Below, in pieces: positions 1 to 38,972 of a DNA stretch of 38,972 nucleotides. Below the pieces are notes generated by a model that worked only from the letters and a program-made list of their open reading frames with translations, made no database searches and was not told where the DNA came from. The stretch lies in the NCBI GenBank assembly GCA_030696505.1, contig JAUYSD010000199.1, positions 1-38,972 on the forward strand, given 5' to 3'. A program made the position numbers and the translations under genes. The stretch's first letter is position 1, and each line of letters starts with the position of its first letter. The stretch is from Sulfuritalea sp. GTDB lineage: Bacteria; Pseudomonadota; Gammaproteobacteria; Burkholderiales; Rhodocyclaceae.

Positions 1-42
1 ATTATTTGACTTCATGGCGCCTTCGGGCGGCCGGGCGGCGCC

Positions 43-777
43 ATGTCTGAACCTCTGCTAGAACTCGCCGGAGTGCATACTCACATCGACCAGTACCACA
101 TCCTGCAGGGTGTCGATCTGGCGGTGCCCAAGGGCGGCATCACCGTGCTGCTGGGGCGCAACGGCGCCGGCAAGACCACCACGCTGCGCACCATCATGGG
201 TCTCTGGCATGCCTCGCGCGGCAGCGTGCGTTTCGCGGGCGGCGACATTACGCAGAGCCCGACCCCCGAGATCGCCTGCGCCGGCATCGCCTACGTACCG
301 GAGAGCATGAGCATCTTCTCCGACCTGACGGTGCGCGAAAACCTGTTTCTTGCCGCACGCGGCGTCAAGAGCGCGGACCAGATGGACGAAGCGCGCCTGG
401 AGTGGATTTTCGGTTTCTTCGGCGCCCTCAAGAAGTTCTGGAACCAGCCCGCGGGCACCCTGTCCGGCGGCCAGAAGCAGATGGTGGCGATCGCCCGCGC
501 CATCGTCGAACCGCGCAAGCTGCTGCTGATCGACGAGCCGACCAAGGGCCTGGCGCCGGCCATCATCCAGGGCATGATCGCCGCCTTCCGTGAACTCAAG
601 CAGACCGAGACCATCCTGCTGGTGGAGCAGAACTTCAGCTTCGTCAGCGCGCTGGGCGACACCGTTGCGGTGATGGACGGCGGGCGCATCGTGCATTCGG
701 GAGCCATGGCCGAACTGACGGAAGACCGGGAATTGCAGCACAAACTGCTCGGCCTCTCGCTGGACACTCACCAATAG
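43..777 (+). CDS. livF: Branched-chain amino acid-type ABC transporter, ATP-binding subunit (LivF-like)
   Basis: This is the second ATPase of a LivFGHMK-type importer and powers uptake of an amino acid or small organic acid at the inner membrane. At 244 aa it has the usual family length. Visible motifs are Walker A GRNGAGKTT (residues 38-46), the signature LSGGQ (140-144), Walker B LLLIDEP (160-166) and the switch region LLVEQN. The ATG at 43 gives a normal N-terminus. livH follows after 7 bp. The usual partners livG and the periplasmic binding protein are not in the window and probably lie to the left. Because CoA-ligase and acyl-CoA genes follow in the same operon, the substrate is more likely a carboxylic acid feeding that pathway than a branched-chain amino acid; that is inference. 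Confidence 0.93.
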   Translation: MSEPLLELAGVHTHIDQYHILQGVDLAVPKGGITVLLGRNGAGKTTTLRTIMGLWHASRGSVRFAGGDITQSPTPEIACAGIAYVPESMSIFSDLTVRENLFLAARGVKSADQMDEARLEWIFGFFGALKKFWNQPAGTLSGGQKQMVAIARAIVEPRKLLLIDEPTKGLAPAIIQGMIAAFRELKQTETILLVEQNFSFVSALGDTVAVMDGGRIVHSGAMAELTEDRELQHKLLGLSLDTHQ

Positions 778-784
778 GGTCGGA

Positions 785-1810
785 ATGATGACGACGATAT
801 CGAACGTCGCAGTGCAGGATTCCGCCCTGCCCAAGGTCCGGGTGGACCTGCTGCCGCTGCTGCTGGTGCCGCTGCTGGCGCTGCTGATGCTGCCGCTGAT
901 CGGCAGTTTCCCGACCTGGGTGACGCTGACCGTGGCGGGGCTGGCCATGGGCATGATGGTGTTCATGATGGCCAGCGGCCTGACTCTGATTTTCGGCCTG
1001 ATGGACGTGCTCAACTTCGGCCACGGCGCCTTCGTCTCGGTCGGCGCCTTCACCGCGACGCTGGTGCTGCTGCCGATGAAGGGCTGGGTCGAGGCCGACT
1101 CTATCCTGATGAACCTGTCGGTGGTCGGGCTCGCCATCCTGTTGGCGATGCTGGTCACCGGGATACTGGGCTGGGCCTTCGAGCGCATCATCATCCGTCC
1201 GGTATATGGCCTGCACCTGAAGCAGATCCTGATCACCATGGGCGGCATGATCGTCGCCGAGCAGCTGATCCACGTCATCTGGGGTGCCGAGCAGATTCCG
1301 CTGCAACTGCCGACGACGTTTCGCGGCGCCTTCATCATCGGCGATGCGGCGCTGGAAAAATACCGCCTGATCGCAGTCGGCGTCGGACTCACGGTGTTCG
1401 TCACCATGTTCCTGGTGCTCAACCGGACCAAGGTCGGCCTGCTGATCCGCGCCGGCGTCGAGAACGGCGAGATGGTCGAGGCGCTCGGCTACCGCATCCG
1501 CCGCCTGTTTGTAGGCGTCTTCATGGCCGGCTCGGCGCTGGCCGGCCTCGGCGGCGTGATGTGGGGCCTCTACAAGGAAACCCTGACCGCGGCAATCGGC
1601 GGCGAGATCACGGTGCTGGTGTTCATCGTCATCATCATCGGCGGCCTTGGCTCGGTCGGCGGCTGCTTCATCGGCGCCATGCTGGTGGCATTGGTGGCGA
1701 ACTACGCCGGTTTCCTCGCGCCGAAAGTGGCGCTGGTGTCCGACATCCTGCTGATGGTCACGGTACTGCTGTGGCGGCCGCAGGGGCTCTATCCGGTGGC
1801 CAAGCGCTGA
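785..1810 (+). CDS. livH: Branched-chain amino acid-type ABC transporter, permease (LivH-like)
   Basis: This is an inner-membrane permease that forms the translocation channel with LivM. The 341-aa product is highly hydrophobic, with about eight to nine membrane segments. It contains the family stretch LIFGLMDVLNFGHGAF near residues 69-84 and the glycine-rich loop IIIGGLGSVGG near the C-terminus, both typical of LivH. Two ATG codons in tandem (785 and 788) could serve as start; I took the first. A tolerated N-terminal extension of about 20 residues precedes the first membrane segment. The stop codon is two bases before the livM ATG, so the pair is surely cotranscribed. Confidence 0.93.
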   Translation: MMTTISNVAVQDSALPKVRVDLLPLLLVPLLALLMLPLIGSFPTWVTLTVAGLAMGMMVFMMASGLTLIFGLMDVLNFGHGAFVSVGAFTATLVLLPMKGWVEADSILMNLSVVGLAILLAMLVTGILGWAFERIIIRPVYGLHLKQILITMGGMIVAEQLIHVIWGAEQIPLQLPTTFRGAFIIGDAALEKYRLIAVGVGLTVFVTMFLVLNRTKVGLLIRAGVENGEMVEALGYRIRRLFVGVFMAGSALAGLGGVMWGLYKETLTAAIGGEITVLVFIVIIIGGLGSVGGCFIGAMLVALVANYAGFLAPKVALVSDILLMVTVLLWRPQGLYPVAKR

Positions 1811-1812
1811 TC

Positions 1813-2889
1813 ATGATCAAGACCCTGCTCTCCGGAGATCTGCCACGCAGCCGCCTGCTGACAGCGATGCTGCTCGCGGTGCTGTTCGGCCTTGCCTTCG
1901 CGCCCTTCCTGTTTCCCGGTGCGCGCTCGCTGAATGTCGCGGCCACCATCTGCGTCTTCATCGTGCTGGTCGCCTCCTACGACCTGCTGCTGGGCTACAC
2001 CGGCATTGTCTCTTTCGCCCACACAATGTTCTACGGCATCGGCGCCTACGGCGTCGGCCTCGCCCTGCACGCCATGGGCCCGAGCTGGTGGGCGATCTGC
2101 GTCGGCACGGCGGGCGCGCTCTCGCTGTCCTTGGTGCTGGCGCTGGTCATCGGCTTGTTCTCCTTGCGCGTGCGGGCCATCTTCTACGCCATGATCACGC
2201 TGGCGGTGGCCTCGGCCTTTGCCGTGCTGGCCTCGCAGCTGTCCGACCTCACCGGCGGCGAGGACGGCCGCACCTTCAGGGTGCCGGAACTCCTGCAGCC
2301 GGGCTTCCACTTGATCGAACGCGAGATTCTCGGCCGCGCCATCGACGGCAAGCTGATCACCTACTACCTGGTGTTCTTTGCCGCCCTGGCGCTGTTTCTG
2401 TTCATGCTGCGCATCGTCAATTCGCCCTTCGGCCGCGTGCTGCAGGCGATCCGTGAAAACGATTTCCGCGCCGAGGCACTAGGCTACCGCACCGTCATTT
2501 ACCGCACCCTGGCCAACTGCCTTGGCGCCCTGATCGCGACCCTGGCCGGCGTGCTGATGGCGCTCTGGCTGCGCTACGTCGGACCGAAGACCATGCTCTC
2601 CTTCGAGGTCATGACCGACATCCTGCTGATCGTGGTGATCGGCGGCATGGGCACCGTCTATGGCGCGGTGATCGGGTCGGCGCTGTTCATCCTGATGCAG
2701 AACTACCTGCAGGTGTTGATGAAGGAAGCCTCCGGTGCGCTGGCCGGCGTGCCGCTTCTGGCGAACCTGTTCCATCCCGATCGCTGGCTGCTGTGGCTGG
2801 GCGTGCTGTTCGTGCTTTCGGTGTATTTCTTCCCCACCGGCATCGTCGGCCGCTTGCGAACAAAGGCGGTCTTGCGGAGACTGCGATGA
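1813..2889 (+). CDS. livM: Branched-chain amino acid-type ABC transporter, permease (LivM-like)
   Basis: This is the second inner-membrane permease of the importer, 358 aa. The open frame extends upstream into livH, but the ATG at 1813, two bases after the livH stop, gives a standard LivM N-terminus with a short cytoplasmic leader and a first membrane helix. Family hallmarks are the segment DLLLGYTGIVSFAHTMFYGIGAY, read at about residues 57-79, and IGGMGTVYGAVIG close to the C-terminus. The stop overlaps the next start (ATGA at 2886-2889), so translation of the following crotonase gene is coupled to it. This links the transporter directly to the acyl-CoA enzymes downstream. Confidence 0.93.
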   Translation: MIKTLLSGDLPRSRLLTAMLLAVLFGLAFAPFLFPGARSLNVAATICVFIVLVASYDLLLGYTGIVSFAHTMFYGIGAYGVGLALHAMGPSWWAICVGTAGALSLSLVLALVIGLFSLRVRAIFYAMITLAVASAFAVLASQLSDLTGGEDGRTFRVPELLQPGFHLIEREILGRAIDGKLITYYLVFFAALALFLFMLRIVNSPFGRVLQAIRENDFRAEALGYRTVIYRTLANCLGALIATLAGVLMALWLRYVGPKTMLSFEVMTDILLIVVIGGMGTVYGAVIGSALFILMQNYLQVLMKEASGALAGVPLLANLFHPDRWLLWLGVLFVLSVYFFPTGIVGRLRTKAVLRRLR

Positions 2890-3692
2890 GCCTGGTGTGG
2901 GTCGAACGGAACGACGCCGTGGCGCGCGTGGTGCTATGCCGGGTGGGGATGCAAAATGCCCTGGTGCCGGAACTGCTGGCGGAACTGCTGTCCGCGCTGG
3001 CCGGATTGAAAGACGATGCCTCGTGCCGCGCCGTCGTGCTCGCCGCCGAGGGTCCGGCCTTCTCGATCGGCGGCGACATGCGTCGCTTCCGGCGCGAGCG
3101 GGAACTCGGCGAACTGCGCGCCTATGGCGATGCGCTGGTCGGACAACTCAATGAAACCATCCTGGCACTGATCGACCTGCCGCAACCCGTGGTGGCCGCG
3201 GTGCACGGCATCGTCACCGGCGGTTCGATTGGTCTGGTACTGGCCGCCGATCTGGTCATGCTGGCGCCTCAGGCCGTGTTCAAGGCGCACTACGCCACGG
3301 CCGGCTTCGGCCCCGACGGCGGCTGGACCGCGCTGGTCGGCCGCCTCGCCGGGCGCCGTCGGGCGGCCGCGGCCTTGCTGTTGAACCGCAGCATCCGTGC
3401 CGAGGAGGCCGTGGCCTGGGGCCTGGCCAACGAGATCGTCGCGGCCGATGCCCTGCAGGAGACCGCAGCGGCGGCGGCGCGCAAGATTGCCGCCTATCCC
3501 GCCGGCACCATGCGCGCGGCAAAAGGGCTGCTGTGGGGCGATCGCCTACAGCTCGCCGCCGACCTGGAAGCCGAGCGCGCCCGCTTCGTCGAACTGATCG
3601 CCGCGCCGGACGCGTTGGCCGGCGTCGATGCCTTCCTGCGCGACTTTGCCAGCTACCCCGATGCACCGGATTTGGAGGACACCCAATGTTGA
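2886..3692 (+). CDS. Enoyl-CoA hydratase/isomerase (crotonase) family protein lacking both classical glutamates
   Basis: This 268-aa crotonase-fold protein probably acts on a CoA thioester made by the next gene. The oxyanion-hole regions are visible at AFSIGGDM (58-65) and GIVTGGSIGL (108-117). The two catalytic glutamates of true enoyl-CoA hydratases are absent: G116 occupies the Glu144 position of the rat mitochondrial enzyme and Y136 the Glu164 position. An aspartate, D144 in FGPDGG, remains where PaaG-type isomerases and 4-chlorobenzoyl-CoA dehalogenase place a catalytic acid or base. I therefore expect an isomerase, hydrolase or other atypical crotonase rather than a simple hydratase. 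The start overlaps the livM stop (ATGA) and the end overlaps the ligase by 7 bp. Confidence 0.88.
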   Translation: MSLVWVERNDAVARVVLCRVGMQNALVPELLAELLSALAGLKDDASCRAVVLAAEGPAFSIGGDMRRFRRERELGELRAYGDALVGQLNETILALIDLPQPVVAAVHGIVTGGSIGLVLAADLVMLAPQAVFKAHYATAGFGPDGGWTALVGRLAGRRRAAAALLLNRSIRAEEAVAWGLANEIVAADALQETAAAAARKIAAYPAGTMRAAKGLLWGDRLQLAADLEAERARFVELIAAPDALAGVDAFLRDFASYPDAPDLEDTQC

Positions 3693-5215
3693 TACCCGAC
3701 TGGCCGGCAAAACATGCCGCACAGTTTCCGCAGCAGGTCGCCCTGGTCGATCTGCACAGCAAGCGCTCGGTCACCTACGCGCAGCTCAACGAGCGCGCCA
3801 GCCGCTTTGCCGAGTTCATGCGCGAGCGCTGGCAGATCCGGCCCGGCGACCGGGTCGCGGTACTGGCGCATAGTTCATCGGATTACGTCGAGATGCTCTA
3901 CGGCTGCGGCAAGCTCGGCGCCATCATGGTCTGCCTCAACTGGCGCCTGGCGCTGCCCGAACTCGCCGGCATCGTGGCCGACGCCGAGCCGGTGGCGATC
4001 GTCTGGGGCGAGGAGTTCGAACAGACCGGCGCCGCGTTGGCGGATGCCGCCAAGCTGACACGGCGCATGGTCACAGGCGCGCCGCGCGGCGATGTCGCCG
4101 GCTACGAGGCCGCGCTGGCCGAAATGTCGGGCGCCAGCATCGAGATGCCCTGGCGCAAGCATGAGGACGTCTGGTACCTGCTGTACACGGCGGGCACCAC
4201 CGGCAAGCCCAAGGGCGTGCTGCAAACCTGGGGCATGGCCTTCACCAACGCGGTCAATGGCATGCTCGCGGTCGGCCTGCGGCGCGAGGACAAGCTGCTT
4301 TCGGTGCTGCCCTACTTCCATACCGGCGGCCTCAATCTGTACATGAACCCGATGATCATGGTCGGCGGCACCACGCTGATCATGCGCCAGTTCGACGTCG
4401 ATCAGACCATGGAACTGCTGGAGCGCGAAGCGACGCTGATGTTCGGCGTGCCGGCGATCTACCTGTTCTTGAGTCAGCATCACCGTTTCGCCAGCGCCGA
4501 CTTTTCGCGGGTGCGCAACTGGGCCTGCGGCGGTGCACCGATCCCGAAGGTGCTGCTCGAGCAGTACCTGGCCAAGGGCGTCACCATCTGCTTCGGCTTC
4601 GGCATGACCGAGACCGGGCCGACCGTGTTCCTCACCGACGAGGCGACGGCACGCAGAAAGGTTGGCACGGTGGGCAAGCCGGTGATGTACGTCGAAGGCC
4701 AGGTGGTCGATACGCAGACGCGTCAGAACCTGGGCGCCGGACAGCGCGGCGAACTGCTGCTGCGCGGCCCCGGCCTGACGCCCGGCTACTGGCGCAATCC
4801 GGAGGCGACGGCCAAGGCCTATGCGGACGGCTGGCTATGCACCGGCGACATTGCCTATTTCGACGAGGACGGCGATTACTACATCGTTGATCGTTCCAAG
4901 GACATGTACATCTCGGGCGGCGAGAACGTCTATCCGGCCGAGGTGGAGAACGTGATCTTCCAGCTCGACGGCGTCGCCGAGACGGCGGTGATCGGCGTCC
5001 ATGACGAAAAGTGGGGCGAAGTGGGCAAGGCCATCGTCGCCCTGAAGCCGGGTATGACGGTGACGGCCGAGCAGGTGATCGCGCACTGCAAGGCCCGGCT
5101 GGCCGGCTTCAAGGCGCCCAAGCATGTGGTGTTCGTCCCCGTCGTGGCGCGCAACGCCGCCGGCAAGCTGGACAAGCCGACGTTGCGCCGGCAGTTCGGC
5201 GATGCTGCCCAATGA
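3686..5215 (+). CDS. Acid-CoA ligase (AMP-forming, ANL superfamily)
   Basis: This enzyme activates a carboxylic acid to its CoA thioester through an acyl-adenylate. The 509-aa product carries the P-loop YTAGTTGKPKG (167-177), the motif GFGMTETGPT, the hinge and adenylate-binding motifs CTGDIAYF and DRSKDMYISGGENVYPAEVE in the C-terminal half, and the catalytic lysine in GKLDK (K494). The open frame runs further upstream inside the crotonase gene, but the ATG at 3686 follows a good ribosome site (TTGGAGGA) and gives the usual N-terminus. It overlaps the crotonase stop by 7 bp. The sequence does not reveal the substrate; family members include long-chain, aryl, steroid and cyclohexane acid ligases. 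Confidence 0.92.
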   Translation: MLIPDWPAKHAAQFPQQVALVDLHSKRSVTYAQLNERASRFAEFMRERWQIRPGDRVAVLAHSSSDYVEMLYGCGKLGAIMVCLNWRLALPELAGIVADAEPVAIVWGEEFEQTGAALADAAKLTRRMVTGAPRGDVAGYEAALAEMSGASIEMPWRKHEDVWYLLYTAGTTGKPKGVLQTWGMAFTNAVNGMLAVGLRREDKLLSVLPYFHTGGLNLYMNPMIMVGGTTLIMRQFDVDQTMELLEREATLMFGVPAIYLFLSQHHRFASADFSRVRNWACGGAPIPKVLLEQYLAKGVTICFGFGMTETGPTVFLTDEATARRKVGTVGKPVMYVEGQVVDTQTRQNLGAGQRGELLLRGPGLTPGYWRNPEATAKAYADGWLCTGDIAYFDEDGDYYIVDRSKDMYISGGENVYPAEVENVIFQLDGVAETAVIGVHDEKWGEVGKAIVALKPGMTVTAEQVIAHCKARLAGFKAPKHVVFVPVVARNAAGKLDKPTLRRQFGDAAQ

Positions 5216-5222
5216 GCGCCGG

Positions 5223-6089
5223 ATGAACAGTTGCCAGCGCGTTCTGCTGCAAACAGATTTCGACCGCTTTGCCAGGCTGAGCGGCGACGACAATCCGATC
5301 CATTGCGATCCGGCGTTCGCCGCGAAGAGCCATTTCGGCGCGACCGTTGCCCACGGCATGCTGCTCTACAGTTGCATTTGCAAGGCGTTGACGGAACAGG
5401 TCGGCCCCGGCACGGTGCAAACGGAGCAGACACTGATGTTTCCCAATCCGACCTATGCCGGCGACCGGCTGCGCATCGATCTGCAGGTCGAGGCGGAAAG
5501 GGAAGGCCTGCTCGACATCCTGACCGAGGTCACGAAAGTTGGCGCTGGCGATACGGCGCTTGCGACCGCGTCGGGTCGCTGCCGGGTCGTCGCGCCGGGT
5601 GCTCCGCTGCCGGCGGTTGCTCCGGGCGTATTCAAGGCGGAGCCGGGCGATGCCGAACTCCATGGCCTGCGCCCCGGCATGATCGCCAGCAGTACGCGCA
5701 CTTTCAATGACGCCGACCTCGACGAATACGGCGACCTCAGCGGTGACCGCAACCCGATTTTCCGCGACGACGCCGCAGCGCGCGCGCGGGGCTTCAACGG
5801 TCGCATCGTGCCCTGGCCGCTGCTGGCTGGCATGTTCTCCGACCTGCTCGGCACGCGCCTGCCGGGACGCGGTACCGGCTGGATGAAGCAGGCTTTGCGC
5901 TATCCCTCGATCGCCTATCCCGGCGAGGTGCTGACGGCCACGGTTGCGATCACGCGCCTGCGTGCGGACAAAGAGCTGGTCAATCTGGCGACCCGGGTCG
6001 CCACCGCGGACGGCCGCGTGGTCTGCGACGGCGAGGCGCTGGTGCTGGTCAGGAATCTTGAAAACAAATCCGGACCGAAATCCGCATGA
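5223..6089 (+). CDS. MaoC-like double hotdog dehydratase/hydratase family protein
   Basis: This 288-aa protein has two hotdog halves, the arrangement of eukaryote-type hydratase 2 and of MaoC fusions that add or remove water on acyl-CoA. The N-terminal half keeps the hydratase-2 signature in SGDDNPIHCDPAFA (about residues 18-31), with Asp and His present, followed by GATVAHGML. The C-terminal half has SGDRNPIFRDD, where the histidine is replaced by Phe, so only one half is likely to be catalytic. The ATG at 5223 follows the ligase stop by 7 bp; an in-frame ATG at 5202 is possible. The stop overlaps the next start (ATGA). Dispersed repeat copy 1 (5537-5559) lies inside and encodes VGAGDTA in a region that looks like a loop. 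Confidence 0.85.
   Translation: MNSCQRVLLQTDFDRFARLSGDDNPIHCDPAFAAKSHFGATVAHGMLLYSCICKALTEQVGPGTVQTEQTLMFPNPTYAGDRLRIDLQVEAEREGLLDILTEVTKVGAGDTALATASGRCRVVAPGAPLPAVAPGVFKAEPGDAELHGLRPGMIASSTRTFNDADLDEYGDLSGDRNPIFRDDAAARARGFNGRIVPWPLLAGMFSDLLGTRLPGRGTGWMKQALRYPSIAYPGEVLTATVAITRLRADKELVNLATRVATADGRVVCDGEALVLVRNLENKSGPKSA
5537..5559 (+). repeat. Dispersed repeat, copy 1
   Basis: The core AGTTGGCGCTG is exact, and the tail reads GCGATACGGCGC. The copy lies inside the MaoC-like gene in the sense orientation, read as V-G-A-G-D-T-A. It belongs to a seven-copy family in this window. Confidence 0.75.
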
Positions 6090-7141
6090 GCGACATTGGC
6101 ATACTCGGCTACGGCCTCTATCTGCCGGCGCAGCACATGAGCGCCGCCGACATCGCCGCGGCGACCGAGGGCCGCTGGTCGGCCGCCGCGGTGCGCGACA
6201 AGCTGGGCATCGTGAAGAAGACCGTTCCCGGCAGCGAGGACGGCACCCAGGAGATGGGCGCCCGCGCGGCGCTCGACGCCCTGGCACGCTGCGGCCTCGA
6301 TCCCATGGAAATCGACCTGATCCTGTGCATCGGCGAGGAGTGGAAGGAGTACCCGCTGACCACCTCGGCGATCCACATCCAGGAACGTATCGGTGCCTGC
6401 CGCGCCTGGGGCATCGATCTGCAGCAGCGCTGCAACACCACGCTGGCGGCGATCAAGATCGCCAAGGACATGATGACTGCCGATCCGGACATCGCGACGG
6501 TGCTGATCGTCGGCGGCTACCGCAACGGCGACCTGATCGACTACACCGATCCCGATGTTTCCTTCATGTACGACCTGGCGGCGGCGGGCGGCGCGCTGAT
6601 CCTGCGGCGTGGCCTGGGCCGCAACGTCGTGCTCGGCAGCCATATCATCACCGACGGTTCGTTTTCGCGCGACACCGGCGTGCGCTATGGCGGCACCGTG
6701 CAGCCGATCGAGTCGCTGCCGCAGGAGACCCTGAACGAACTGCGCCTGCGCGGCAACCGCAGCCTTGGCGTGTTCGACGCCGAACACATGAAGGCGGGCC
6801 TCAACGAGGTTTCCATGCCCAACTGGCTGACCTGCATCGATCGGGCACTGGAAAAAAGCGGGGCGACGCGCGCCGACATCGATTTTCTGAACGTGCTGCA
6901 CTTCAAGCGCTCGATGCACGGCGGCTTGCTGGAAACCCTCGGCCTTGCGCCCGAGCAATCGGTGTATCTGGAAGACTACGGCCATGCCGGGCAGGTGGAC
7001 TTCATGGTTTCCCTGCATGAGGGATTGCAGCAGGGGCGCCTGAAGGAGGGCGATCTGATGGTCGCCATCGCCGCCGGGATCGGCTACGTCTGGGGCGCGA
7101 CCGTGGTGCGCTGGGGAGCGGCCGAGCTCAGCTGTCGTTGA
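6086..7141 (+). CDS. Ketoacyl synthase III / HMG-CoA synthase-like protein
   Basis: This 351-aa protein has the thiolase-fold layout of KAS III and HMG-CoA synthase enzymes, which form or break C-C bonds next to a thioester. The candidate active-site cysteine is C116 in DLQQRCNTTL, at the position of the nucleophile in this family. H272 (VLHFKR) corresponds to the first catalytic histidine. The position normally held by Asn in KAS III (GNxG) reads GHAG, with H300. The altered triad suggests a reaction other than fatty acid initiation, such as condensation, thiolysis or retro-Claisen cleavage in the operon's pathway; this is inference. The start overlaps the MaoC-like stop. The 3' end overlaps the convergent GGDEF-EAL gene by 14 bp, leaving no room for an intergenic terminator. 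Confidence 0.82.
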   Translation: MSDIGILGYGLYLPAQHMSAADIAAATEGRWSAAAVRDKLGIVKKTVPGSEDGTQEMGARAALDALARCGLDPMEIDLILCIGEEWKEYPLTTSAIHIQERIGACRAWGIDLQQRCNTTLAAIKIAKDMMTADPDIATVLIVGGYRNGDLIDYTDPDVSFMYDLAAAGGALILRRGLGRNVVLGSHIITDGSFSRDTGVRYGGTVQPIESLPQETLNELRLRGNRSLGVFDAEHMKAGLNEVSMPNWLTCIDRALEKSGATRADIDFLNVLHFKRSMHGGLLETLGLAPEQSVYLEDYGHAGQVDFMVSLHEGLQQGRLKEGDLMVAIAAGIGYVWGATVVRWGAAELSCR

Positions 7142-8438
7142 AGCCGAAGCGCTCCACGAATTGTTGCGGTTCGAGCGCCGGCCCTTTGAAATCGGCCTGC
7201 ATGTAGTCGCAGCCGAGTTCCTTGAGCCGGGCCGCCGCTGCCTCGTCGGCGACACCGACGGCCACCACGTCCAGCCGCAGGAGGTGGGCCATGGCGATCA
7301 TCGACTGCAGGATATGCTCGGACTTCGGTGTGCCGGCCAGATCGCCTGCCGCCGAAACGTCGATCCTGATTTCCTGAAACGGCATGCCGGAAAGTCCAAA
7401 CAGCGATGATATGGTCATGCCCGGATCGTCGATCGAGAGCTTCACGCCGAGCTCCTTCAGTCGGCCGAGCGTCTCCCGCGTAATCGCTTCTTCGGCCAGT
7501 ACCGATGTCTCCCCGATTCCCAGAATCAGCGTACCCGGTCGCCTGCTCCAGGTGCCCAGCGCACGCTGCACCACCTCCAGCAGTTCCGTATGTCGCAGCG
7601 CGCGGGCCGGCAGCTTGATCCCGATGCGCAAGTCCAGTCCTGCGCTGTAACGGAATTCCGATACGTTGCGCAGCGCACGATTGAGGATCGAGGAAACCAG
7701 ATCGGCGACCTTGTCCGCCGCGTCCGCCGCGGCGAAGGCCTGCTCCGCATCGATCATGCCCAGCGCAGGATCGCCCCAGCGCAGCAGGCCTTCGGCACCC
7801 ATGACCTGACCGCGGCGCAGATCGTACTGGGGCTGAAACACCAGTTCGAGAGCGTCCTCGGAAACAGCCGTGCGCAGGCGGTTCTCATAAAGGAGCTTCG
7901 ACGCCGCCGAGTTGTCGCGGTCGTCGGCGTGGTCGGCGACCCGGCCCGGCAGCTCCCGGGCGCGGGTGCAGGCGCTCTTGGCTTTCTGCAAGAGGGTTTC
8001 CGCCTGATCGCCGTGCTCCGGATACATTGCGATCCCGATCGCCGGGTTGGCGTAGATTTCCTCCTCACCGATCCAGAACGGCATATCCAGCGCGCGCAAC
8101 AGTTTCTTCGTCGCCAGCAGCGCCACGGCAGGCCCCTCGACGGTCGACAGGACGCAGGCAAAATCGTCCCGGCCCAATGCGCCAACCAGATCGTCCGGTC
8201 GCAGCACGTCGATACGCAGGGAGGCGGCAACGCGGTTGCGCACAGCATCGCCGATCTGGTAACCCCACACCGCGTCGATGCGGCTTATCACGCCGCAGTC
8301 GATGACCAGCACCGCCAGAATTCCGCCGTCAGACTGTCTGTCCTCGACTATCCTGCGCAGCGCCTCCAGAACCCCGCTTGTTCCGGCAACCGAGTGGTTA
8401 TCCGCCGCTGGGGGCTCTGCGGAGCCTTCCTCGCTCAC
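7128..8438 (-). CDS. Degenerate GGDEF-EAL domain protein
   Basis: This 436-aa protein has the order of a diguanylate cyclase plus c-di-GMP phosphodiesterase, but both active sites look broken. The GGDEF site reads GRDDF (89-93), and the upstream DxxxxN element ends in Asp. In the EAL half, EAL is EGL (216-218), the metal-binding Asn of the family NLS motif is Lys (GIKLP, 273-277), the ExT/E element reads GIGET, and the catalytic VAEGVE motif reads VAVGVA (392-397). A c-di-GMP-binding or protein-interaction role is more likely than turnover. The start is a GTG overlapping the stop of the HD-GYP gene (GTGA), so the two are translationally coupled. An open frame continues upstream but only as an antisense-like shadow of that gene. 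Confidence 0.87.
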   Translation of the reverse strand: MSEEGSAEPPAADNHSVAGTSGVLEALRRIVEDRQSDGGILAVLVIDCGVISRIDAVWGYQIGDAVRNRVAASLRIDVLRPDDLVGALGRDDFACVLSTVEGPAVALLATKKLLRALDMPFWIGEEEIYANPAIGIAMYPEHGDQAETLLQKAKSACTRARELPGRVADHADDRDNSAASKLLYENRLRTAVSEDALELVFQPQYDLRRGQVMGAEGLLRWGDPALGMIDAEQAFAAADAADKVADLVSSILNRALRNVSEFRYSAGLDLRIGIKLPARALRHTELLEVVQRALGTWSRRPGTLILGIGETSVLAEEAITRETLGRLKELGVKLSIDDPGMTISSLFGLSGMPFQEIRIDVSAAGDLAGTPKSEHILQSMIAMAHLLRLDVVAVGVADEAAAARLKELGCDYMQADFKGPALEPQQFVERFGFNDS

Positions 8439-9631
8439 AGGAACAGCTCTCGCGGATCGATCTTGACGGTGCCGTACTCCAGCGAGCGCTGAATCCGGTA
8501 GGGCTCGCCGGGCCGCACCTTGGGGTCCTTCATCAGGTCGAGCATCTTGTAGGGTACCAAGGGGTCGCCCTTGGCGTCCCTGACCACCATCAGGCGCGGC
8601 TGCATGCGACGCACCATGTTCTGGGCGATCACGATGGCGACTTCGCCGCTGTTCAGTTCGACCACGCTGCCGACCGGGAAAACCCCGATGCACTGGATGA
8701 ACTGTTCGACCAGTGCCGGATGGAAGCGCTTGCCGCGTTCCTTGTAGATGAGGCTGAGCGCGTTTGCCGGAGACAGGTTTTCCCCGAAGGGTCGCGGCGC
8801 CGTGAGCGTATCGAAGCTATCCACGATGCCCGCGATCAAGCCCGACAGGGCAATGGCATCTCCGCGCAGTCCGCGCGGATAGCCGCTGCCGTCGAAGCAT
8901 TCGTGGTGCAGGGAAGCAAGTCCCGGTAGTTCCGGGGGAAGGCCGGGCGTGTCGCTGAGCGTACGCACGGAATGGTTCACATGCGTCTTGTACAGTTCGA
9001 CTTCTTCCGCATTCATCGGGCCGCGCGCGGCGAGTTGGGCAGGCAGCTTCAGTTTGCCGACGTCCTGCAACAAACCCAGCATGCCGAGCATTTGTATTCG
9101 GTCCGGCGGCAGCTGGAGGAAGCGCCCGAAAATGGTCATCATGACCGAGATCCCCACGGCGCGACTCAGTGCTTCGCCGCCCTTCTCCTGCAGCTTGATC
9201 AGCAGTGCCATCGCGTCGGGATTGCGCACCACGCTTTCGGTGATCTGTGCAGCCGCCTCATGCGACCGCGAACTGTCGATTGAATTGCCGATTTCGACCG
9301 CGCGGGCAAGCTCCCGTACGACCACGGTGGTGTTGGCGTAGGCATTTTGCGCCTTGGGCAGTTCGGCCTCGACGCTCGCCACTTCCTTGTAAACGGTAGT
9401 ACCGCGGACTTTCGCCAGGTCCTCGGCGGTGACGCGGCCAAGCTCCCGCCGCTCCTCCTTCTCCGGGTCGATGTAGACGTGCTTGCAGTACTTTTTCAGG
9501 ACATCGAGCTGCTTGTCGCTTTTCAGGACAAAGCCCTGGAATACGAAGGGTGTTTCAGTCCAAGGTCGATCCAGCTTGGAGATGTACGCCCCAAAAACGA
9601 GTTGGTCGACAGGTATTTCCCGGAGTTCCAT
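8435..9631 (-). CDS. HD-GYP domain protein with N-terminal DUF3391, degenerate HD motif
   Basis: HD-GYP proteins hydrolyse c-di-GMP using a two- or three-metal site. This 398-aa protein begins with a DUF3391-type domain (residues 1 to about 60, VFGAYISKLDRPW) and then an HD-GYP domain. HHECFDGSGYP (242-252) and the later D271 are kept. The HD pair itself is QD (Q189-D190) in LLQDVGK, and the upstream HS histidine position reads LS near 156, so two expected metal ligands are missing. It is probably inactive or altered. It is the first gene of a two-gene unit with the GGDEF-EAL protein. A TATAAT box lies only 8 bases upstream of the ATG, suggesting a leaderless or nearly leaderless transcript. 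Confidence 0.88.
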   Translation of the reverse strand: MELREIPVDQLVFGAYISKLDRPWTETPFVFQGFVLKSDKQLDVLKKYCKHVYIDPEKEERRELGRVTAEDLAKVRGTTVYKEVASVEAELPKAQNAYANTTVVVRELARAVEIGNSIDSSRSHEAAAQITESVVRNPDAMALLIKLQEKGGEALSRAVGISVMMTIFGRFLQLPPDRIQMLGMLGLLQDVGKLKLPAQLAARGPMNAEEVELYKTHVNHSVRTLSDTPGLPPELPGLASLHHECFDGSGYPRGLRGDAIALSGLIAGIVDSFDTLTAPRPFGENLSPANALSLIYKERGKRFHPALVEQFIQCIGVFPVGSVVELNSGEVAIVIAQNMVRRMQPRLMVVRDAKGDPLVPYKMLDLMKDPKVRPGEPYRIQRSLEYGTVKIDPRELFL

Positions 9632-9639
9632 ACGGCTAA

Positions 9640-9645
9640 ATTATA
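9640..9645 (-). promoter_or_regulatory. Candidate -10 box of the HD-GYP gene
   Basis: A perfect TATAAT on the minus strand ends 8 bases before the ATG of the HD-GYP gene. A start site 6-8 bases downstream would fall at or just before the ATG. I see no good -35 hexamer at 16-18 bases. Confidence 0.4.
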
Positions 9646-9711
9646 TTGTCTGGGTGAGAATATTTTTCCGCCTCTCTGCGTTGACACAGCAAGGATGCCA
9701 CACGGCGGAGA

Positions 9712-10431
9712 TCAGGAAGTGCTTGCGGTTGCGTGCCAGAGTCTCAGCTTGTCCAGCGTAACCATATCCGCCTCCGGTAGGACCATGCGCGCACCCTCGA
9801 AGTTCTCATGGATGGTGTAGTCGCTGACCGTGATGACAGTCGGGATTCCCGCCGCCAGAGAGGCGGCCAGTCCATGGGAGGAGTCCTCGACGGCGAGGCA
9901 GTCACGCGGCGGCAGGTTGAGTTGTTTCAGGGTCCACAGATAGATGTCCGGCGACGGCTTCTTGGCTGCCGCCACGCTGCCGGAGGCGATCGCATCGAAC
10001 CAGGTATCGGCATTCGGTCCGAGATTGGCCCGCAGCAGGCCCACCACATTTTCCAGTTTGGAACTTGAAGCGATCGCCAGCCGCACGCCTTCGGTACGCG
10101 CGTCGCAGATCAGTTGCCCGATGTCGGCTCGCAGGGGGATCGCTCCAGCGGCCAGCAGGCGCTGGTAATTTCGCGTCTTGATGTCGTGGATGCGTTGCAG
10201 CAGGTCGTCGAAATCGGGCCGCGCGCGCGTTGCCGGATCGTACGTTTCGGCGTAGTGGCGAATCCGTTCGCGGCCGCCGGCCACATCCAGCAGGGTGCCG
10301 TAGAAGGCTTCGTCCCAGTGCCAGGGCAGGCCGACTTCGGCGAAAGCCGCATTGAACGCCGGGCGATGACCATCGCGCTCGGTGTTGGCAAGAGTTCCGT
10401 CGACGTCAAAAATGAGCGCGCGCAAGGCCAT
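9712..10431 (-). CDS. HAD-superfamily phosphatase, CbbY-like
   Basis: This is a soluble 239-aa hydrolase of the HAD subfamily IA, most like CbbY, which removes phosphate from sugar bisphosphates such as xylulose-1,5-bisphosphate. The nucleophile motif FDVDGTLANTE has D9 and D11. Motif II is the Ser in IASSSK, motif III is the Lys in AKKPSPDIY, and motif IV is VEDSSHG. The cap domain lies between residues 15 and 95. The length and spacing match CbbY. No RuBisCO genes are visible, so a Calvin-cycle role cannot be claimed from this window. It is transcribed divergently from the kor operon and separated from the HD-GYP gene by about 80 bp. Confidence 0.88.
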   Translation of the reverse strand: MALRALIFDVDGTLANTERDGHRPAFNAAFAEVGLPWHWDEAFYGTLLDVAGGRERIRHYAETYDPATRARPDFDDLLQRIHDIKTRNYQRLLAAGAIPLRADIGQLICDARTEGVRLAIASSSKLENVVGLLRANLGPNADTWFDAIASGSVAAAKKPSPDIYLWTLKQLNLPPRDCLAVEDSSHGLAASLAAGIPTVITVSDYTIHENFEGARMVLPEADMVTLDKLRLWHATASTS

Positions 10432-10484
10432 AACGAGTCACCCTTAGACAAGGCATAAAGTATAAAGACTAGCCGATTTTTCGC

Positions 10485-10513
10485 TTGAGAGAAAACCTGC
10501 CCGCGCATATATT
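10485..10513 (+). promoter_or_regulatory. Candidate sigma70 promoter of the kor operon
   Basis: TTGAGA (10485-10490) and TATATT (10508-10513) are separated by exactly 17 bases in the AT-rich gap between the HAD gene and korC. The predicted start is near 10520, leaving a leader of roughly 115 bases if the GTG at 10635 is used. Confidence 0.5.
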
Positions 10514-10634
10514 TTTCCGGCAAGGAGTCGCGCCGGTTTTTCAAGGTGGCAGACGATGATAAAGTGCACGAATGAGCATAAGCGTTTCGCTAATGCTCTT
10601 GATGCAGCACACAGTAACTGGAGACCGCGCGCAC

Positions 10635-12422
10635 GTGAAACCGACGAACATCGGCGCCCCCGACTATTTCCATAAGGTCGTGGATTGTCAGTGGGCCTGT
10701 CCGGCCCACACCCCCGTTCCCGAGTACATTCGCCTGATTGCTGCAGGGCATTACTCGGATGCCTACATGATCAACTGGCGCTCGAATGTCTTTCCCGGGA
10801 TTCTGGGTCGGGTCTGCGACAGACCTTGCGAGCCGGCCTGTCGCCGCGGCCGGGTGGATAAGGAACCGGTCGCCATCTGTCGCCTGAAGCGTGTCTGCGC
10901 CGACCTCAAGGACGACATCCAGGATCGCCTGCCGCGGGCGCCGGAAAAGAAGAACGGCAAGCGTATCGCCTGCGTCGGCGCCGGTCCCGCCTCGCTGACC
11001 GTGGCGCGCGACCTGGTAGCGATCGGTTATCAGGTCACGGTATTCGACAGCGGCGCCGCGCCGGGCGGCATGATGCGCAGCCAGATTCCGAAATTCCGCC
11101 TGCCCGACAGCGTCATCGACGAGGAATGTAGTTACATCATCGATCTCGGCGTCGAAACGCACTACAACCACTGGGTAGGCAGCCTGAGCGAGGTGCTGGC
11201 CGAGGGCTGGGACGCCGTCTTCGTCGGGACCGGCGCACCGCGCGGACGCGACGCCGACATCCCCGGGCGCCTGCAAGCGGCGGCGCATATCCAGATCGGC
11301 ATCGACTGGCTGGCCAATGTGGCCTTCGGCCACACCACGAGCATCGCCAAGCGCGTGATCGTGCTTGGCGGCGGCAATACCGCGATGGACTGTTGCCGTT
11401 CGGCGCGGCGCCTGGGCGGCGAGGACGTCAAGGTGGTGGTGCGCAGCGGCTTCGAGGAAATGAAAGCCTCGCCCTGGGAGAAGGAAGAGGCGATGCACGA
11501 GGGCATTCCGATCCTCAACATGCTGGTACCCAAGGAATTTGTCCATGACAACGGTCGGCTTACGGGCGTGCTGTTCGAAAAAGTCCGCGCCGAGTACGAC
11601 TCCAAGGGCCGGCGCAGCCTGATTGCCACCGGCGAGCCGGACGAGTTGATGGAGTGCGACGAGGTCCTGGTCGCCATCGGCCAGGAAAATGCCTTCCCTT
11701 GGATCGAGAAGGACATCGGCCTCGAATTCGACAAGTGGGGCATGCCGGTGCTGGATCCGGAGACGCTGCAGTCGTCGCTGCCGAAGGTGTTTTTCGGCGG
11801 CGATGCGGCGTTGGGTCCGAAGAACATCATCACCGCCGCGGCACAGGGCCACGCGGCGGCGATTTCCATCGACCTGTTCTGTCGCGGCAAGAAGCTGCAG
11901 GAGCGCCCGCCGCCCATGGTCAATCTGGTCAGCCAGAAGATGGGCATACACGAGTGGAGCTACGACAATCAGGTATCCGAGGAAGAGCGCAAGAAGGTGC
12001 CGGTCAAGGCGCTGGAGAAAACCCTCAAGGACATCAAGCTCGAACTCGAACTGGGTTTCGATCCCTTCATGGCCTGCGCCGAGGCCGAGCGCTGCCTCAA
12101 CTGCGACATCGAAACGGTATTCACGGTCAAGACCTGCATCGAATGCGATGCCTGCGTCGATATCTGTCCGACCGAATGCATCACTTTCACCCGCGACGGC
12201 GAAGAGGACGACTTGCGCGGCCGCCTCAAGGCGCCGGCGAAGAACACGGATCAGGCGCTGTATGTCTCGGATGCACTGAAGACGGGGCGGGTCATGGTCA
12301 AGGACGAGAACATTTGCCTGCATTGCGGCATGTGCGCCGAGCGCTGTCCGACCGGCGCCTGGGACATGCAGAAATTCTTCCTGCAATGCGCTGAAGCAGG
12401 AACGGAGGTCAGAAAGACATGA
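10635..12422 (+). CDS. korC: NADP(H)-binding, FAD and Fe-S subunit of 2-oxoacid:ferredoxin oxidoreductase (KorC-like; GltD-related)
   Basis: This subunit should shuttle electrons between the oxidoreductase core and NADP. The 595-aa product starts with a GltD-type cysteine-rich segment (CQWACPAHTPVPEY and CDRPCEPACRRG), then an FAD site with VGAGPASLTVARDL, an NADPH site VLGGGNTAMDCCRSARRLGG, and a C-terminal pair of [4Fe-4S] ferredoxin motifs, CIECDACVDICP and CLHCGMCAERCP. An oxidoreductase with such a third subunit is known from the 2-oxoglutarate:NADP enzyme of Azoarcus evansii. The GTG at 10635 precedes the conserved region directly and has TGGAG upstream; in-frame ATGs at 10572, 10593 and 10602 would add an unlikely leader. 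The stop overlaps the korA start (ATGA). Confidence 0.87.
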   Translation: MKPTNIGAPDYFHKVVDCQWACPAHTPVPEYIRLIAAGHYSDAYMINWRSNVFPGILGRVCDRPCEPACRRGRVDKEPVAICRLKRVCADLKDDIQDRLPRAPEKKNGKRIACVGAGPASLTVARDLVAIGYQVTVFDSGAAPGGMMRSQIPKFRLPDSVIDEECSYIIDLGVETHYNHWVGSLSEVLAEGWDAVFVGTGAPRGRDADIPGRLQAAAHIQIGIDWLANVAFGHTTSIAKRVIVLGGGNTAMDCCRSARRLGGEDVKVVVRSGFEEMKASPWEKEEAMHEGIPILNMLVPKEFVHDNGRLTGVLFEKVRAEYDSKGRRSLIATGEPDELMECDEVLVAIGQENAFPWIEKDIGLEFDKWGMPVLDPETLQSSLPKVFFGGDAALGPKNIITAAAQGHAAAISIDLFCRGKKLQERPPPMVNLVSQKMGIHEWSYDNQVSEEERKKVPVKALEKTLKDIKLELELGFDPFMACAEAERCLNCDIETVFTVKTCIECDACVDICPTECITFTRDGEEDDLRGRLKAPAKNTDQALYVSDALKTGRVMVKDENICLHCGMCAERCPTGAWDMQKFFLQCAEAGTEVRKT

Positions 12423-14269
12423 GTGCCACGCAAGCAATCCAGAGTTCCAACGACTTCGTCATAAAGTTTGCCAATGTCAACGGTTCCGGTTCGGCCTCGG
12501 CCAACGAACTGTTCGCGCGCGCCATCATGCGCATGGGCGTGCCGGTGGCGCCGCGCAATATTTTCCCGTCGAACATCCAGGGCATGCCCACCTGGTACGA
12601 AATGCGCGTCTCGGGCGCCGGCTGGCTAGGTCGCCGCGGCGGTTGCGACCTGATGGTGGCGATGAATCCGCAGACCTGGGACCGCGACATCGCCGAGATC
12701 GAGCCCGGCGGCTATCTGTTTTACGACTCGACGAAGTCGCTGCCGCGTTCGCGCTTTCGCGAGGACATCACGGTGCTGGGCATCCCGCTGACCGAAATCT
12801 GCAACCGCGAGTACAGCGATCCGCGCCAGCGCCAGCTGTTCAAGAACATCATGTACGTCGGCGCCCTCACGGCGCTGCTGGGCATGGACTTTGCCGTGGT
12901 CGAGAAGCTGATTGCCGATCAATACCGCGGCAAGGACAAGCTGATCGGTGCCAATGTCAACGCCCTCAAGCTGGGCTACGACCATGCCCAGGCGAATCTC
13001 TCCTGCCCCATCGGTCTGCGCGTCGAGCGCTCGAATGGCGTCGGCGACCAGATCTTCATCAATGGCAACGACGCCTGCGGCCTGGGTGCCGTCTATGGCG
13101 GTGCCACGGTGGCTGCCTGGTACCCGATCACGCCATCGACCTCGGTGATCGAGTCCTTCGGCAACTATTGCCGCAAGTACCGTACCGATCCCGACAACGG
13201 CATGGCCCGTTACGCGATCGTCCAGGCCGAGGACGAGCTGGCCTCGATCGGCATGGTGATCGGCGCGGCCTGGAACGGTTCGCGCGCATTTACGGCGACC
13301 TCGGGCCCCGGCATCTCCCTGATGCAGGAGTTCTTCGGGCTGGCCTATTTCGCCGAGGTTCCGGTGGTGGTCTTCGACGTGCAGCGCGGCGGGCCTTCCA
13401 CCGGCATGCCGACCCGCACCCAGCAATCCGACCTGATTTCTTGCGCCTACGCATCCCACGGCGACACCAAGCACGTGCTGCTGTTCCCCGAGGATCCCTA
13501 CGAGTGCTTCACGCTCGGCGCCCAGGCTTTCGACCTCGCGGAACGTTTGCAGACCCCGGTCTTCGTCATGCTCGACCTCGACATCGGCATGAACGATCGC
13601 CTGTCGCGGCCGTTCGAATGGGACGACCAGCGCCGCTACGATCGCGGCAAGGTGATGAGCGCCGAGCAACTGGATGCCGGCAAGACCTTCGGCCGCTATC
13701 TCGATGTCGATGGCGACGGCATTCCCTGGCGCACGATTCCCGGCACGCACCCGACCAAGGGCGCCTTCTTCAGCCGCGGCACCACGCGCAATGCCTACGC
13801 CAAGTACAGCGAGGCGGGAACCGACTACATCTATAACATGGAGCGCTTGCGGCACAAGCTCGAAACGGCCAAGAAACTGGTGCCGGCGCCGGTGGTGCAG
13901 CGCGCGTCGCAGCCCAGCCGCTTCGGCGCGATCTACTACGGTTCGACCAGTCCGGCCATGGCCGAGGCCTTCGCCTTGCTCGAAGCGCAGGGCGTTCATG
14001 TCGATATCATGCGGGTGCGCGGTTTCCCGTTTGCCGACGAGGTGATCGAGTTCATCGACGAGCATGACCACGTCTTCGTCGTCGAGCAGAACGAAAGCGG
14101 GCAGCTGCGCATGCTGCTGATCAATGAAGGCGAGGTCGATCCGAAACGCCTGATCCGGGTGTTGCACTACGACGGCACGCCGATCACCGCCGCATTCATT
14201 TCCGGCAGGATCGCCGATGCGCTGGCCAAGCACAAGGTGACCCCCATTCGCAAACAGGTGGCCTCATGA
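12419..14269 (+). CDS. korA: 2-oxoacid:ferredoxin oxidoreductase, fused gamma-alpha subunit (KorA-like)
   Basis: This is the gamma-alpha chain of a CoA-acylating 2-oxoacid:acceptor oxidoreductase, most likely for 2-oxoglutarate. The 616-aa protein begins with a gamma domain (NGSGSASANELFARA near residues 21-35). The alpha domain starts near residue 215 and shows the family element YPITPSTSVIESFGNY and the segment RGGPSTGMPTRTQQSD. The C-terminal domain ends with VVEQNESGQLRMLL. The fused order and the size match KorA-type chains and differ from separate PorA/PorG chains. The start overlaps korC and the stop overlaps korB (both ATGA), so all three are made as one coupled operon. The enzyme would produce succinyl-CoA and low-potential electrons. 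Confidence 0.92.
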   Translation: MSATQAIQSSNDFVIKFANVNGSGSASANELFARAIMRMGVPVAPRNIFPSNIQGMPTWYEMRVSGAGWLGRRGGCDLMVAMNPQTWDRDIAEIEPGGYLFYDSTKSLPRSRFREDITVLGIPLTEICNREYSDPRQRQLFKNIMYVGALTALLGMDFAVVEKLIADQYRGKDKLIGANVNALKLGYDHAQANLSCPIGLRVERSNGVGDQIFINGNDACGLGAVYGGATVAAWYPITPSTSVIESFGNYCRKYRTDPDNGMARYAIVQAEDELASIGMVIGAAWNGSRAFTATSGPGISLMQEFFGLAYFAEVPVVVFDVQRGGPSTGMPTRTQQSDLISCAYASHGDTKHVLLFPEDPYECFTLGAQAFDLAERLQTPVFVMLDLDIGMNDRLSRPFEWDDQRRYDRGKVMSAEQLDAGKTFGRYLDVDGDGIPWRTIPGTHPTKGAFFSRGTTRNAYAKYSEAGTDYIYNMERLRHKLETAKKLVPAPVVQRASQPSRFGAIYYGSTSPAMAEAFALLEAQGVHVDIMRVRGFPFADEVIEFIDEHDHVFVVEQNESGQLRMLLINEGEVDPKRLIRVLHYDGTPITAAFISGRIADALAKHKVTPIRKQVAS

Positions 14270-15321
14270 CCTATCTCGCCAAACCCAAACTGCTGCGCGC
14301 CGATGCGCCGAAGAACACGCTCGGCTACACCCGCCGCGATTACGAAGGCGCCATCTCGACGCTGTGCGCCGGGTGCGGCCACGATTCGATCAGCGCCGCC
14401 GTGGTGCAGGCTTGCTTCGATCTCGACATCGAGCCGCACAAGGTTGCCAAACTGTCCGGCATCGGCTGCTCGTCGAAGACGCCGGATTATTTCCTCGGCG
14501 CCTCGCACGGCTTCAACACCACCCACGGCCGCATGCCGTCGGTGCTGACCGGCGCCGCGCTGGCCAACCGCGACCTGATCTACATGGGCGTCTCCGGCGA
14601 CGGCGATTCGGCCTCGATCGGCATCGGCCAGTTCGCCCATGCCATGCGCCGCGGCGTGAACATGACTTACATCGTCGAAAACAACGGCGTCTACGGCCTG
14701 ACCAAGGGGCAGTTTTCGGCCACCGCCGACAAGGGCTCGAAGAGCAAGCGCGGCGTGGTGAACAACGACACGCCGATCGACCTGGTCGCGCTGGCACTGC
14801 AACTCGGCGCCAGCTATGTCGCGCGCAGTTTCTCGGGCGACAAGGAACAGCTGATCCCGCTGATCAAGGGTGCGCTGCGCCATCGCGGCCCGGCCTTCAT
14901 CGATGTCGTCAGCCCCTGCGTGACGTTCAACAACCATGCCGGCTCGACCAAGAGCTACGACTACGTGCGCGAACACAACGACGCCGTGAATCGCCTCGAT
15001 GTGATCCTGCCGCGCGACCAGATCAATACTTCCTACGCCCCCGGCGAATTGCGGCGCATCGTGCAGCATGACGGCTCGATCCTGCACCTGCGCAAGCTGG
15101 ACACGGATTACGATCCCTCGGATCGGGTCGGGGCGATGAATCATCTGCAGGAACGACACGCTCTGGGCGAGATCGTCACCGGCCTGCTCTACGTCGACAG
15201 CAGCGCCGAGGAATTGCATCGCCACCTGAACACGGTGGAGAAGCCGCTCAACCAGCTCGGCGACGCCTATCTTTGTCCTGGCAGCAAGGCCCTGGAGGCC
15301 CTCAACGCCGCGCTCAGGTAG
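14266..15321 (+). CDS. korB: 2-oxoacid:ferredoxin oxidoreductase, beta subunit (KorB-like)
   Basis: This is the thiamine-diphosphate and [4Fe-4S]-binding beta chain, 351 aa. The cluster ligands CAGC (C34, C37), C68 in GIGCSSKT and the cysteine in SPCVTFNNH are present. The TPP-binding element is GDGDS (111-115) followed by ENNGVYGLTKGQ (138-149). There is no added ferredoxin domain; those clusters are on the KorC-like subunit. The last gene of the operon ends 38 bp before the stop of the convergent protease gene. In anaerobic aromatic degraders, such an enzyme supplies reduced ferredoxin for benzoyl-CoA reductase; no reductase genes lie in this window, so that role is inference. Confidence 0.93.
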   Translation: MTYLAKPKLLRADAPKNTLGYTRRDYEGAISTLCAGCGHDSISAAVVQACFDLDIEPHKVAKLSGIGCSSKTPDYFLGASHGFNTTHGRMPSVLTGAALANRDLIYMGVSGDGDSASIGIGQFAHAMRRGVNMTYIVENNGVYGLTKGQFSATADKGSKSKRGVVNNDTPIDLVALALQLGASYVARSFSGDKEQLIPLIKGALRHRGPAFIDVVSPCVTFNNHAGSTKSYDYVREHNDAVNRLDVILPRDQINTSYAPGELRRIVQHDGSILHLRKLDTDYDPSDRVGAMNHLQERHALGEIVTGLLYVDSSAEELHRHLNTVEKPLNQLGDAYLCPGSKALEALNAALR

Positions 15322-15359
15322 CCGCTTTTTAAACCGCGGGCGCCGCGAACGGCTTGCGG

Positions 15360-16526
15360 CTATTCTTCTTTCGGCGGCTTCGGTCGCTTGCCGATGGTGA
15401 CGTCGACCTTGACGTCGCGGCCTTCGCGCTTCAGGTCGAAGCGTGCGCTGGTGCCCGGCACCAGTGCGGCAATCAGTTCCAGCATTACCTGGGCGTCCTT
15501 CACCAGCTTGCCGTTGACCTGCGTCAGCACGTCGCCGGGCTTGATGCCTGCCTTGTCCGCCGGGCTGCCGCGCATTACGCCGGCGATCAGCGTGCCGTCG
15601 GTGCCCGACAACTTGAAGGATTCGGCGAGTTCCGGCGTCAGCTCCTGCACTTCGATGCCGACCCAGCCGCGCGTCACGCCGCCGGTCTTGATGATCTGTT
15701 CCATCACGCTTCTTGCCAGCGAGACCGGAATGGCGAAGCCGATGCCCATCGAGCCGCCGCTTTGCGAATAGATCGCCGTGTTGATGCCGATCAGGTGGCC
15801 GTTGGAATCGACCAGTGCGCCGCCCGAATTGCCGGGATTGATCGCGGCGTCGGTCTGGATGAAGTTCTCGAAGGTGTTGATGCCCAGGTGCGAGCGGCCG
15901 AGTGCGGAGACTATGCCGGAGGTGACGGTCTGCCCGACACCGAAGGGATTGCCGATGGCCAGCACCACATCGCCGACGCGCAGCGTGTCGCTGCTGCCGA
16001 AGGCGATCACCGGCAACTGGTGATCGGCGGGAATGCGCAGCACGGCCAGATCGGACTCGGGGTCGGAGCCGACCACACGCGCCTTGTACTTGCGCCCGTC
16101 GTTGTGCGCGACCTCGATTTCGTCGGCGCCGTCGACCACATGGAAATTGGTCAGGATGTAGCCTTCGGGCGAGACCACCACGCCGCTGCCCAGCCCGGAA
16201 CGACGCTGCGATTCTTCGCCGAAGCGGTCACCGAAAAAATGCCGGAAAATCGGATCGTTGATGAAGGGATGGCGCGCGCCCTTGACTTCCTGGCTGGTAA
16301 AAATATGCACCACCGCCGGAATCGCCTTCTTCGCCGCATCGGCATAGGAGCCCTGGCGCAGCGCCGCACTGCCGGCAGGCGCTTCGAGTACCGTCGCCAC
16401 CGAGGCGACGCGCGTGCCCTCGCCGGGCCATTGGACGAGCCACTCCGGCTTGAGCGTCTTCACGACAAACAGGATGGCTACGCAAACTGTGATGGTTTGG
16501 GCAAAAATCAGCCAGAGGCGGCGCAT
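15360..16526 (-). CDS. Membrane-anchored trypsin-like serine protease with one PDZ domain (DegS/HtrA family)
   Basis: This is a periplasmic quality-control or regulatory protease anchored in the inner membrane. The 388-aa product has an N-terminal membrane helix (residues 5-22), a trypsin-like domain with catalytic H129 (NFHVV), D159 (SDLAVL) and S234 (GNSGGAL), and a single PDZ domain at about 285-375. One PDZ plus an anchor fits DegS or AlgW rather than DegP or DegQ, although no rseAB or rpoE genes are adjacent. The C-terminus is lysine- and proline-rich. It is divergent from the Nif3-like gene with only 24 bp between the starts, so the two promoters must overlap or lie inside the opposing genes. 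Confidence 0.9.
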   Translation of the reverse strand: MRRLWLIFAQTITVCVAILFVVKTLKPEWLVQWPGEGTRVASVATVLEAPAGSAALRQGSYADAAKKAIPAVVHIFTSQEVKGARHPFINDPIFRHFFGDRFGEESQRRSGLGSGVVVSPEGYILTNFHVVDGADEIEVAHNDGRKYKARVVGSDPESDLAVLRIPADHQLPVIAFGSSDTLRVGDVVLAIGNPFGVGQTVTSGIVSALGRSHLGINTFENFIQTDAAINPGNSGGALVDSNGHLIGINTAIYSQSGGSMGIGFAIPVSLARSVMEQIIKTGGVTRGWVGIEVQELTPELAESFKLSGTDGTLIAGVMRGSPADKAGIKPGDVLTQVNGKLVKDAQVMLELIAALVPGTSARFDLKREGRDVKVDVTIGKRPKPPKEE

Positions 16527-16550
16527 AATTTAATTTTGTGGGGGGGGTGA

Positions 16551-17315
16551 ATGATGCCGGGTGCTGCGGTGTTGCGTGAGAATCTTCGCGCCTATCTGGA
16601 TGGTCTGCTGGATGCCGCGAGCTTTCGCGATTATTGCCCAAACGGCCTGCAAGTGGAAGGCTGTGAGCGCGTGCAGCGCATCGTCTGCGGCGTTACGGCC
16701 AGCCAGGCGCTGATCGAGGCCGCGATCGAACGCGGCGCCGATACGCTGCTGGTGCATCACGGCTGGTTCTGGAAAGCCGAGGATGGTCGCGTCACCGGCT
16801 TCCGCCGGCAGCGCATGGCGCGGCTTTTGGCGCACGACATCAACCTGTTCGCCTACCATTTGCCGCTCGATGCCCACGCCACGCTGGGCAACAACGCGCA
16901 ATTGGCAACGCGCCTGGGCTGGACCGTCAGCGGCCGCTTCGGCGAACAGGACATCGGCTTCATCGGCGTGCCGTCAGCGCCAACTCTTGCCGCCGAACTG
17001 GCGCGGCAGATCGAGCGGGCGCTGGGCCGCGCACCGTTGCTGATCGGCGATCCGGGGCGCAAGCTGGCGCGCATTGCCTGGTGCAGCGGAGGCGCCCAGG
17101 GCTATTTCGAGGCAGCGCTGGCCGCTGGCGCCGACGTCTTCATCTCGGGCGAGATCTCCGAGCAGACCGTTCATCTGGCGCGCGAAACCGGCATGGCCTA
17201 TATCGCCGCCGGCCACCATGCGACCGAGCGCTACGGCGCGATGGCGCTGGGTGCGCATCTGGCGGAAAAATTCGGCATCGATTGCGAGTTTGTCGATATC
17301 GACAACCCGGTCTGA
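16551..17315 (+). CDS. Nif3-like dinuclear metal centre hexameric protein (YbgI/DUF34 family)
   Basis: This 254-aa protein belongs to the Nif3/YbgI family, which forms hexameric rings with a dinuclear metal site and has been linked to GTP cyclohydrolase-like or hydrolase activities; its real role is unsettled. Metal-binding residues are visible as H69/H70 (LVHHGWFW), D107 (HLPLDAH) and the C-terminal GHHATERYG. The length matches bacterial members. A very purine-rich ribosome site (GGGGGGGGTGA) lies just upstream of two tandem ATGs. Dispersed repeat copy 2 (16963-16985) falls inside in antisense orientation, encoding PSAPT in the central linker. The DegS-like and Nif3-like pairing is common in beta- and gammaproteobacteria. 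Confidence 0.9.
16963..16985 (-). repeat. Dispersed repeat, copy 2
   Basis: The core AGTTGGCGCTG is exact on the minus strand, and the tail ACGGCACGCCGA has three mismatches to the consensus. The copy lies inside the Nif3-like gene, read as V-P-S-A-P-T-L in the gene's frame. Confidence 0.65.
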
Positions 17316-17324
17316 TGTAGCCCC

Positions 17325-17376
17325 TGCGTAGCAGGACGGGCCGGCAAAAGACGCCGACCTCGCCGCTACGGATGAT
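17325..17376. repeat. REP-like intergenic element, unit A
   Basis: This 52-bp unit is nearly identical to unit B at 17445-17496; it shares GGGCCGGCAAAAGACGC and GCTACGGATGAT. Its ends, CGTAGC and GCTACG, are inverted, so it can fold as a hairpin. It lies directly after the Nif3-like stop codon. Confidence 0.75.
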
Positions 17377-17444
17377 GAAGCCCCTGATGAGACCCCTGCA
17401 CAGCAAGAAGGGGCAGGACAAGACCCTGCCCGCTTCGCTGTGGA

Positions 17445-17496
17445 TGCGTAGCGGGCGGGCCGGCAAAAGACGCTGACGTCGCCCGCTACGGATGAT
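17445..17496. repeat. REP-like intergenic element, unit B, with perfect inverted arms
   Basis: This is the second 52-bp copy in direct orientation, 120 bp from unit A. The arms CGTAGCGGGCG (17447-17457) and CGCCCGCTACG (17480-17490) are perfect 11-bp inverted repeats around a 22-base loop. The last base overlaps the stop of the convergent TonB-type gene, so the pair could act as a bidirectional terminator or mRNA stabiliser. The intervening 68 bp is GC-rich with short related pieces (CCCCTG, CCCTGCCCGC). Confidence 0.78.
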
Positions 17497-17975
17497 CACT
17501 GCAGGCGGAATCTGACCGGAAACAGGGTTTGCCGCGGGTTGCCCGGCAGGGCGCCGATGCGGCGTGCGGCGTCGAGTGCCGCCTGGTCGAGCAGACCGTG
17601 GCCGGAACTGCGCGCCACCGTGGCCGAGATCAACTTGCCGCCGTCGGCAAGGACCAGCAGCAGGATGACTTCGCCTTCGAGGCCCTGCGCGATGGCTTCG
17701 GGCGGATAGAACAGATGCGCGGACAGCGCCGTTTGCGCGCGGCGCAATGAACTGCCCTGCAATGTGCGGGGCGCCAGCGGCGGCTGCGGATTTGCGGCGC
17801 TGTCGCCGGTTTCGGTGCTGACCGCTTCCGCCGCAGCCGCCGGCGGCTGCGCGGTGACCAGGCGCGCTTCGATGCTGACCTGCGGCAAGGGTAGCCTGAC
17901 CGCCAGCCAGATCGGTGCGACGATCACGGCGGCGTGCAGCGCGAGACTCAGCAGCAGGGCGACATGGAGCGGCAT
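17496..17975 (-). CDS. TonB C-terminal domain (energy transducer TonB-type) protein
   Basis: This 159-aa protein has an N-terminal membrane anchor (residues 4-27), a Pro/Ala-rich periplasmic linker (about 43-72) and a TonB C-terminal domain with YPPEAIAQGLEGEVILLL (90-107). TonB links the inner-membrane proton motive force to outer-membrane receptors. No exbB/exbD or receptor gene is adjacent, so it may be a TonB paralogue or a periplasmic scaffold. The open frame extends to 18389, but the added N-terminal sequence is a shadow of the divergent ankyrin gene. I chose the ATG at 17975; an in-frame ATG at 18029 is the alternative. The 3' end abuts REP-like unit B. Confidence 0.8.
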   Translation of the reverse strand: MPLHVALLLSLALHAAVIVAPIWLAVRLPLPQVSIEARLVTAQPPAAAAEAVSTETGDSAANPQPPLAPRTLQGSSLRRAQTALSAHLFYPPEAIAQGLEGEVILLLVLADGGKLISATVARSSGHGLLDQAALDAARRIGALPGNPRQTLFPVRFRLQ

Positions 17976-18027
17976 TGGAACGATTCTAGGGGTTTGCCGG
18001 TCATTCCCATTCTCTATACTGCTCACC

Positions 18028-19176
18028 ATGAAAATTCTTTCCTTCCTGCTGATTCTGCTGACCGCCGCCGCCCCCCTGCGTGCAGCGACCTTGCCCGACG
18101 CGGCGCGATTCACCGTTGCCATTGAAAACGGCGACCTGTCCGCTGCGCGCGAATGGCTGGATGCAGGCCTGGTGCCGGATTTCGAGGGCCGGGTGATCGG
18201 CAGCGGCCTGATGATCGCGGCCTGGGAAGGCAATGTCCCGATGATGGAACTGTTCGTCTCGCGCGGCGCCGACATCAACAAGGTCAATGCCATTGGCGAG
18301 CAGGCGCTGCAGCATGCAGCCTGGAAAGGGCATCTGGCGGCAGTGCGCTGGTTGGTCGAGCACGGCGCCAGCGTGAATCGCCCAGGCAAGGAATGGGCGG
18401 CCCTGCATTACGCCGTGTTTGCCGGCCATGCGGAGGTGGTGAGCTATCTGCTGGAGCAGGGTGCCGACATCAATGCGCTGTCCACCAACGGTTCGACGCC
18501 GCTGATGATGGCAGCGCGCGAAGGACAGGAGGCGATCGCGAAGCGCTTGCTGACTGCCGGCGCCCGCCGCGACATCGTCAACGAGTGGGGCGACGATGCG
18601 CTGCGCTGGGCGATGCGCCACAACAACCTGACGATAGCCCGTGAAATCGCCGGCGCCGAGGGTTTTCCCGCCGTCGCGGCACGGCCGACCGCATCCTGGG
18701 GCACCGCCGTGCGTTCGCAGGCCGTGCCCGATCGGGCCGACTCGCTGATGGCTCAGGCCCGCGGCATGGAGGCCGCCGGGCAGCGCGACGAGGCGCTGCG
18801 ACTCTACCGCGCGGCGCTGGCCGTGATTCGCCAGGCCGATGCGGCGAGGAAACCCGTTGCCGCACGGGGCCGCGCCGCGAGCGGAATGGTCATCACCGCG
18901 CGCCGTGACAAACCCGATTCCCAGTCGGCGGCGCTGAACTACGCCGCGCCGGCGAACCCCGGCGAATCGGCGCCGGTCCCGGGCGGCGCCAGCCCGGGAG
19001 TTGGCGCTGGCGGCACGGCGCCAACTCCCGGCGCGGGCGCCGACGACTGGTTGCGCCGCGCCCGCGAACTGGAAAGCGCCGGGCGCCGCAAGGAGGCGCT
19101 GCAAGCCTATCGCCAGGCCTCGGCCATCCTGCGCAGCCCGGCTCGGGTACCGGCGAATGCTCAGCCGACCCGCTGA
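18028..19176 (+). CDS. Secreted ankyrin-repeat protein
   Basis: This 382-aa protein begins with a clear signal peptide (MKILSFLLILLTAAAPLRA) and carries about four ankyrin repeats between residues 24 and 190, for example GEQALQHAAWKGHLAAVRWL and GSTPLMMAAREGQEAIAKRL. The C-terminal half has two similar short helical elements with the pattern ARxxExxGxRxEALxxYRxA (near 249 and 346), like half TPR units, joined by a Gly/Pro/Ala linker. Periplasmic ankyrin proteins mediate protein contacts; the partner is unknown. The start at 18028 is the only one giving a signal peptide. Dispersed repeat copy 3 and its inverted partner are embedded in the linker. It is divergent from the TonB-type gene. Confidence 0.85.
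   Translation: MKILSFLLILLTAAAPLRAATLPDAARFTVAIENGDLSAAREWLDAGLVPDFEGRVIGSGLMIAAWEGNVPMMELFVSRGADINKVNAIGEQALQHAAWKGHLAAVRWLVEHGASVNRPGKEWAALHYAVFAGHAEVVSYLLEQGADINALSTNGSTPLMMAAREGQEAIAKRLLTAGARRDIVNEWGDDALRWAMRHNNLTIAREIAGAEGFPAVAARPTASWGTAVRSQAVPDRADSLMAQARGMEAAGQRDEALRLYRAALAVIRQADAARKPVAARGRAASGMVITARRDKPDSQSAALNYAAPANPGESAPVPGGASPGVGAGGTAPTPGAGADDWLRRARELESAGRRKEALQAYRQASAILRSPARVPANAQPTR
18994..19031. repeat. Dispersed repeat copy 3 within a 14-bp-arm inverted repeat
   Basis: The repeat core AGTTGGCGCTG starts at 18999, with tail GCGGCACGGCGC. An opposing half-site follows, so CCGGGAGTTGGCGC (18994-19007) and GCGCCAACTCCCGG (19018-19031) form perfect arms around a 10-base loop. It lies in the coding region for the low-complexity linker of the ankyrin protein. 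Confidence 0.8.
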
Positions 19177-19203
19177 GTTCCGGGAGTGCGGCGGCGGTAA
19201 AGC

Positions 19204-19232
19204 TTGACAGTTAAAGTATTTATGATTACGAT
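19204..19232 (+). promoter_or_regulatory. Strong candidate sigma70 promoter of the ring-cleavage operon
   Basis: A perfect TTGACA (19204-19209) is followed after 17 bases by TACGAT (19227-19232) in an AT-rich stretch unlike its surroundings. The MBL-fold gene starts at 19287 after CAAGGAG, so the leader would be about 48 bases. No other promoter-like sequence is needed for the five genes that follow. Confidence 0.6.
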
Positions 19233-19286
19233 AAGAGGAATTCAATTACGCAAAAGTAAATAGCGGATCATTGCCAAGGAGCTTCC

Positions 19287-20252
19287 ATGAGCGACAAAAA
19301 GTTTGCCTCGCACGCTGACCTCGAACAGAAAAAAGTCAGTTTCGAGAAACTCTCGGACAACGCCTGGGCCTATACCGCCGAAGGCGATCCCAACACCGGC
19401 GTGATCATCGGCGACGATGCGGTGATGATCATCGATGCGACGGCAACGCCGGTCATGGCCCAGGACGTGATCCGCCATGTACGCCAGATCACCGACAAGC
19501 CGATCAAATACGTCACGCTGACCCACTATCACGCCGTGCGCGTGCTGGGCGCCGCTGGCTACAAGCAAGAAGGCCTGCAGGACATCATCGCCTCGCAGCA
19601 GACGCGCGAGCTGATCGTCGAGCGCGGCCAGCAGGACATGGATTCCGAAATCGGGCGCTTTCCACGCCTGTTCAATGCCGTCGAGAGCGTGCCCGGCCTG
19701 ACCTGGCCGACCGTGGTCTTCGACAAGGAGATGACCCTGTGGATGGGCAAGCTCGAAGTGCAGATCATGCATCTTGGCCGCGGCCACACCAAGGGCGACA
19801 CGGTGGTCTGGCTGCCGCAACAGAAGATCCTGTTCTCGGGCGACCTGGTCGAGGCGGATGCCGCCTGCTATACGGGCGACGCCTATCTCGCCGACTGGCC
19901 TGCGACGCTCGACGCGCTGGCCGCGCTGCAGCCGGAAAAGATGATTCCCGGGCGCGGCCCGGCCCTGATGAATCCGCAGCGCGTGCAGCAGGGTCTGGCC
20001 TACACCCGCGACTTCGTGTCCACGCTGTATCGCAGCGCCCAGGAAGCCGTGGCCCAGGGCATGGATCTGGCTGCCTGCATGGCGCACACGCGCAAGGCCA
20101 TGGACCCGAAGTTCGCCAGCGTGTTCATCTACGAGCATTGCCTGCCCTTCGATGTGACGCGCGCCCACGACGAGGCGTCCGGCATTCGCGACCCGCGCAT
20201 CTGGACCGCCGAGCGCGACCAGGAGATGTGGCATGCGCTGCAGGCGGTCTGA
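19287..20252 (+). CDS. MBL-fold metallohydrolase-like protein with altered metal motif
   Basis: This 321-aa protein has the metallo-beta-lactamase fold, whose members hydrolyse lactones, thioesters or similar bonds. The signature HxHxDH reads HYHAVR (H80, H82, with Asp replaced by Val and His by Arg). H167 (LGRGHTKGD) and D186 (FSGDLVE) remain, so one metal may still bind. The same altered motif may be normal for this subfamily, which I recall beside aromatic flavin hydroxylases in Burkholderiales; that would need an alignment. It is the first gene after a good promoter and lies 27 bp before the hydroxylase. A plausible role is hydrolysis of an intermediate in the same pathway. Confidence 0.85.
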   Translation: MSDKKFASHADLEQKKVSFEKLSDNAWAYTAEGDPNTGVIIGDDAVMIIDATATPVMAQDVIRHVRQITDKPIKYVTLTHYHAVRVLGAAGYKQEGLQDIIASQQTRELIVERGQQDMDSEIGRFPRLFNAVESVPGLTWPTVVFDKEMTLWMGKLEVQIMHLGRGHTKGDTVVWLPQQKILFSGDLVEADAACYTGDAYLADWPATLDALAALQPEKMIPGRGPALMNPQRVQQGLAYTRDFVSTLYRSAQEAVAQGMDLAACMAHTRKAMDPKFASVFIYEHCLPFDVTRAHDEASGIRDPRIWTAERDQEMWHALQAV

Positions 20253-20279
20253 GGCCGCCAGGCAGACGGGGATGGTGCC

Positions 20280-21968
20280 ATGCTGAAGACCTACAACTAC
20301 CCGAAGTTCGAGTACCGCCGGCCCCCTGAAATCGCCAGCGGCAAAACGCTGAAAGTGCCGGTGGTGGTGGTCGGCGCCGGTCCGGTCGGGCTGGCCGCCG
20401 CGCTCGACCTGCAACAGCAGGACCTGCCGGTGCTGCTGCTGGACGAAGACGACACGGTCTCGATCGGTTCGCGCGGCGTCTGCTACGCCAAGCGCGCGCT
20501 GGAAATCCTCGATCGCTACGGCGTCGGCGATGCGGTCTGCGCCAAGGGCGTGTCGTGGAATGTCGGGCGCACCTTCTTCCGCGAGGAGGAGGTGTACAAC
20601 TTCAACCTGGTTCCCGAGCCGGATCACCATCGCCCGGGCATGGTGAACCTGCAGCAGTACTACCTTGAAGAGTACCTGGCGGCAAGTGCCGCGGCGCGGC
20701 CGGAGATCGAGCTGCGCTGGAAGAACAAGGTGGTTTCGGTGGCACAGGGCGACAGGACCGTCACGCTCAAGGTGGAAACCGAGGATGGTTTCTACACGGT
20801 CGAAACCGACTGGCTGATCGCCGCCGACGGCGCACGCAGCCCGATACGCCGCATGCTCAGCCTCGAAGTCGAGGGCAAGATCTTCATGGACCGCTTCCTC
20901 ATCGCCGACGTCGTGATGAAGGCCGAATTCCCCTCCGAGCGTTGGTTCTGGTTCGATCCGCCCTTCCATCCGGGGCAGTCGGTGTTGCTGCATCGGCAGA
21001 CCGACAGCGTCTATCGCATCGACTTTCAACTGGGCTGGGACGCCGATCCGGAACAGGCGAAGAAGCCGGAGAACGTGCTGCCGCGGATCAAGGCCATGCT
21101 CGGCGCACTGGACGGAAAAGAACGGGAGTTCGAGCTGGAATGGGTCAGCGTCTATACTTTCCAGTGCCGCCGCATGGGACGCTTCAACCACGGCAATGTG
21201 CTCTTCATCGGCGATGCCGCGCATCAGGTCTCGCCCTTCGGCGCGCGCGGCGCCAACTCCGGTCTGCAGGACGCCGACAACCTGGGCTGGAAGCTGAAGC
21301 TGGTCATGGCTGGTTTGGCGCCCGCGGCACTGCTCGACAGCTATTCGGAGGAGCGCATCTACGCCGCCGACGAGAACCTGTTGAACTCGACGCGTTCGAC
21401 CGATTTCATCACGCCCAAGAGCAAGGTCAGCCGGACTTTCCGCAATGCCGTGCTGGGTCTGGCGAAAGATCACGCTTTCGGCCGCGCCCTGGTCAATTCC
21501 GGGCGGCTTTCGGTGCCGGCCTTTCTTACGGCATCCAGCCTCAATACGCCGGACGGCGCGGGCGACAGCTTTGCCGGCCGCATGGTGCCCGGAGCGCCGA
21601 TGGACGATGCGCCGGTGGTGGAAAACGGTAAGGCTGGCTGGCTGCACAACAAGGTCGGCCACAGCTTCGTCGCGCTGTATTTTGCGCAGGATGCCGCCGT
21701 GTTGCCAGCGCCAACTCTTGCCGCGCTGTCGAATCTTTCATGGCAAGGGATCGAGGTGCGGCCTCTGGTGATTTCGGCCGGCCCCGGCCTGCTTGCCGGC
21801 GATATTCCTGTCCTCGAAGATGCGCGCGGCGTCGCCGCCCGGCGCTACGACGCGCAGCCGGGTACGGTGTATCTGCTGCGTCCCGACCAGCACGTCGCCG
21901 CGCGCTGGCGCTCGTTCGGTGCCGACAAAGTCCGCGCCGCGGTCGCCAGGGCGACCTGCAACATATGA
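20280..21968 (+). CDS. FAD-dependent aromatic hydroxylase (class A flavoprotein monooxygenase)
   Basis: This NAD(P)H-dependent enzyme probably adds a hydroxyl group to an aromatic ring. The 562-aa protein shows the FAD-binding VVGAGPVGLAAALDL (about residues 31-45), the DG motif LIAADGARSPIRR (near 180) and the GD motif FIGDAAHQVSPFGARGANSG (near 310). The C-terminal 110 residues form the thioredoxin-like domain seen in phenol hydroxylase and MhpA-type enzymes, ending with YLLRPDQHVAARW. The substrate is not evident; a monohydroxylated aromatic acid leading to a para-dihydroxy compound would fit the downstream genes. Dispersed repeat copy 4 (21694-21716) encodes LPAPT between the main and C-terminal domains. 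Confidence 0.88.
   Translation: MLKTYNYPKFEYRRPPEIASGKTLKVPVVVVGAGPVGLAAALDLQQQDLPVLLLDEDDTVSIGSRGVCYAKRALEILDRYGVGDAVCAKGVSWNVGRTFFREEEVYNFNLVPEPDHHRPGMVNLQQYYLEEYLAASAAARPEIELRWKNKVVSVAQGDRTVTLKVETEDGFYTVETDWLIAADGARSPIRRMLSLEVEGKIFMDRFLIADVVMKAEFPSERWFWFDPPFHPGQSVLLHRQTDSVYRIDFQLGWDADPEQAKKPENVLPRIKAMLGALDGKEREFELEWVSVYTFQCRRMGRFNHGNVLFIGDAAHQVSPFGARGANSGLQDADNLGWKLKLVMAGLAPAALLDSYSEERIYAADENLLNSTRSTDFITPKSKVSRTFRNAVLGLAKDHAFGRALVNSGRLSVPAFLTASSLNTPDGAGDSFAGRMVPGAPMDDAPVVENGKAGWLHNKVGHSFVALYFAQDAAVLPAPTLAALSNLSWQGIEVRPLVISAGPGLLAGDIPVLEDARGVAARRYDAQPGTVYLLRPDQHVAARWRSFGADKVRAAVARATCNI
21694..21716 (-). repeat. Dispersed repeat, copy 4
   Basis: The core AGTTGGCGCTG is exact on the minus strand, with tail GCAACACGGCGG. 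It is read in the hydroxylase gene as V-L-P-A-P-T-L. Beyond the repeat itself, copies 2, 4 and 5 share CAAG immediately 5' of AGTT. Confidence 0.75.
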
Positions 21969-22017
21969 CGCCGGCCCGCGCAGCGGAATCCCCGGCGCGC
22001 AAAGCGAGGAGAAAATC

Positions 22018-22242
22018 ATGACACTCAACCTGAACCCGAACTTTTCCGAAGCCGGCAAGCGCTACTTCAACGCCTATACGCCGGCCGACGATTTCTACGA
22101 ACTGCTCATCAACACGCACCGCGACCTGTCCGACGAGCAATCCGAACTGCTCAACGCAAGGCTGATCCTGCTGCTCGCCAACCATATCGGCGACATCGGC
22201 ACGCTGCGCGAAGCCCTGAACATTGCCCGCGAAGGAGTCTGA
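22018..22242 (+). CDS. Small DUF2783-type protein
   Basis: This 74-aa, mostly helical, soluble protein with the core DFYELLINTHRDLSDEQSELLNARL looks like the DUF2783 family, whose genes accompany aromatic flavin hydroxylases in proteobacteria. It has no signal peptide, membrane segment or cofactor motif. A good ribosome site (GCGAGGAG) precedes the ATG. It lies 49 bp after the hydroxylase and 2 bp before the VOC gene. The conserved pairing suggests a subunit or stabiliser of the hydroxylase or ring-cleaving enzyme; there is no direct evidence for this. Confidence 0.75.
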   Translation: MTLNLNPNFSEAGKRYFNAYTPADDFYELLINTHRDLSDEQSELLNARLILLLANHIGDIGTLREALNIAREGV

Positions 22243-22244
22243 AC

Positions 22245-22805
22245 ATGTCCACCAGTCTGGTCCGCAAAGTGCATCACGTCGCCTACCGCTGCAAGGACGC
22301 CAAGGAAACCGTCGAGTGGTACGGCAAGTACCTGAAGATGGACTTCATCCTGGCGATCGCCGAAGACGAAGTGCCGTCCACCAAGGCGCCCGATCCCTAC
22401 ATGCACATCTTCCTCGACGCCGGCGCCGGCAACATCCTGGCTTTCTTCGAACTGCCGACGCAGCCGGCGATGGGCCGCGATCCGAACACGCCGAGCTGGA
22501 CCCAGCACCTGGCGCTGGAAGTCGGCAGCATGGAAGAAATGCTGGCCGCCAAGGCACGCCTGGAGGCGGACGGCATCGAGGTCGTCGGGCCCACCGATCA
22601 CACGATTTTCAAGTCGATCTATTTCTTCGATCCGAGCGGCCATCGCCTGGAACTCGCCTGCAATACCGCAACGCCGGAAATGATGCAGCGTCTCGACGCG
22701 GTCAAGTGGGACATGCTCAATGAATGGGCGCTGACGCGCAAGGCGCCTAGGCATGCGCGCTGGATGCACGACGGCAGCCATACGCCGGCGGGAAGCAAAC
22801 CGTGA
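22245..22805 (+). CDS. VOC-superfamily metalloprotein (glyoxalase/extradiol dioxygenase fold)
   Basis: This 186-aa protein has two beta-alpha-beta-beta-beta modules of the vicinal oxygen chelate fold. Likely metal ligands are H11 (VHHVAYR), E69 (FFELP), H88 (TQHLALEV) and E136 (HRLELAC). The family includes glyoxalase I, methylmalonyl-CoA epimerase and type I extradiol dioxygenases. It sits between a ring hydroxylase and a fumarylacetoacetase-type hydrolase, and no cupin-type homogentisate or gentisate dioxygenase is present in the window, so it is a candidate ring-cleaving enzyme; this is inference. An accessory or epimerase role is possible. The stop overlaps the GTG start of the next gene (GTGA). 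Confidence 0.85.
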   Translation: MSTSLVRKVHHVAYRCKDAKETVEWYGKYLKMDFILAIAEDEVPSTKAPDPYMHIFLDAGAGNILAFFELPTQPAMGRDPNTPSWTQHLALEVGSMEEMLAAKARLEADGIEVVGPTDHTIFKSIYFFDPSGHRLELACNTATPEMMQRLDAVKWDMLNEWALTRKAPRHARWMHDGSHTPAGSKP

Positions 22806-23836
22806 AACTGGCTACCTTGAAGCAGGGCGGTCGCGACGGCACCCTGGTGGTGGTCAGTCGCGACCTTGCTTACTGCCAGACCGTGGGCGGCATTGCCGGT
22901 ACGCTGCAGCAGGCGCTGGACAACTGGGACCAGGTGTTGCCGCGGCTGCAGCAGGTGTCCGACCTGCTCAACGCCGGCGTAACGCAGCAGACCGCCCGCC
23001 ATGCCATGCCCTTCGATCCGTGCGCTTGCCACAGCCCGCTGCCGCGCGCCTACCAGTGGGCCGATGGCTCGGCCTACATCAATCATGTCGAACTGGTGCG
23101 CAAGGCCCGCGGCGCCGAGTTGCCGCCGGAATTACTGGTCGATCCGCTGATGTACCAGGGCGGTTCCGACAGCTTCGTCGGCCCCTGCGATCCGGTGCTG
23201 GCCTGCGACGAGGCCTGGGGCATCGACTTCGAGGCCGAGGTGGCGGTGGTGACCGGCGACGTGCCGCTGGGCGCCTCGCCCCGCCAGTGCGCGCAACAGA
23301 TTCGCCTGCTGATGCTGGTGAATGACGTCAGCCTACGCAATCTGATCCCCGCCGAACTGGCCAAGGGCTTCGGCTTTCTGCAGTCGAAACCGGCTTCGGC
23401 ATTTTCGCCGGTGGCCGTCACGCCCGATGAACTGGGGGCGGCATGGAAGGACAACAAGCTGCATTTGCCGCTGACTGTCGCCCTGAACGGCGAACCTTTC
23501 GGCAAACCGAATGCCGGCGTGGATATGACTTTCGATTTTGCCCAGCTGATCGCGCATCTGGCGAAGACGCGCGAACTCGAAGCCGGCTCGATCATCGGCT
23601 CCGGCACGGTGTCGAACAAGCAGGGCGGCCTGTTCGGTTCCTCGGTGGGGAATGGGGGCGTCGGCTACTGCTGCATTGCCGAGCTCAGGATGTACGAAAC
23701 CATAGAAACCGGAAAGCCGAAGACGCCCTTCATGCACTTCGGCGACCATGTCAGGATCGAGATGCTGGGCGACGACGGCGCCAGCATCTTCGGCGCCATC
23801 GATCAGATCGTCGAGCGCTACGTCGCGGCTGCCTGA
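22802..23836 (+). CDS. Fumarylacetoacetate hydrolase family protein
   Basis: This 344-aa enzyme of the FAH family likely cleaves fumarylacetoacetate or a related 1,3-diketo acid to fumarate plus a keto or short-chain acid. The metal-binding acidic residues are visible in DFEAEVAVVTGD (about 140-151) and NDVSLRN. The C-terminal GSGTVSNKQGG and GFLQSKPASAFSP segments are typical of the longer, betaproteobacterial FAH type. The start is a GTG overlapping the VOC stop. The last 19 bp overlap the 3' end of the convergent FimV-like gene. With the zeta-class GST at 25202, it forms the expected isomerase and hydrolase pair of a homogentisate- or gentisate-type route. Confidence 0.9.
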   Translation: MKLATLKQGGRDGTLVVVSRDLAYCQTVGGIAGTLQQALDNWDQVLPRLQQVSDLLNAGVTQQTARHAMPFDPCACHSPLPRAYQWADGSAYINHVELVRKARGAELPPELLVDPLMYQGGSDSFVGPCDPVLACDEAWGIDFEAEVAVVTGDVPLGASPRQCAQQIRLLMLVNDVSLRNLIPAELAKGFGFLQSKPASAFSPVAVTPDELGAAWKDNKLHLPLTVALNGEPFGKPNAGVDMTFDFAQLIAHLAKTRELEAGSIIGSGTVSNKQGGLFGSSVGNGGVGYCCIAELRMYETIETGKPKTPFMHFGDHVRIEMLGDDGASIFGAIDQIVERYVAAA

Positions 23837-25092
23837 GCAGAGTCGGGAGTTTCTTCCTTGAGGATTTCGATCAGCAAGATGATTTCCTCCGCCACCGATT
23901 GTGGGAAGCCCGCGCGAGCACCGTCGCGATTGTCTTCCAGCAGGCGCCGCAGGTAATCGATGCACTCCTGCGGCCGCGCCCAGATAGTCTGCACATGCTC
24001 CGCCACGCGGGAGAATTTCTCCAGCGTCGGCGCTTCGCCGGTGTCGGTGCCGACCGAGAATTCCGCCTGAATGTTGAAGTTCTTGCGCAACTGCTCGGCA
24101 GTTTCCGCGAATTCCCGGTTGAGCCCGCGCTTGCGGTAGATGCCGAGCAATTTCAGCCAGTGGTAGAGGGCATGGCGCGGGTTGGCTTCGGTGTATTCGA
24201 CCAAGGCTTGCGCGGCACCCTGTTCGAGTCCCATGGACAACATGATCTCGGCCAATTGCAGCGTGGGTTCGAGACCGGTTTCCGGCGGGCCGGAGGCGGC
24301 GCGGGCAGGCGCGCGAGCGGCCGCCGCAGGCTGTCTGGCAGCCTCCCTTGCCACGGATTCGGGATCGGCGTGTTCCAGCGAAAAGTCGCTCGCAACGGGC
24401 TTGGCCTCCGGCAGCGGTGCGGCCGCTGTGTTTGCGGCCGGTGTCGGCGCAGCCGCCGCCGCGACGGCTTCGGCCTGCAGGTCTTCGGTCGGCACGCGGG
24501 GCTCGATCCGCGGCGCAGTCTTCAGGCCTTGCATTGCCTGTGCGAAGGGGGATGCTTGCACCTCGGTCGGTGAGGTTGCATCGGTTGCAGCCTTGCCGGA
24601 AGGACGACCCATCCGCGCGCCGGCTGTCTGCGCCTTCGGTGCGGCGGACTTGCGCCGACGGAACCACCAGAGGGCGACCAGGCCTGCCGCCGCGAGATTG
24701 GCCACCATCAGACGCGTGCCGCCGTCATCTGCTGGCGCGGGCTCTGCCGCGACAGGCGCCACGACCGGCTGGTGGGTCGGCATGTTGCGCACCAGGAGAC
24801 TGACCGCGACCATGGTTTGCTCGATGCGCCGCAAATTGTCGAGCATGTCCTGCACGCCGTTCGCTTCGTCGACGCCGGTCAGCCCCACGCGCCACTCGAT
24901 ACGCAGCACCGAGCGCTCATCCTCTGACACCTTGCCCAGACGGCGCAGGTCGATCTGTTCGCTGCGGCGCAGGCTCGGCTCGGGTACCGCCGCGACTGCT
25001 GCCGGCAGCAGGAACAGCGCCGACAGGGCGGCACAGACCCGGCCGGTTTGCGTGAGACAAGGGACGATGTTGGTGGCCTGGGACTTGGGCAT
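23818..25092 (-). CDS. FimV-like membrane protein with low-complexity linker
   Basis: This 424-aa protein starts with a hydrophobic leader (about 19-36), has a periplasmic segment rich in helix (40-110), a membrane segment at about 128-144 (VANLAAAGLVALWWF) followed by RRRK, then a long Ala/Pro-rich linker (150-270). The C-terminal domain has helical repeats (LAEIMLSMGLEQGAAQALVEY, with A-E-Q-L-R-K later). This arrangement is like FimV/TPR proteins that organise type IV pili or polar assembly, although there is no LysM motif and it is shorter than FimV. It separates FAH from the isomerase gene on the opposite strand, with its stop inside the FAH reading frame. The functional name is tentative. 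Confidence 0.7.
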   Translation of the reverse strand: MPKSQATNIVPCLTQTGRVCAALSALFLLPAAVAAVPEPSLRRSEQIDLRRLGKVSEDERSVLRIEWRVGLTGVDEANGVQDMLDNLRRIEQTMVAVSLLVRNMPTHQPVVAPVAAEPAPADDGGTRLMVANLAAAGLVALWWFRRRKSAAPKAQTAGARMGRPSGKAATDATSPTEVQASPFAQAMQGLKTAPRIEPRVPTEDLQAEAVAAAAAPTPAANTAAAPLPEAKPVASDFSLEHADPESVAREAARQPAAAARAPARAASGPPETGLEPTLQLAEIMLSMGLEQGAAQALVEYTEANPRHALYHWLKLLGIYRKRGLNREFAETAEQLRKNFNIQAEFSVGTDTGEAPTLEKFSRVAEHVQTIWARPQECIDYLRRLLEDNRDGARAGFPQSVAEEIILLIEILKEETPDSAQAAAT

Positions 25093-25201
25093 CGAATTGG
25101 GCGGCGCTATAGTGCTGTCATTCTAGGCTCAGCGACGGACACTTGCTTCGCCTGAGCAGGCGAGCGCAAACCCCTTAAATTGCATTTTTTGCAGGATGGC
25201 C

Positions 25202-25849
25202 ATGAAGCTCCATAACTATTTTCGCAGCTCCGCCAGCTTTCGCGTGCGCATTGCGCTGGCCTTGAAGCAGCTTGATTACGAGTATGTGTCGGTCCATCTG
25301 CTGCAGGGCGGGGGACAGCAGTTCGCGGCGGCGTTCAAGGCGATCAACCCTGCGGCACTGGTACCGGTGCTCGAAGAAGACGATGGCACGGTCCTCACCC
25401 AGTCGCTGGCCATAATCGAATACCTCGACGAGACCAGGCCGCAGCCCGCGCTGCTGCCGCCCGATGCGGTCGGGCGGGCGCGAGTGCGGGCACTGGCGCT
25501 GGCGATCGCCTGCGAGATCCATCCGCTCAACAATCTGCGCGTGCTGGCGTATTTGAGCAAGACGCTGGGCGTGACAGAAGCGCAGCGCAACGCCTGGTAC
25601 TGCCACTGGGTGGAAACCGGGCTGGCCACGGTCGAGGCCATGCTCGCGGGCGATACGCGCACCGGCGCCTGCTGCCATGGCGATACCCCGACCCTGGCCG
25701 ACATCTGCCTGGTGCCGCAGATATTCAATGCGCAGCGCTTCAAGGCGAAACTGGATCATGTGCCGACGGTGATGCGGATTCACCAACACTGCCTGACGCT
25801 GCCGGCCTTCGCCACGTCCGTGCCGGCTATGCAGCCGGATGCGGAGTAG
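25202..25849 (+). CDS. maiA: Maleylacetoacetate (or maleylpyruvate) isomerase, zeta-class GST
   Basis: This glutathione-dependent cis-trans isomerase converts maleylacetoacetate to fumarylacetoacetate (or the pyruvate analogues). The 215-aa protein begins YFRSSASFRVRIAL, carrying the zeta-class SSxSxRVR motif with the catalytic serine, followed by NPAALVPVLE and the GST C-terminal domain ending with LPAFATSVPAMQPD. I prefer the ATG at 25202 because AGGA lies 5-6 bases upstream; an ATG at 25196 is also possible. Function fits the FAH gene 1.4 kb upstream, from which it is separated by the inverted FimV-like gene. Dispersed repeat copy 5 follows directly after the stop. Confidence 0.9.
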   Translation: MKLHNYFRSSASFRVRIALALKQLDYEYVSVHLLQGGGQQFAAAFKAINPAALVPVLEEDDGTVLTQSLAIIEYLDETRPQPALLPPDAVGRARVRALALAIACEIHPLNNLRVLAYLSKTLGVTEAQRNAWYCHWVETGLATVEAMLAGDTRTGACCHGDTPTLADICLVPQIFNAQRFKAKLDHVPTVMRIHQHCLTLPAFATSVPAMQPDAE

Positions 25850-25854
25850 GCAAG

Positions 25855-25877
25855 AGTTGGCGCTGGCGTCACGGCGG
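25855..25877 (+). repeat. Dispersed repeat, copy 5 (intergenic)
   Basis: Core AGTTGGCGCTG and tail GCGTCACGGCGG, five bases after the maiA stop. It is a perfect match to the consensus and is preceded by CAAG. Confidence 0.8.
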
Positions 25878-25960
25878 CGCCGACCCGCCGGATTCCAGGG
25901 CACGGCTTCATTCGCTTCGGGTATGCTGTAGCCATTTACGCAAGGACGGAGCCGTACTAC

Positions 25961-26614
25961 ATGCAGGACCACCGCCACACTCCGTTCGTCCTCATCGTCG
26001 AGGATCACCCGTTGGTCGCCGATTCGCTGCTCGCCTGTGTCCGCGACTGCGATGCCGGTCTGGAGGTGGAGACCGCAGAATCGCTGCGCGCCGGGTTGCG
26101 CATTCTGGCGCAGCGGCCGGTGCCCCTGCTGATCGTCACCGACCTGACGCTGACCGATACGCAGGGCACGGAAGCTGTCAGGAGCTTGCGCGCGGCGGCT
26201 CCGCAAAGCCCCTTGCTGGTGTTCACGGCGCAGGCCGATCCGCTGCTGCGCAGCGAGGCGCAGGAATTGGGAGCGATTGGTTACCTGATCAAGAATACGT
26301 CGATCCAGATTCTTCGCGACGCAATTCGGGCCGTCATCGGCGGCCATCGAAGCAAAAGACGCGTTGCCCAGGAACGCACCGGCACGCTGAGCCGTCTGTT
26401 GACGCCCAAGCAGCTCCTGGTACTCGAAGAATTGGCGGCGGGTCGCAGCAACAAGGAAATCGCCGCGCGGCTCGCCATCAGCGATGAAACCGTGAATTCC
26501 CACATGAAGGAAATTCTCGGCCGGCTTGCGGTCAGGAATCGTACCGAGGCGGTGGTCCGCTACCTTCAGATCGGCAGCCAGGCCAATGCCGGCCATCCAG
26601 AGCAGCCGGCATGA
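25961..26614 (+). CDS. LuxR/NarL-family response regulator
   Basis: This 217-aa DNA-binding response regulator has a receiver domain with acidic pocket E14/D15, phospho-acceptor D61 (VTDLTL) and conserved K111 (LIKN), and a C-terminal LuxR-type helix-turn-helix (about 148-208), with LTPKQLLVLEELAAGRSNKEIA. It is coupled to the histidine kinase gene by ATGA (26611-26614). The targets are unknown; the inverted repeat in front of the Sel1 gene at 28679-28696 is a candidate operator. It has its own leader of about 80 bp after repeat copy 5. Confidence 0.92.
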   Translation: MQDHRHTPFVLIVEDHPLVADSLLACVRDCDAGLEVETAESLRAGLRILAQRPVPLLIVTDLTLTDTQGTEAVRSLRAAAPQSPLLVFTAQADPLLRSEAQELGAIGYLIKNTSIQILRDAIRAVIGGHRSKRRVAQERTGTLSRLLTPKQLLVLEELAAGRSNKEIAARLAISDETVNSHMKEILGRLAVRNRTEAVVRYLQIGSQANAGHPEQPA

Positions 26615-28560
26615 AACTCCGGGGCTTTGGCGTGCTGGTGGCGTGCTGCGTCGGATGGCTTGCCGTCGTGGTGCAAGCCGCGACGCCGACGCCGGTCGAA
26701 ATCCCGGCCGATGCCGAGCGCGTGCCGGTATGGCAGACGCTGCAGATCGTGGCGCCGGCCGATCCGCGGTTGGCGCCTGATCAAGCGGCAGAACTGGCGG
26801 CCGGCAGCGAGGGGAAACTCATCGACAGTCCGAACCGGATTGTCGGGCGTGGTACCCGTCCCTACTGGGCCTTGTTCTCCTTGCATAATCCGCAAGCGTC
26901 CGAGCAGCTGCGCCTGCTGGCGGTGGAGAGCACCACTCAGTTCAGCATGCGTCTGTACGAGCGCAGCAACGCGGGCACATGGCACCAGGTCGGGTCGATT
27001 GCCGACGCCGCAGCGGGGCGTATCGGCGGTGGGACCATGTACCCGGTCTGGACGCTGCAACTGGCGCCGCACCGGACCACCGACTTGTTGCTGCGGATCG
27101 AGGGGCCGGCCATCGTTCGATTTCCGGTGTTTGCCTATCACCCGGTAAGTTTCGCCGAACGGGAACGCAAGCTTCACCTTGCAGTCGGCATCGCGCTGGG
27201 GCTTTGCCTCTTCGTCGTCATCTATATCGGTTCGCTGCGGCGATATCTCGATGACGCGACGGTGCCCCTGTTTATCGGCATGATTGTTGCGGATCTGGTG
27301 GGGGCGCTGTGGATGTCCGGTTTTCTCAGCGAGCTGCTTCCCGCGCTGCCGGAGAGCACGCTCAGTGCTCTGGGCTGTGCGGCCTATGCCAGCTTGCTGG
27401 GCTGTGGTTGCCTGCATGCCCGCATCTACCTGAATTGTTCTGCATGGGTGCCGCGGGCCGATTTTCTGTTGCACTTGTTGGGCTGGCTCTGGCTGGCGTT
27501 GGCGCCCCTGTTTTCACTGGCGTTTCCCGTCGCCGCCCGGGTTCTGCTGGTGTGGGGCGGGACGGCGGTCGCCTTGTTGCTGGTCTTGATTTCCGTGCTG
27601 GCCGCGCGTCGCAGAATTCCGTTCTCGGGATTCATCGCCGCCGCCTGGGCCGGCTATCTTGCCGCCGGCTCGGTTTTTCTGGTCGCGCGAGTGGCCGACA
27701 ATCCCCTGCTGTGGTCATCGAGCGCTCTGGTCCTGTTGCAGGCCTCGGTCGTCGCGGTGCTGTTTGGCCTGGCCATGAGCCAGCGCCTGATTCGCCTGCG
27801 AGGCGTGCTGGTGGCGGAACGTCAGGAAGCCAGGATGCAGCGCGAGAAGGCTACCGAACTGATGCGCGAGCGCAGCCTGCTGTTTGCGGCGACCAATCAT
27901 GATCTGCGGCAGCCGTTGCTGGGTGTCAGCCTGTTTGCCGATCTGCTGAAGTCGGCACGCTCGCCGCAGGAGCGCGAGGAGCACGCGTTGAAGCTCAACA
28001 TGGCGCTGAAGGAGGTCGACGAACTTCTGGTCGGCATCCAGCAACTGGCGGCCGTGCATGAAGCGTCGCACCGCCCGGTATTCGAGACGGTCAAACTCGA
28101 CGACCTGCTGGCGCCGATCATCGAGGAATACCGTGGGCGCTCCGAGTACAAGCGCATCACCATCCGCCATGTTCCGTCGCGCTTGTCGCTCACCACTCAC
28201 GTGCCTTATTTCCAGCGCATCGTCAGGAATGTACTGTCCAACGCCATCCGCTACACCGAACAGGGCGACCGGGTCCTGGTCGGCTGCCGCCGCGGCGGTG
28301 GCTTGCGCCTGGTGATTGCGGACAGCGGCCGCGGTATGAGCGATGAGCAGACCCGGCGCGCCTTCGACGCGTTTCAGCGCTTCGACGCCGAGATGTCGAT
28401 TCCGGACGGCTTCGGCCTCGGCCTGTTCAGCACCAAGAGCCTGGCCAATGCGCTGGGCCTGACGGTCAGCCTGCACAGCCACGAGGGACGTGGTACCGAA
28501 TTCAGAATCTTCATGGCGCCGCCTGCGGGATGTGGAGTCGCTGAAACCGCGCCAGCCTGA
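26611..28560 (+). CDS. Hybrid-free sensor histidine kinase with 7TMR-DISM-like sensor module
   Basis: This 649-aa kinase has a signal-like leader (1-23), a periplasmic beta-rich domain to about residue 185, seven predicted membrane segments (about 190-395) in the 7TMR-DISM manner, a short coiled region (REKATELMRER), HisKA with the phospho-acceptor H430 (ATNHDLRQPL) and an HATPase domain with N-box NVLSNAIRYT, G1 IADSGRGMS and G2 GFGLGLFS. It should phosphorylate the coupled response regulator. 7TMR-DISM sensors are thought to bind carbohydrates or other small ligands; the ligand here is unknown. The final 15 residues after the ATPase domain are unstructured. Confidence 0.9.
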   Translation: MKLRGFGVLVACCVGWLAVVVQAATPTPVEIPADAERVPVWQTLQIVAPADPRLAPDQAAELAAGSEGKLIDSPNRIVGRGTRPYWALFSLHNPQASEQLRLLAVESTTQFSMRLYERSNAGTWHQVGSIADAAAGRIGGGTMYPVWTLQLAPHRTTDLLLRIEGPAIVRFPVFAYHPVSFAERERKLHLAVGIALGLCLFVVIYIGSLRRYLDDATVPLFIGMIVADLVGALWMSGFLSELLPALPESTLSALGCAAYASLLGCGCLHARIYLNCSAWVPRADFLLHLLGWLWLALAPLFSLAFPVAARVLLVWGGTAVALLLVLISVLAARRRIPFSGFIAAAWAGYLAAGSVFLVARVADNPLLWSSSALVLLQASVVAVLFGLAMSQRLIRLRGVLVAERQEARMQREKATELMRERSLLFAATNHDLRQPLLGVSLFADLLKSARSPQEREEHALKLNMALKEVDELLVGIQQLAAVHEASHRPVFETVKLDDLLAPIIEEYRGRSEYKRITIRHVPSRLSLTTHVPYFQRIVRNVLSNAIRYTEQGDRVLVGCRRGGGLRLVIADSGRGMSDEQTRRAFDAFQRFDAEMSIPDGFGLGLFSTKSLANALGLTVSLHSHEGRGTEFRIFMAPPAGCGVAETAPA

Positions 28561-28678
28561 ACCTGCTTGGGCGTTCATCGCCGCGGTGGATTCGGCATTG
28601 CGGATGAGCGGGTCCATCGTTGCTCCGGTCTCTCAGCGTGCATTTTCGCCTCGGCTTCTTTCCTCAATTCCCCAATAA

Positions 28679-28696
28679 CCCTACCCGATATAGGGG
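28679..28696. promoter_or_regulatory. Inverted repeat, candidate regulator site
   Basis: CCCTA and TAGGG flank a 7-base spacer in the 241-bp gap between the kinase and Sel1 genes, about 105 bases before the Sel1 start. Its size and symmetry suit a dimeric LuxR-type regulator. The rest of the gap shows no conserved gene. Confidence 0.35.
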
Positions 28697-28801
28697 ATGC
28701 GGACGGTCGCGGATTGCCCTATCTTGCACTTGGCGAATCGCAATCCTGCCTGCCAATGCTGCTCGCGCCGCTGTGGCTGAACAATTCCTGGGGGGAATGA
28801 A

Positions 28802-29179
28802 ATGACAACAAGGTGTTTGAGGAAAACGCTGGCAATTCTCGTCGCACTGGCCGCGACTGTGATGGCAATTCCGGCCATGGCCTCCGGCGAGCCGGAACTG
28901 GAATTGGCGCTGGGAGACGCAGCCGACTATCGATATGCTTCGGCGCTTTCCCATTTCAGGCTGTCCGCCGCCGCAGGAAATGTTCAAGCCCAACGAAGCC
29001 TGGGCTTGATGCTCCTGAAAGGCGAGGCACTTTATGGCAACGAGATAAGGGGAAACCGTGTCGAAGCCGTCAAGTGGCTGTCGCTCGCCGCCTCCAATGG
29101 CTGCGGGGTGTCGAAATATGTGCTGGCGCGATTGAACAACGGCCGCGAGTCACTCGGTACTCTGGTTTCGATCCGGTAG
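28802..29179 (+). CDS. Small secreted Sel1-repeat protein
   Basis: This 125-aa protein has a signal peptide (residues 1 to about 28, ending AMAS) and one to two Sel1-like helical repeats: YASALSHFRLSAAAGNVQAQRSLGLML and the second unit NRVEAVKWLSLAASNGCGVSKYVLAR. Sel1 repeats serve as protein-binding scaffolds. The start follows CTGGGGGGAATGAA, a strong ribosome site. It lies after a two-component system and ends with a clear rho-independent terminator, so it is probably a monocistronic transcript and a candidate target of that system. Confidence 0.82.
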   Translation: MTTRCLRKTLAILVALAATVMAIPAMASGEPELELALGDAADYRYASALSHFRLSAAAGNVQAQRSLGLMLLKGEALYGNEIRGNRVEAVKWLSLAASNGCGVSKYVLARLNNGRESLGTLVSIR

Positions 29180-29200
29180 TACATCAACTCTCCTCCTTTT

Positions 29201-29228
29201 AGGGGCGCCGATAGCGCCCCCTTTTTTT
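29201..29228 (+). terminator. Rho-independent terminator after the Sel1 gene
   Basis: Stem arms GGGGCGC (29202-29208) and GCGCCCC (29214-29220) enclose the loop CGATA and are followed by seven T. The preceding CTCCTCCTTTT gives no comparable reverse U-tract of the same strength, so it mainly serves the + strand. Confidence 0.85.
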
Positions 29229-29291
29229 GACATGGCGAGAATTCATGCGCCGCGAGCCATGTTCCTTGCAACCCGTATGGAGGTAGATCGA

Positions 29292-29876
29292 ATGTCTCTC
29301 GAAAAATTGATGCGTTTGGTGGGTGCTGCCGTTCTCTCTCTTGCTTGCGGCTTGGCTCAGGCGGATTCGTGGGACTCGGTGCCGCAGAAAAAGACCACTA
29401 TCCTGAAGCTTTACATGCAGCCGAAGCATGTCCTCGAACGGATGAGCGGAAGCGAGGCGGGCAAGACGCTGTTCGTCGACGTGCGCACTCCGCAGGAGGC
29501 GATGTTCGTCGGCATGCCGCAACTCGCGGACGCCAACGTGCCCTACATGGTTTTGCCTGAACTGCCTGAATGGGACGGCGCCAGGAACGCCTTCAAACTG
29601 GTACAGAACAGCGGTTTTGTCGGCGACGTCAAATCGCGTCTTGCCGCCAAGGGCCTCGGTATCGACGATGTTGTGATCCTGATGTGCCGGTCCGGAGACC
29701 GCAGTGCGGGGGCGGCCAACCTGCTGGCCAAGGCCGGCTTTACTCGTGTCTACAGCGTCGTCGATGGCTTCGAAGGAGACCTCGGCAAGGACGGCCGGAG
29801 GATGCTCAGCGGCTGGAAGAATGAAGGCCTGCCCTGGTCATTCGATCTGGCCAGGGAAAAAATGTCCAGTCTTTGA
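29292..29876 (+). CDS. Periplasmic rhodanese-like protein
   Basis: This 194-aa protein has a signal peptide (residues 1-24, cleavage near AQA) and a rhodanese domain with FVDVRTPQEAMF and the active-site loop CRSGDRS (C132-S138). It may transfer sulfur or bind redox-active small molecules in the periplasm. The start was set at 29292, after TGGAGGT, rather than at the upstream in-frame ATG at 29232, because only the former leaves a signal peptide at the N-terminus. It ends 118 bp before the next small gene. Secreted rhodaneses are often near respiratory or quinoprotein genes; none are visible here. Confidence 0.85.
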   Translation: MSLEKLMRLVGAAVLSLACGLAQADSWDSVPQKKTTILKLYMQPKHVLERMSGSEAGKTLFVDVRTPQEAMFVGMPQLADANVPYMVLPELPEWDGARNAFKLVQNSGFVGDVKSRLAAKGLGIDDVVILMCRSGDRSAGAANLLAKAGFTRVYSVVDGFEGDLGKDGRRMLSGWKNEGLPWSFDLAREKMSSL

Positions 29877-29993
29877 ACCCAACCGATCGGGGAAGCGTGT
29901 CCGAGCCACCGATGGCTTGTCATGCGCGGCGCCCATGGCTCTCGGGATATTGAATGGTGCCGGTACAACTCAAAGGAAGGATCAATTGAGGCT

Positions 29994-30176
29994 ATGAGCA
30001 ATGCAGTGGAACGATTGGCCGTCCAGTTGATGAAGCTGTCCAACGATGAATGGGCGCGAGCCACGGAACGTTGGATCGCCGGCCAGGATTGGAATGGAGT
30101 ATTCGGGCCGGCGTGGGACGAGATTTCGGAGCAACTTACCGAAATCGACCGGGAGGCTTTTGACCGGCTTCGATGA
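29994..30176 (+). CDS. Small hypothetical protein
   Basis: This 60-aa acidic protein (begins MSNAVERLAVQLMKLSNDEW and ends REAFDRLR) has helical character, no signal and no recognisable motif. A GAGG precedes the ATG by 3 bases, and GGAAGG lies 15 bases upstream. An in-frame upstream ATG at 29922 would give an unlikely leader. It is on the same strand as the rhodanese gene, with no terminator between them, and ends 9 bp before the convergent msrA stop. Confidence 0.5.
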   Translation: MSNAVERLAVQLMKLSNDEWARATERWIAGQDWNGVFGPAWDEISEQLTEIDREAFDRLR

Positions 30177-30185
30177 GCCCGGTAC

Positions 30186-30731
30186 TTACTGGAATCCGGT
30201 CTTGAGCCGTCCGGCGAACACTTTGCGCAGCTTGGCCGCTTTGGGTGCGACGACTGCCTGGCAATATCCCTGCTGCGGATTGTTGGCGTAGTAGTTCTGG
30301 TGATAATCCTCGGCCGGCCAGAAAGTTGGCGCTGGCGACACGGCGGTGACTATGGGCGCGGGCCAGATCTTCGCGGCCGCGAGTTCCGCGATCAATTCCC
30401 TGGCGACTTTTTCCTGTTGTTCGTCGTGGGTGAAGATCACCGAGCGGTACTGGCTGCCGACATCGTTGCCCTGGCGGTTGGGCGTGGTCGGATCGTGAAT
30501 CGCGAAGAAGGCCTTCAGCAAGCTGCCGTAGTCGATGACCTCAGGATTGAAGCGTACTTCGACGACTTCGGCGTGGTCGGTGTCGCCGCCGCATACGCTG
30601 CGGTAGTCCGGATTGGGCATGCCGCCGCCGGCATAGCCCGAGACCACCGACTCGACTCCGGCAAGTTGCACGAAGGCGGCTTCGAGGCACCAGAAGCAGC
30701 CGCCGCCCAGAGTTGCGATTTCAGTCGTCAT
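30186..30731 (-). CDS. msrA: Peptide methionine-S-sulfoxide reductase A
   Basis: This enzyme reduces methionine-S-sulfoxide in oxidised proteins. The 181-aa product begins with GGGCFWCLEA, placing the catalytic C12 and C15. Further family motifs are YAGG, the DHAEVV region, NDVGSQYRS and the WPAEDYHQNY segment. The C-terminus keeps another cysteine (GYCQAVV) for resolving. Dispersed repeat copy 6 (30324-30346) encodes VSPAPT immediately before FWPAEDYHQ, where ordinary MsrA has a short variable loop. It is cotranscribed with the downstream methyltransferase (ATGA overlap at 30728-30731). Confidence 0.95.
   Translation of the reverse strand: MTTEIATLGGGCFWCLEAAFVQLAGVESVVSGYAGGGMPNPDYRSVCGGDTDHAEVVEVRFNPEVIDYGSLLKAFFAIHDPTTPNRQGNDVGSQYRSVIFTHDEQQEKVARELIAELAAAKIWPAPIVTAVSPAPTFWPAEDYHQNYYANNPQQGYCQAVVAPKAAKLRKVFAGRLKTGFQ
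30324..30346 (+). repeat. Dispersed repeat, copy 6
   Basis: Core AGTTGGCGCTG and tail GCGACACGGCGG, a full consensus match, inside msrA (antisense to the gene). It is read as V-S-P-A-P-T-F. Confidence 0.78.
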
Positions 30732-31471
30732 TCGAGTCTCCCGCAGCGAAGCGCGATGGGCCAGATTATGGACTTTCGGGCTTCGGCCTGCGGCCAGATT
30801 TCCCTCAGTCGCTCACCGAGTTCGATGCAGGGATCGCTGCCGAGTTCCTTGATGTAGCGCTGGGTGGCCGACCAGGTGCGCAAGTAGGCGAGCAGGTCGT
30901 CGCGGGTCCATTCCAGGCGGATTTCGAGTTCCGGCGTGGCGATGTCGGCAAAGGGAAAGGGCATGTCGCGGTAGGCCAGATCCACCCAGCGTCGTTCGGG
31001 TGGCCACCAGGGGCCGACCGTGTTGCGGTAGAAATCCGCGACGATGGCGTTGAGACCCGGCTCGCCCTGCAGCAGTGTGTAAGTCCAGGCGGCGAACAGT
31101 CCGCCCGGCTTGAGCACGCGCCTCACTTCGGCATAGAAAGTCTCGTTGCAGAACCAGTGCAGGGCCTGGGCGACCGTCACCAGGTCGCAGCTGCGATCTG
31201 CCAGGCCGCTGGCTTCGGCCGCTGCGGTGCGATAGTCGATGCGCGGGTGGGGCTCGGCCTGCGCCACCTGTTCTGCCGAAAGATCGGTGGCATGGACGCG
31301 CTTGAAATGCCCGGCCAGCGTCCGCGCCGCCTGGCCGTTGCCGGTGCCGCAATCCCAGGCCAGATCGTGCGCCGGACATTGCTGCGCCAGCCAGGCGAAC
31401 AGCTCGGGCGGATAGGAGGGCCGGGCTTTGGCATAGTCGGCGGCATGGGCCGAGAAGTGGTCGGCAGCCAT
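30728..31471 (-). CDS. Class I SAM-dependent methyltransferase
   Basis: This 247-aa cytosolic protein has a Rossmann SAM-binding motif DCGTGNGQAARTL (about residues 40-52), an acidic loop at ATDLSAEQ and motif IV-like DLVTVAQALHWF. It resembles the UbiE/TMT1-like group of class I methyltransferases. The substrate is unknown. It is the last gene of the msrA pair and overlaps the start of msrA (ATGA). A 24-bp gap separates it from the upstream thiolase of the Paa-type operon, so all may belong to one transcript. Confidence 0.85.
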   Translation of the reverse strand: MAADHFSAHAADYAKARPSYPPELFAWLAQQCPAHDLAWDCGTGNGQAARTLAGHFKRVHATDLSAEQVAQAEPHPRIDYRTAAAEASGLADRSCDLVTVAQALHWFCNETFYAEVRRVLKPGGLFAAWTYTLLQGEPGLNAIVADFYRNTVGPWWPPERRWVDLAYRDMPFPFADIATPELEIRLEWTRDDLLAYLRTWSATQRYIKELGSDPCIELGERLREIWPQAEARKSIIWPIALRCGRLE

Positions 31472-31495
31472 CGCTATCCGCGCCCGGTCTGCCTG

Positions 31496-32700
<1,205 letters not shown>

Positions 32701-32704
<4 letters not shown>

Positions 32705-33147
32705 GCGGATTCGCCTTCTTCAAAGAAATGTCCCTTGATGCGGGTGGAGCGGCCGCGAAACACGGCAATGGTCTTGCCGTCCTGGTTCGTGACCTCGATG
32801 TCGTATATGCCGCTGCGGCCGCCCTGATGGCGCGCGCGTCCAACGGCCGTCAGTGTATCGCCGAGATGGGCGGGCGCGACAAAGTTGATGTCGACGCCGG
32901 CCGCCACCGCGCGGTGGTTGAAGCTGTTGCAGGCATAGGCGAAGTTGGTGTCGGCCACGGCGAAGATGAAGCCGCCGTGGCAGATGCCATGGCCGTTCAC
33001 CATGTCCTGGCGCACCTGCATGCTGACCGTGGCGCCGCCCGGCGTGGTGCTGGTGATGACGATGCCGAGACCGCGCGCGGCGTGGTCGTCCGGCCACATG
33101 ATCTCGGTGCAGCGCTCGGCAATCTGTTGCGGTGTCATGCTCATCAT
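32701..33147 (-). CDS. paaI: Phenylacetate-type hotdog thioesterase (PaaI-like)
   Basis: This 148-aa hotdog thioesterase likely hydrolyses ring-hydroxylated or dead-end CoA thioesters and so frees CoA. The PaaI-type active site NGHGICHGGFIFAVADTNF gives N51, H57 and D66 as the usual catalytic group. It lies between paaG and the thiolase, with overlaps at both ends (ATGA each side), as expected for a coupled operon. In-frame alternative ATGs at 33144 and 33138 are possible. The length matches the family. Confidence 0.9.
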
Positions 33148-33932
33148 TCGCCCGTGAAGTTGGGACTGCGCTTTTCCATGAAGGCGGCGACGCCCTCGCG
33201 GTAATCGTGGCCGAAGCCGAGTTCCTGCTGGCTGGCGCGCTCCAGTTCGAGCTGCTGCTCCAGGCTGTTGCCGCTGCTGGCGTAGAGCGCCTGCTTGGTG
33301 CGCGCCAGGCCCTTGGTTGGCGCACTGCTGAAATGCACGGCGAGTTTCTCGGCTTCGGCCATCAGCTGCTCGTCATCGACGCACTTCCAGATCAGGCCCC
33401 AATCCGCTGCCTGCTCGGCGGAGAGCTTGTCGCCGAGCATGGCCAGACCCATGGCGCGGGCCGTGCCGACCAGGCGCGGCAGCGCCCAGGTGCCGCCCGC
33501 GTCGGGTACCAGGCCGAGCTTGCAGAAGGCCTGGATGAAGGAGGCCGAGCGCGCCGCCAGCACGATGTCGCAGGCCAGCGCGATGCTGGCGCCGGCGCCG
33601 GCGGCGACGCCATTGACGGCGCAGATCACCGGCATTTCGAGCGCGCGCAGGGTCAGCACCAGCGGCTTGTAGTAGGTCTCGATGGTGTAGCCGAGATCGA
33701 CGGGTTCGGCTCCGGCCGAGACATTGCGGTCGGCCAGATCCTGCCCGGCGCAGAAGCCGCGGCCGGCGCCGGTCAGCAGGAGCACGCGGGCACCGCCGTC
33801 GCGCGTCCTCGCCAGCGCATCGCGCAGTTCCAGGTGCATGTCCGCGGTGAAGCTATTGAGCCGGTCGGGGCGATTCAGGGTGAGGCGGGCAATGCCGCCT
33901 TCGAGCGAGAAGAGAATGTGCTGGTAGTTCAT
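33144..33932 (-). CDS. paaG: 1,2-epoxyphenylacetyl-CoA isomerase-type crotonase (PaaG-like)
   Basis: PaaG converts ring-1,2-epoxyphenylacetyl-CoA to oxepin-CoA and later shifts double bonds. The 262-aa protein has oxyanion-hole elements GFCAGQDLADR (59-69) and GVAAGAGASIAL (108-119), and the general base D144 in KLGLVPDAGGTWALPR, characteristic of PaaG rather than of hydratases. It is well matched in length and C-terminus (GVAAFMEKRSPNF). It lies 16 bp after a PaaA-like gene and overlaps paaI. Note that the first crotonase gene in this window (2886) retains an analogous aspartate but a different oxyanion loop. Confidence 0.92.
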   Translation of the reverse strand: MNYQHILFSLEGGIARLTLNRPDRLNSFTADMHLELRDALARTRDGGARVLLLTGAGRGFCAGQDLADRNVSAGAEPVDLGYTIETYYKPLVLTLRALEMPVICAVNGVAAGAGASIALACDIVLAARSASFIQAFCKLGLVPDAGGTWALPRLVGTARAMGLAMLGDKLSAEQAADWGLIWKCVDDEQLMAEAEKLAVHFSSAPTKGLARTKQALYASSGNSLEQQLELERASQQELGFGHDYREGVAAFMEKRSPNFTGE

Positions 33933-33948
33933 CGGCGGGGCTCCGGGA

Positions 33949-34743
33949 TCAATCGGGAATGGTCAGGCCGAGGCGCTTGAGCGCGGCGGCAGACCGGGCT
34001 TTCCAGTCGGCGAGCATGTCGGCGCTGCTGCGACCGCGCAGGCCGTACCGGATGTAGGTCATGGCGTGATCCGAATCGACGCGGCCGAAGGTGGCAGCGA
34101 CGCGCGGATGCCAATAGTTCACCGCGGCCTGCACGGCGGCCCGGTTGCCGCCGCGCTCGATCGCCTGCTTGACGCCGGATTCGCCCAGCTGCGCATGTTC
34201 CTGTTCGCGCGGCAGTATCTGGGTGATCGCAGCGGCCAGCGGTGCATAAGAGCTCTGCGCCATTTCCGCCAGCTGGATTGCGGTGGCGGCACCCATCAGC
34301 ATGTTGAAGACGACTGCATCTTCCCAGCCTTCGAGCGGATAGTGGAACACATTCAGGCGCTTGTCGCCGCCGATGCGCCGCGTGCCGAGATCGATATGGC
34401 GGTCGAGGCGCGAATCCCAGGCGTGGGAGCGTACATAGAGCACGGGGCTGACGCCGAAGGGCTCCAGCAGCTTCAGCGCCATCTCGGCGTGCACGTACTT
34501 TTCGGTGACGATCTTGGCCGCGACGATGCGCTCGCGCAGTCCGGGGCCACGGTTGATGAAGGGACAGAAGCCTGCAGCGCCGGCCAGTTCGGAATCGGCG
34601 AAGACCACCACCAGGCGCATCAGCTCGCTGCGATAGCCGTTGGGCACCGGCTGCCCGGCGCAACGCAGCGCGTCGCCCTCGGGCGCGCCGATCTTGTGAC
34701 CGGCGGCGATGCGTTCGAGAAAATCCTTATCCTGTATCTGCAT
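33949..34743 (-). CDS. PaaA-like diiron-fold protein of the phenylacetyl-CoA epoxidase family
   Basis: This 264-aa protein resembles PaaA, the diiron subunit of the ring epoxidase, in the segments YRSELMRLVVVFADSELAG and AAKIVTEKYVHAEMAL, and in YAPLAAAITQILPREQEHAQLGE. Likely ligands are E52, E81, H85, E180 and H183. The second ExxH is standard (E180-H183), but the first reads E81-x3-H85 instead of E-x2-H. It lacks the C-terminal 45 or so residues of E. coli PaaA, and no paaB, C, D or E gene is nearby. I chose the ATG at 34743, which has GGAG upstream; a GTG at 34755 is in frame. It may be a divergent or orphan oxygenase component. Confidence 0.78.
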   Translation of the reverse strand: MQIQDKDFLERIAAGHKIGAPEGDALRCAGQPVPNGYRSELMRLVVVFADSELAGAAGFCPFINRGPGLRERIVAAKIVTEKYVHAEMALKLLEPFGVSPVLYVRSHAWDSRLDRHIDLGTRRIGGDKRLNVFHYPLEGWEDAVVFNMLMGAATAIQLAEMAQSSYAPLAAAITQILPREQEHAQLGESGVKQAIERGGNRAAVQAAVNYWHPRVAATFGRVDSDHAMTYIRYGLRGRSSADMLADWKARSAAALKRLGLTIPD

Positions 34744-34828
34744 GTCTCGCTCCACGATGTGTGTCCGTACCCTGCGTCCGGACTATAGAAGTATTTCGCG
34801 GCGCGCAGTAAAGGGATACAATATTACA

Positions 34829-34841
34829 AACATGAAATGTT
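34829..34841. promoter_or_regulatory. Small palindrome in the divergent promoter region
   Basis: AACAT-GAA-ATGTT is a perfect inverted repeat with a 3-base spacer in the AT-rich gap between the PaaA-like and flavodoxin genes. It lies where a regulator could control both directions. No consensus is assigned. Confidence 0.35.
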
Positions 34842-34861
34842 CAAATGGTATCAAATTAATT

Positions 34862-34891
34862 ATGACACAGTTGAGGCCTGCAGGGTACAAT
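34862..34891 (+). promoter_or_regulatory. Candidate sigma70 promoter of flavodoxin and paaN
   Basis: ATGACA (34862-34867, one mismatch to TTGACA) and TACAAT (34886-34891) are 18 bases apart. Transcription would begin near 34898, close to a 7-bp-stem hairpin in the leader. Confidence 0.5.
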
Positions 34892-34910
34892 AAAAATGTA
34901 TCACGTCACC

Positions 34911-34929
34911 ATCCCCGCGCAACGGGGAT
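34911..34929 (+). promoter_or_regulatory. 5' leader hairpin of the flavodoxin transcript
   Basis: ATCCCCG and CGGGGAT form a perfect 7-bp stem around CGCAA, immediately before the TAGAGGAAA ribosome site. It may stabilise or regulate the leader; it lacks a T-run, so it is not a terminator. Confidence 0.4.
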
Positions 34930-34946
34930 ATAGAGGAAACGCCATC

Positions 34947-35396
34947 ATGGCCAAGATACTGATCATCGTCGGCACCGAGTCGGGCAACGCCCAGATGTGC
35001 GCCGACCATCTGTCGGACAATCTGCCCGCGCTCGGCCATGAAGTCGAGGTGGCGGGCGACGCCGATGCCGGCAGCGCCGAACTCGATGGCCGCGACGTGG
35101 TGCTGGTGTGCACCGCCACCCACGGCGACGGCGAACTGCCCGACAACATCATTCCGCTGGCCGAACGCCTGCGCGCCGAGGCGCCCGATCTTTCCCATCT
35201 GCGCTATGGCGTGATCGCGCTCGGTGACCAGACCTACAAGGCGACCTTCTGCCAGGCGGGCAAGGACATGGACGCGCTGTTCGCCCGCTGCGGTGCGCGC
35301 AAGGTCGGCGAGCGGCTCGAAATCGATGCCTGCACCCAGCCGCTGCCCGACGAAGAGGCGCTGAACTGGGCCCAGGAATGGGTCACGATGCTCTGA
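34947..35396 (+). CDS. Flavodoxin (MioC-like)
   Basis: This 149-aa FMN-binding electron carrier has the phosphate loop GTESGNAQ (residues 9-16), the FMN-contact region ATHGDGELPDN (60s) and the segment GVIALGDQTYKATFCQAGK. It is shorter and more MioC-like than long-chain flavodoxins. The ATG at 34947 follows AGAGGAAA; an upstream ATG at 34896 would add an unlikely leader. It is the first gene of the rightward unit and faces the PaaA-like gene. A role as electron donor to the ring-oxidising step is possible but unproven. Confidence 0.88.
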   Translation: MAKILIIVGTESGNAQMCADHLSDNLPALGHEVEVAGDADAGSAELDGRDVVLVCTATHGDGELPDNIIPLAERLRAEAPDLSHLRYGVIALGDQTYKATFCQAGKDMDALFARCGARKVGERLEIDACTQPLPDEEALNWAQEWVTML

Positions 35397-35458
35397 GCCC
35401 CGATCTTGCCTTGATGCAAGCCAATATAAAAAAGTAGCCCTTCCCCCGGAGAACCAAA

Positions 35459-37117
35459 ATGCCCCATCCCCTGTTCGAGAAACATCAGACCCTGCTGCAG
35501 CAGGCCGTTGCGGCGATCGAAGCGCGCGGCTACTGGAGCCCTTATGCCGAGAATCCGCGGGTTTACGGCGACACGGCGATCGAGGACGGGCGCCAGGCCT
35601 TCGCGGCCTATCGCGGCGCGCAGTTCTATCTGGACCAACCGGGCGTGATCGACCGCGGCGGCGCGGAAGTCTCGCCCTACGGCCTGCCGCTCGACATCTC
35701 CTATCCGCGTTGCAGTTCCGACGCGCTTATTGCGGCAGCCAAATCCGCCATGCCGGCCTGGATCAAAGCCGGCGCCGATACCCGGGCCGGCGTCTGCGCC
35801 GAAATCCTGGCGCGGCTGAATGCCCGCAGCTTCGAGATGGCCCACGCCGTGATGCACACCACGGGCCAGGCTCTGATGATGGCCTTCCAGGCCGCCGGAC
35901 CGCATGCCCAGGATCGCGGCCTCGAAGCCGTGGCCTACGCCTGGCGGGAAATGAAGCAGGTGCCGGAAACTGCGCTCTGGGAGAAACCGCAGGGCAAGAA
36001 TCCGCCGCTGAAAATGGAAAAAAAGTTTACCGTCGTGCCGCGCGGCGTGGCCCTGGTCATCGCCTGTTCGACCTTCCCGACCTGGAACGGCTACCCCGGA
36101 ATTTTTGCCAGTCTGGTGACCGGCAACCCGGTCATTGTCAAGGCGCATCCGACGGTTATCCTGCCGCTCGCGATCAGCGTCGCGGTTGCGCGCCAGGTGC
36201 TGAAAGAGGCCGGCTTCGACCCGAACCTGGTGAGCCTGCTGGTCGACGACGCGGCGGCGCCGGTCGCCAAGGACGTCGCGATGAACCCCGAGGTGCGCCT
36301 GATCGACTATACCGGCGGCCCCGACTTCGGCAACTGGCTGGAAGAGCACTGCCGGCATGCCATGGTGTATACGGAAAAGGCCGGCGTGAATTGCATCGTG
36401 GTCGATTCCATCGACGACTACCCGGCGATGCTGAAAAACCTCGCTTTCACCCTGTCCCTGTATTCGGGGCAGATGTGCACCACGCCGCAGACGATTTTCG
36501 TTTCGCGCGAAGGCGTGAAAATCCCGGACGGCGTGGTTTCCGCCGAACAGTTCGGCCGCGATCTGGCCAATGCCGTGTCGCAGTTCCTCGAAAATCCGGC
36601 GCGTGCCGTGGAGATCCTGGGCGCCATTCAGTCGCCGGCCACCTTGGCACGCCTCGAAGCGGCCCACGAACTCGGCGAGGTGTTGCGCGCCTCGGGCGCG
36701 GTTGCCCACCCGCAATGGCCCGAGGCCCGCGTGCGCAGCCCGCTGATCCTCAGGGTGGAGGCCAGCGACGAGCGCGCCTACATGGAAGAGCGCTTCGGCC
36801 CGATCACGCTGGTGGTCGAAACCGCGACCACGGCGCAAAGCCTGGCCACGGCCGAGCGCGTGATCCGCGAGCAGGGCGCGATAACCTTTGCCGTGTATTC
36901 GACCAATCCGCTGATCGTCGAGCACGCCGAGGAAGCGGCCTTGCGCGTCGGCGTGGCGCTGTCGATCAATCTCACGGGTGGTGTCTTCGTCAATCAGTCC
37001 GCCGGGTTTTCCGACTTCCACGCCACCGGCGCCAATCCGGCGGCGAATGCCTGCCTGACCGACAGCGCCTTTGTCGCCAGCCGCTTCTTCGTCGTGCAGA
37101 GCCGGCGCCACGTATGA
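35459..37117 (+). CDS. paaN: Phenylacetate degradation protein PaaN (aldehyde dehydrogenase-type, hydratase-free)
   Basis: This 552-aa aldehyde dehydrogenase-superfamily protein should oxidise the ring-opened semialdehyde of the phenylacetyl-CoA pathway. The catalytic Cys is C340 (SGQMCTTP) and the general base is E306 (VYTEKAGVN). The NAD-binding region contains ACSTFPTWNGYPGIFASLVTGNPV. Unlike PaaZ, it has no C-terminal MaoC-type hydratase, matching the PaaN group. The oxepin-CoA hydrolase reaction must therefore come from another enzyme. A good GGAGAACC site precedes the ATG. It lies 62 bp after the flavodoxin and 39 bp before PaaY, on the same strand. Confidence 0.9.
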   Translation: MPHPLFEKHQTLLQQAVAAIEARGYWSPYAENPRVYGDTAIEDGRQAFAAYRGAQFYLDQPGVIDRGGAEVSPYGLPLDISYPRCSSDALIAAAKSAMPAWIKAGADTRAGVCAEILARLNARSFEMAHAVMHTTGQALMMAFQAAGPHAQDRGLEAVAYAWREMKQVPETALWEKPQGKNPPLKMEKKFTVVPRGVALVIACSTFPTWNGYPGIFASLVTGNPVIVKAHPTVILPLAISVAVARQVLKEAGFDPNLVSLLVDDAAAPVAKDVAMNPEVRLIDYTGGPDFGNWLEEHCRHAMVYTEKAGVNCIVVDSIDDYPAMLKNLAFTLSLYSGQMCTTPQTIFVSREGVKIPDGVVSAEQFGRDLANAVSQFLENPARAVEILGAIQSPATLARLEAAHELGEVLRASGAVAHPQWPEARVRSPLILRVEASDERAYMEERFGPITLVVETATTAQSLATAERVIREQGAITFAVYSTNPLIVEHAEEAALRVGVALSINLTGGVFVNQSAGFSDFHATGANPAANACLTDSAFVASRFFVVQSRRHV

Positions 37118-37156
37118 TCGGCGTTCAGTGACGAGTCAGGAACGGAGCGCGACGGA

Positions 37157-37762
37157 ATGAAAGTTTACGAGATCGACGGCATCGTGCCGGTGGTTGACCC
37201 GACCGCCTTCGTGCATCCGTCGGCGGTGTTGATCGGCGATGTGGTGGTCGGACCGCGGGCCTACATCGGGCCCTGCGCCAGCCTGCGCGGCGACTTCGGC
37301 CGCCTGTTCATCGGCGCCGGCGCCAACGTGCAGGACTGCTGCGTGATGCACGGCTTTCCGGGCAGCGACACCATCGTCGAGGAAAACGGCCATATCGGCC
37401 ACGGCGCGATCCTGCACGGCTGCATCGTGCGCAGCAACGGCATGGTCGGCATGAATGCGGTGGTCATGGACAACGCCGTGGTCGGCGAATCGGCGATTGT
37501 CGCGGCGCAGAGTTTCGTCAAGGCCGGCATGGAAATCCCGCCGCGCATGCTGGCCGCCGGCGTGCCGGCCAAGGTGATGCGCGAACTGACCGAGCTGGAA
37601 ATGGCCTGGAAAATCGAAGGCACGAGCGTCTATCACGATCTGGTCAGGCGCTGCCACGGCACGTTGCGCGAGGTCGAGGCCCTGACCGCCGTCGAGCCGG
37701 ATCGCAGGCGGCTCAAGCTGCCCGAACTGAAGACCCTGCAGGAAACCCGGCGCGGCGGTTAG
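37157..37762 (+). CDS. paaY: PaaY-like gamma-carbonic-anhydrase-fold protein (hexapeptide repeats)
   Basis: This 201-aa left-handed beta-helix protein is like PaaY, a thioesterase-like protein that clears toxic CoA adducts in phenylacetate breakdown, and like gamma-carbonic anhydrases. Hexapeptide repeats run from about residue 15 to 150, with metal-binding His candidates in [22 protein letters not shown]-terminal helix follows ([27 protein letters not shown]). It is the last gene of the rightward unit and ends 39 bp before the convergent glycerol kinase. Dispersed repeat copy 7 fills most of that gap. Confidence 0.9.
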
Positions 37763-37777
37763 CCACTAGTGATCGAG

Positions 37778-37800
37778 AGTTGGCGCTGGCGTTACGGCGG
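37778..37800 (+). repeat. Dispersed repeat, copy 7 (intergenic)
   Basis: Core AGTTGGCGCTG and tail GCGTTACGGCGG, a full consensus match. It fills the gap between the convergent paaY and glpK genes and ends on the base before the glpK stop codon. Confidence 0.8.
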
Positions 37801-38972
37801 CTACAGCACCGTCTGCGCCACGGCATGTTCCCAGCGCGCCATCAGCGCGTCGGCGCGCTCGCGCGGCATGGTCGGATGGAAGACCCGTTCCGCCTGCCAG
37901 TGCGCCGCGAGTTCGTCGACCCCGGCATAAACACCGCAGGACAGGCCGGCCAGATAGGCCGCACCCAGCGCCGTGGTTTCGATGACTTGCGGTCGCACCA
38001 CGGGGATGCCCAGCAGGTCAGCCTGGAACTGCATCAGCAGGTTGTTCACGCAGGCGCCGCCATCGACGCGCAACTCCGTCACGCCGGCGCTGTCCGCCAG
38101 GTCGCGGCCCATCGCCTGCAGCAGCGCCGCGCTCTGGAAGGCGATGCTTTCCAGCGCTGCGCGCGCGATGTGCGCCACGGTCGTGCCGCGGCTCAGGCCG
38201 AGGATGGCGCCGCGCGCGTCGGGCTTCCAGTAGGGGGCGCCGAGCCCGGTGAAGGCCGGCACGAAGATCACACCACCGCTGTCGGGCACGCTTGCGGCCA
38301 GAGTCTCGATGGCCGCGCTGCCCTCGATCGCCATGAGACCGTCGCGCAACCACTGCACCACGGCGCCGCCGATGAACACGCTGCCTTCGAGGGCGAACTG
38401 CGGCGTGGCGGAGGCCTGGGCGGCGCGGGTGGCGATCAGTCCGTTGCTGCTGGCGAGGCAGTGTTCACCGGTGTGCATGAGCATGAAGCAGCCCGTGCCA
38501 TAAGTGTTCTTGGCCAGGCCGGCGCTGAAGCAGGCCTGGCCGAACAGCGCGCTTTGCTGGTCGCCGGCGATGCCGCCGATAGCGATCGGCGCATCGAACA
38601 GCCCGCCCTGGGTATGGCCATAGAGGTGGCTGGAGGCGTGAACCGTGGGCAGGACTTCGCGCGGAATATCCAGCAGGTCCAGCAGTTCGTCGTCCCATTC
38701 GTTGCGATGAATATTGAACAGCAGGGTACGCGAGGCGTTGCTGACATCGGTGGCATGGACGGCGCCGCCCGTCAGTTGCCAGGCCAGCCAGGTATCGATG
38801 GTGCCGAAGGCCAGCTCGCCGCGACGGGCCGCCATGCGTGCGCCCGGGGCGTTATCGAGTATCCATTTCAGTTTGGTGCCGGAGAAATAGGCATCGATGA
38901 CCAGGCCGGTCTTGTCCCTCACCATGGTTTCGCAGCCGAGCTCGCGCAGCGCGGCGCAGGCCGGCTCGGTGC
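37801..38972 (-). CDS. glpK: Glycerol kinase (partial: N-terminus lies beyond the window)
   Basis: Glycerol kinase phosphorylates glycerol to glycerol-3-phosphate. About 390 C-terminal residues are present; the frame stays open to the right edge (upstream of the ATG at 38925 the codons read ELGCET), so the start is outside. FGGY-family motifs are visible: [72 protein letters not shown] and the ATP-binding [19 protein letters not shown]. No frameshift is seen. It converges on paaY with repeat copy 7 between them. Confidence 0.95.

What the first reader, a model, noticed from the sequence alone, without database searches (positions are those of the whole stretch)
5537..37800. A seven-copy dispersed repeat (AGTTGGCGCTG core) in genes and gaps
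I read the exact 11-mer AGTTGGCGCTG followed by a tail GCGNYACGGCGG at 5537 (+), 16963-16985 (-), 18999 (+), 21694-21716 (-), 25855 (+), 30324 (+) and 37778 (+). An 11-mer is expected far less than once in this window on either strand. Copies differ mainly at two tail bases. Two copies are intergenic, directly after stop codons; five are inside unrelated genes. This looks like a genomic signal or mobile-style repeat family, comparable in manner to DNA-uptake sequences or REP elements, but its sequence fits none I know.
Basis: seen in the sequence. Interest (0 to 1): 0.85.

Follow-up and report, generated by a model that had tools for sequence, protein, structure and literature searches.

The report
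Dialect-bearing genome-wide DNA signal motif
A 26-letter DNA word is scattered hundreds of times through the genomes of Sulfuritalea and some related bacteria, changes spelling between lineages, and looks like the tags that a few other bacteria use to recognise their own kind's DNA when they take it up, although uptake has not been tested here.

Summary
The 11-mer occurs 7 times in the window (shuffle mean 0.01) and 455 times in the 4.45-Mb genome, against 12 for the reversed control. It is the core of a 25-27 bp motif, CAAG-AGT[T/C]GGCGCTGGCG-NN-ACGGCG. The genus is Sulfuritalea, Rhodocyclaceae (inferred). Of its 31 genomes, 3 are enriched in the AGTT spelling and 27 in AGTC. Five of 67 other genera sampled also carry AGTC, one with another tail. 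Outside the family, 14 of 291 genomes hold 1-4 copies. Between two species the diagnostic C becomes T at 22 of 33 sites, against 11 of 461 control words. Coding copies look substituted, not inserted. Best reading: a DNA uptake signal with dialects, working like DUS or USS but unrelated in sequence. Uptake is not shown. No receptor was found (one candidate rejected), and ComEC and PilQ do not separate carriers from non-carriers. A chromosomal DNA-binding protein is the main rival.

The parts
4481..4506 (-). C-spelled copy (AGTCGGCGCTGGCGAAACGG), inside an AMP-binding acyl-CoA ligase-like gene (3686-5215 +)
   Evidence: encoded residues align gap-free with PDB 8weu
5533..5558 (+). T-spelled copy inside a MaoC-like dehydratase gene (5202-6089 +)
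16964..16989 (-). T-spelled copy inside a DUF34/NIF3 gene (16569-17315 +)
   Evidence: encoded residues align gap-free with E. coli YbgI, PDB 1nmo (a 2-residue gap lies a few residues upstream)
18995..19020 (+). T-spelled copy inside an ankyrin-repeat protein gene (18028-19176 +), followed by a partial inverted copy (GGCGCCAACT)
   Evidence: T-spelled at this place in G006 and G017 too
21695..21720 (-). T-spelled copy inside an FAD-binding monooxygenase-like gene (20280-21968 +); T-spelled in G006, C at the diagnostic base in G001 and G024, no motif in G017
   Evidence: (output cut, rows seen: G006, G024, G001)
25851..25876 (+). T-spelled copy just after the stop of a GST-like gene (25196-25849 +), at the left edge of a stretch that G006 and G017 lack here
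25852..30194 (.). 4.3-kb stretch absent at this place in G006 and G017; holds a response-regulator-like ORF (recognised by eye) and a 7TMR-DISM histidine kinase; part of it has a 75% match elsewhere in G001
30320..30345 (+). T-spelled copy inside msrA (30186-30731 -); T-spelled in G006 and G017, C at the diagnostic base in 13 of 15 other congeners aligned (G023 has A, G026 is disrupted)
   Evidence: gap-free against PDB 1nwa and 4gwb
37774..37799 (+). T-spelled copy between a hexapeptide-repeat gene (37157-37762 +) and a convergent FGGY kinase gene (37801-38925 -); interrupted by small hairpin inserts at this place in G017, G006 and G018

Best explanation
It is a DNA uptake signal sequence of the Sulfuritalea branch of Rhodocyclaceae, analogous to but not derived from DUS or USS. 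Inferred mechanism: an outer-surface DNA receptor, most likely a type IV minor pilin, prefers double-stranded DNA carrying this 25-27 bp word. The pilus and its secretin pull the DNA in, ComEC passes one strand, and recombination writes it into the chromosome. Chance mutations that improve a match are over-represented among imported alleles, so copies accumulate in place. When receptor specificity shifted by one base in the ancestor of G000, G006 and G017, the same drive rewrote most copies from AGTC to AGTT. Shown: genome-wide enrichment, dialects and a dialect switch, clade limits, presence of ComEC and PilQ, and, on a small number of sites, in-place origin. Inferred: uptake, receptor and drive.
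For: The own genome has 455 copies against 12 for the control. T-spelled copies are enriched only in G000, G006 and G017 (3 of 31 in the genus; 3 of 395 in the family). C-spelled copies number 109-635 in 27 of the other 28 congeners. In the family sample 28 of 249 genomes, in 6 of 68 genera, have 85-635 C-spelled copies; the other 221 have at most 36. The motif is the top 11- and 12-mer in 400 kb of G001 and 329 kb of G017. In-gene counts are 23 against a synonymous-shuffle mean of 0.78 (maximum 3) in G017, and 36 against 1.38 (maximum 5) in G001, 60 shuffles each. Dialect switch: G001's C is T in G017 at 22 of 33 ungapped sites, against 11 of 461 ungapped GTCGGC words elsewhere, Fisher P 3e-22. 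In the commonest reading frame the switch GTC to GTT is silent. Strands are equal, and in G001 100 of 258 plus copies lie in the first 38% after dnaA, so there is no replichore bias. A third spelling...ACGGCAC, appears in G108: position 21 is A in 16 of 16 sites. ComEC is in 47 of 48 genomes and PilQ in 19 of 19. USS were likewise found not to be insertions (PMC1626085, passages), and DUS have dialects (PMC3630211, passages).
Against: No uptake data exist. No receptor was found: the pilin operon tested does not track the motif, and ComEC and PilQ are also in motif-poor G026 and G269 and in non-carriers. Inverted motif pairs, common for DUS and USS, are rare: pairs under 150 bp number 0 among 51 sites in G017 and 1 among 74 in G001, though two close opposite-strand pairs are visible in the listed part of G006. 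Of 11 coding sites whose partner lacks the motif, only 5 keep exact length. Conservation above flanks is modest: motif positions other than the diagnostic one are 86% identical against 82% in flanks for G017 (34 sites), 82% against 80% for G026 (5 sites), and 76% against 78% for a mixed set of C-spelled congeners (3 sites). Some IMG/VR viral contigs carry the exact motif, not examined further. The motif is longer than the ca. 9-12 nt cited for uptake motifs.
Confidence: 0.65

Rival explanations
1. The motif is the binding site of an intracellular chromosomal protein (nucleoid organiser, occlusion or segregation factor), kept at hundreds of places by selection, whose specificity changed by a base in some lineages.
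For: Long, sharp motif. Density of 11-26 per 100 kb in all carriers sampled. Spacing slightly more even than random in G017 (variance/mean 0.56, P 0.02), not significant in G001 (0.79, P 0.21).
Against: A site used at hundreds of places should resist change of specificity (inference), yet at least three spellings exist and one switch rewrote most shared sites. No strand or replichore bias. G026 has almost no sites in 339,552 bases and no clear replacement word, although its ComEC and PilQ remain.
Confidence: 0.2
2. A Chi- or KOPS-like polar recombination or translocation signal.
For: Dispersed, overrepresented, mostly in genes.
Against: No orientation bias: 223/232 in G000, 258/264 in G001, and plus copies not concentrated in one replichore. 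Far longer than Chi or KOPS (recalled).
Confidence: 0.04
3. A mobile or REP-type repeat copied into new places.
For: Strong consensus; small hairpin repeats do sit inside some copies; 6 of 11 coding empty sites differ in length.
Against: Residues encoded by the motif in msrA, NIF3 and the acyl-CoA ligase align gap-free with distant proteins. The length differences at empty sites (-19, -17, -6, -2, -1, +34) show no common insert size. Asymmetric consensus, most copies inside genes. Dialect rewriting at shared sites.
Confidence: 0.05
4. A by-product of codon usage or common peptides (VGAGxTA).
For: Preferred frames exist.
Against: Synonymous-codon shuffles give means of 0.08, 0.78 and 1.38 against 5, 23 and 36 in-gene copies. 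Intergenic sequence is enriched 2.7- to 3.3-fold over its share.
Confidence: 0.01
5. Another self-spreading process, such as a methylation or gene-conversion hotspot, maintains the word.
For: Would explain in-place spread and dialects without transformation (inference).
Against: No enzyme or precedent with a 25-27 bp asymmetric word was identified here; not tested.
Confidence: 0.05

Closest known systems
DNA uptake sequence (DUS) of Neisseriaceae, ComP receptor
   Same: Very many copies, in genes and gaps, with lineage dialects (PMC3630211, passages).
   Different: Unrelated sequence; 25-27 bp instead of 10-12; inverted pairs rare in the two samples tested; different family; no receptor known; uptake not shown.
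Uptake signal sequence (USS) of Pasteurellaceae
   Same: Motif extended beyond the core, copies that arose by substitution in place, two dialects named (PMC1626085 and PMC12616744, passages).
   Different: Unrelated GC-rich sequence with a second conserved block (ACGGCG) rather than AT tracts (AT tracts recalled).
HIP1 palindrome of cyanobacteria
   Same: Highly iterated genomic word.
   Different: HIP1 is the 8-bp palindrome GCGATCGC (start of abstract of PMC4390886 seen); this is a long asymmetric word.

Membership tests
DNA uptake sequences (DUS/USS kind) | Hundreds of copies genome-wide, far above chance | tested here: met
   455 vs 12 control; 109-635 in 27 of 28 non-T congeners
DNA uptake sequences (DUS/USS kind) | Copies in both orientations without replichore bias | tested here: met
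   replichore tested in G001 only, on the first 100 of 258 plus copies
DNA uptake sequences (DUS/USS kind) | Origin by substitution in place, not insertion | tested here: met
   gap-free protein alignments for 3 genes (a fourth, did not reach the motif); no consistent insert length, though only 5 of 11 coding empty sites have exactly equal length
DNA uptake sequences (DUS/USS kind) | Lineage-specific dialects | tested here: met
   AGTT vs AGTC within the genus...ACGGCAC in G108
DNA uptake sequences (DUS/USS kind) | Type IV pilus secretin and ComEC present | tested here: met
   PilQ 19 of 19, ComEC 47 of 48; also present in non-carriers, so not discriminating
DNA uptake sequences (DUS/USS kind) | Inverted pairs at terminators (usual, not defining) | tested here: not met
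   0 of 50 neighbour pairs in G017 and 1 of 73 in G001 lie within 150 bp; two close opposite-strand pairs are visible in the listed part of G006
DNA uptake sequences (DUS/USS kind) | A receptor that binds the word | tested here: inconclusive
   one pilin operon rejected as discriminator; no other candidate tested
DNA uptake sequences (DUS/USS kind) | Preferential uptake of DNA that carries the word | not testable with these tools
   needs an uptake or transformation assay
REP / BIME repeats | Palindromic, extragenic | tested here: not met
   38 of 60 and 56 of 85 sites inside genes; asymmetric consensus
Chi / KOPS | Polar orientation relative to oriC | tested here: not met
Rfam RNA families | Match to a curated family | tested here: not met
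   0 matches in the window at gathering score

The most novel reading that the evidence does not exclude
A third bacterial family has independently evolved a DNA uptake code: a 25-27 bp two-block word with at least three dialects in six genera, one dialect switch caught between related species, apparent losses (G026, G269), and small hairpin elements that insert at one fixed point inside the word.
Probability: 0.6. Interest if true: 0.92.

Novelty: new variant of a known kind. Interest (0 to 1): 0.86.

Why it matters
[quoted passage not shown] An independent third case would show that uptake codes evolve repeatedly. It would allow the origin and change of self-recognition in bacterial sex to be studied in environmental bacteria. 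The single-base dialect switch between related species is a natural experiment for finding the receptor, since a specificity residue should differ between G000/G006/G017 and their neighbours.

Tried and rejected
A three-pilin operon as receptor (my own label 'MSHA-type', by eye; NCBIfam gave only general pilin matches, most below their cut-offs). It was seen in 9 of the 13 genomes whose pilin loci I read, with all three pilins in 8. A search of 249 family genomes with the MshO-like member (A1) matched 112, among them motif-poor G026 and G269 and many non-carriers, while carriers G153, G212, G075, G165, G227 and G247 are not among the matches at E 1e-10. Rejected as discriminator.

Loss of competence genes as the reason for motif loss: G026 and G269 keep ComEC and PilQ. 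Not supported.

A replacement word in G026: none as strong as the motif in carriers. The top 12-mer there, TCTGCGCCTCTG, has 9 copies and z 14.7, against z 39-56 for the motif in G017 and G001; I did not check whether it is a tandem repeat. Decay of orthologous sites in G026 could not be judged: only 5 G001 sites were covered, with motif positions 82% identical and flanks 80%.

Other words in five non-carrier genera, 60 kb each: none stood out clearly, but the test is weak at this depth. In a 60-kb control stretch of G017 the motif itself was only second among 11-mers (z 9.1), and G111's CCAGGCGCTGG reached z 10.4.

GspH pilins as discriminator: found in 33 of 34 genomes, several paralogs, not informative.

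Literature: no paper in the held library has 'DNA uptake sequence' with Rhodocyclaceae, or Sulfuritalea with 'natural transformation'. Letters of the motif occur in 28 papers; 15 were listed, seen by title and start of abstract, none about uptake or Rhodocyclaceae; 13 were not seen. Absence from print is claimed for these searches only. Other papers cited were seen as passages or in listings.

Gene models come from my own ORF scorer, not a published gene finder. One search timed out with nothing printed and was repeated in a faster form.
Full report
What was checked. In the whole genome (G000, 4,446,726 bases, 398 contigs) there are 223 forward and 232 reverse copies against 7 and 5 of the reversed control. 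With up to one mismatch there are 1,041 against 272. Alignment of 37 copies shows sharp edges: the conserved block runs from about four bases before the 11-mer to ACGGCG, with two loosely conserved positions (+14, +15) inside it. Iterated weight matrices on 329 kb of G017 (60 sites) and 400 kb of G001 (85 sites) give the same word; in G001 an A after ACGGCG is also preferred.

Whose genome. A pattern built on the msrA site returned 13 named stretches, all from metagenome-assembled genomes labelled Rhodocyclales, Rhodocyclaceae, Burkholderiaceae (one) or Sulfuritalea (two). That the genus is Sulfuritalea is inferred from this; the window's own record is not named.

Dialects. In the genus, T-spelled copies are enriched in 3 of 31 genomes: G000 455, G006 389, G017 486; the other 28 have at most 22. 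C-spelled copies (AGTCGGCGCTG) number 109-635 in 27 of those 28; G026 has 32 against 17 controls. The T genomes keep 99, 83 and 82 C-spelled copies against 16, 12 and 15 controls. In the family, T-spelled copies are enriched in the same 3 of 395 genomes. C-spelled copies are enriched in 28 of 249 genomes, in genera g1 (8 of 9), g8 (1 of 1), g19 (7 of 8), g38 (1 of 1), g46 (4 of 4) and g64 (7 of 7) of 68, with 85-635 copies; the remaining 221 genomes have at most 36. Outside the family, 14 of 291 order members hold 1-4 exact copies of GTCGGCGCTGGCGNNACGG, while G108 holds 161; that pattern would miss other spellings. Samples of the carrier genera give 11-26 sites per 100 kb. G108 has A at position 21 in 16 of 16 sites (ACGGCAC), its congener G153 has no clear preference there (A 10, G 7, T 4, C 2), and G037 has T at position 6 in at least half of 9 sites.

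The switch. G017 and G001 were compared site by site. Of G001's 34 sites covered by G017 alignments, the diagnostic C is T in 22, C in 11 and a gap in 1. At 463 other GTCGGC words it is T in 11; Fisher P is 3e-22 on ungapped counts. Restricted to sites where the partner also has the motif, G017 has T at 19 of 24, and G001 has C at 19 of 19. Motif positions other than the diagnostic one are 86% identical against 82% in the flanks for G017 (34 sites). They are 96% against 82% for five sites found in the G000 loci, 89% against 80% for G003 (3 sites), 82% against 80% for G026 (5 sites) and 76% against 78% for a mixed set of C-spelled congeners (3 sites). In the commonest reading frame the word reads V-G-A-G-x-T-A, and the switch GTC to GTT is silent.

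Not inserted. Through-alignments at coding sites whose partner lacks the motif number 11. Five keep the same length; the other six change by -19, -17, -6, -2, -1 and +34, with no class of 25-30 bp. In the window, four of the six in-gene copies were compared with solved proteins. In MsrA, NIF3 and the acyl-CoA ligase the residues encoded by the motif align without gaps to proteins of distant bacteria; the FAD-monooxygenase alignment did not reach the motif. A LysR-like gene (L014) shows the word at what I recognise as native spacing (by eye). This follows the reasoning used to show that USS are not insertions (PMC1626085, passages).

Placement. With my ORF models, 38 of 60 sites in G017 and 56 of 85 in G001 are inside genes. 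Sites above 20 bits are wholly intergenic at 15 of 51 (null 0.107, P 2e-4) and 24 of 74 (null 0.099, P 9e-8). Neighbour orientation looks random (29 of 50 and 38 of 73 alike), and pairs within 150 bp are rare (0 and 1), though two close opposite-strand pairs are visible in the listed part of G006. G001 contig 1 begins with dnaA and dnaN (recognised by eye). The first 100 plus-strand copies reach base 1,454,944, which is 38% of the contig, for 39% of the 258 plus copies, so there is no replichore bias. Synonymous-codon shuffles keep proteins and codon usage but give means of 0.077, 0.78 and 1.38 in-gene copies, where 5, 23 and 36 are observed.

Machinery. ComEC is found in 47 of 48 genomes (the exception, G007, is 79% complete), and PilQ above its cut-off in 19 of 19. 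Both are also in non-carriers and in the motif-poor G026 and G269, so they are permissive and not discriminating. A three-pilin operon first looked promising but does not follow the motif.

Reading. A long asymmetric word sits in genes and gaps without polarity, appears to arise in place, changes spelling by single bases along lineages, has most shared sites rewritten between two species, and is nearly gone from two genomes inside carrier genera. That combination is what uptake-biased recombination predicts, and much of it is described for DUS and USS (PMC3630211, PMC12616744 and PMC1626085, passages). A chromosomal DNA-binding protein would explain number and conservation, but not so easily the dialect turnover. 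Uptake, the receptor and the drive are inferred.

Limits. Named relatives are metagenome assemblies. Motif cut-offs and gene models are mine. The carrier genera other than Sulfuritalea are unnamed here. The detailed site comparison rests on one pair of genomes.

Noticed in passing
G017 contig 37 (L064-L080), G001 (L081-L103), L133: A small hairpin repeat (about 36 extra bases, core CCGCTTCGCGGGCAGG) sits at the same point inside several motif copies, after AGTYGGCGCTG and before ACGGCG, apparently in both orientations; it also occurs outside motifs, e.g. in L144 and the window near 16986 of the reverse strand.
   Followed up: partly
L031, L047, L049, L085, L090, L198, L210: A second, longer hairpin repeat (CTGATGAARCAACTGCGC..AAGGCGGTCGAGCAA..) also sits at that point of the motif in three genera (9 of 10 hits); six chosen copies fold to a common stem, 2 of 21 pairs compensated. 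The word may be a target site for small mobile elements.
   Followed up: partly
window 25852-30194: A 4.3-kb stretch with a 7TMR-DISM histidine kinase is absent at this place in G006 and G017 and starts at a motif copy that they lack; it may have come in with the word.
   Followed up: partly
   Followed up: no
G026 and G269: Two genomes inside carrier genera have few C-spelled copies (32 and 6) although ComEC and PilQ remain; they are natural loss cases for a receptor search.
   Followed up: partly
G111 (L180-L182): In this non-carrier genome the word CCAGGCGCTGG is over-represented (12 against 0.85 in 60 kb, z 10.4) and two strong C-spelled motif sites were seen; it could be codon usage, a repeat or another signal.
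   Followed up: no
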